DNA of 35,681 nt from contig JALORE010000095.1 in NCBI GenBank assembly GCA_025459125.1, forward strand, positions 1 through 35,681. Direction: 5' to 3'. The notes beneath the pieces are model-generated. The model did no database searches, was not told the origin of the DNA, and worked only from the letters and a program-made list of their open reading frames with translations. Within the stretch, counting starts at the first letter, position 1. The number at the start of each line of letters is the position of its first letter. Source of the DNA: Planctomycetota bacterium. Its GTDB lineage: Bacteria; Planctomycetota; Phycisphaerae; Sedimentisphaerales; Anaerobacaceae. Shown piece after piece: positions 1-35,681 of this stretch. Position numbers and translations under genes: made by a program.

Positions 1-35
1 CAGGGACTGGTGGTCGGCACCGGACGCAGAGGAAT

Positions 36-183
36 TGTGCGAAACAAACCCAATCGGGATCGAGGCAGAAGAGAGACAAGTTCTTGCCAGAACGAGGTTT
101 AGGGACGATGACATCCGAGAGCCGCCCCAAAAAACAAAGCCAATTTCCGGTGCCGTCGCGTGGGCCGGACCCTGAGAGGGTGT
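36..183. repeat. Repeat-like leader upstream of the heparinase gene
   Basis: No convincing gene lies in the first 285 bases. Two near-identical short blocks, AAACAAA followed by C or G and then CCAAT, occur at 42-54 and 132-144, exactly 90 bases apart. A 15-base string, ACCCTGAGAGGGTGT (169-183), recurs at 11950-11964 beside another repeat structure. This suggests a remnant of a dispersed repeat family rather than coding DNA. I have a general impression that such AACAAA-CCAAT text is common between genes in planctomycete genomes, but I cannot verify that here. Confidence 0.35.
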
Positions 184-224
184 ATTGGAAGCAGTGTCGG
201 AGACTTCCGGCGTGGAATCAACGG

Positions 225-253
225 TTGGCTTACCGGTGCAACCGCGGTACGAT
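225..253 (+). promoter_or_regulatory. Possible sigma70-type promoter for the heparinase gene
   Basis: TTGGCT (225-230) and TACGAT (248-253) are separated by 17 bases, each matching four of six consensus positions. The preferred start codon is 33 bases downstream of the -10 box, and an AAGGAG ribosome-binding site lies between (275-280). Planctomycete promoter consensus is poorly defined, so this is only a candidate. Confidence 0.35.
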
Positions 254-285
254 AGTGTCGGGTGAGTTATCGGCAAGGAGATTCT

Positions 286-2310
286 ATGACAGTCAAGCCA
301 GCGTCGATCTGCCTGTGCTGGATCGTTCTTGTGACCCTTCGTCCGGCGGGGGCAGGCCCGCACCCTGTGCCGCGGGAGCATCCGCGGCTGCTTGGGTCGC
401 GGCAGGAGTTGAGAAACCTGGCCCAAGCGCGGGCCCAGACGTATCCGCGGGTCGCGGCGGTGGCCCGCCAGTCGGGCGGCGACGACTACTCCAAGCTGAT
501 CTCCCTGGCCCTGGTCAGCGCGATCGAGGACGACCAGACGCTCGGTCGAGCCGCCGTGGAGAAGGCCATGAAGTACGTCGCCGGGCCGATCCGCAAAGGC
601 CATACGACTTTTGGGACCGACCTGGCCCTCTGCGCCATTGTCTATGACCTGTGCTACGATGCCTGGACGGCCGAGCAGCGCAGGCAGTGTCACGAGTACA
701 TGAACCAAACCATCGAGGCCAACGTGCAGTCGGAGACCCACGTCTTCCACAACGGCTGGTACGGCTACAAGAACTGGGGCATCGGCCTGGCATGCTACGC
801 CGCCTATTACGAGAATCCACGTGCCCCGGAGTATCTGCGCGTGCTCCGGGACGACTGGCTCAACCGGGCCGCGCCCGCCCTGGAACTGGCCGGCGCCGGC
901 GGCGGCTGGGCCGAGGGGTACTATACCAACTACTTCCTTTACGAGTGGCTCTTCTTCTGCGAAGTGGCCCGGCACTGCGAGGGTCTCGATTACTACGCGG
1001 AGGCGCCGCAGTTCTTCCGGCATCGGGCGGTCGCGAGCCTGTTCGAGACGTATCCGGGCCTGGGGACCTACAACTCCCGACGATCTATCCCCATGGGCGA
1101 CGGCGGCGGACGCACCTTCGGCGGCGATCGGGACAAAGTGCTGTCCGCCCGGCGGATTCTCGTCAACCACTTCCGCGACGACCCCGCGCACCAGGCCGTG
1201 CACGCGTTCAACGAGACCACCCCGCGCTCCAGCGTCGGCAATTACGCCTACAAGGACTTCCTCTGGCGGGACCCGACGGTCCCGAAGGGCGATCTGAGTA
1301 CCTTGCGGCTATCCCACGTCAGCCCCGGTCCGGGCTACGTGTACGCGCGCAGCTCCTGGGACGAAGACGCGACGTATTTCTTTTTCAAATGCGGCGATCG
1401 GTTCACCGCCCACCAACACCTTGATGTCGGACACTTCCTGATCTACAAGCACGAGGAACTCGCCGGCGATGGCGGCCACTACGACTCCTTCGGCACCCTG
1501 CACGACGTGAACTACCACCTGCGGACCATCGCGCACAGCACGATCCTGGTTCACGACCCGGCCGAGACGTGGCCGGGGATTCGGGCCGGGACGGTCACCG
1601 GCAATGATGGCGGTCAGCATCACGCGTGGCCGCATCACAACGGCGCCGTGGCCGACCCCGCGGAGTGGCAGCGCCGGCGCAGCCTCTACGACAACGCGGA
1701 TCTGCCGGCCTTCGAAGACGCCGGCGCCTACGTCTACGTCGCCGGCGATTGCACCCGCGCCTATTCGCCGGCGAAACTCTCGTGCTTCACGCGGCAGATC
1801 GTCTTTCTCCGTCCCGACACGTTCCTCATCTTTGACCGGGTCCGCGCCACAAAACCCGAGTTCCGCAAGACCTGGGTGCTGCAAGCCATGAAGCCGCCGA
1901 CGGCAGCGGACCGGTGCCTGGTCGTCACGAACGGCAAAGGGCGCCTGTTCCTCCAGACCCTGCTGCCGGAGAATCCTCAGGTGCGCCTGGTCACCGGAGC
2001 AGACCTCTATGCCTATGGTGGCCGCAGCTACGCTCCGTCCACGAACACCGGCCCGGCTCCTGAGTGCCGGATCGAGATCTCGCCCAACGAGTCACGGACA
2101 ACGGATTACTTTCTCCACGTGCTGAAGGCGACCGACGCACAGGACAACGGCGGGCCCGCTGCCACCGCAACCATCGGCAATGGCACAGTGCAGGTCGCCG
2201 TCGGTACCGCGACGATAACGTTCGACATGGACACCGTGGGCGGCGCCGTCGAACAGGCCGGCCGCCGGTCCGACCTGGCCCAGACCGTCGTCCTGCCGTA
2301 CAGTTTCTAG
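286..2310 (+). CDS. Secreted heparinase II/III family polysaccharide lyase
   Basis: Predicted secreted polysaccharide lyase acting by beta-elimination on uronate-containing polysaccharides; the exact substrate cannot be read from sequence. I prefer the ATG at 286 (674 aa) over an upstream in-frame GTG at 262, because AAGGAG at 275-280 is five bases from the ATG and the protein then begins with a compact signal peptide (short basic start, hydrophobic residues 6-20, Ala-Gly-Ala region). Residues from about 60 to 330 resemble the alpha-helical toroid of the family. The beta-sandwich half follows and contains the HQHLD motif (376-380), a GDGGHY segment (about 394-400) and AHSTILVHDP further on, all typical of heparinase II/III C-terminal domains. 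Length fits the family. The gene stands alone on the plus strand, followed by a repeat-rich gap. The family call is firm and the substrate unknown. Confidence 0.85.
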   Translation: MTVKPASICLCWIVLVTLRPAGAGPHPVPREHPRLLGSRQELRNLAQARAQTYPRVAAVARQSGGDDYSKLISLALVSAIEDDQTLGRAAVEKAMKYVAGPIRKGHTTFGTDLALCAIVYDLCYDAWTAEQRRQCHEYMNQTIEANVQSETHVFHNGWYGYKNWGIGLACYAAYYENPRAPEYLRVLRDDWLNRAAPALELAGAGGGWAEGYYTNYFLYEWLFFCEVARHCEGLDYYAEAPQFFRHRAVASLFETYPGLGTYNSRRSIPMGDGGGRTFGGDRDKVLSARRILVNHFRDDPAHQAVHAFNETTPRSSVGNYAYKDFLWRDPTVPKGDLSTLRLSHVSPGPGYVYARSSWDEDATYFFFKCGDRFTAHQHLDVGHFLIYKHEELAGDGGHYDSFGTLHDVNYHLRTIAHSTILVHDPAETWPGIRAGTVTGNDGGQHHAWPHHNGAVADPAEWQRRRSLYDNADLPAFEDAGAYVYVAGDCTRAYSPAKLSCFTRQIVFLRPDTFLIFDRVRATKPEFRKTWVLQAMKPPTAADRCLVVTNGKGRLFLQTLLPENPQVRLVTGADLYAYGGRSYAPSTNTGPAPECRIEISPNESRTTDYFLHVLKATDAQDNGGPAATATIGNGTVQVAVGTATITFDMDTVGGAVEQAGRRSDLAQTVVLPYSF

Positions 2311-2362
2311 GGTCTCGACCACGCTAGAATCGTGCATGGAGAGCGCGACGAATCAGGTGGAT

Positions 2363-2445
2363 CGGGTGGCATCGTCAAGGCTGCAGGCTCTGGCGCCAGC
2401 AAATGCGGTAACCAGCGGCAAGCTGACGCTTGCCGCTGCCACCCG
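2363..2445. repeat. Intergenic palindromic element, degenerate copy 1
   Basis: Bounded by CGGGTGGCA (2363-2371) and its exact reverse complement TGCCACCCG (2437-2445). It starts with the same GGTGGCATCGTCAAG string as the other copies. A perfect hairpin with a 10-bp stem and a TGAC loop sits at 2414-2437. The internal part does not keep the full cloverleaf seen in copies 3-5. Confidence 0.7.
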
Positions 2446-2466
2446 TCGGGCTGAAATGGTGAATTC

Positions 2467-2554
2467 CGGGTGGCATCGTCAAGCGTAGCCTGCGGAGCTT
2501 GGCGATGGTGAAGGGGTCCACCGTCGGCAAGCTGACGCTTGCCGCTGCCACCCG
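2467..2554. repeat. Intergenic palindromic element, copy 2
   Basis: Same terminal inverted repeat, CGGGTGGCA (2467-2475) and TGCCACCCG (2546-2554). The first 23 bases starting from GAATTCC (2461-2483) are identical to 9462-9484. The right arm is the perfect hairpin CGGCAAGC-TGAC-GCTTGCCG (2525-2544) shared with copy 1. Copies 1 and 2 together fill most of the 311-base gap between the heparinase and macrodomain genes, and nothing else is apparent there. Confidence 0.75.
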
Positions 2555-2621
2555 TGCGTATACGGAAGAAGGGCGTGCGTCGCAGATCCAACGATAGCGC
2601 CTATCATGGGAGGACGGAAAC

Positions 2622-3152
2622 ATGGACGTGAAGATCGCAGGCCGAGCGCTCGAGTTGATCGAAGGCGACATCACGGAGATGGATACGGATGCCATCGTCA
2701 ACGCGGCCAATGCGCAGCTGGTCCTGGGTGGAGGGGTGGCCGGCGCCATCCGCCGCCAAGGCGGGCCGCGCATCCAACAGGAGTGTGACCGGATCGGCGG
2801 CACCTTCGTGGGCGGCGCCGTGATCACCACCGGCGGCACTCTCCGGGCCCGGCACGTGATTCACGCGGTCGGGCCGCGCCTGGGTGAGGGAAATGAGGAC
2901 GAGAAACTCCGCAACGCCACCTGGAATTCCCTCAGGCTTGCGGATGAGCACGGCCTCACGAGCGTTGCCTTCCCGGCCATCAGCACCGGCATCTTCGGCT
3001 TTCCGATCCAGCGGTGTGCCGAGATCATGCTCGCAACCGCGGTCGCCTACCTCCGCGGCGATACCGGGCTGGGGCGTGTCGTCTTCTGCCTCTTCGGAAC
3101 CGAAAGCTACGAGGTCTTCGCCAAGGAGCTGACGCGAACGACAGCTTCCTGA
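2622..3152 (+). CDS. Macrodomain protein (ADP-ribose binding, possible deacylase)
   Basis: Single-domain macrodomain protein of 176 aa, expected to bind ADP-ribose and perhaps to hydrolyse O-acetyl-ADP-ribose or remove ADP-ribose from proteins in the cytoplasm. Visible hallmarks are GDIT (15-18, with the adenine-contacting Asp16), the NAAN motif (27-30), the glycine-rich loop GGGVAGAI (36-43) and the second phosphate loop STGIFG (121-126). The loop reads V-A-G rather than the V-D-G of MacroD-type hydrolases, so the MacroD catalytic aspartate is absent; the pattern is closer to Af1521-like macrodomains (family knowledge). GGGAGG-like purines at 2608-2613 precede the ATG. It is separated from the upstream gene by the repeat elements and is probably its own unit. 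Confidence 0.88.
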   Translation: MDVKIAGRALELIEGDITEMDTDAIVNAANAQLVLGGGVAGAIRRQGGPRIQQECDRIGGTFVGGAVITTGGTLRARHVIHAVGPRLGEGNEDEKLRNATWNSLRLADEHGLTSVAFPAISTGIFGFPIQRCAEIMLATAVAYLRGDTGLGRVVFCLFGTESYEVFAKELTRTTAS

Positions 3153-3192
3153 CGGGGTGCCTGGCCCGAAAGACGTAATCCCGCAATTTGGA

Positions 3193-3220
3193 TTGACTTG
3201 GCGGTCTTATCGGGTACAAT
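3193..3220 (+). promoter_or_regulatory. Sigma70-type promoter for the ferritin-like gene
   Basis: TTGACT (3193-3198) and TACAAT (3215-3220) are separated by 16 bases; each box matches five of six consensus positions. The GTG start at 3263 is 43 bases downstream of the -10 box. This is the best-looking promoter in the window. Confidence 0.6.
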
Positions 3221-3262
3221 GAAGATGTGTGGTCCGGGTAGAGTCTGTCGAGAAGGCGCGTT

Positions 3263-3793
3263 GTGGAGACCAAGTTCAACGTCTTCGAAATCCTTCAGAT
3301 CGCCGAGCAGGTAGAGCACAAAGGGGCCAAGTTCTATCTCAAGGCGGCCGAGCTATTTGTGGACCCCGACCTTCGGGATCTCCTCTACCGGCTGGCCACC
3401 TGGAAGGCCAAGCACGAGAAGGTCTGGGCCCGGATGCGGAAGCGCTTCTCCGAGAAGACGGGCGAGTTCGGCACGTTCGATCCGGACGACTACGTGCTCT
3501 CCAACCCACAAGTCATGTCGGGCCTGACGGCTTTCGGGATACGGCCGGAGGCGGCCGACCCCCTGACCGGCAAGGAGGACAAACGCCAGATCCTCAAGGT
3601 CGCCATCGAGCGAGCCAAGGAGGTCGTCATCTTCTATGAGGGGCTCAAGGACTTTGCCCGCGAGCCGGCCAGCAAGGACACGATCGACCGCATCATCCGG
3701 GAAGAGAATCGGCAGATCCACTTTCTGCAGGACGAGCTGAAGGCGGGCGCGGGGATCGGGAAGGCTGCGCATCCCCATCCGCCGGCGCCTTGA
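3263..3793 (+). CDS. Ferritin-like/rubrerythrin-family protein with eroded diiron site
   Basis: A 176-aa protein with the helix pattern of the short rubrerythrin-like (ferritin-like) family: helix A around EHKGAKFY (18-25), helix B around WKAKHEKVW (47-55), helix C around AIERAKEVVIFYEGL (114-128), helix D around EENRQIHFL (147-155). Family members usually bind two irons through an E, ExxH, E, ExxH arrangement and take part in peroxide or iron handling. Here the helix B glutamate before His51 is replaced by Trp/Lys, and the expected helix D histidine is Gln151 with His153 displaced, so the diiron site may be absent or altered. There is no rubredoxin domain. The start is a GTG with a purine-rich stretch (3251-3256) upstream. 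The 3' end overlaps the convergent permease gene by about 100 bases. The C-terminus is His/Pro-rich. Confidence 0.72.
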   Translation: METKFNVFEILQIAEQVEHKGAKFYLKAAELFVDPDLRDLLYRLATWKAKHEKVWARMRKRFSEKTGEFGTFDPDDYVLSNPQVMSGLTAFGIRPEAADPLTGKEDKRQILKVAIERAKEVVIFYEGLKDFAREPASKDTIDRIIREENRQIHFLQDELKAGAGIGKAAHPHPPAP

Positions 3794-5069
3794 CCGCGGC
3801 GGTCGGGCCCGGGCCGGAAAACTCGCCGGCTAACAGGTGCCCGATCGGGCGTAACGTATCGAACTGCATCAGGACAATGCGGAGCGCCGCCGTGATCGGG
3901 GCCGCCACGAACATCCCCACGATACCCCAGAGCAGGCCCCAGAAGGCCAGCGCCAGCAGGATCGTCACCGGGTGCAGGTCCAGCCCCTCGCCCATCAGCT
4001 TGGGCTCGATGATGTTGCCCAGGAGATTCTGAATGGCCCCGGGGATCGCCACCACGAGCACAATCAGCACCGGCGACGACGGGAACTGCACCACTGCGAT
4101 GGGGATCGGCAGCAGGGTCACGATCAGCGAGCCGATGGAAGGAATCCAGTTCAGCACGAAGGCGAGGATGCCGAAGACGCCGGCGAGCTTCAGGCCCAGG
4201 TGATCGAGCGTCAGCCACACCAACACTCCCGTGATCAGGGAGATGACCATGTGGATGCCGACGTACCGACGAATCTTCTGCACGACGTCCCGGTACATCT
4301 GCGAATGCTCGGTGTAGGGATTGCGGCCGGCCAACAGGAAAATGACGAAAATCGCGACAAAGCAGACGCCGGAGATCAACCCAAAGATCGTGCCGACCGC
4401 GTTCGTCAGAATGTAAAAGAGGTAATTCTTCAAATCGCGGACGAGCTCCTTCGTGTCGATCGGCCAGGCATGAGCCGCCGGCTTGACCGGCAGGGTGCCG
4501 GTGACGACCGCCCGGGACTCGTTGGGTTCTTGTGCCAACGGCTCACACCATGGGCGTACCCCCACCGCCGCGGGCGAGGCACCGTCCTTGACGACCGGAA
4601 AGACCGCGAAGGCCTCGGGTTCGATCGGTGGGGTATCCTTTACCGCTGCCGCCGGCACGGGCTTCGGCTCGTTGGGGCCCGCCGGCACCAGAGGTTTCTC
4701 CCGTGGATAGAGTTGCTCCACCGCATCGACCAGCTGGCCGGCCATCTTCTCGAAACTGTCGCTGTACTCGCGCGCCGTCGAGGTGATGGTCCGGGCGGCC
4801 TGTGCAACCAGCAGGGACATCACGGCGAGGATCGACAGAACCACGAGCAGCGTGATGACCACCGCGATCACGCGCGGCAGCCGCAGCCATTTGACCTGAA
4901 AATCCTCGATGGGTGCGACCAGGGCGACAATGAAGAGCGCCACGACAAAGGGAATCATGACCGCCCGGGTGTAGATCAAGGCCAGCGCCAGTGCCACACC
5001 GGCCAGAATCACCAGCGACGCGGTGATGATCCCGTTACTCTCATCCTTGCGGTTGTATGTCATGTCCAT
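3693..5069 (-). CDS. AI-2E/PerM family permease, copy B
   Basis: Polytopic membrane protein of the AI-2E transporter (PerM/TqsA/YdiK) family, 458 aa. It opens with two hydrophobic blocks (about 15-50 and 62-90), the first ending in VALFIVALVAPI. A long soluble loop (about 95-200) with a Pro/Ala-rich part follows, then the family's C-terminal membrane core. That core contains NWIPSIGSL, the conserved EPKLMGEGLDLHP segment and the FWGLLWGIVGMFVAAPITA signature. Some members export autoinducer-2, others Na+/H+ or unknown substrates, so the substrate is not assigned. It lies 60 bases downstream of a close paralogue on the same strand and probably shares its transcript. An in-frame ATG two codons later (5061-5063) is a possible alternative start. 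The Pro/Ser/Ala-rich C-terminal tail overlaps the convergent ferritin-like gene. Confidence 0.82.
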   Translation of the reverse strand: MDMTYNRKDESNGIITASLVILAGVALALALIYTRAVMIPFVVALFIVALVAPIEDFQVKWLRLPRVIAVVITLLVVLSILAVMSLLVAQAARTITSTAREYSDSFEKMAGQLVDAVEQLYPREKPLVPAGPNEPKPVPAAAVKDTPPIEPEAFAVFPVVKDGASPAAVGVRPWCEPLAQEPNESRAVVTGTLPVKPAAHAWPIDTKELVRDLKNYLFYILTNAVGTIFGLISGVCFVAIFVIFLLAGRNPYTEHSQMYRDVVQKIRRYVGIHMVISLITGVLVWLTLDHLGLKLAGVFGILAFVLNWIPSIGSLIVTLLPIPIAVVQFPSSPVLIVLVVAIPGAIQNLLGNIIEPKLMGEGLDLHPVTILLALAFWGLLWGIVGMFVAAPITAALRIVLMQFDTLRPIGHLLAGEFSGPGPTAAVKAPADGDAQPSRSPRPPSARPAESGSADSLPG

Positions 5070-5129
5070 CCTATGACGGCTGCGGGTGAGTCCTGAAAGT
5101 TGCTTCCGGGGCGAGGCTCGACCCCTTGT

Positions 5130-6566
5130 TTACATATTGACGGCCGGAGCTGCTCCCCCGCCGACCGGATGTGCGGGTTTGGAGAAGTGACCGGCGAGCA
5201 GATCCGCGATGGGCCGGAACGTGTCGAATTGCATCAGCACGATGCGGAGCGCGGCCGTAATCGGCGCCGCCAGAAGCATCCCGACAATCCCCCAGAGCAA
5301 TCCCCAGAATGACAGGGCCAGAATCACCGAGATCGGGTGCAGATCGAGCCCCTCGCCCATCAGCTTGGGCTCGACGAGATTGCCCAGGATGCTCTGGATC
5401 AGCCCGGGGATCAGCACCGCCAGCATGATCGGCCAGGGCGCGTAGTGGAACTGCGCCACGGCGATCGGGAGCGGAATCAAGGTGGCGATGGTCGGGCCGA
5501 CGGAGGGAATGAACCGCAGCAGGAAGGCCAGGACCCCGAAGACGCCGGCCAAAGGCAGGCCCAGGATAGTAAAGGTCGCCCAGATCAACACGCCCGCCGC
5601 CGCGGACACCAGCACCTTGGTGCCCACGTAGCGCCGGATCCTCCGCACGACATCGACGTAGACCTGCGAGTGCTTCGCGTACGGGTTGCGGCCCGCCAGC
5701 AGGAAGATCACGAAGAGGATGACCAGGACCACACGGGAGATCATGCCGAAGATCGTCCCGAAAGCGTTCGTCACGATATTGAAGATGTAGTTCTTCAGGT
5801 CCTTCACGATCTCCTGGGTATCGATGCGCCACTTCTTCTTCGTCTCCTCCTCCGGGGGCGCTGCGGGCTCCGCCGCGACCGTCGCGACGGGAGTCACGGC
5901 CGCGGTTGGGGCCGGAACCACTTGGTCAGGTTCCTTTGCGGGAGGCGCGGCGCGGGGCCGGGCCTCCAGGATCACCGGCGCGACCGTGTCCTTGACGACG
6001 GGAAACAGCTCGAACGCCTCCGGCGGGGCCTGCGACGGCTGCGCCTTCTCGGTGCTCTCCCCCTTCGTAGCCTTCTCGGGCGCCGGGGTCAACGCCGGGG
6101 CCGGCGTCGGCGTGGGCGCCGGTTTGGGCTCGTTGGGCGACGCTACGGGCTTGGGCTCCTCCTGGGGGTACAGGTGCTCCACCTGGTCCAGAAACCGCTG
6201 CGCCATTGTCTCGAAGCTGGCGCTGTAGTCGTTCGCCGTGTAGACGATCGTCCGACTGGCTTCCGCAACGAACAGCGATACCAGCGTGATGACGGACAGC
6301 GCCACCAGCAGTGTCACGATGACCGCGATCACCCGCGGCAGCCGCAGCCACTTGACCTGAAAGTCCTCGATGGGCGACACCAGGGCCACGATGAAGAGGG
6401 ACACCACAAATGGCATCATGATGGCCCGCGTATAGATCAGGGCCGCTGCCAGCGCCACCACGGCCAGGATGGCCAACGACACCGTGATCAGCCAATTCTG
6501 CTCGCTGTGCTCCGGCCCCGCGTTTGTCTCCTGGTTTCTCAAGTTGATCATAGCCGTCCCATCCAC
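5130..6566 (-). CDS. AI-2E/PerM family permease, copy A
   Basis: Paralogue of the adjacent downstream permease with the same layout: two N-terminal hydrophobic blocks, a soluble loop, then the AI-2E membrane core with EPKLMGEGLDLHP and FWGLLWGIVGMLLAAPITA. Long stretches, such as the segment from IEDFQVKWLRLPRVIAV, are identical or nearly so between copies, pointing to tandem duplication. The clearest difference is the soluble loop, which here carries a long Pro/Ala/Thr-rich stretch (about residues 145-235). Translation may start at GTG 6566 or at ATG 6551, where GGATGGGA lies seven bases upstream; the latter would give 473 aa. It lies 32 bases downstream of the RNase HII-like gene, so the three minus-strand genes are probably one operon. 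Confidence 0.82.
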   Translation of the reverse strand: MDGTAMINLRNQETNAGPEHSEQNWLITVSLAILAVVALAAALIYTRAIMMPFVVSLFIVALVSPIEDFQVKWLRLPRVIAVIVTLLVALSVITLVSLFVAEASRTIVYTANDYSASFETMAQRFLDQVEHLYPQEEPKPVASPNEPKPAPTPTPAPALTPAPEKATKGESTEKAQPSQAPPEAFELFPVVKDTVAPVILEARPRAAPPAKEPDQVVPAPTAAVTPVATVAAEPAAPPEEETKKKWRIDTQEIVKDLKNYIFNIVTNAFGTIFGMISRVVLVILFVIFLLAGRNPYAKHSQVYVDVVRRIRRYVGTKVLVSAAAGVLIWATFTILGLPLAGVFGVLAFLLRFIPSVGPTIATLIPLPIAVAQFHYAPWPIMLAVLIPGLIQSILGNLVEPKLMGEGLDLHPISVILALSFWGLLWGIVGMLLAAPITAALRIVLMQFDTFRPIADLLAGHFSKPAHPVGGGAAPAVNM

Positions 6567-6598
6567 TCAGGATTCCGTCACCCCGCCGGGGGCGTTCC

Positions 6599-7558
6599 TC
6601 AACGACACCGGATCAGCCGATGCCGGTCGATCTCGATGTGGGGCAGACGCGTGCGCAGCTCCTCGACGAAGCGCGTGCCGTCCGTCCAATAGCCCGCGGT
6701 CGGTGCGAGATTCCCGTCCATGGCGGTGAAGTAATCGTTCTGGCACTCCATGAGCAGCTCGCGGAGGTACTTGCAGACCATGGACGCCAGCGCTACCGGC
6801 AGATACCGATCGTCGGCCTTGATCTCGAAACTCAGCCGGACCGTCCGCTCACTCGCTCGCAACTCGTAGTCGCTGGTTTCCGCCCCTTCCTGCACGATCC
6901 GCAGGTCCATGCCGGGAAAGCTGCGCAGCAGGTTCTCCCGGTAGTGCGCCCGCCCCCCCTGCCGGTCCACTTGAATCTGGATGTCATCACGTGGGAACCT
7001 CTCGAGAAGACCTTGTACCAGTTGGGTCACCGCAATGAACAGGACCTGGGCTTTGTTCTTCACGCGGCCGACCAGCGTGTTGTAATAGGCGACGTCCAGG
7101 CAGCCGCTCTGCAGGTGCACCAGCCTGGCCCCGTGGGCGGCGAGGTCCTCCGCGAACACCTGGGAGGCGATCTTCAGATCGGCCAGCCCACGTGCCAGTT
7201 CGCACTGCTGCATCTTCTGATACCACGGGTACTCCCGCAACCGCGGCAGACAATCCGGGCACAGCAGGGTCAGGCACTCCTCCAGGTTGGCCGGGTCTTT
7301 CCCTGCGCATTGCAGCACGGCCAGGACCGTGCGTTCGAGATGACCCAGACCCTCCGCGCGGTGGTACGCCTTCTTGCTGTCGGCGATCAGGAGCCGGCCG
7401 GCGAGGTGCTTGCGGGTCCTGCCCACACTGCGGCCCAGGGTCTCCCAGAGGTCGACTGGGGCGAGTTCCGGCCCCACTGAGAACGCGCTGCACGAGACGA
7501 TCAGCGGCCCGAGTAACGGCCCAAAGCCCGCCTCATCTATCCCAGCCAGAATCGCCAC
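6599..7558 (-). CDS. Divergent RNase HII-like protein
   Basis: A 319-aa protein with the core motifs of type 2 RNase H, which cuts RNA in RNA-DNA hybrids. It begins with GIDEAGFGPLLGP (6-18), has DSKK (60-63), VDRQGG (197-202) and KADDRYLPVALAS (248-260). These supply candidates for all four acidic catalytic residues: Asp8, Glu9, Asp198 and Asp249 or 250. Two features are unusual. The conserved GRG motif that reads the 2'-OH at an RNA-DNA junction is GFG (11-13). The protein is also about 100 aa longer than bacterial RNase HII, mostly through a helical-looking insert between the DSKK and third-aspartate motifs. The start is a GTG with AGAGG seven bases upstream. It heads the operon with the two permeases. 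It may act on another nucleic-acid substrate; no bacterial counterpart of this length is known to me by name. Confidence 0.7.
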   Translation of the reverse strand: MAILAGIDEAGFGPLLGPLIVSCSAFSVGPELAPVDLWETLGRSVGRTRKHLAGRLLIADSKKAYHRAEGLGHLERTVLAVLQCAGKDPANLEECLTLLCPDCLPRLREYPWYQKMQQCELARGLADLKIASQVFAEDLAAHGARLVHLQSGCLDVAYYNTLVGRVKNKAQVLFIAVTQLVQGLLERFPRDDIQIQVDRQGGRAHYRENLLRSFPGMDLRIVQEGAETSDYELRASERTVRLSFEIKADDRYLPVALASMVCKYLRELLMECQNDYFTAMDGNLAPTAGYWTDGTRFVEELRTRLPHIEIDRHRLIRCR

Positions 7559-7637
7559 GCGTATGCCTCTGCCTTTCCCGAACCCGGTCCACGTTCCATC
7601 AGGACGAGCCGCCTACGGGCCACAATCCGCACCTCAG

Positions 7638-7666
7638 GTGATACAGGAAACCCCGCCGCTTGTCAA
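7638..7666 (-). promoter_or_regulatory. Promoter for the RNase HII-like/permease operon
   Basis: Read on the minus strand, a perfect TTGACA (7661-7666) is followed after 17 bases by TATCAC (7638-7643, four of six). The GTG start at 7558 is about 80 bases downstream. Confidence 0.5.
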
Positions 7667-7708
7667 TCGAAGCCCGGTCTTCGCCCATCTCCCCGTCCGC
7701 CGGTGGTC

Positions 7709-7796
7709 CGGGTGCCATCGTCAAGCGCAGCTTGGCGCTGGTGGCTTTCTGTGTATCAGATCATCGCCCAGGCCTTCGGCCTCGACGATGCCACCC
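7709..7796. repeat. Intergenic cloverleaf element, copy 3
   Basis: Outer stem GGTGCCATCGT (7711-7721) pairs with ACGATGCCACC (7785-7795) with one mismatch. The left arm is CAAGC-GCA-GCTTG (7722-7734). A weaker middle arm (about 7735-7767) has GCGCTGG facing CATCGC. The right arm (7768-7784) has a seven-pair stem with one mismatch and a TTC loop. It lies between two divergently transcribed genes, just upstream of both promoters. Confidence 0.75.
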
Positions 7797-7862
7797 ACTT
7801 GCCGTTCTCCCTGGAGTCATTCCCATGACGTGGTGTTGGCCCTGGCTGGAGACCAGGGCCTG

Positions 7863-7891
7863 TTGCCGCGCCGGTATGTTTGTGTTACATT
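7863..7891 (+). promoter_or_regulatory. Possible promoter for the ABM/Fe-ADH pair
   Basis: TTGCCG (7863-7868) and TACATT (7886-7891) with a 17-base spacer, each four of six matches. AAGGAG lies at 7913-7918 before the ATG at 7925. Confidence 0.4.
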
Positions 7892-7924
7892 GCTTCGATA
7901 TTCGTCCTCGGTAAGGAGAGAGCC

Positions 7925-8245
7925 ATGTTGATCGTTCACGTGCACGTGCATGTCAAAGCGGATCAGGTCGAGGCGTTTCGCAGGGCCACGCTCGAGAACG
8001 CCCGGGAGAGCGTCCGGGAGCCGGGGGTGGCCCGGTTCGACGTGATCCAGCAGCAGGACGACAAAACGCGTTTCGTGCTGGTCGAGGTTTATCGCGCGGC
8101 GAGCGACCCGGCCCGGCACAAGGAAACCACGCATTACCAGAAGTGGCGTGACACCGTCGAGAGCATGATGGCCGAGCCCCGTTCGAGCGTCAAGTATACC
8201 AACGTGTTCCCCGACGCCGACGGCTGGGATTGTATGAACGTATAG
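7925..8245 (+). CDS. ABM-fold monooxygenase (LsrG/YgiN-like)
   Basis: A 106-aa single-domain protein of the antibiotic-biosynthesis-monooxygenase (dimeric alpha-beta barrel) superfamily. It starts with the strand [11 protein letters not shown] and helix [20 protein letters not shown] and a strand ending in VEVYR follow, then the helix with [18 protein letters not shown] typical of quinol monooxygenase YgiN and the AI-2-processing isomerase LsrG. ATG 7925 is preferred over upstream in-frame codons because AAGGAGAG (7913-7920) sits at the right distance and the domain begins immediately. The alcohol-dehydrogenase homologue starts 29 bases after the stop, so the two are likely co-transcribed and may act on one carbonyl or quinone metabolite. 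Small members of this superfamily vary widely in substrate, so no specific reaction is assigned. Confidence 0.78.
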
Positions 8246-8274
8246 CCGCACCGCCATCCAGGAAGCCACGCGTG

Positions 8275-9432
8275 ATGAAGTTCGAATTCTCCACCACAGG
8301 CAGAATCGTGTTCGGTCCGGGGGCGTCCGAGCAAGTCCCGGGACTGGTCGCGGGATATGGCCGGCGTGCCTTCCTCGTGCTGGGCAGCCGGTCGGACCGT
8401 TTCACGCCGATCCTGGATCATTTCGCTGCATGTGGGATCGCCTGGGAGTGCTGTCGCATCACGGGGGAACCCACGATCGAGATCGCCCAGGCGGCCGTCG
8501 AATTCGCGCGCCGGGCGCAGGCGGAGGTCGTCCTGGCCCTGGGCGGCGGCAGCGTCCTGGATACGGGAAAGGTCATTGCAGCCATGCTGACCAACGGAGG
8601 CGACCTGTCCGAGTACCTGGAAGTCGTCGGGCAAGGCAAGCCTCTCCGAAATCCCGCGGCGCCGTGCATTGCCGTCCCGACCACGGCGGGCACCGGCGCG
8701 GAAGTCACGTACAACGCCGTCCTCGGCGTACCGCAGCAACGGGTGAAAGTGAGCATTCGCAGTCCCCTGATGTTGCCCCGCTGGGCGGTCGTCGATCCAC
8801 TCCTGACGCACTCGTTGCCGCCGGAATTGACCGCCAGCACAGGTCTGGATGCCTTGACCCAGTTGATCGAAGCCTTCGTTTCCAACCAGGCCAATCCGTT
8901 GACGGATGGCATCTGCCGCGAGGGTCTGCACCGGGCGGGCCGATCCCTCCAGCGGGCTTTCGAGGATGGCGGCAACGCCGCAGCCCGCGAGGATATGGCG
9001 ATCGCCAGCCTTCTCAGTGGCATGGCTCTGGCCAACGCCAAGCTGGGCGCCGTGCACGGCTTCGCCGGACCGCTGGGGGGCATGACCCGTGCCCCTCACG
9101 GCGTCATTTGCGGCAAGCTCCTCCCCTACGTCATGCAGGCCAACGTCCGGGCGCTGCGGGATCGGGCGCCCAACACGCCTGCGCTGGCGCGCTTCGACGA
9201 AGTCGCGCGCATCCTGACCGCGCAGACCATGGCGCAGGCCGCCGATGCTGTCGCATGGATCGAAAAGCTCTGTGCCGCTCTGGCCCTGCCCGGCCTGCGG
9301 GGCTATGCCCTGGACGAAGAGGACTTCCCCGCCGTCGTGGCCAAGGCCCGCGGCGCCAGCAGCATGAAGGGTAACCCGATCTCCCTGGATGACCAGGAAC
9401 TTCACCATATCCTCCGCCAGGTGATCGACTGA
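8275..9432 (+). CDS. Iron-alcohol-dehydrogenase family protein with altered metal site
   Basis: A 385-aa protein of the group III (Fe-ADH) NAD(P)-dependent dehydrogenase family, full length. The nucleotide-binding half contains LGGGSVLDTGK (89-99) and PTTAGTGAEVT (135-145), both diagnostic. The metal site usually uses one Asp and three His. Here Asp192 is present in LDALTQLIEAF but the first His is Gln196. The second, normally in AHPLG, is Gly265 in AGPLG, and only His275 in APHGV remains. An iron centre of the usual type therefore looks unlikely, although the rest of the fold is intact. The ATG at 8275 follows AGGAAG (8260-8265). It lies 29 bases downstream of the ABM-fold gene, suggesting one operon. 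The substrate is unknown; short-chain alcohols, lactaldehyde or maleylacetate are family precedents. Confidence 0.82.
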   Translation: MKFEFSTTGRIVFGPGASEQVPGLVAGYGRRAFLVLGSRSDRFTPILDHFAACGIAWECCRITGEPTIEIAQAAVEFARRAQAEVVLALGGGSVLDTGKVIAAMLTNGGDLSEYLEVVGQGKPLRNPAAPCIAVPTTAGTGAEVTYNAVLGVPQQRVKVSIRSPLMLPRWAVVDPLLTHSLPPELTASTGLDALTQLIEAFVSNQANPLTDGICREGLHRAGRSLQRAFEDGGNAAAREDMAIASLLSGMALANAKLGAVHGFAGPLGGMTRAPHGVICGKLLPYVMQANVRALRDRAPNTPALARFDEVARILTAQTMAQAADAVAWIEKLCAALALPGLRGYALDEEDFPAVVAKARGASSMKGNPISLDDQELHHILRQVID

Positions 9433-9467
9433 CGCTCCGCACGTCTCGCATCTCACAGGGCGAATTC

Positions 9468-9558
9468 CGGGTGGCATCGTCAAGGCCGGAAGGCCTTGGC
9501 GATGGTCGAGCGCGCGAGGAATCCGCCATCGCCACGCTCCGCTTGACGATGCCACCGG
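9468..9558. repeat. Intergenic cloverleaf element, copy 4 (inverted orientation)
   Basis: Perfect 11-bp outer stem GGTGGCATCGT (9470-9480)/ACGATGCCACC (9546-9556). Left arm CAAGGCC-GGAA-GGCCTTG (9481-9498); middle arm GCGATGG (9499-9505)/CCATCGC (9526-9532); right arm CACGC-TCC-GCTTG (9533-9545). The arms abut without unpaired bases. The order of arms is reversed relative to copies 3 and 5, so this copy is inverted. It separates two convergent genes and might act as a bidirectional terminator or processing hairpin. Confidence 0.8.
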
Positions 9559-9584
9559 GAACTCATCGCTCTGTGCGCGGAACG

Positions 9585-11819
9585 CTATCGGCGCGTTTCC
9601 TCGTCCGGTTTGGCAATTTCGCCGAACGGCACCTCGACCTCTTTGCTGTCCACGAAGACCACCATCGTGCCGCGGCTCTTGCGAACGCGCTCGACAGTGC
9701 CCGCGCGACGGAAGGGAACGACGTAGACCGTATCGCCTCTGCGTAGGGCCGTGATGAACTCGGCATGACGCTGCGCCAACGGCGTGCCGGCTGCCAGTTC
9801 GTCGACCGCGCCGGCCAGATGCTGCGCCTTCTGGCTCCAGGGGCTCGGGGCATTCTGCATCTCGGCGGCGAACTGCTCCGTAAGGCGGCGGACCGCCTGC
9901 ATGGACTGGTCGATCTCGCGGTCGGCCTGGCCGCGCAGCCGCCGGCCTTCATCCTCGATCCGCTGAAGCCGCTGGGCCGCCTCCGACCGCGTGGCGCCGG
10001 CCTCGTCGAGCAGCGATTGCGCCTCGGAGCGCTTGCGCTCTGCGTCCTCGCGGGTTGCCTGAATCTGGTTGATCAGCTCGGAGGTCCCGTCTGCCTCCCG
10101 CGCCAAGAGTGACGTCGCCTTGCCGATCACGTCTTTGGGCATGCCCAGGCGGTTTGCGATGACGAGCGCATTGCTGCTGCCGGGTGTCCCGATCATCAGG
10201 CGATAGGTGGGTTTGAGGGTCTCGCTGTCGAACTGGACAGAGCCGTTCTGCGCCCGGGGCGTGCTGTACGCGAAAGATTTGAGTTGTCCCAGGTGGGTCG
10301 TGGCAACCACCTTGCCGCCCCGGCGCATCAGCTTCTCCAGGATCGCGGTCGCCAGTACGGCCCCTTCGATGGGATCGGTGCCCGCGCCCAATTCATCGAG
10401 CAGAACCAGCGTCCCATTATTCGTGCGTTCGAGAATCTTGACGACCTGGCTCATGTGGGCCGAGAAGGTGCTGAGGCTCTGCTGGATGCTCTGCTCATCG
10501 CCGATGTCCGCGAACACCTGGCGAAAGACGGACACGCGCGAGCCGGCCCGGGCCGGGATATGCAGGCCGCTCTGGGCCATCGTCACCAGCAGCCCGACGG
10601 TCTTGAGCACGACGGTCTTGCCGCCCGTATTCGGCCCGGTGACCAGCAGCAGGTCGAAATCATCCCCCAGGCGGACATCGATCGGCACGATTTCGTCGGT
10701 CAACTGCGTCACCTGGCAGTTCTTCTGCCGCGCCGCCAACTGCAGCAGCAAAGGGTGACGGGCCTCGCGCAGATTCAGCGCGGCATCCGCATCCAGGTCG
10801 GGCGGCATCATGCCGTAGGCGATGCTGAACCGCGCCTTGGCGTACGTCAGATCGATCAACGCCAGCATCTTGACGCTGTCGAGGATGGCCTCCTGCTGGT
10901 CCAGGATCATCTTTGTCAGCAGCCAGAGAATCCGGCCGACCTCTTTCTTCTCCTCGAAGGTCGCATCTTCCAGCTCGTTGCTCAGCTCGACCAGCTCGTC
11001 CGGCTCGATGAACAGGGTCGCGCCGGTGTTCGACCGATCCAGGACGGTGCCGCGGACCAAGCCGCGATAATGGGCCTTGACCGCCAGCACCGGCCGGCCA
11101 TGACGCATGAGGAAATTCTCGTTCTCGATCGCCTTCCGCAGAGCGGGCGCAGCGATAATCTTCATGAAGCGCTGATGGATCGCCTCGCTCAATTTGCCGA
11201 TCCGCCGGCGAATCTCCCGGAGCTTGTCCGAGGCCTCGTCGCGCACGCGCTTATCCCCGCCGATGCAACGGCGGATCTCCTCGACGGTCGGCTCGAAATC
11301 GCCGAGCCTCTCGCCCATCGCGATCAGGTGGCTGAAGCCTGTTGAGGCTCCGGGCAACCCATTGGTGGTCGCGGGTCGGTGGCGCGAGCCAGTGTGTCGC
11401 CCGGTTGCGTCGCCTGGCACCGGCTCCACTCCACGGCTGGCGCCGCCGTCTGACGATCCTCCCGGAGCAGGTTCCAGGTTCGTCAAGAACAGCCGCAGCC
11501 GGCCGCTGGCCGCCAGCGTGTCGGCGACCTCCAGCAGGTCTGCGGGCTCCAGCACCGTCTGTTTCTTGCCAAACTCCTTGAGCAGGGACCGGATATCCCG
11601 CAGACCCGCCATGGGAATCCGTTCGCCACGTTCCAGCACCGCTGTCAGTTCCGTCGACTCGGCCATCCGCGCCTGCACCCACCGCAAATCCACCGATGGG
11701 TAGAGGGCCCGGGCGGCATCCCGCCCCAAGTCGCTGGCGGCAAAGGACGCCAGAATGTCCTTGATCTCCTCGAACTCGAGTACCTTCAGCGTGTGTTCGT
11801 CTATTTTCTTACCGGCCAT
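9585..11819 (-). CDS. mutS2: MutS2-family ATPase lacking the Smr domain
   Basis: MutS2 homologue of 744 aa, known in the family for ribosome rescue and suppression of recombination rather than mismatch repair. The N-terminal helical core leads to an ATPase domain with Walker A GPNTGGKT (about 395-402) and Walker B LVLLDELGAGTDP. The switch HLGQLKSFAYS follows, then a long charged coiled coil and a small beta/KOW-like segment ending in EVEVPFGEIAKPDEETRR. The C-terminal Smr endonuclease domain of typical MutS2 (about 780 aa) is absent; the protein stops directly after the KOW-like part. About residues 118-160 form a low-complexity Gly/Ser/Pro/Arg-rich insert not expected in the lever region. 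The ATG at 11819 is in agreement with the family N-terminus. It is transcribed alone, convergent with the Fe-ADH gene. Confidence 0.9.
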   Translation of the reverse strand: MAGKKIDEHTLKVLEFEEIKDILASFAASDLGRDAARALYPSVDLRWVQARMAESTELTAVLERGERIPMAGLRDIRSLLKEFGKKQTVLEPADLLEVADTLAASGRLRLFLTNLEPAPGGSSDGGASRGVEPVPGDATGRHTGSRHRPATTNGLPGASTGFSHLIAMGERLGDFEPTVEEIRRCIGGDKRVRDEASDKLREIRRRIGKLSEAIHQRFMKIIAAPALRKAIENENFLMRHGRPVLAVKAHYRGLVRGTVLDRSNTGATLFIEPDELVELSNELEDATFEEKKEVGRILWLLTKMILDQQEAILDSVKMLALIDLTYAKARFSIAYGMMPPDLDADAALNLREARHPLLLQLAARQKNCQVTQLTDEIVPIDVRLGDDFDLLLVTGPNTGGKTVVLKTVGLLVTMAQSGLHIPARAGSRVSVFRQVFADIGDEQSIQQSLSTFSAHMSQVVKILERTNNGTLVLLDELGAGTDPIEGAVLATAILEKLMRRGGKVVATTHLGQLKSFAYSTPRAQNGSVQFDSETLKPTYRLMIGTPGSSNALVIANRLGMPKDVIGKATSLLAREADGTSELINQIQATREDAERKRSEAQSLLDEAGATRSEAAQRLQRIEDEGRRLRGQADREIDQSMQAVRRLTEQFAAEMQNAPSPWSQKAQHLAGAVDELAAGTPLAQRHAEFITALRRGDTVYVVPFRRAGTVERVRKSRGTMVVFVDSKEVEVPFGEIAKPDEETRR

Positions 11820-11901
11820 TCACCTCGGCTCCGCTGCCGCCCGGCCTGCTGGCCCGGCGTGCAGCGCACAATCCAACCCTGAAAGCGTTCCTTGGGAGGG
11901 C

Positions 11902-11907
11902 ATTATA
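11902..11907 (-). promoter_or_regulatory. Probable -10 box for mutS2
   Basis: Perfect TATAAT on the minus strand, 82 bases upstream of the mutS2 start. No good -35 hexamer is visible at 16-18 bases, so the promoter may depend on an activator or another element. Confidence 0.4.
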
Positions 11908-11951
11908 CCGCATTTACCCGTTCGGACTACCAGTCCTCTGCCCAAGCGTAC

Positions 11952-12116
11952 CCTGAGAGGGTGTGTCAGAAAGTCAGAATTGCCCGGGTGGCATCGTCAA
12001 GCGCAGCTTGGCGATGGCGGGATTGAACCTGCGCAGGACCATCGCCAAGGCCTTCGGCCTTGACGATGCCGGCCACGCCTGCGGGTTCTGGTGGGCTTCT
12101 CACACACCCTCTCAGG
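11952..12116. repeat. Cloverleaf element copy 5 nested in a 20-bp inverted repeat
   Basis: The core cloverleaf spans 11990-12070. Its outer stem is GGCATCGT (11990-11997)/ACGATGCC (12063-12070). The left arm is CAAGC-GCA-GCTTG (11998-12010). The middle arm is GCGATGG (12011-12017)/CCATCGC (12039-12045). The right arm is CAAGGCC-TTC-GGCCTTG (12046-12062). There are no unpaired bases at the four-way junction. It is enclosed by a further 20-bp inverted repeat with one mismatch (11952-11971 and 12097-12116). The right arm of that repeat contains the stop codon of the ketopantoate reductase gene, so it could also end that transcript. Confidence 0.8.
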
Positions 12117-13068
12117 AACGCCGGGCACTCTCGAGAAACTGGATGAGACTGTAGACGGCGCGGTTATAGGGGACGGCAACGCCGTGCTTTTGGGCGAGTT
12201 GGAGGACGGCACCGTTGAGGGCGTCGATCTCCGTCCGCTTACCGGCGGTGAGATCCTGGAGCGTGGACGACTGGTGCTGGGCTGTGTCGGGTACCAGGCG
12301 GCCGTAGAAAACCTCGAGGAACCGACCTGCCTCATGCCAATGCGTGCGATAGCCCGCTGCCAGCATAACGGCAAAGACCTCGGTGACGATACGATCCATC
12401 AGTGTCCTGGTCGAGGCGGCCTCGGCCAAGGCGCCATAGGGCACGCCGAGAATCGCGCCGAGCGGATTGAGGGCGCAGTTGTACAGCATCTTGGCCCAGA
12501 GATCCTGCTCGATCGCATCGGTGCTGCGGCACGGAATGCCGCCGCCATCGATGGCCCGGCACAGGGACCCGATCACGGACAGTTCCCCCGCAAACAAGCT
12601 GCCGATGTGTATGGCGTCGGCATGAACCGTGATCTCAACTTCGTTGGGCCGGGGCCGGCGAAAGCCGGTGATGACCCGGGCGCTGTAGATTCGTCGTTTC
12701 TCAAAGTGAGCGGAAAAGACCTCAGCATTACCCCAGCCGTTCTGGAAGAGGACGAACGGGGTGTCTTTGCCGACGCGGTTTCCCTGCTCGACGAAGGCTC
12801 TTGCGGTGGGGGCAGAATCGAAGGACTTGGTGCAGATCAGGATGTAGTCATACGGCACATCGGCAAGCTCCGCCAGCGACGTACGGCTGTGGAACGCCTC
12901 CGGCGCGGCCTGGATGCGTCCGAAGATGCCCGTGCGCAGGAGCCCCTCGCTCCGGAGAGCGGCCGCGGTTGCCGGACGTGCGACGATATCGACGCGATTG
13001 CCCGAACGGATCAGGCAGCTGGCCAGGCCCAGCCCCACCGCTCCCCCACCGTAGATCAGCGTGTTCAT
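12112..13068 (-). CDS. panE: Ketopantoate reductase family protein (2-dehydropantoate 2-reductase)
   Basis: A 318-aa member of the ApbA/PanE family, which reduces 2-dehydropantoate to pantoate with NADPH in coenzyme A synthesis. The N-terminal Rossmann motif GGGAVG (7-12) follows directly on the chosen ATG. Also visible are ICTKSFD with the cofactor-domain lysine, FQNGWGN, the catalytic-lysine helix in WAKMLYNCALNPLGAILG and a C-terminal helical domain. ATG 13068 is preferred to an in-frame start at 13104, because GGAG lies eight bases upstream and the Rossmann strand starts at once. It begins four bases after the stop of the exonuclease gene, so the two are translationally close and share a transcript. 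PanE paralogues acting on other 2-keto acids exist, so the pathway role is probable rather than certain. Confidence 0.83.
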   Translation of the reverse strand: MNTLIYGGGAVGLGLASCLIRSGNRVDIVARPATAAALRSEGLLRTGIFGRIQAAPEAFHSRTSLAELADVPYDYILICTKSFDSAPTARAFVEQGNRVGKDTPFVLFQNGWGNAEVFSAHFEKRRIYSARVITGFRRPRPNEVEITVHADAIHIGSLFAGELSVIGSLCRAIDGGGIPCRSTDAIEQDLWAKMLYNCALNPLGAILGVPYGALAEAASTRTLMDRIVTEVFAVMLAAGYRTHWHEAGRFLEVFYGRLVPDTAQHQSSTLQDLTAGKRTEIDALNGAVLQLAQKHGVAVPYNRAVYSLIQFLESARRS

Positions 13069-13072
13069 ACGT

Positions 13073-13663
13073 CTACTCCACCCCGAGTCTCTCCCGGAGC
13101 ACATGGAGGTTCATCACGTCTTCCTGGTTATATTCGAGCAGCTTCTGGAGGGCGGCCGTATCGTGGTTGTTGACGTAGTCCCACCAGAGCCGCACAGCCA
13201 AGTAGCCGTTCATGGACGGCAGACGCCGCGCGATGCCGAGGCGGACCTCGACGGCCTTCAGACCGCCTTTGAGGTTCTGCCGCCAGCAATCGAACATCAG
13301 ATCCCGGTGCCGGAACTGCTTCTGCAGGTCCAGGCCGAGCCGGTACTTGATGAAAGGCAGATCGAAACGCCGGCCGTTATACGTGTACAGCTCCTCGACC
13401 CCGTTCAGGAGATCGAGCACGCGTTCCGCGTTGATCTGGCCGCCGAAGAGCTGGCCGAAGCGCTCCCGGCCCTCCTGCACGATCGCCACGCCTACAACCG
13501 TCAGATCGCAGTAGTGGCAACTGATCCCGGTGGTTTCGATGTCGAGGTAGCCGTAACACTTCTGCACGCGGGCCGTGCCCTCACGGCCACGGTTCTGAGC
13601 GGCGTCCTCCCCGGCCGGCCGGCAGGATGCCCCATCGGCGATACACACAATCTTACACCCCAT
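13073..13663 (-). CDS. DEDDy-type 3'-5' exonuclease/RNase H-like protein (YprB-like)
   Basis: A 196-aa protein with the RNase H-like exonuclease fold. Exo I motif LDIETTG (40-46, Asp41 and Glu43), Exo II NGRRFD (96-101, Asp101) and Exo III YNQED (178-182, Tyr178 and Asp182) form a complete DEDDy set, indicating a two-metal 3'-5' nuclease or related nucleic-acid-processing enzyme. It resembles the ribonuclease H-like domain of YprB. The first 33 or so residues before the fold are Arg/Gly-rich and not conserved-looking. An in-frame GTG at 13565-13567 (V33) with GAGGG upstream may be the true start, giving about 164 aa. It is the first gene of a two-gene unit with the ketopantoate reductase. Confidence 0.75.
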   Translation of the reverse strand: MGCKIVCIADGASCRPAGEDAAQNRGREGTARVQKCYGYLDIETTGISCHYCDLTVVGVAIVQEGRERFGQLFGGQINAERVLDLLNGVEELYTYNGRRFDLPFIKYRLGLDLQKQFRHRDLMFDCWRQNLKGGLKAVEVRLGIARRLPSMNGYLAVRLWWDYVNNHDTAALQKLLEYNQEDVMNLHVLRERLGVE

Positions 13664-13713
13664 CTACATTCCCAGGCCGAAATCGACGCTGATCCAACAA
13701 TGGACTTCCGGGT

Positions 13714-13742
13714 ATCATACAGACCCAACGTCCATTCTGCAA
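13714..13742 (-). promoter_or_regulatory. Possible promoter for the exonuclease/panE unit
   Basis: On the minus strand TTGCAG (13737-13742) and TATGAT (13714-13719, five of six) are 17 bases apart, about 50 bases upstream of the first ATG. Confidence 0.42.
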
Positions 13743-13833
13743 AAGTTCGCTGCTGGCATCAGGGTTTCAAAGGGATAGGTGGACTGGCCAAGCCCGGGGA
13801 GATCTTGTTGTTGTTTGGAGCGACGGCGCCGCT

Positions 13834-15738
13834 TCAGTCGGGTAGATCGCCGGAGAATGTGGAGGCTTGTCGGGAACGGGAATCCCCATGCTGGTGCACG
13901 AGTCGGCGTCGGGCGAGTGCCCCGGCACAGAGGAGCAGGCAGAACACGGGATCGAGGCTGCTGCGGTTCAGGCGGCGGATCTGGGCCGTCGTGATCTTCA
14001 CTTCGCTCCACAACCCCTGATTATCCTGCACCCGAACCAGGAACGTGATCCGGCCACGAAGCCAATCGTCGGTGGCGCCCGTCCAGGTCCAGCCGTCCGA
14101 GCCGTCATGATCCACACCGAGCAGGATATCAATCCCAAGCTCGAGCGTACCATTACCGTTGGCGTCCCGGTAGAACAGCGCCAGCACAACCTGGCCGTCC
14201 GGATCGGTTACGCCGGTAGCGGTCAGGGTGACCTTGCTTCCCGACACGATGACGTTGGGACTGCAGGCAAACTGTTCCACGATCGGCGTGGCGGGCGCAT
14301 CGGTCACCAATACCTGCACCGTTGCCGTGTCGTCGACCTTGCCATCGCTGGCGGTGTACTCAAACCGGTCAGGTCCGGTGTATCCAGAATCGGGCGTATA
14401 CAGAACCTGACCGTCCGCGACTCTGGCCGTCCCATGCTGTGGCGCCACGGTGATCGTGACCGTCAAGCGATCGCCGTCGATGTCGAGATCGTTCGTCAGA
14501 ACGTCGATGACCCGCGCCGAACTCTGCGGCGCCATCGCGACGGCATCATCGCGCAGCCACGGACTATCATTCACTTCGACCATCATCACGATCATCGTGC
14601 TCAGGGCCGGTACGTAGCCGCGATTCTCCATCACTGGGAACCGGAAATCTCCACTCGAAAGAGGCCGGGTGGGCGGCGCGGACCAAGGAATGTCCTGCCA
14701 ACCCGACAGCGGCAGGCGAAGCAAGGCAACCACGGGACTGACGGTTCTAACTTCGCCTTCCGTGCTTCGGGATTCGCCCCACAGCCCCTGATCATCCTGG
14801 ACACGGGCCAAGAGCAGAATCCGGCCTTCCGGCCAGTCGGTCGTACTACCCGTCCAGTTCCAGCCATCCCCGGCGTCACTGTCCGTGCCCAGCAGAATAT
14901 CGACCTCGGGATCCAAGCGGCCGTCACCGTTGGCATCACGATAGAACGCCGCCTGCACCACCTGACCGTCCTCGTCCCTTGCCTCCAGGACAACAAGCGT
15001 CACATCGGCACCCCGGGCGACACTGGCCGGTTGGCACACGATCCCCGTCAGGACGGGCGCAGCATTGTCGGAAGCCGGGGCTGCTACCCTCACGCTGATC
15101 GTGTTGGAATCATGAGTTCCGTCCTCATCGGTGGCCGTGGCCGAGATCGCGTAGGTGGCAGGTCCGTTCGCGTAGGTGTGCGTTGCGGAGGCCGGATTCC
15201 CCAGGATGTCTTCGACGATGCCGTCTCCCCAGGTGATCCGCCACCGCGTAATGCCATCTTCCCCGGGATCGCTGGCAGACAGAGTCAGGGAATACACGGA
15301 TCCCGCCCCAATCTGAGCCGGGCCCTGGATGAGGAGCACCGGCGGGACATTAGCCACCCGCACCTCCCGCGCTGCCGCGTTGGCATGGGTACCGTCCTCG
15401 TCAATCAGATCGACCTGAACGGTATACGCCGCCGGACCATCCGCGTAGATGTGATGGGCTTCAGTGCCGACCGGATAATCCTCATTCACACCATCGCCCC
15501 AATGAACGGTATAGCGGACTACCGCGTCGTTGCCCGGGTCGCTGATCGGGCCCAATCCTACGGTATATGAGGCCCCCTCACCGGCCACGGACAGACCAGT
15601 GAGTACCGTGGTGGGCGCCACGTTGTTGACCGTCACCGTGAGACTGTCGCTCCCGGAATCTTCGGTACCGTTGGCCACGGTGACGGTCACGGTGTTCAAC
15701 GAATGTGCCGGCGCCCGCAAACACATCCCCTTCCGCAA
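13834..15738 (-). CDS. C-terminal part of the giant surface protein, out of frame
   Basis: Most likely the 3' end of the giant gene, separated from it by a frameshift. The first residues of this open frame (down to about 15,697) are out-of-frame text; the real sequence starts at NTVTVTVANGTEDSG. Then come two PKD-like modules (VHWGDGV, ITWGDGI) and an approximately 100-aa module at about 14,750-15,065. A cadherin-like Asn-Asp module (VLTNDLDIDGDRLTV) follows, then a second copy of the 100-aa module at about 13,975-14,290. Both copies carry FYRDANGxGxL with a calcium-loop look and end in VQDxQGLW. The C-terminus has DPVFCLLLCAGALARRR, a short hydrophobic stretch with an Arg cluster resembling bacterial C-terminal sorting or anchoring signals, plus a further 25 polar residues. 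It would not work as a separate secreted protein because there is no signal peptide. Confidence 0.8.
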   Translation of the reverse strand: MRKGMCLRAPAHSLNTVTVTVANGTEDSGSDSLTVTVNNVAPTTVLTGLSVAGEGASYTVGLGPISDPGNDAVVRYTVHWGDGVNEDYPVGTEAHHIYADGPAAYTVQVDLIDEDGTHANAAAREVRVANVPPVLLIQGPAQIGAGSVYSLTLSASDPGEDGITRWRITWGDGIVEDILGNPASATHTYANGPATYAISATATDEDGTHDSNTISVRVAAPASDNAAPVLTGIVCQPASVARGADVTLVVLEARDEDGQVVQAAFYRDANGDGRLDPEVDILLGTDSDAGDGWNWTGSTTDWPEGRILLLARVQDDQGLWGESRSTEGEVRTVSPVVALLRLPLSGWQDIPWSAPPTRPLSSGDFRFPVMENRGYVPALSTMIVMMVEVNDSPWLRDDAVAMAPQSSARVIDVLTNDLDIDGDRLTVTITVAPQHGTARVADGQVLYTPDSGYTGPDRFEYTASDGKVDDTATVQVLVTDAPATPIVEQFACSPNVIVSGSKVTLTATGVTDPDGQVVLALFYRDANGNGTLELGIDILLGVDHDGSDGWTWTGATDDWLRGRITFLVRVQDNQGLWSEVKITTAQIRRLNRSSLDPVFCLLLCAGALARRRLVHQHGDSRSRQASTFSGDLPD

Positions 15739-18700
15739 TCGTCACATCCTCACCGGCATGCACCGCGATTCCTTCGTCGGGCGCGGCCTGGATCCGCACT
15801 TCGGCGGTGGCCTCATCAGTCAGGCCGCCATTGTCGGTCACCCGCAAGGTGACCAGGCCGGTGTACTCGGCCGTCCACGTGTGCAGGACCACCGCGGCGG
15901 GCCCACTCGTCTCGAAGATTCCGTCCCCGTTCCAATCCCACTCGTGCAGGACCACCGAGCCGTCCACATCGTAGGAGGACGCAGCGCTGAACTGAAGCGG
16001 AACATCCACCCAGCCGGCGCCTGGCGCAACGACAACCGCGACCGGTGGATCGTTGACGGCGTTTACCGTGATGGTGACCGTGACCGTGAGCGAATCGGCG
16101 GCACCGTCGTGGGCCACGTAGGTAAAGCTGTCCACCCCGTGGAAGTTCGCCTCCGGCTCATATTGGAAAGAGCCGTTGTCGTGCAGGACCAGTGTGCCAT
16201 GTGCGACATCTGTCACCAGTCGCGCGGACAGGTTGTCGCCGTCGTCGTCGTGGTCATTGGCCAAGACCCCATCGGGGGCCCCAACGATCAGGGCAACGTC
16301 CTCGTCCGTTTCGTACAGATCATCCACCGCCACGGGCGGGTGATTCACCGCGTGAACGGCAACCTCGACTACGGCGGCATTCGATGGATTGCCCTGGTCG
16401 TCGCGCACCGTGTACTGGAACGTATCGCTCCCACTGAAGCCGGCGGCCGGGGTATAGGTGATCGCGCCCGTGACCGGATCGATGGCAAGACTGCCGTGCT
16501 CGGGCTCGACCGTGACGGCCACCGTCGTGGGATCGATCGCGCCATCGGGGTCGGCGTCGTTGGCGAGCACCGGGATCACCACCGGTGTGTCGATGGACGT
16601 ATTGGCGATGTCGGGGCTGGCGACCGGCGGCTCGGTCGTGGCGCCCACGAGGAACACGTGGTCGACCTGGACCAGGCTGTCGCGGGTGTCGGCGCCCAGG
16701 AGATCGAAGTACAGCCGCACTTCCGTGCCGGCGGCGACCTGGCTGAGGTCCACGGCGAAGGTGAGGGGCTCGGTCAGGGCGAGCGTCTCGCCGGACAGCG
16801 GCAAGCCGGGTGCGGATACCGCGTCGCTGTAGTAGACCCGGCCGTCGGCCTGCAGGTTGAGCAGCGCATCAGTCTCGCTCAGGCCGGCGGCTGTGCCCAC
16901 CAGCGAGAGCTGGGTGGCCGTGTCGAGCAGAGCCACCTCGAACGTCGCCGGGAAACTCGTGCCCACGCCGAGCTCGCTGCTGAGAATGGTGAAGCGCAAG
17001 GCCGTCACGCCGGCGGGCATCGTGAAGGTCTGGGCCAGCCGGGTGAGGAGCTGCGGGTCTTCGCGGAACTCGGCCTGGCCGGCCACGATGCCGACATTGC
17101 CCAGGATCTGCCAGCCGAAGGCCGGGTTGGCCGGGTCGGCGATGCTGAAACCGCCATTGATCAGGCTGACAGTCTGGTTCAGCTCCGTGGCCAGGCCGGC
17201 GTCCAGCGTGAGGACGACGTCGCCCGCGTTCACCGGTTGGCAGTCGGCGGCCGCGGTGGGCAGACGCCGCTGGCCGATGACCAGCGCCGCGCTCATGACC
17301 CCCACCGGGCGGGCCGTGGCGGACACGTCACGCAGGCCCAGCACATGGCCCAGTTCGTGGATCAGCACGGTGAGCAGATCGACGTGACTGCGGGCGGGGG
17401 TGTCACCCGGGCTCCCGGGGGCGAACTCCGCGTCCTCCAGCGGTGTGGGGTCGATGAACCAGCCGTAGCCGGCCGCATCCTGGTCGATCTTGAGGGAAAC
17501 CCCGTCGAACGCGCCGAGCTGGCCGCCGGGCAAATCGACCACTTCGGCTTGGATCGCGCGGAGGCGCAGCCGGTCGTTCGCGGTCAGGCCGGCCGCCTCC
17601 CACCGCAGGAGGGCCGAGCCCAAGAGCGAGTCGAGCACGCTGTCGGTCAGGGGCAGGACGACGCCCGGCATCGGGCCGCCGGCCGCGCTCAGCGGCGCAT
17701 TCACGTTGAGGGTGAAGCTGGCAGTGCCCGTCCCGCCGTCATCGTCGGTCACGATGATGGTGATCGTCCGCAGACCCGGCAATCCGTACGTGTGGATGCC
17801 GCCGAACGTGCCCTGGGTTTCGACGCCTTGGCTACCCGGCTGGGTGATGACCGGTGAGCCGTTGGACGGCGCGGACCCGTCGCCCCAGTTGATGCGGTAG
17901 GTCCAGGTTTCGCTGTTGCCCCATTCCGGATCGCTGAAGCCGAAGACGCTCAGCAGGTTCAACGCCTGGCCCACGCTGACGGTGGTCACCGGCAGGCCGG
18001 GAGTCGTGATCGTGGGGCTGGCGTTGAGCAGTACAAGGGTGTACTCCTGCACCGCCTCGCCACGCGTGTCAAAGAGGCTGGCGAGCGTGGTGGCGGCATT
18101 GTACTCGTCGTCGCGTACGGTCAGCTTGACCTTGTAGGTGTCGCGATCCGCGGGGGTCTTGGCGTCGTCGGCGTAGACGTGCCGGGCCGCCGGGATGGTG
18201 TAGCTGCCGTCGGGCTGCTTCACGGGGGTGAGAGTCTCAGCCGCCGTGCCGTCGCCCCAATCCACGGTGACGGTGAAGGTGTCCTTGGTGCCCGGATCGG
18301 TGAAGGTGGCGCCGCTGAGCTCCACCTCGCTCGTTCCGGCCAGGGCGCTGGCGTGGCTGAGCGTTCCGCCGCTGATGACCGGGTTCTGGTTCTTGACGGT
18401 GTAGGACGTGGTGGTCTTCTCGGCATGGGCGCCGGTGATCTCGACGGCAAGCTGAAAGTCGCCGCTGTCCTCAAGCACGTGGCTCGGCGTGTAGGTCCGC
18501 AGGCCCGACAGCAGATCGATCATGGTGGGCGCTGAGCCGTCGCCCCAATCGACTTTCACTTGGCCGGGGTTGGCATCATCCATCGGCCTGATCTGCAACC
18601 GGAGCTGGATCGTGTCACCTTCCTTGATGGCCGTGTAAGGCAGGCCGGACGTGGTTTCGAGCTTGACCTGGCGGATCTGGCCGGCGAAGCGGATGTTGTC

Positions 18701-21700
18701 GAGCAGATAGAGCTGGCTGATCGTGGCGGCCGGGTCATCCGGCAGGGGCAGCACGGGGAACGGGTTGATGAGGCTGGCAATAAGGCCCGTGTCAGCCATG
18801 GCGATGTGCTTGAGGGTCAAGGTGGCCATCTTGCCGCGTGCCGCTGCCGGCACCGGCACGCTGAAGGTGCGGCGCTCGAAGAACATGCTGCCGAAGATCA
18901 CGTCCTGGTCGATCACGGCGGTGCCGTCGACCTCGAGGGTGATATGGACGCCCGTGCCTGCGGTGGCGATGTACGGAGCGAAGATGTCGAAGCTGAGGAT
19001 CTCGGCGTCAGCCGGGATATACATCCGGTTGTGGCGGATGCTGTCGAAGTTGACCAGAGCATTGATCACGTCGTCGACCACGTCCTCGAGCGAATCGGGC
19101 ACGACGCCGTTGACGAAGTCCTTGAGCACCGCGCCCGCGCCCATGATCAGGGCATGATCGCTCTGGGCGCCGGGGAAGAACTTGGCGAAGAGGATGTCCT
19201 CGATCGCCTTGCTGATGTAGCCCTTGAGGGCGTCGATGCTGGTGGGCGTGCTGCCGCCGATCTCCAGCCACTGCCTCAAGGTGGTGGCGGTGGCGCCGCC
19301 GCCCAGCGGCAGGTCGCCCAAGACGCTCTTGAGGCTGGTTTCGTAGACGCTGTCCAGGAGATCGAACAGGCCATCCACCGCGGTGGCGCGCTCGGCATTC
19401 GGGGTGCCGTCGGCCCAGTTATCGTCGTGCCAGGTCTGGTAGGCGGCCTTGTCGGTGAACTTGCCGTGCAGGGAGCCGCCGGGCTGGAAGTCGGCGTCGG
19501 TGACATCGCCGGGGTCTTTCGGCTTGCCCGACACAGCGGCTTTCATGCGGTCGATGACCTTGTCGGCCGCGTACTCCCAGGCCTTGACCAGGAGCTGCTT
19601 GACCAAGGTGCCGATGTTGGTCTCGACCACGAACAGGCCAGCCACGTCGATCGGGTCCATGGAGAAGCCGATTGAGGGGATGCTGAAGCCGCCGACACTG
19701 AAGCCCTGCCCGCCGTGGAACGACCAGCCGGGCAGCTCGTAGGAGAGCGGGAAGCGGCCGGCGTCGCCGGGCAGCAGGCCGTCGAGAATGGCCTTGTGGT
19801 GCAGGATGGACTGCAACACGCCGTTCTCGAAGTTGCCGTTGAAGACGCTGGGCACCGCCGGGTCGCCGGTGTGCTTGACCACCTCGGTGTTGTCATTGGT
19901 GACCGGCTCGCGGTCCACGGTGCTGGCGGGACGGTAGGCCACGCCGCCGCCGGCGGCCGTGAAGTACCAGCCGTTGGCCACGCCTTCCCAGACGTCGTTG
20001 GCCCAGGAGGTGATCGACTGCAGGTACACGTGGCGCAGGGCGGCGTCCCCGGTAATGATCTGCGGGTCGGAGGAGTACCAGGCCTTGTCGGTGTAGGTCT
20101 GGTTGGGCGCCGGGATGCCCATGACTTCGACGGCGATGCCCTGATCGGTGACGCGACGGTAGATGGGCTCGCCGTTGAACTCCAGAGCATCCAGGGCGAC
20201 GGTGCCGGCATACCAGGTGGTGACGCGGCTGTGCGGACCGCCCACGCCGAAGTGCAGCGTGTCAATGTCGTCCTGCCGGAAGCCGGCGACGAAGTTGAGC
20301 AGGCGGTTGAGGTCGGCGCCCTGGAGCTCGCGCCCGTTCGGCGTGAAGGTCATGCCGGTGTTCATCAGCGCCGCGGTCTGGTAGTAGTTGTCCGCAAAGG
20401 CGATGTTGCTCCAGACCTTGACATCGGGGTCCTTGAAGTCGCCGTAAGGGATGGGGGAGATCGCGATACCCAGCTTCTCGGCGGTGGAGACGATGGAGCT
20501 TAAGCGGTTGGCCCACGCGCCCAGGGTGGCGGCGGCCGCGACGTTGCCGGTGGCGGTGGCGGCCACGGCCAGGGCGTAGAGGGCGTTGGAGACGGTCGTG
20601 AGCGCGCCGCCCAGCGGGACGTTGAGCGACTTCTGCTCCATGTCGTGCGGGTCGAGCGTCGTCATGTGGATATTGGTGACCGCCGGGAAGTAGGTCCCCA
20701 GCCGCTGGATGATCTCACTGTTGACCACGGTGCCGCGGCTATGGCCGACGAAGTGCAGCGGCGACTGGAAGATCTTGCCGCTTGTGTCCTGGTTCAGCTT
20801 GACCAGGGCGGCAAAGATCGCGTCGGCCGCGGCCTCGGAGAAGCCAGCGTCGCTGATGTCGGACTCCTTGTTCCAATCGGAGACCAGGACCACGGGCTTG
20901 CCCGCCTTCAGGGCGGCCGCGCCGAGGGCACCGGTGGTTCGGTCCTTCCACTGCCCGGTGTTCTTGTCGTAGGAGAGCACCACGCCGCCGCCGCCGGCGT
21001 CGGAGATGAGCCGCGCGAGCTCCAGGAACGCCGCGGGCTGCTGGAACGACGGGTTGCCGAAGAAGTCCAGCGGATTGAGCTGGAAGCCGTGCGTCAGGAT
21101 CGTCACGCCGTTGTACGGCGTGCCCGTGCTGACGGCCTCAGCCTTGAACGCGGTGGCCTCGCGGGCGCCCCCACCGCCGCCGTCAAGCTTGACGCCCCAG
21201 TAGTAGACCTGCCCGGCGGTCAGGTACTTTCGCCACGCCTCGGTGAAGCGGAGAATCGTTTGGTTGGTAGGGGCGACGCCGTCGTCGGTGATGGTGCCAA
21301 ACTCGTCGATCTTGTACGCCCGACCGGGCGCCCAGCCCAAGCCGGGGGCGGTGGTATAGATACGGTTGGGATTGCTGTCGGCGCCGGCCCACGAGCTGGT
21401 GGTGCTCGGCCAGGTACGCTCGCGCTGCGGATCCTCCGGCCACAGGCCATTGCCGGCGCCCAGGCCGCTCAGATAGAAGTAGGACTTGTAGGGCGCGCCG
21501 CCGAGCATGGAGGCATCCACTTCCCACTTGAACTCGAGCACGCCTGTGCCACCGTGCACGTTGATCGTGCCCTGCGGCGTGATCAGCGTGAGCGGGTCGT
21601 TGGGTTGTACCGACAGGCCACGGTCCAGCTCCGCAATATTGATGGGCTCGAGGTTGATGTTGATGCCCGTGATGGCCTCGACCTGCGGGTGATCCACCGG

Positions 21701-24700
21701 CCGCCTGAAGCGTTCGCTCTGGCCGCTGCCGCTCTTCATGGCCTGGGCAGCCTGCTGGAACTTGGCCACGTCAAAGACGACCAGGTTGCCCGCGTTGCGG
21801 TAGTTGGCGTAGAGCTTCTGCCCATCGGAGCTCAGCGCCAAGTCCTCGAGAAAGGCCATCGGGATGGGGGTGGTGACCGTGTACAACTCGGCGGACGACT
21901 CGAACGGCTTGTGGATGATGCCGATCTTGGAGCCAACCTCGTGGGTCTCCTCGTACTCGACCGCCCACATGCTGCTGCTCGAGCCGACGACCAGCGACAG
22001 GTACCAGTCGCCGACAAAGGCCCACTGCCGATCGGGCGTGACCACCACGCCGGACGCCGTCCGGATGTCGAGTTGGTACGTCGCCATCGCGTCGACCAGG
22101 TCCAGCGATACCCCGCCGACGGTGGCGGCATAGGACAGCGGATCGTCGTTGGTGACCTTGATGGTATGGAAGCCGCGGTTGATGTCCATCCGCGCGGTGA
22201 AGGCCAGTTCCTTGGCCTCCGTGGTGGCGGTGATGCGGAACGGCTCGAGGCCGCCGTCGAGCACGCCGATCTGCTTGCGCCACTTGCGGGTGTTGGCAGC
22301 GCCGGCCTCGGGCCGGTCGGCCTCGTCCACGTTGTAGACAAAGATCCTGCCGTGATCGCGGCCGCCCCGGGTCCAGGCATTGGTGCCGCCGAACATGCGG
22401 GTGGCCGGGGCGGCAATGTAGAGCTTGCGGCCGTCGGCATCGACGGCCAAGTCGCTGATGTAGCCGTTGGGCGTGCCCAGGGGCGTGAGCGACGCGGTCA
22501 GGTCCACCTTGTGGAAGTTCGCCGAGCCGGGGTGCAGGTCAACGACCCAAACCGCGTCGGTCCCGGCGGCGTAGAGATAGTTAGCGTCGGGGTCGATCGC
22601 CAGGGCGTTGACGCCGTTGGAGTCGGGCACCCAGATGTAGTCGAGGGCCGGCGTCGTAGCGTCGACGTCGAACTGCTGTAGTGTGGTGGCGTCGATGACC
22701 GCAATGCCCTTGTTGGTGGCAACGTAGACGGCGGACAGGTCGGTCGTGGCAACCGTATCGAACGGGATGGCGCCCGGAAGCGGGATGCGCGCGACCACCT
22801 GCTCGGTTTCGCCCGCACCCGGCGTGCCGCCCTGCGGGACCTTGGCGCGGTTGATGTCGATGACTTCCACGCCGGGCCCGTCGTTGGCCGTGGTGACGAC
22901 CTTGCCGATGAAGGCGAAGCCATTCTCGTTCTTGACCTGCACCTGCTGGCTGGCCATCCAGTCGGTGGTGGCGGCGCCGCCGCCGGCGCCGTAGCTGGTG
23001 ATCGGCCGCTCAACGCTGATTTTGGCCATGCCCAGCAGGATGGTTGCGGGCACCTGCAACACGATGGTGCTGTCGGCCTGAGTGCCGGCGGCGCTCGCAT
23101 AAGCCGTGCCGGGCACGATCACGCGGCGGTCATTCATGGTAAACACCACGCGCGTATCGGCCAGCGTCTGGCCGTCGCCAGGCAGGAAGAAGTCGCTGCC
23201 GCGGATCGTCGTGCGCACCGTGCCGTCGGGCATTACCACCGCGCCCGCGGCGGTAATAGCCGGGGCCACGCCGGGCGCCGGCGCTTCGGGCACGATGGCG
23301 GTGAGGCTGACGATCGTGCTGCCGATGCCCGGCGGTGGGTTCACGGTCATGACCGCCCCCACGGCGTTCCTGCCGTAGGCACGCCACACGGCAATATCGG
23401 CCGCCTGATAGGCCATGGGCAGCAGGGCCATGGCCAGCATGGCACCGGCGATGCCCAGACCCACCGACGCGCCCAGCAGCCCGCCGGAGGCGCCAAACAT
23501 GGCCACCACCCCGAGAGCACCGATACTGGCCCACATGAGGCCCTTGTAGAACTCGGCGTTGAGGCGAATGGTGCCCAACGGTTGCGCCGCCCTGGCGATC
23601 AGGACGTTGCCGCGCTGACTGAGGCCGGGGAACGGTGGGCTGGTCGTGCGGGCCACGCCGCCGGCGTCCACCACGCCGATATCGATGCTCGCCCAGTACT
23701 CGTGCAGCACACCGTTCTCATCCGGGAGCTGCACCTGCCGCAGGAACCACACTTGGTCGCCCGGCGCAGCGATCGACGGATCCACCGGCGCGGCGATCTG
23801 CACCGGCCCGTTGAGGTTGGCGCCGTCCACCTCCAGGGAAAACGCCCCGGCGTAGTTGAAGGCGGGCGGTACCGGCACCGTCAGGTTGCTCTCGGCGATC
23901 GGGACGACGCTGACCGTCGCGTCCTCGGTAAGCTGGCCGGGGCCAATCGACACCTGGTAGCCCTGCGGACCCTGCACGATGGCACCGGCAGCGTCCACCA
24001 CCACAGGCCCGACTGCGGCCGGCTCGACCTGTACCGTGATGGTCTCCTCGGCGTCGCCGCAGATGACCGTGATTGTGGTCGTGCCTTCGCCCGCGGCCTG
24101 GATCAGGCCATCGGCCGTCACACTGACCACGCTGCTGTCACCCACGTAGTAGCGGGTCCCGGCGGCGGCGGCCTGGATGAACATCTCCTGCGTGCTCCCC
24201 AGGCTGACGACGATCTGCCGCTGGCCGCCGGGGGCGAGCGTCACGGCGTTGGGATACGCGTCGATGCCGAAGACGTGGAGCACCAGGCCGCGGGAGTCTC
24301 CCGGCAGACCGACGCCAATGGCGGTGGCGGCCTGGAGGTTGCCGCGCCGGACCACCAGCGTGGTGGTGCCGTTCTGCTTGGCGGTGACCACCCCGCTGGC
24401 GGAGATGGTGGCGATCGTCGGGTCCAAGATTTGCGCGGTCACGTAGTCCAGCGGCAGGACCACGTCGGCCTGGTCGGCGAACTGGCCGAGAACAACGATG
24501 GTCCCGGTCGCCCCCGCCTCCAGGAGCAGTCGGCGCCGCTGGAAGTCGAGGCTGAGCAACGGGGCCGAGCTGACGTTGATCTGCACTTGGCCGGTGGGAG
24601 AGCTGTTGAAGCCGTCGTCCGCGACCACCTGTACGGTGGCCGGGCCGGTGTAGCCCGCGTCGGGCATGAACACCAGCGACATGCCGTCGGCCGACAACGC

Positions 24701-27700
24701 GGCCGTGCCGTGGGTGGCGCCGATGATGCGGAAGAAGACCGCGTCGCCGTCCGGGTCGCTGGCCAGCGTGTTCAAAGCCAGCGTGGTCCGCAGATCCACG
24801 TGGGTGAGCAGCGGCTGGCTCTGGGCGAGCAGCTCGGGGCCACCGTTGCGGACAAAGCCGTAGTTGGCGATAAGAATCTGCACGTCGGTGTCGTTGACCA
24901 CGGCGTCCCCATCGATGTCGTAGAGGCTGTCGCCGCCGGCCAGCAGCGTGCTGTCCACGCCATCGACACGGCCACTGGCGTTCACGTCGCCGGCCACGCC
25001 CACCGCCAGCGTGTACGCGCCGCCAATGCCCGCGCCGACCGCGAGTTGGTACAAGCCTTCCTGCTCGAGGGCGAAGAGGGCCACTACGCTACCGCCCGTG
25101 ATCTGCACGGACAGCGGTGTGAGGCCGGCGATGGCCGGGGCAGTGGGCACAAACGACAAGTCGGCGCCCGCCCGCACTGCCACACGCATGATCACTCGCT
25201 CTGCGTTGGTCGAGGCGATCTCGGTGCCACGGAGGCTGAAGGTGTAGAGGTCGAGGCCGCCCGCGGTGAGCGTCCCGGCGCGGGCCTGCCCGGTGAACTG
25301 GCTGACACCGCCCAAGTCGGCCCGGATGGGGCGAACCTGCGGCGCCGAAGCGTCACCCGGATAGACGATCGCGTCGCCGGCGCCGCCGGTGGCCACGGCA
25401 CTGGTCAGGAGCGCCGGCCCGGCGGCCGCCGCTGCATAGCCGTAGCGGGAGCCGGTCCCGGCGCCGAGATTGCGCACCGCGACAAGGCGTCCCTGGACAT
25501 CGTACTGGTAGGTGATGGTCACACCGCCGGGAGCGGTGACGCTGGTGAGGCGGCCGGCGGCGTCACGCAGGAACTGCACGGACGCCCCGCCGTTGCTGAC
25601 TACGCCGCTGTCGCTGTAGTACAGGCGTTTACCGCCGGAGCGCTGCTCTTCGAAGATGCCGCGGGTCGAATCGATCAGGTAGCGCGTGCCGTCCGGGCCG
25701 GTGAGGATGTAGTCGGCGTCGGCGTAGACGGAGCTGGCCGGGTTGTAGGCCTGTCCGGTGCCGAACTCATAGTAGCGTGCTCCCGCCCTGGTGAGCAGCG
25801 CGTCCGCCGACTGCAGCGTGTAGCCGGCGGCGCCGGTGCCGGTCCATGCCGCGCGGTAGAGCATGCGTCCGCCGACGATGACCGCCACCGGCCGGAACTC
25901 GAACCCGGCACGCTCGCCGCTAGGGAGCGTCAGGTACACACGGGTGCCATCGCGGAACGCCGCGTAGATGCCCAGTCCCTCGCGGCCGGTGGCCGGGAGG
26001 TCGGTGGCCAACCGCACCTCGCGGTTGAGCATCGCCCAGCCCGCGCCCAGGAGGCCGCTGAGGCTCTGGTCGAGCGAGTTGTAGAGACGGCGCAGGCTCA
26101 GCGTCACGCCCGCCAGATCGACGTTCAGGTCGGTCTCGATGCGGGTGTGCGCCGCGGGCTTGGCCGCCGTGTTCACCTCGACCAGCGTGGTGGTCTGGCT
26201 CACGCGACCGCTGATGTCGGCGGCCGTCAGACGCAGCGTGTAGAAGCCGTTGGCCCGCTGACTGGGGTCGAACTCCGCCAGCAGGACGCCGTCGACCGAC
26301 GTTTCGCCGCGGGCGAGCTCCGTGAACGGCCCGGCAGCGCTGCCGGCAATCTCCAGCCTCCAGTAGTCGAGGTTGGTGTCGGCCACCGTGCCGGTCAGGG
26401 CCATCGGAGTGGTGAGCATCGCCCGCGCCACCGTCTCGGCGAAGCCCACGACGGGCGCCAGGCGGTCCTGCGGGTCGCGCACCTTGAGCTGCACGTGCCG
26501 TGTGCCGACCAGGCCGTCGACGTCGGTGGCCGTGGCCACCAGGTCAACCTTGCCCGGCTGGGTCGGGGTGAAGTAGGCGCGCCCGTCGGCGTCGAGTTCC
26601 ACGAGCTGGCCGTCGGCGGTCAGCGTCAGTGTGACGATGTCACCCAGACTGCCGGCGATGGCATGCACCAGCACACGCTGACCGGGCAGAGCCGGGAAGC
26701 TGGGGGTGAGCTCGATCAGAACGTCGGGCGGTGCCGGGGTGGCGGTGGCGCGCAGCACGATCACCTTCTGCGTTGTCGCCTCGCCGTCGGAGGCCTCGAA
26801 GGTCACGAGGTACTCGCCCGCCTGCCCCGGCCCGGGCGTCCAGGAAAACACGCCCGTGTTCGGATCCACGCTGGCGCCCGCCGGCAGGTCGAGGCCGCGG
26901 AAGGTCAGCACCGTGCCCGCATCGGGATCGCCACCCTGCAGGGTGAAGCTGCTCGGACGGCCCAGGAGGACGGTGTGGCTGCCGGTGGCCAAGACCGGGG
27001 CACGGTTGACGTTGGCGACGCGTAAGGTCACATCCATCTCGTCCTTGAGGCCGCCGGCATCCACCACAACGAACCGCACCACGTATTCACCGGCCTGCTC
27101 GTAACCCGGCGTCCACAGGAACAGGCCCGTACGCGGCACGAACACGGCGCCCTGCGGCAGGCCGGATACCACGCTATAGACGAGCTGGTCGCCGTCGCGG
27201 TCGCCGGCCACGACGGTGAAGTCGAGCTGCACGCCCTCACGGGCGAACTGCTCGATGGCCTGCACCCACATGGGGGCCTGGTTGGTGTTGGTGACGGCGA
27301 GGCGGATCGTCTCGCTGCTGCCCGCCAGGCCATCGCTGACGGTGAAGCTGGCGTCGTAGCTGCCGGCCTGGTCGAGCGCGGGCGTCCAGGTGAACACGCC
27401 GGTGGCCGGGTCGAAGCTGGCGCCGCGCGGCAGATTCGCCATCACGAAGTGCAGCGTGTCGCCGTCGGCGTCGGTGGCAGTCAGGTTGAGAGTCAGCGTC
27501 TGGGTCTCGGCGACGCTGCGGTTGCCCACCGGGCCCAGCACCGGGGCGGCGTTGGTTTCCTTGACCACTAGGCGCATCGTCGTGGTGTCGGACAGGGCCG
27601 CGGCAGCGCCGCCGTTGCCGCCATCGGTGACGGTGAAAGTGACATCGTAGCCGCCCAGGTCGCCGGCGGCCGGCGTCCAGGCGAGCAGCGCCGTGCCGTA

Positions 27701-30700
27701 AGTTGCGCCGGGCGTGAGAGTCGCGCCGGCCGGCAGGCCGGCCAACGCGAAGGTCAGAGGCTCCTGGTCGGGGTCGTCGGCCCGCACGGTCATGGTGAAG
27801 CTCTGGCCGGCCACCGCCACCACGTCGCCGACGAAGCGCCACTGCGGCGCCTCGTTGGGGCTGTCCACGGTGACGACGAAGGTCGTGTCGGTGGTCAGGG
27901 CGGGGCTGTCGCCGTCACCGGTGTCCGTCGCCGATATGACCACGCCATAGTCGCCACGCTGCCCGTTGACCGGGGCGATGCGCAGGGTGGCGGTGCCGTC
28001 GTGGTTGTCGGTGAGGGTCATGAACGACGGCAGCGGGAAGCCCGTGCTCTCGCTGGTGGCACTGAAGGAGATCGCGCCGCCCTCGGGGTCGGTGGCCCGA
28101 ATGGTTACCAGCCGCACCGAGTTGGCGGGCACGGTGACGTCGCCAAGCGTCTCGAACACCGGCCGCTGGTTGAGGTTGACCACCTCAATCGGCACGATCA
28201 TGGTGCTCGTCAGCGGGATGCCGGTCCCGTCGCCGTCGTCGGTGGCGATGAAGGTGACATAGTATGTGCCGGCCTGGTTGTAGGTCGGTTGCCACCGCAG
28301 TTCGGTGGTGTCGGCGTCGAAGGTGGCGCCGGCGGGCAGGTCCTGCACGCTAAAGGTCACCGTGGCCGGGTAACCGTCGGTCACGAGGTCCCCTTCCGCG
28401 TCGCGCTGTGGCGGCATATAGTTGGGATTGTCCGGGTCCAGCGCGAAGCCCAGCAGGGAGAGCACTTGTCCCTCGTAGACCTGCCAGCCCTGCTGCGGGA
28501 GGAACTGTGGTGCGGCGTTGGCATTGGTGACGGTGAACTTCACCGTGACTGTTACGGTCTCCACGCCGTCGGTGGCCGTGAAGGGGATCTCATACACGCG
28601 GGCCTGCGTGAAGGTTGGCTGCCAGTCAAACAGGCCCATGGTCGGGTGCAGTGTGGCGCGGTACGGCAGCAGCGGGCTGCTGAAGGCGAGGTTGGCCGGG
28701 TCCGCGGAGGTCGCGTGCAGGTAGAAGCGGAGGCGGTCGCCTTCGCGCAGCGTGGCGTCGGCGGGGTCGAGCAGGACCAGGGGCGGCCGGCCTTCGGTCA
28801 CCACCAGGTTCAACGTGGTCGTGGTCTGGACGATGCCGTCGCTCACCACGAAGCGGATGTCGTTGTAGGTGCCCGCGGCGTTGTAGCCGGGAGTCCAGGT
28901 GAAGGTCTGCGTGGCCGGGTCGAAGGCCGCGCCGGCCGGCAGGCGGTCGGCCCAGAAGTACAGACCGTCATCATCGAGGTCGGCGCCCAGCACGCGGAAC
29001 TCGATCTTCGTGCCTTCGGGGCTCTCAAGGTTCGCGGCGACGCCGCTGAGCGTTGGGGCATGGTTGCCGCCGGTCACGTTCAGCACGAAGCGCTGCAGGG
29101 TCACGGCGCCGCGGCTGTCGAATACCTGTAGCACGACCAAGGTCCGGGCGGGATCCAGTGCCGTGGGTGTCCACTGCACCAGGCCGGTAACCATGTCCAC
29201 CGTCATACCCTCCGGGCCGCTGAACAGGTGGAAGACGATTGCGTTGGCGTCCGGATCGGTGGCGTGCGCGTCGTACTGATAGAGCTGTCCGACCGCGGCC
29301 GCCGTGGGCGCTTCGGTCGAGAACACGGGCGCCTGGTTCTCGCCCGCGCCCGCCGCCACGCCCGGCGTAAACTGAATGCGCTGCTGCCCCGGGTTGTCGA
29401 TGGTCACCGTCCGGCCGGTGGTGGTGGCGCCGGGGGCGAGCAGGCTGCCGGGCAGGTTGGTCGACAGGTCGATCAGCCACTTGCCGTCGGCGGTCTGTCC
29501 CCCCGCGCTGGTCGGCACGCCGGCATAGCCGGCCGCCGGGTCCAACAGCAACAGAACCGGCAGCACGAGGTTGGCGTCGGTTTTGTTGCGCAGGGTCACG
29601 TCGTAAGAGATGGTGCCCGCGTTGCGGTCGGACCGGGCCGTGTCGAAGTGGATGTCCACGTACGGGGTCAGGTCGTCCACGGCCGTGAAGGTGGTCTGGT
29701 AATCATCTGCGGCGGTTGGCCCCAACACGCTGGCCACGCCGGCCCGGACCGTCAGCGCGTAGGTGTCCGGAAGGAGCCCGTCAAAGGTCAGGTACGCGGT
29801 GCGGGTCGGCACGTCATACACCACCGAGCGCACCACCATGTCGCCGGCGACGGCGCCGGTCAGGCGGTAGTAGCCGGGGTTGAGCACGCTGCCGGGCAGC
29901 GCCGCGTCACCCACCAACATGTCCTGGTTGAAGGTCACCGCCACGAACGGCAGCGGCAGGGGCAGCACCGCCTGGTTGGGCGGATTCACCGCCGTCACCC
30001 CGGGCAGCACCGCCGGCTGGATCACGTCCACCTGCGTCGACTGGCTCAGCAGGATGCGGCCGTCGCGGGTGGTCAGGACCACATCGCCGCGGGTGCCGTT
30101 GCGGGCGATCGCCACACGCTGCAGTGTGGCCAGATCGACCATCGTCAATTCGCTCGCGGTGCTGACCGCCCCGGTGCTGCTGACCGCGCCGCTGTTGTGC
30201 GAGACGAACAGCAACTCGTCCAGCGCCGAGCCGTTCTGCCCGAAGGCGATCGAGTCGATGTCGGTATCGAAGCTCAGCATCACCTCGACGCGCGCCCGTG
30301 CGGTGAAGCGCACCACCTGGCGTCGGTCGGGCCAGGTTACCGCCCACAAGGTGCCGGTCTGGTCGAAGGCCAGGCTGCCCACGCGCAGGTTCAGGTCGCG
30401 GCTGAACTGCTCGAAGGTGCCCGTGGCCGGGTCGAACTTCTGGACGCCGGCATTGGAGCCGACGTAGAGCACGCCGGTCACCGGATCGACGGCCAGCCCC
30501 ATGGTGATGCCGTCGCCGAAGCTGTTGACCACGGCGCCGCTGTCGGCGTCGAGCTGGAGGAGCGGCCCGCCGCCGGTGGTCGCCCACAGCCGGCCGTCCG
30601 CGTCCAGGGCCAGGTTGAACACCGGGTGATCGAGCTGGGCCCAAGGCGTACCCGCCGTGCCGCCGTCCTTGCCAAACTTGTAGATCACGCCGCGGTTGGA

Positions 30701-33700
30701 CCCGCCGCTCACCAGCACGCTGCCGTCGGCGAGCTCCACCAGGGCCATCGGCCCGATGTGGCCGTGGCTCTGCCCGATGCCGGTGGCGAACGCCTGGGCC
30801 ACGAACGGGCGGAACACAATGTCGAACTCGCTCGGCCGGGTCAGCGGCTTCTGGCTGGGCACGTTCTGCCACTGCGTGAACAGCGGGTTGGTCGAGGGCT
30901 CCGGCACCGGCTCGGGGGCCTGCCCGAAGTTGGGCGGAGTGGTCCCGGTCACCGTCGGCAGCGCGCCCAGGTTCACGCCCGAGCCGTCGTCGGTCGCATT
31001 CACGCCGAAACGCGGCTTCTCCCGGTTGCCGGCAATATCGGTCGCCAGGGCCAGGAACTCGTAGGTATGGCCGGCCTCGCCCTCGAACACTGCCGAGCCG
31101 GCGGCCTCGGTGACCTGGCGCTGCCAAATCTTGAAGTCGCCGCCGTCGGTGGCGACGTACAGCGTCACGTGCTTCACGCCCGAGCCGCTGTCATCGACGA
31201 CGCTCCAGTCCACGCGGAAGCTGTTGCTCTCCGCGGCCAAACGCGTGGCGGTCACGTGCGAGGTCGGGGCCGCGCCGTCGACCACCTGCGTGAGAGTGAT
31301 GGTGTCCTCGGGCGCCAGCCCGTCGCTGAGCACCCGGGCCTGCGCCGTGATCTCGGTGCCGCTGACCAGATCGTCCTTGGCCTGGATGGTGTAGCCCACG
31401 AACATCTCGCCGTGGCCCTGCCCGTCATTGGGCGCCAGCAACCCGCGGGTCGGATCTTGCAGCACTTCGCCCGTGAGCGGGTCGATCGCCTGCAGCACCC
31501 AGGTGGCGGTGTTGGAGTAGAGATCCACGCCCGCGCTGACGCGCAGGATGAAGCCGCGGACCTGGCTGAAGTCGAAGTCGCCCTGGAACGTGCTGCGCCC
31601 CTGCGGGATGTGCACGGTGATGTCGCCGATCTTCAGGTCGCCGAGTTTGAACGTGCGGCCGTCGAGATCGGCATCCAGTTTGGTGACCACCTGGATGTCG
31701 TTGAGGTAGCGCGACGACTCGGACGGGTTCTGGAAGTTGATCGCATAGGGCAGATCCTGAAGGACCGGCAACCAGCCGGCGGTGTCCCAGGTCTGCGGCC
31801 CGGTGATCGAAGCCAGCCGGTCCAGGCCGCCCTGGGCCTCGAACAACTCGTCGAAGTTCAGGCTCTGGAACTCGCTGCCGTCCACCGGCACGGGGCCGTT
31901 GATCTGGAAGTCGGCCGGGAGCCCGGCCCCGCGGCGGTCGAAGCCCAGCCACGGCACGTAGATATGGAAGGCCTCGAAGTGGGTCGGCATGGACAGGCCC
32001 AGGTCGTAGTCTTCGAACGGCGGGAGCGCCGGGACGGGGATCTCGCCCTGGCGGTGCCTGCACGACCGCTCCTCGTAGCCCACGGCGGCCATCGTGCCTT
32101 CCTCATGGCCGTACCACGCACGGACCTGGTCGAAGAAGGCCACCAGGTCGCTGGTGGAGCGCACCTCGCTGCCCGCAGGCCCGAAGAGGATGCCCGAGCT
32201 GAGCACCGCCATCAGGCTCACGATGTGCTGTTGGGTGCGGATCGGCGGCAGGGCGCCGTCGGGACGCAGAATTCCTGCCTCTTCCAGGGCGGCCAGGTAC
32301 AGGTCTACCCAGGTGTCGGCGTCGGCCACCAGGGCCACCAAGGATGCGGCCGCGGTCGTGTCGGCGAGGATGTCGTCGCGGAGATCCAGCGCCTCCTGGC
32401 GCTGATGGGCGACGAACTCAGCGCGGGTCATGGTGGTCGCCGCGGCGTAGATGTGGAAGCGGAACGGGATGAACGGAATCTCGCACTCGCCCGGCACCGC
32501 CACGTTCTCCTGGTACATGCCCACGAAGTCGAGCTGATCCAGGGCTGCGCCCAGACCCGGGCTGATCTCCGACACCTTCTCCTTCACCGCGTCCCACCAC
32601 GTGCCCAAGGCATCGGGACCGTCCTCGAGAATGTAGTCGAGGTCGGGGAAGTTGCCGCTGACCTGCGCGCGGAAGTCGTCGAACGCCCGGTCAGCCATGG
32701 CCCGCAGGCCAGGATAGGTGACAATGTTGAAGCTGAAGCCGCCGAAACCGTCGGCCACCAGGTCGAAGATGTACCCCGAAGTGTCGAGCTGCCCGGTGGT
32801 GTTGGTGATCGATTCGATGCTCGCCCAGGGCACGTCGGCATTGGCCGTGCCGGCCGCGCCTTCCGGCGTGCCGCGCACGTTGGTGAAGAACTGCAGGAAC
32901 GGCAAGCCGTACACGTACTGGTTCAGCAGCAGCTCCGGCACGCCCACCTGGAAGAAGGTATAGGGCGCGTCCAGGTTGCTGATGTTCTGCAGGGCGATCG
33001 AATAGGTCGCCTGGTCGCCCGCCGGGATGACCCGGGCCCCGCCGATGCCGATGGTGACCTCCGGCTCGATGGCCCGCTCCACCAGGAAGCGGTACGGCAC
33101 TACCGCGGTGTCGCCGCTGGGGTTGATCACCTTCAGGTCGTACAGGCCGTGCGGCGCGCCCGTGAAGTCGAAGGCGGCGATGATCAGACTGCTGTCCACC
33201 ACGTCCCAGGTCACCGGCTCGAACTCGGCGATGCCCGGGCGCACCAGCTTGATGATGGCCCGATCGCTGAACTGCGCGCCTTCGATGCGCACGGTCACGT
33301 GCTTGCTGTCGCCGCCGGTATCGGTGTCCACGTCGGTGATCACCAGGGGCAGCAGCTCGGCTAGGACGGTCACGTCGCCGCCCGCGGCCGGTCCGCTGAA
33401 GCCGCGCACCAGCACGTAGTAGCGCCCGGGCTGGGTGCCCGCCACGATGGCTGTGACGTCCGCCGCCACCGGACCTTCATAGCCCGCGTCGTAAGCCGCG
33501 CTGCTGGGCGCCGCGTGATAACGCACGAAGATCTCGTTGGCCGCGTTGGCGTTCTGCCCGTCGACGGTGAAACGCAGCGTCCGGTCGTTGGGCACGGTGA
33601 TCTGGTACAGTTTCTCCTGCCCGGGCTTCAGGTGCAGCGTCACCGGGGCGCCCAGCACCAGTTCGTCCACGGTGACGTTGAACGTCCCGCCCGATGAGGT

Positions 33701-35680
33701 GGTGTTGTTGGCGTCCTGCACGTCCTCGAACACTTGGTTGAAGATGTCGGTGCGCACGATCAGGTGGTAATCGCCGGGAACCGTCGCGGGCAGGAGGATG
33801 TCCAGCGTCAGCGTGTACGTGCCGCCGGCCGCCACCGTGCCGGAGAAGGTACCCCGGCCCAGCGGTTTGTCGCCGATGTCCCAGGCCGCGTCGCTCGACA
33901 GGTACACGGAGTCGGACCAGGAGCCCGCCGCCGCCTCGGTGGCCGCCAGGTTCTCCACCGTCCACTCCACGTGGATCGGCTCGCCCGAGCGTCGCGGTCC
34001 CGGGAGCACGATATCGGTTACCTGCAGGTCCGACGGTGGCGGATTTTCGATCAGGATCGGCCCGGCCATCCGGGTGTTGTTCCGCTCGTTCTCGCCTTCG
34101 AACACCGCGGCGCGGTCGCTGCTGCCGCGCGCCGGGTCGGTAACCACGAACACGTACCACACGCCGAGCATGTCGGCCGGGGCGGTGAGCGTCGGGTTCT
34201 GGTCATAGAAGCTGTTGGCCGCCATCCCCCCCTCGTGGCTGAAGCCACCGATATAGCGGTCAGCCCGCGTGTCCAAAAGCTGGTCGCGCGACAGGTAGAT
34301 CTGGTCGGACCACGCGCCCTGCAGCGGTGCGGTGGCGCCCGCGGAGACGTTGCTCACGCGGTAGCTACAACTGAACGGGCGCCCGCGCGTCGCCCGCTCG
34401 GGGACGGTCAGATCGGTCACCTGCAGGTCCGGCGGCGTGGCCGCCACGATGGTGGCCGCCCGCGCGGTGGTGTTGTTGCCCTCGCCCTGGAATTCCTGCA
34501 CGTCGCCGGTCCCCGAGCCGCTCACCCCCGGCAGGCCGGGGGCCACGCTGCTGGCATAATAGCCACTGCGCCTCACCTCCAGGTCCGTTGCGCCAATGAA
34601 GTGGAACGGACCCTCGATCCCGTAGGGGATCGTCACCGTAAACGTGACGTTGTAGGCCTCACCGAGTTTCAGACGCCCGGAGTGCCGCACCTCGGCGTCG
34701 AGCATCTTCAGCGGGTCGCGCTCGTCGCGCAGCAGGTAGTCGGAGTTATCCAGCGACGGGTCGCGAGAGAGGTACAGCCGGTCCCACCAGCTCTGCTCGC
34801 GGGTCTCCCGGGTGCCGACGTTGGTGACCGTGTAGGTCACCGCGATGGTCTGCCCGGAGACAATCGTCGCCGGGAGTTGAATGGTGGTCACCTGCAGGTC
34901 CGGCTCGTGGTAGATCACCGGCAGCGTGCCCCGTCCCAGGTTGTTGGTCGGGTCTTCGTAGGCGTGCCGCGTGAAGAAGTCGATCGCGCCCCGGTTACTG
35001 CCGCGGTCGTAAGGCCACGCGTAGTCCAACGGATTTTCCGGATTGTGGGCGTTGGCAAAGACGTAAACGTAGTACTGTCCCTCGATCCCCTTGGGCAGCA
35101 CCGCCTCGAAGCTCGCCGTGTACTGCCCGCCCGCGGGCAGCGTGGTCAGGTTGCTGTGCTGCGCCGTGCCCAGGAAGGTGGCACGGCTCTGGATGAAGGT
35201 CGGGTCCTTGGAGAACCAGATCGCGTCGGTCCAGTACTGAGTCCCGCTCCACAGCGCCAGCCCGGATACATTCGTCACCGTGTAGCGGATGGTCGTGCGC
35301 TCGCCGGAATACGCCACCGCCGCCGGCGTCACTACGCTCACCTGGACGTCCGGCACGCTGCCGGTCACGGTGGTGGCGGCCGAGAGCTGGTTGTTGGTCA
35401 GGTCGGCGTCGCCCAGAGTCGACTGGACGATCACGTACAGGCCACGGGCCGCGGGGCTGAGCGTGAAGGTCTGGATGTTGGCGTACGTCTCGCCCGGCCG
35501 CAGGGCCTTGACGTTGGGGAAGTCGCCCAGCAGCCACTCGTGCGCGCCGGGCGCGTTGCGGACGGGCTGGTCCGACAAGTAGACCAGGTCCGACCACGCC
35601 TCGCGCGTCTCGCCTTTCTTGCTCTTGTTCTCCACCGTCCAAGACACGGTGAAGCTCTCCCCCGCGACGCCCACGAGCTG
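15578..35680 (-). CDS. Giant multidomain surface/secreted protein, N-terminus outside window
   Basis: Open to the right edge (5' partial). About 6,660 codons are in good frame before the frame breaks near 15,697; the last 40 codons down to 15,578 are out-of-frame text. Module order from the N-side: five CARDB modules (35,680-33,670); PPC-like and IPT-like modules; a unique region (33,080-30,900); an NHL-like propeller (30,770-30,030) and a Big_5-like module; nine putative-Ig/cadherin-like modules (29,330-26,740); an RHS/YD-like part; a second PPC-like module and a dockerin-like module. Then follow BIG2, ZU5-like, a hydrophobic hairpin, IPT, a YVTN-like propeller, an alpha/beta-hydrolase, a mostly uncharacterised region, three PKD modules, a matrixin-like protease and cadherin/PKD modules. 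This is the architecture of planctomycete giant extracellular proteins, presumed to work in adhesion, polymer capture or cell-surface structure. The export signal must lie outside the window. Confidence 0.88.
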   Translation of the reverse strand, partial: QLVGVAGESFTVSWTVENKSKKGETREAWSDLVYLSDQPVRNAPGAHEWLLGDFPNVKALRPGETYANIQTFTLSPAARGLYVIVQSTLGDADLTNNQLSAATTVTGSVPDVQVSVVTPAAVAYSGERTTIRYTVTNVSGLALWSGTQYWTDAIWFSKDPTFIQSRATFLGTAQHSNLTTLPAGGQYTASFEAVLPKGIEGQYYVYVFANAHNPENPLDYAWPYDRGSNRGAIDFFTRHAYEDPTNNLGRGTLPVIYHEPDLQVTTIQLPATIVSGQTIAVTYTVTNVGTRETREQSWWDRLYLSRDPSLDNSDYLLRDERDPLKMLDAEVRHSGRLKLGEAYNVTFTVTIPYGIEGPFHFIGATDLEVRRSGYYASSVAPGLPGVSGSGTGDVQEFQGEGNNTTARAATIVAATPPDLQVTDLTVPERATRGRPFSCSYRVSNVSAGATAPLQGAWSDQIYLSRDQLLDTRADRYIGGFSHEGGMAANSFYDQNPTLTAPADMLGVWYVFVVTDPARGSSDRAAVFEGENERNNTRMAGPILIENPPPSDLQVTDIVLPGPRRSGEPIHVEWTVENLAATEAAAGSWSDSVYLSSDAAWDIGDKPLGRGTFSGTVAAGGTYTLTLDILLPATVPGDYHLIVRTDIFNQVFEDVQDANNTTSSGGTFNVTVDELVLGAPVTLHLKPGQEKLYQITVPNDRTLRFTVDGQNANAANEIFVRYHAAPSSAAYDAGYEGPVAADVTAIVAGTQPGRYYVLVRGFSGPAAGGDVTVLAELLPLVITDVDTDTGGDSKHVTVRIEGAQFSDRAIIKLVRPGIAEFEPVTWDVVDSSLIIAAFDFTGAPHGLYDLKVINPSGDTAVVPYRFLVERAIEPEVTIGIGGARVIPAGDQATYSIALQNISNLDAPYTFFQVGVPELLLNQYVYGLPFLQFFTNVRGTPEGAAGTANADVPWASIESITNTTGQLDTSGYIFDLVADGFGGFSFNIVTYPGLRAMADRAFDDFRAQVSGNFPDLDYILEDGPDALGTWWDAVKEKVSEISPGLGAALDQLDFVGMYQENVAVPGECEIPFIPFRFHIYAAATTMTRAEFVAHQRQEALDLRDDILADTTAAASLVALVADADTWVDLYLAALEEAGILRPDGALPPIRTQQHIVSLMAVLSSGILFGPAGSEVRSTSDLVAFFDQVRAWYGHEEGTMAAVGYEERSCRHRQGEIPVPALPPFEDYDLGLSMPTHFEAFHIYVPWLGFDRRGAGLPADFQINGPVPVDGSEFQSLNFDELFEAQGGLDRLASITGPQTWDTAGWLPVLQDLPYAINFQNPSESSRYLNDIQVVTKLDADLDGRTFKLGDLKIGDITVHIPQGRSTFQGDFDFSQVRGFILRVSAGVDLYSNTATWVLQAIDPLTGEVLQDPTRGLLAPNDGQGHGEMFVGYTIQAKDDLVSGTEITAQARVLSDGLAPEDTITLTQVVDGAAPTSHVTATRLAAESNSFRVDWSVVDDSGSGVKHVTLYVATDGGDFKIWQRQVTEAAGSAVFEGEAGHTYEFLALATDIAGNREKPRFGVNATDDGSGVNLGALPTVTGTTPPNFGQAPEPVPEPSTNPLFTQWQNVPSQKPLTRPSEFDIVFRPFVAQAFATGIGQSHGHIGPMALVELADGSVLVSGGSNRGVIYKFGKDGGTAGTPWAQLDHPVFNLALDADGRLWATTGGGPLLQLDADSGAVVNSFGDGITMGLAVDPVTGVLYVGSNAGVQKFDPATGTFEQFSRDLNLRVGSLAFDQTGTLWAVTWPDRRQVVRFTARARVEVMLSFDTDIDSIAFGQNGSALDELLFVSHNSGAVSSTGAVSTASELTMVDLATLQRVAIARNGTRGDVVLTTRDGRILLSQSTQVDVIQPAVLPGVTAVNPPNQAVLPLPLPFVAVTFNQDMLVGDAALPGSVLNPGYYRLTGAVAGDMVVRSVVYDVPTRTAYLTFDGLLPDTYALTVRAGVASVLGPTAADDYQTTFTAVDDLTPYVDIHFDTARSDRNAGTISYDVTLRNKTDANLVLPVLLLLDPAAGYAGVPTSAGGQTADGKWLIDLSTNLPGSLLAPGATTTGRTVTIDNPGQQRIQFTPGVAAGAGENQAPVFSTEAPTAAAVGQLYQYDAHATDPDANAIVFHLFSGPEGMTVDMVTGLVQWTPTALDPARTLVVLQVFDSRGAVTLQRFVLNVTGGNHAPTLSGVAANLESPEGTKIEFRVLGADLDDDGLYFWADRLPAGAAFDPATQTFTWTPGYNAAGTYNDIRFVVSDGIVQTTTTLNLVVTEGRPPLVLLDPADATLREGDRLRFYLHATSADPANLAFSSPLLPYRATLHPTMGLFDWQPTFTQARVYEIPFTATDGVETVTVTVKFTVTNANAAPQFLPQQGWQVYEGQVLSLLGFALDPDNPNYMPPQRDAEGDLVTDGYPATVTFSVQDLPAGATFDADTTELRWQPTYNQAGTYYVTFIATDDGDGTGIPLTSTMIVPIEVVNLNQRPVFETLGDVTVPANSVRLVTIRATDPEGGAISFSATSESTGFPLPSFMTLTDNHDGTATLRIAPVNGQRGDYGVVISATDTGDGDSPALTTDTTFVVTVDSPNEAPQWRFVGDVVAVAGQSFTMTVRADDPDQEPLTFALAGLPAGATLTPGATYGTALLAWTPAAGDLGGYDVTFTVTDGGNGGAAAALSDTTTMRLVVKETNAAPVLGPVGNRSVAETQTLTLNLTATDADGDTLHFVMANLPRGASFDPATGVFTWTPALDQAGSYDASFTVSDGLAGSSETIRLAVTNTNQAPMWVQAIEQFAREGVQLDFTVVAGDRDGDQLVYSVVSGLPQGAVFVPRTGLFLWTPGYEQAGEYVVRFVVVDAGGLKDEMDVTLRVANVNRAPVLATGSHTVLLGRPSSFTLQGGDPDAGTVLTFRGLDLPAGASVDPNTGVFSWTPGPGQAGEYLVTFEASDGEATTQKVIVLRATATPAPPDVLIELTPSFPALPGQRVLVHAIAGSLGDIVTLTLTADGQLVELDADGRAYFTPTQPGKVDLVATATDVDGLVGTRHVQLKVRDPQDRLAPVVGFAETVARAMLTTPMALTGTVADTNLDYWRLEIAGSAAGPFTELARGETSVDGVLLAEFDPSQRANGFYTLRLTAADISGRVSQTTTLVEVNTAAKPAAHTRIETDLNVDLAGVTLSLRRLYNSLDQSLSGLLGAGWAMLNREVRLATDLPATGREGLGIYAAFRDGTRVYLTLPSGERAGFEFRPVAVIVGGRMLYRAAWTGTGAAGYTLQSADALLTRAGARYYEFGTGQAYNPASSVYADADYILTGPDGTRYLIDSTRGIFEEQRSGGKRLYYSDSGVVSNGGASVQFLRDAAGRLTSVTAPGGVTITYQYDVQGRLVAVRNLGAGTGSRYGYAAAAAGPALLTSAVATGGAGDAIVYPGDASAPQVRPIRADLGGVSQFTGQARAGTLTAGGLDLYTFSLRGTEIASTNAERVIMRVAVRAGADLSFVPTAPAIAGLTPLSVQITGGSVVALFALEQEGLYQLAVGAGIGGAYTLAVGVAGDVNASGRVDGVDSTLLAGGDSLYDIDGDAVVNDTDVQILIANYGFVRNGGPELLAQSQPLLTHVDLRTTLALNTLASDPDGDAVFFRIIGATHGTAALSADGMSLVFMPDAGYTGPATVQVVADDGFNSSPTGQVQINVSSAPLLSLDFQRRRLLLEAGATGTIVVLGQFADQADVVLPLDYVTAQILDPTIATISASGVVTAKQNGTTTLVVRRGNLQAATAIGVGLPGDSRGLVLHVFGIDAYPNAVTLAPGGQRQIVVSLGSTQEMFIQAAAAGTRYYVGDSSVVSVTADGLIQAAGEGTTTITVICGDAEETITVQVEPAAVGPVVVDAAGAIVQGPQGYQVSIGPGQLTEDATVSVVPIAESNLTVPVPPAFNYAGAFSLEVDGANLNGPVQIAAPVDPSIAAPGDQVWFLRQVQLPDENGVLHEYWASIDIGVVDAGGVARTTSPPFPGLSQRGNVLIARAAQPLGTIRLNAEFYKGLMWASIGALGVVAMFGASGGLLGASVGLGIAGAMLAMALLPMAYQAADIAVWRAYGRNAVGAVMTVNPPPGIGSTIVSLTAIVPEAPAPGVAPAITAAGAVVMPDGTVRTTIRGSDFFLPGDGQTLADTRVVFTMNDRRVIVPGTAYASAAGTQADSTIVLQVPATILLGMAKISVERPITSYGAGGGAATTDWMASQQVQVKNENGFAFIGKVVTTANDGPGVEVIDINRAKVPQGGTPGAGETEQVVARIPLPGAIPFDTVATTDLSAVYVATNKGIAVIDATTLQQFDVDATTPALDYIWVPDSNGVNALAIDPDANYLYAAGTDAVWVVDLHPGSANFHKVDLTASLTPLGTPNGYISDLAVDADGRKLYIAAPATRMFGGTNAWTRGGRDHGRIFVYNVDEADRPEAGAANTRKWRKQIGVLDGGLEPFRITATTEAKELAFTARMDINRGFHTIKVTNDDPLSYAATVGGVSLDLVDAMATYQLDIRTASGVVVTPDRQWAFVGDWYLSLVVGSSSSMWAVEYEETHEVGSKIGIIHKPFESSAELYTVTTPIPMAFLEDLALSSDGQKLYANYRNAGNLVVFDVAKFQQAAQAMKSGSGQSERFRRPVDHPQVEAITGININLEPINIAELDRGLSVQPNDPLTLITPQGTINVHGGTGVLEFKWEVDASMLGGAPYKSYFYLSGLGAGNGLWPEDPQRERTWPSTTSSWAGADSNPNRIYTTAPGLGWAPGRAYKIDEFGTITDDGVAPTNQTILRFTEAWRKYLTAGQVYYWGVKLDGGGGGAREATAFKAEAVSTGTPYNGVTILTHGFQLNPLDFFGNPSFQQPAAFLELARLISDAGGGGVVLSYDKNTGQWKDRTTGALGAAALKAGKPVVLVSDWNKESDISDAGFSEAAADAIFAALVKLNQDTSGKIFQSPLHFVGHSRGTVVNSEIIQRLGTYFPAVTNIHMTTLDPHDMEQKSLNVPLGGALTTVSNALYALAVAATATGNVAAAATLGAWANRLSSIVSTAEKLGIAISPIPYGDFKDPDVKVWSNIAFADNYYQTAALMNTGMTFTPNGRELQGADLNRLLNFVAGFRQDDIDTLHFGVGGPHSRVTTWYAGTVALDALEFNGEPIYRRVTDQGIAVEVMGIPAPNQTYTDKAWYSSDPQIITGDAALRHVYLQSITSWANDVWEGVANGWYFTAAGGGVAYRPASTVDREPVTNDNTEVVKHTGDPAVPSVFNGNFENGVLQSILHHKAILDGLLPGDAGRFPLSYELPGWSFHGGQGFSVGGFSIPSIGFSMDPIDVAGLFVVETNIGTLVKQLLVKAWEYAADKVIDRMKAAVSGKPKDPGDVTDADFQPGGSLHGKFTDKAAYQTWHDDNWADGTPNAERATAVDGLFDLLDSVYETSLKSVLGDLPLGGGATATTLRQWLEIGGSTPTSIDALKGYISKAIEDILFAKFFPGAQSDHALIMGAGAVLKDFVNGVVPDSLEDVVDDVINALVNFDSIRHNRMYIPADAEILSFDIFAPYIATAGTGVHITLEVDGTAVIDQDVIFGSMFFERRTFSVPVPAAARGKMATLTLKHIAMADTGLIASLINPFPVLPLPDDPAATISQLYLLDNIRFAGQIRQVKLETTSGLPYTAIKEGDTIQLRLQIRPMDDANPGQVKVDWGDGSAPTMIDLLSGLRTYTPSHVLEDSGDFQLAVEITGAHAEKTTTSYTVKNQNPVISGGTLSHASALAGTSEVELSGATFTDPGTKDTFTVTVDWGDGTAAETLTPVKQPDGSYTIPAARHVYADDAKTPADRDTYKVKLTVRDDEYNAATTLASLFDTRGEAVQEYTLVLLNASPTITTPGLPVTTVSVGQALNLLSVFGFSDPEWGNSETWTYRINWGDGSAPSNGSPVITQPGSQGVETQGTFGGIHTYGLPGLRTITIIVTDDDGGTGTASFTLNVNAPLSAAGGPMPGVVLPLTDSVLDSLLGSALLRWEAAGLTANDRLRLRAIQAEVVDLPGGQLGAFDGVSLKIDQDAAGYGWFIDPTPLEDAEFAPGSPGDTPARSHVDLLTVLIHELGHVLGLRDVSATARPVGVMSAALVIGQRRLPTAAADCQPVNAGDVVLTLDAGLATELNQTVSLINGGFSIADPANPAFGWQILGNVGIVAGQAEFREDPQLLTRLAQTFTMPAGVTALRFTILSSELGVGTSFPATFEVALLDTATQLSLVGTAAGLSETDALLNLQADGRVYYSDAVSAPGLPLSGETLALTEPLTFAVDLSQVAAGTEVRLYFDLLGADTRDSLVQVDHVFLVGATTEPPVASPDIANTSIDTPVVIPVLANDADPDGAIDPTTVAVTVEPEHGSLAIDPVTGAITYTPAAGFSGSDTFQYTVRDDQGNPSNAAVVEVAVHAVNHPPVAVDDLYETDEDVALIVGAPDGVLANDHDDDGDNLSARLVTDVAHGTLVLHDNGSFQYEPEANFHGVDSFTYVAHDGAADSLTVTVTITVNAVNDPPVAVVVAPGAGWVDVPLQFSAASSYDVDGSVVLHEWDWNGDGIFETSGPAAVVLHTWTAEYTGLVTLRVTDNGGLTDEATAEVRIQAAPDEGIAVHAGEDVTIAEGDVFAGAGTFVEHRDRHRGQRYRRFRERQSHGDGQQRGAHHGTHWSVRGR
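17250..17650 (-). other. Domain: matrixin-like metalloprotease
   Basis: HELGHVLGLRD (17,327-17,359) is a metzincin zinc motif with Asp as third ligand. VGVM (Met codon at 17,294-17,296) provides the Met-turn. The preceding LPGGQLG and GWFIDPTP segments are usual for the short matrixin-like modules of planctomycete giant proteins. Confidence 0.78.
20200..21115 (-). other. Domain: alpha/beta-hydrolase (lipase/esterase-like)
   Basis: An oxyanion-loop motif LTHGF (about 21,083-21,097) is followed by the nucleophile elbow FVGHSRG (GHSRG at 20,732-20,746). An acid candidate lies in LDPHD (20,642-20,656) and the catalytic His candidate in GPHSRV (20,222-20,239). Order and spacing fit an alpha/beta-hydrolase with a Ser-Asp-His triad. 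Confidence 0.75.
23385..23545 (-). other. Hydrophobic hairpin inside the giant protein
   Basis: About 50 residues rich in Gly, Ala, Leu, Met and Val (WASIGALGVVAMFGASGGLL, then VGLGIAGAMLAMALLPMAY). It could form two closely spaced membrane helices or a Gly-zipper hairpin, with extracellular-type modules on both sides. Confidence 0.6.
24859..24991 (-). other. Domain: dockerin-like calcium-binding pair
   Basis: GDVNASGRVDGVDSTLL and DIDGDAVVNDTDVQILIANYG form two DxDxDGxV(N/D)xxD calcium loops in tandem, the dockerin type I layout. Here it sits in the middle of the protein rather than at its C-terminus. Confidence 0.78.
25430..26160 (-). other. Domain block: RHS/YD-repeat-like segment
   Basis: The segment opens with RIETDLNVDLAGVTLSLRRLYNS and LGAGWAMLN, the usual start of RHS-family wall-associated proteins (DUF6531-like). 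It continues to YD-like text (RDAAGRLTSVTAPGGVTITY, YDVQGRLVAVRN). Only a few YD units are present and no RHS core PxxxxDPxGL box follows, so it is not a complete toxin cage. Confidence 0.72.
26740..29340 (-). other. Domain block: nine putative-Ig/cadherin-like modules
   Basis: Nine modules of roughly 90-110 aa, usually starting N-x-AP or RP and carrying DxDxD-type calcium positions, GLPAGAxFDPxTGxFxWTP and a final strand before the next N-AP. This matches He_PIG/cadherin-like repeats. DNA identity between modules looks low, so they are old rather than recent duplicates. Confidence 0.82.
33670..35680 (-). other. Domain block: five CARDB modules
   Basis: Five successive modules, mostly opening with the PDLQVT or PSDLQVT type of phrase, followed by YTVTNV/WTVEN, a W-D/S-x-YLS segment (SDLVYLS, TDAIWFS, WDRLYLS, SDQIYLS, SDSVYLS) and an ending NN(Q/T)-type strand. 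This is the typical CARDB immunoglobulin-like adhesion module. The first is cut by the window edge. Confidence 0.85.
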
Positions 35681-35681
35681 C

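Follow-up and report, generated by a model that had tools for sequence, protein, structure and literature searches.

Most of the Planctomycetota genomes sampled here carry a type-2 RNase H whose GRG motif mostly reads GFG or GYG, and this GFG/GYG family is probably a divergent housekeeping replacement for RNase HII, with an activity predicted accordingly. The member from which we started is encoded by the ORF at 6599-7558 of the window (the whole 35,681-nt stretch of DNA that was analysed, contig JALORE010000095.1 of a planctomycete), which starts with GTG and encodes a type-2 RNase H of 319 aa. We base this reading on the computed fold, conserved residues, separate clade and distribution; if it is right, the protein would be catalytically active, would act specifically at RNA-DNA junctions and would serve to remove ribonucleotides from DNA.

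The 319-aa protein matched Pfam RNase_HII (PF01351) at 1.1e-11 (45.5 bits; curated cut-off 25.8), and it scored far under the equivalog cut-off for RNase HII (TIGR00729: 38.9 bits, cut-off 123.3) and under that for RNase HIII (TIGR00716: 11.3 bits, cut-off 161.2). An AlphaFold2 model computed with 38 aligned sequences had a mean pLDDT of 93.9. Foldseek matched this model to M. jannaschii RNase HII (1eke_A) at 1.3e-9, and the VIA comparison gave Z = 18.0 to 1eke (rmsd 2.6, 203 residues aligned), 17.3 to RNase H3 with bound hybrid (4py5), 16.7 to human RNASEH2A, 11-13 to bacterial RNase HII and about 6 to the next fold. As modelled, the fold is that of a type-2 RNase H. The position of the start codon is common to close relatives of the ORF, which use GTG, ATG or TTG, and the gene is under purifying selection: against the relative L052, NG86 dN was 0.15 and dS 0.77, and the differences (53/39/123 by codon position) fell mostly on third positions.

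The initial annotation had described the protein as half as long again as bacterial RNase HII, which holds: at 319 aa it is approximately 1.4-1.6 times as long as E. coli RNase HII (198 aa) and the archaeal chains (213-230 aa). The long insert that it had proposed stands as extra length but not as a single insert, since in an alignment with 12 RNase HII sequences (four archaeal, seven planctomycete and one human) the additional residues lie mainly at 30-48, 70-89, 100-145 and 217-237. In the model the main insert region (residues 70-145) forms helices, and it carries the conserved PW of 'YPWY'. Candidates for all four catalytic acids had also been noted, and D8, E9, D198 and D249 indeed align with human D34, E35, D141 and D169. 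We had considered E267 (in 'YLRELL') as the fourth acid, at an RNase HIII-like site, and dropped it when human numbering pointed to D249 (in 'KAD').

Table 1. Features of the planctomycete type-2 RNase H gene in the window, with the residues or segments that they encode.
Feature	Position	Strand	Basis
Type-2 RNase H, planctomycete GFG/GYG family, 319 aa	6599..7558	-	ORF, Pfam RNase_HII, 42 relatives, pLDDT 93.9
Catalytic D8-E9	7532..7537	-	119/119 members; aligned with human D34 E35
G11-F12-G13, predicted 2'-OH sensing loop (RNase HII GRG; RNase HIII GXG)	7520..7528	-	alignment
Extra segment, residues 30-48, absent from RNase HII	7415..7471	-	alignment with 12 RNase HII sequences
D60-S61-K62, DSK motif	7373..7381	-	119/119; human D67 S68 K69
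Main insert region, residues 70-145	7124..7351	-	70-89 and 100-145 absent from RNase HII (alignment)
D198-R-Q-G-G-R-A-H-Y206: third catalytic acid and family signature DRxGGRxxY	6941..6967	-	D198 116/119, Y206 119/119
Extra beta-hairpin segment, residues 217-237	6848..6910	-	alignment; model strands 218-224, 228-235
K247-A248-D249: fourth catalytic acid, human D169	6812..6820	-	E66 D53 among 119 members
K263..R266-E267: phosphate-contacting Lys (human K183), loop-holding Arg (human R186)	6758..6772	-	each 119/119
G289-Y290..D293..R296: loop with junction tyrosine (human Y210, T. maritima Y163)	6671..6694	-	alignment
R317, second loop-holding Arg, human R235	6608..6610	-	114/119, 5 gaps

To look at conservation we assembled relatives in two rounds. 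A scan of genome contigs with patterns from the 319-aa protein, which reach close relatives only, gave 42 loci, 41 of them planctomycete-titled and one (L086) titled only 'bacterium'. The first family alignment, A1, used 37 of these 42 and left out L053, L056 and L061 (judged near-duplicates), L087 (internal stop) and L090 (fragment). The enlarged alignment had 121 rows, which became 119 distinct members once loci fetched twice (L122/L172 and L123/L214) were removed. Among these 119, D8, E9, G11, the DSK motif, Y206, K263, R266, E267, G289 and D293 are invariant, while Y290 (118/119), G13 (117/119), D198 (116/119) and R296 (120/121, counted on rows that include the two duplicates) are nearly so; position 249 is always acidic (66 Glu, 53 Asp). 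The motif of the window's protein does read GFG for GRG, as had been pointed out (G11-F12-G13), and across the 119 members X of GXG is Tyr in 70, Phe in 38, Leu in nine and Val and Met in one each, never Arg or Lys; these X-type counts come from a biased sample, the members beyond A1 having been taken partly as best-scoring matches and partly by choice across families. In the 12 RNase HII sequences compared, X is Arg in ten and Lys in two. The window's protein is no local oddity: its family is a variant of type-2 RNase H that extends across the phylum and has a non-basic residue at X. Separately, three members (L189, L198 and L210) have Gly for the third catalytic Asp at position 198 (GKxGGR) and L209 has Ser at 290; judging by these replacements, the four may be weakened or altered enzymes, and the three with Gly may even be inactive, which speaks against a uniform reading of the family.

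What does the missing arginine mean? The initial annotation had taken it to be needed for recognising ribonucleotide-DNA junctions, and this is contradicted by what is reported for T. maritima RNase H2 (PMC3025331). There the 2'-OH contacts Y163 and the main-chain amides of three loop residues, G21, R22 and G23, and R141 and R182 stabilise the GRG loop. In the same work the Y163F mutation seriously reduced activity on all substrates tested. R22A had unaltered activity on most of them, but it cleaved less at one DNA-RNA junction and was slightly less active on a single ribonucleotide. Since R22A is largely active, RNase H3 functions with GXG, and the family keeps the junction tyrosine and both loop arginines, the GFG change takes away what matters least in the loop and leaves the sensor otherwise intact. 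By this mechanism the backbone of the G-F-G loop and Tyr290 would sense the 2'-OH at an RNA-DNA junction, and R266 and R317 would hold the loop in place. The Phe (Tyr or Leu in relatives) would occupy the minor-groove place taken elsewhere by Arg or Lys, and an aromatic residue at X would probably fine-tune recognition without deciding it. The family offers a natural test of the importance of the GRG arginine.

We then asked where the family occurs. Among near relatives, the protein was found in 52 of 61 genomes (its own included), or 29 of 30 when only good assemblies are counted. A family profile matched 222 of 246 sampled Planctomycetota genomes and 131 of 134 good assemblies; one match, in G126, proved to be the RNase HII of that genome, which was moved to the family-negative set, leaving the family in 221/246. 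Eight of the 246 genomes have a gene over the TIGR00729 cut-off, and with G081, whose 224-aa product reads as RNase HII with GRG and was counted as such though under that cut-off, nine have a genuine RNase HII. RNase HII occurs in none of the 221 family-positive genomes and in nine of the 25 family-negative ones (Fisher p = 2.6e-10, which is too optimistic, as the nine genomes span eight family codes and may go back to a single deep ancestor). The remaining 16 family-negative genomes are also without RNase HII, which counts against the replacement reading, though some of them are incomplete assemblies. RNase HIII was detected in 71/246 genomes, 64 of them with the GFG/GYG family, and showed no association with it (six RNase HIII rows that were RNase HII cross-matches were removed from this count). 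RNase HI was detected in 159/246, 143 of them with the family. The presence of RNase HI and that of RNase HIII are largely mutually exclusive, both being found in only 15/246 genomes (p = 1.7e-19, kinship uncorrected), and at the thresholds used, which may miss divergent RNase HI, neither was detected in 28 family-positive genomes. The window's genome carries RNase HI in addition to its GFG gene; the initial annotation had raised the matter of another rnhB there, and we found neither a second PF01351 gene nor any other RNase H2 in this genome, which is 94% complete. This absence is one of the two points, normal activity being the other, that the initial annotation had named as marking simply a divergent housekeeping enzyme. 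Because the overlap with RNase HII is zero, and genomes with RNase HI or RNase HIII may have or lack the family, the family fills the place of RNase HII and not that of RNase HI or RNase HIII.

Our first table of PF01351 matches had suggested that standard RNase HII coexists with the family. Reading the genes removed this suggestion: L132-L154 and L023 are RNase HIII, with GKGD in most and RNase H3 chains as best match. RNase HII among the strong PF01351 matches is confined to L125-L131, and G106 and G081 were added afterwards; the set used for sorting consisted of archaeal RNase HII and RNase H3 chains, without bacterial RNase HII. The RNase HII of some Planctomycetota lineages (L125-L131, L222 and L223) is of archaeal type, with GRG (GKG in L131) and scores over or near the TIGR00729 cut-off; against the whole PDB, L126 found archaeal chains first (6.3e-47), with E. 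coli at 8.2e-14. A second odd RNase H2/H3-like protein was seen in L204-L208 (family code f49), with ORFs of about 450-500 aa that include a DETGTGE-like motif; by eye, its N-terminal part resembles the N-domain of RNase HIII. All five genomes also carry the GFG/GYG family. Two copies of the family gene were found in G057, from the same order as the window's genome (contigs C229 and C307). A tblastn search against phages and plasmids found no relatives. Three IMG/VR viral contigs do encode relatives (L244, L245 with DENGYG, and L246 with DECGFG), so that viruses may carry the family.

Trees of 64 and 47 rows each resolved three groups: the GFG/GYG family (100/99 in both), RNase HIII (100/98 and 100/95) and RNase HII, comprising archaeal, planctomycete and E. 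coli sequences and, in the second tree, human (91/91 and 90/88, not starred). The separate lineage that the initial annotation had suggested is borne out by this clade, by the score under the equivalog cut-off and by its spread through Planctomycetota, and on sequence grounds a lineage beside RNase HII and RNase HIII is supported. The stem of the family is 1.3-1.7 changes per site long in the two trees, and this distance from RNase HII, together with the score under the equivalog cut-off, weighs against the replacement reading. As to origin, the family might have evolved fast and in direct descent from the archaeal-type RNase HII that survives in some planctomycetes, that is, it might be an orthologous RNase HII that merely resembles a new lineage. 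We put this at slightly under an even chance: both best trees place the family outside the RNase HII clade, yet a grouping of the family with planctomycete RNase HII in one clade is not rejected by an AU test (p = 0.39), the two are mutually exclusive in distribution, and in profile comparison (hhalign) the archaeal-type set is the best match of the family (134.9, against 116.3 for RNase HIII and 55.7 for E. coli RNase HII, a single sequence). Such a descent is compatible with the mechanism proposed above. The family shares with archaeal/eukaryal-type RNase H2 (RNASEH2A; TIGR00729) the fold, the DEDD acids (in the window's protein), DSK, the GxG loop, the junction tyrosine with its adjoining G and D, and the equivalents of R186 and R235; it differs in GFG/GYG for GRG, in allowing Glu at the fourth acid, in its extra segments and in its low score and separate clade. 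Bacterial RNase HII (rnhB, E. coli type) belongs to the same superfamily and likely has the same genomic place, and it resembles the family less than the archaeal type does, both in VIA Z and in hhalign score.

Could the family do something else? The fold might have moved to another substrate or job, e.g. as a structure-specific or RNA-processing nuclease whose specificity is defined by the hydrophobic X and the inserts. Such a shift, which the initial annotation had also entertained, fits the fact that all 119 members have lost Arg/Lys at X, the invariant motifs peculiar to the family (DRxGGRxxY, Y231), the conservation of the inserts, the long stem and the retention of the family alongside RNase HI or RNase HIII. 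We nevertheless consider it unlikely and find no support for it, as the family has kept the junction tyrosine, both loop arginines, DSK and the acids, and its gene is found in place of RNase HII, an exclusivity that a new function does not predict. It is more improbable still that the family acts like RNase HIII or RNase HI, cleaving RNA/DNA hybrids and Okazaki primers and not single-ribonucleotide junctions. It does resemble RNase HIII (rnhC) in its GXG loop, in Glu at the fourth acid in about half of the relatives (66/119), in the VIA match to 4py5 and in a profile match of about 116, and a grouping beside RNase HIII is weakly supported (90/88, not starred). Against this, the family keeps the junction tyrosine, which RNase HIII lacks according to PMC3025331, and forms a clade of its own; the window's protein has Asp and not Glu at 249 and is without the N-terminal TBP-like domain, beginning at the first core strand (residues 2-10), with 2d0a aligning only from residue 90; and 64 genomes have the family together with RNase HIII, 143 together with RNase HI. 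The replacement of RNase HII thus remains our preferred reading. A stronger form of it is conceivable, though we are inclined to doubt it: a third class of type-2 RNase H may have taken over ribonucleotide removal in most of the phylum after its minor-groove reader was rewired (an aromatic or aliphatic residue for Arg/Lys), with an added helical segment of its own, and would hence have a measurably different junction or sequence preference.

Replacement would account for what has been reported of planctomycetes. In a 2007 survey the one planctomycete genome is placed in Group E (PMC1950709), and from the descriptions of Groups A-D, F and G given there, Group E should by elimination have RNase HI only; a 2025 paper lists rnhB among the genes that Planctomycetota largely lack (PMC11929135). 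A candidate for this missing enzyme is the GFG/GYG family, which scores far under the equivalog models of RNase HII; if the reading is true, the family would settle how planctomycetes remove ribonucleotides from DNA. Our literature searches found no paper describing the family, and the terms ribonuclease, RNase H and rnh are absent from the main text of the P. limnophila essential-gene paper (PMC10632474).

Gene neighbourhood yielded no functional partner, as the conserved neighbours (AI-2E transporter, monooxygenase and MutS2 genes) are shared among close relatives only. In the window, two AI-2E family transporter genes in tandem (3693-5069 and 5130-6566, both -) adjoin the gene, an arrangement kept in close relatives only. 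Finally, an ORF of 6698 aa at 15578-35674 (-) comes close to the end of the contig and encodes an RHS repeat as well as Ig-like, cadherin-like, CARDB and PKD domains; its product is a predicted giant surface or secreted protein.

What the first reader, a model, noticed from the sequence alone, without database searches (positions are those of the whole stretch)
13834..35681. Giant gene of more than 21.8 kb combining two enzymes with an adhesion scaffold
At least 7,280 codons encode two beta-propellers, around twenty immunoglobulin-like modules, a dockerin-like module, RHS text, an alpha/beta-hydrolase and a metalloprotease in one polypeptide. A single secreted chain carrying both an esterase/lipase-type and a matrixin-type active site suggests either polymer degradation at the cell surface or self-processing of the giant after export. 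I know of no named system with this order.
Basis: partly seen in the sequence, partly recalled or inferred. Interest (0 to 1): 0.68.

Follow-up and report, generated by a model that had tools for sequence, protein, structure and literature searches.

The report
Widespread giant surface protein carrying two enzymes
The window holds most of one giant bacterial protein, built as a long Ig-type stalk carrying a lipase-like and a metalloprotease-like module; close relatives of 12,000-13,000 amino acids occur in several bacterial phyla, usually next to a known secretion gene cluster whose cargo has not been identified.

Summary
Minus strand 35680-15698 is one open frame (6,661 codons) cut off at its 5' end by the contig end. 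A frame break at ~15,698 separates the last ~620 codons, so '7,280 codons in one polypeptide' is not shown. The lipase-type alpha/beta hydrolase is real (AlphaFold pLDDT 91; Z 14.6; Ser/Asp/His triad intact). The matrixin-like fold is real (pLDDT 87; Z 10.5 to MMP-11), but its third zinc ligand is Asp. 'RHS text' is a one-repeat stub. It is not a one-off: the same order aligns over >=2,500 aa with giant frames at 56 of 80 loci from Pseudomonadota, Planctomycetota, Cyanobacteriota and others. Five named genomes have frames of 12.4-13.2 kaa with an LEPR-XLL N-terminus. In 25 genomes the M50-HlyD gene of a known orphan locus (GAF-HlyD, M50-HlyD, secondary SecA; Kamneva 2015) lies 9.3-12.2 kb past the hydrolase. 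The window's own genome has that locus beside another LEPR-XLL start. A paralogue swaps the hydrolase for an RHS cage. Hydrolase nucleophile and protease ligand are repeatedly lost in relatives. Best reading: an exported adhesive scaffold with optional enzyme modules; obligate self-processing is unlikely.

The parts
15698..35680 (-). In-frame part of the giant gene (6,661 codons; 5' end cut off by the contig end)
   Evidence: colinear with other giants
13834..15697 (-). Continuation in a different frame: PKD repeats, cadherin-like repeat, C-terminus
   Evidence: frame break in a PKD-type repeat
33650..35680 (-). CARDB-type Ig array
   Evidence: PF07705 E 2.9e-20; coordinates
33344..33652 (-). 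Bacterial pre-peptidase C-terminal (PPC) domain
   Evidence: PF04151 E 4e-6
30005..30790 (-). Probable beta-propeller 1
   Evidence: Reg_prop E 5e-4, SGL E 0.03 (weak); colinear in relatives
26735..29332 (-). He_PIG/Big_9 Ig-type stalk
   Evidence: PF05345 E 3e-54, PF17963 E 2e-38
25415..26161 (-). RHS stub (DUF6531-like start plus one YD repeat), not an RHS cage
   Evidence: PF20148 E 0.001, PF05593 E 7e-11
24854..24991 (-). Dockerin-like EF-hand doublet
   Evidence: PF00404 E 0.005, below cut-off; motif by eye
24017..24814 (-). Big_9 and two Big_2 Ig domains
   Evidence: PF17963, PF02368
21752..22918 (-). Probable beta-propeller 2
   Evidence: Lactonase E 0.002 (weak); conserved in paralogue
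20150..21130 (-). Lipase-type alpha/beta hydrolase; Ser codon 20740, Asp 20653, His 20233
18677..19852 (-). Region after the hydrolase starting GNFE..PGW..HGG, with an insert; this start also follows the hydrolase in G113:C89, G113:C170 and G063
17690..18667 (-). PKD-type repeats
   Evidence: PF18911
17243..17668 (-). Matrixin-like domain; HELGHVLGLRD at 17359-17327, Met-turn VMS
15698..16636 (-). Big_9/cadherin-like and PKD tail up to the frame break

Best explanation
The window carries the greater part of a >12,000-aa-class exported giant of a Planctomycetota (Phycisphaerae-related) bacterium. Shown: a conserved ~4,500-aa stalk (CARDB, propeller, Ig repeats, RHS stub, dockerin-like, Big_2, propeller) carries a lipase-fold hydrolase with an intact triad, PKD repeats and an MMP-fold zinc site, and this order is conserved across phyla. 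Inferred: the chain leaves the cell by the secondary-SecA/M50-HlyD/GAF-HlyD locus (probably with a TolC pore), entering by its LEPR-XLL N-terminus. It stays on or near the surface as a long adhesive filament, binds polymers or other cells through its lectin-like and Ig modules, and the hydrolase cleaves ester bonds (lipid, polyester or acylated polysaccharide) while the metzincin cuts protein at the contact site. The stalk is the core function; the enzymes are exchangeable and dispensable modules.
For: Folds: hydrolase pLDDT 90.9, Z 14.6 to phospholipase A1 and 14.5 to lipoprotein lipase; metzincin pLDDT 87, Z 10.5 to MMP-11, 9.6 to snapalysin. Conserved order: window aa ~1,520-5,990 plus 6,016-6,650 chain colinearly at 36-46% identity with giants of Sphingobium, Novosphingobium, Rhodobacteraceae, Comamonadaceae, Anabaena and others. 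Full length: frames of 12.4-13.2 kaa in five named genomes. Complete relative of the same family: 12,200 aa with LEPR-XLL, Laminin_G and C-type lectin near its N-terminus. Export: M50-HlyD in 45 of 51 genomes searched, 9.3-12.2 kb past the hydrolase in 25; trio identified by Pfam; own genome has the trio on C413 near an LEPR-XLL start. Modularity: own-genome paralogue C420 shares aa 96-4103 at 38% identity and the matrixin region, but has an RHS cage in place of the hydrolase.
Against: No activity, export or surface location has been measured. The window's own N-terminus and neighbours are off the contig. The frame break at 15698 may mean this copy is damaged. Ser is lost in 13 of 54 aligned hydrolases and the third zinc ligand is neither His nor Asp in 6 of 30 cassettes, so catalysis is not essential to the family. 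In other Planctomycetota the protease cassette sits at the extreme C-terminus of many large proteins, which suggests a general C-terminal role. M50-HlyD was not found in four of the cyanobacterial carriers.
Confidence: 0.58

Rival explanations
1. Self-processing: the metzincin-like domain cuts the giant after export and releases the hydrolase or the stalk.
For: The same cassette ends many large planctomycete proteins, up to 14 copies per genome, often after dockerin-like repeats, which suggests a shared maturation role rather than digestion. It lies C-terminal to the hydrolase in every case found.
Against: The cassette is absent from 15 of 36 relatives with enough downstream frame and its third ligand is lost in several, so it cannot be an obligate step of the family.
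Confidence: 0.13
2. Exchangeable effector: the segment between propeller 2 and the metzincin is a swapped payload, as in polymorphic toxins, and the hydrolase attacks membranes of neighbouring cells.
For: Paralogues share flanks but differ in this segment: hydrolase in the window and G113:C89, a divergent hydrolase in G113:C170, RHS cage plus a HEIGH-containing region in C420 and G040. The structural neighbours include phospholipase A1.
Against: The segment is internal, not C-terminal; no immunity gene was recognised (not searched systematically); the hydrolase is conserved in place across phyla and is 60% identical between the window and G113:C89, against 46% for the long aligned block, the opposite of a fast-swapped toxin.
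Confidence: 0.15
3. The enzyme-like modules mainly bind (pseudoenzymes), and the giant is purely an adhesin.
For: Nucleophile Ser replaced by Gly/Asn/Glu/Asp in 13 of 54 homologues with at least 8 changes on the tree; zinc ligand lost in some cassettes.
Against: The window keeps Ser/Asp/His and HExxH..D plus Met; 41 of 54 homologues keep the Ser.
Confidence: 0.1
4. The gene is a chimera or decayed: the frame break marks a pseudogene, or the contig joins unrelated pieces.
For: A frame break with ~40 codons missing in a PKD repeat at ~15698. A similar lesion (aa 474-529 of the query unmatched, frame change) in the SecA-like gene of the same bin points to assembly error or decay in this genome.
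Against: 6,661 codons without a stop, colinear with independent genomes, rule out a chimera over 35680-15698.
Confidence: 0.04

Closest known systems
LEPR-XLL domain-containing giant proteins (NCBIfam NF012209, 'LEPR-8K')
   Same: Colinear relatives, including a complete 12,200-aa protein of the same family and a Sphingobium member, carry the motif at the N-terminus.
   Different: The family is defined only by a 24-residue motif; the hydrolase-metzincin order is not part of it, and the window's own N-terminus is off the contig.
Secondary SecA_DEAD locus with type I secretion-like proteins (Kamneva et al. 2015, PMC4452313)
   Same: Same gene set (GAF-HlyD, M50-HlyD, SecA_DEAD), same phyla; present in the window's genome.
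   Different: That paper calls the broader role completely unknown; the words giant, adhesin, exported and secreted do not occur in its main text. Here the locus is tied by position to LEPR-XLL giants.
Planctomycetal giant genes (Fuerstia marisgermanicae and others, PMC5177795; huge proteins, PMC11573180)
   Same: Giant exported-type genes with Big_9, cadherin-like and dockerin modules, common in the phylum.
   Different: In the passages read, those surveys do not describe this architecture, its two enzyme folds or its spread across phyla.
SiiE-type giant Ig adhesins of type I secretion (PMC5466336)
   Same: Long Ig-repeat stalk, dedicated exporter.
   Different: No lipase or metzincin modules are described in the abstract seen; exporter there is a classical type I system, here a SecA-type ATPase.
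Velamenicoccus giant proteins of Omnitrophota (PMC10066038)
   Same: Giant proteins proposed to act on target cells.
   Different: Those have many transmembrane helices and few recognisable domains; no homology was tested here.

Membership tests
LEPR-XLL giant proteins (NF012209) | LEPR-XLL motif at the N-terminus | not testable with these tools
   Window gene is cut off by the contig end. Met in colinear relatives and in a different contig of the own genome
Lipase-type alpha/beta hydrolase | Fold | tested here: met
   Z 14.6, rmsd 4.0 over 196 residues to 4qnn
Lipase-type alpha/beta hydrolase | Catalytic triad (GxSxG Ser, Asp after the next strand, His) | tested here: met
   GHSRG, LDPHD, GPHSR; Asp and His near-invariant in 54 homologues
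Lipase-type alpha/beta hydrolase | Match to a named Pfam hydrolase family | tested here: inconclusive
   No hit for the window; scattered weak hits (Abhydrolase_6, DUF900, Lipase) among homologues
Matrixin (peptidase M10A) | Metzincin/MMP fold | tested here: met
   Z 10.5, rmsd 3.4 over 116 residues to MMP-11
Matrixin (peptidase M10A) | HExxHxxGxxH zinc site with third His | tested here: not met
   HELGHVLGLRD: Asp at the third position, also in the four family relatives checked; His in 8 of 30 cassettes
Matrixin (peptidase M10A) | Pfam PF00413 gathering score | tested here: not met
   21.8 bits against 24
RHS polymorphic toxin | YD-repeat cage with C-terminal toxin | tested here: not met
   One YD repeat only in the window; a cage is present in paralogue C420
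Dockerin/cellulosome | Duplicated EF-hand dockerin above cut-off | tested here: inconclusive
   PF00404 17.5 bits against 22.9
Dockerin/cellulosome | Cohesin partner | not tested
   No cohesin search was made
Secondary SecA/M50-HlyD/GAF-HlyD export locus | Trio next to the giant | tested here: inconclusive
   M50-HlyD lies downstream of the giant in 25 relatives; for the window's own gene the upstream side is off the contig and no trio lies on the window; the trio is on contig C413 of the same genome

The most novel reading that the evidence does not exclude
LEPR-XLL giants are the cargo of the orphan secondary-SecA/M50-HlyD/GAF-HlyD(/TolC) locus: a Sec-type ATPase coupled to type I-like adaptors forms a dedicated exporter for 1.3-megadalton surface proteins, shared across phyla, with LEPR-XLL as its N-terminal address.
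Probability: 0.5. Interest if true: 0.82.

Novelty: new variant of a known kind. Interest (0 to 1): 0.6.

Why it matters
A supposed curiosity of one draft contig turns out to be a ~12,500-aa protein whose order of modules is kept across several phyla, so it does something worth its cost. It also gives a concrete candidate cargo for a secretion locus described in 2015 with its broader role called unknown, and cultured carriers (Sphingobium, Sphingopyxis, Salipiger) in which that can be tested by gene deletion and proteomics.

Tried and rejected
Chimera: rejected over 35680-15698 by colinearity. Hydrolase as a common planctomycete domain: rejected, 3 of 246 sampled Planctomycetota genomes against 18 for the metzincin cassette; in the 99 near genomes only the window's own and one other had it. 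RHS toxin reading of the window protein: rejected, only a stub. PDB sequence search with the hydrolase profile gave only Arc-repressor chance matches. Rfam: nothing in the window. An 80-bp DNA match between the gene's 3' end and contig C495 fell in an intergenic stretch there and led nowhere. My query was the antisense strand of the M50-HlyD gene by mistake; the ten strong hits were re-checked with sense-strand queries and all carried M50-HlyD, with SecA-like in nine. The co-occurrence figure (8 of those 10 genomes also have LEPR-XLL; Fisher p 3e-9) rests on that flawed first pass and on related genomes, so it is indicative only. The literature search found no paper on this architecture; only open-licence PMC papers were searched.
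Full report
CHECK OF THE OBSERVATION. On the minus strand one frame runs from the contig end at 35680 to a stop at 15578. The window is the complete contig G000:C237, so the 5' end of the gene is missing. The translation is coherent up to aa 6661 (window 15698) and then turns into nonsense; the same kind of Ig text resumes in another frame as ORF 15738-13834. The break falls in a PKD-type repeat; against the PKD repeat of the own-genome paralogue about 40 codons are missing and the frame shifts. A similar lesion sits in the SecA-like gene of the same genome bin, where aa 474-529 of the query are unmatched and the frame changes. I read both as probable assembly errors, not proven. The claim of one >7,280-codon polypeptide is therefore not supported as written, but a 6,661-codon one is.

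DOMAINS. Pfam supports CARDB, PPC, He_PIG, Big_9, cadherin-like, Big_2 and PKD repeats, DUF6531 plus a single RHS repeat, and gives weak hits for propellers, dockerin and matrixin. The hydrolase has no Pfam hit. With 54 aligned sequences its model reaches pLDDT 90.9 and matches lipase-type hydrolases, best Z 14.6 (rmsd 4.0 over 196 residues) to phospholipase A1 and 14.5 to lipoprotein lipase. The acid follows the strand after the nucleophile strand in an LDPxD motif; from general knowledge this is the arrangement of the pancreatic-lipase family. Ser, Asp and His are all present in the window. The metzincin model (pLDDT 87.3) matches MMP-11 (Z 10.5), karilysin (10.1) and snapalysin (9.6). Its third ligand is Asp; by general knowledge snapalysin also uses Asp there.

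FAMILY. The same genome holds a paralogue (contig C420, open frame 11,515 aa) that shares window aa 96-4103 at 38% identity, propeller 2 and the metzincin region, but carries an RHS cage and a HEIGH-containing region where the window has the hydrolase. A genome of the same family, Phycisphaerae bacterium BS750m-G58, has a 12,200-aa frame with LEPR-XLL, Laminin_G and C-type lectin near its N-terminus and the same hydrolase; contig length (65,116 bp) ties G113:C89 to JADHXR010000017.1. A scan of genome contigs found 138 hydrolase loci, 80 kept. Of these, 56 chain colinearly with the window giant over at least 2,500 aa. Of 36 aligned loci with at least 2,000 aa of open frame after the hydrolase, 21 have the metzincin cassette in the same frame. 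Eight genomes searched whole have frames of 10.2-13.2 kaa; five were read in full, 12.4-13.2 kaa, all with an EPR.LL-type N-terminal motif.

ENZYME STATE. The nucleophile Ser is replaced in 13 of 54 aligned sequences, needing at least 8 changes on a quick tree. Of 30 metzincin cassettes 16 have Asp, 8 His and 6 another residue at the third ligand. In other Planctomycetota the cassette is the last module of many large proteins, up to 14 copies per genome, often after dockerin-like repeats. So the enzymes are useful but dispensable; obligate self-processing is unlikely.

EXPORT. Just downstream of the giant in Sphingobium AS12, Salipiger abyssi and Sphingopyxis granuli lie a GAF-HlyD and an M50-HlyD gene, with a SecA_DEAD gene next in the first two; TolC and a further HlyD gene follow in Sphingobium. 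In 51 genomes that hold these giants or their scaffold, 45 have the M50-HlyD gene; in 25 it lies 9.3-12.2 kb past the hydrolase. Contig identity there is inferred from matching coordinates. The window's own genome has the trio on C413, about 10 kb from an LEPR-XLL start cut off by the contig end; it has six LEPR-XLL matches in all. The trio in the same order occurs in several other Planctomycetota. This locus was described by Kamneva et al. (PMC4452313), who call its broader role completely unknown; 'giant', 'adhesin', 'exported' and 'secreted' are absent from that text. That the giants are its cargo is my inference from position and co-occurrence.

MECHANISM AND NOVELTY. Best reading: an exported, surface-held adhesive scaffold with optional lipase-type and metzincin-type modules that act on polymers or cells held by the stalk (0.58). 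Kind: a new variant of LEPR-XLL giants. What would be new if true is the link between such giants and the orphan SecA locus (0.5).

LIMITS. No wet data. Propellers and the GNFE region were not modelled. The window's N-terminus and neighbours are unknown. The query was antisense by mistake and was re-checked.

Noticed in passing
G000:C420:6526-41070 (L011, L012, L039): Paralogous 11,515-aa open frame with an RHS cage and a HEIGH-containing region in place of the hydrolase, followed by the same metzincin cassette with one extra residue in the zinc motif (HELGHLLFGLPD).
   Followed up: partly
G000:C413:13027-18874 and 26784 (L155, L156): GAF-HlyD, M50-HlyD and a SecA-like gene near an LEPR-XLL start cut off by the contig end; the SecA-like gene has a frame break with query aa 474-529 unmatched.
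   Followed up: yes
L047, L054, L055, L065, L074, L075, L083, L089, L092, L094, L095, L116, L118: Hydrolase homologues in giants with the nucleophile Ser replaced (mostly GHGRG) while the rest of the motif is mostly kept.
   Followed up: yes
L122-L130 (planctomycete genomes G195, G215, G324, G380): The metzincin cassette is the C-terminal module of many large proteins, often after dockerin-like EF-hand repeats.
   Followed up: partly
G113:C89 (L026:11473-14085): Segment after the hydrolase contains GRCSAWAQLFHEVL, which looks transglutaminase-like by eye; Pfam gave no hit.
   Followed up: partly
G394:C33:247596-272906 (L146, L147, L157): A second giant frame of 8,437 aa directly downstream of the hydrolase giant in a Comamonadaceae genome, before the M50-HlyD gene.
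   Followed up: no
window 3693-6566: Two adjacent AI-2E family transporter genes on the minus strand.
   Followed up: no
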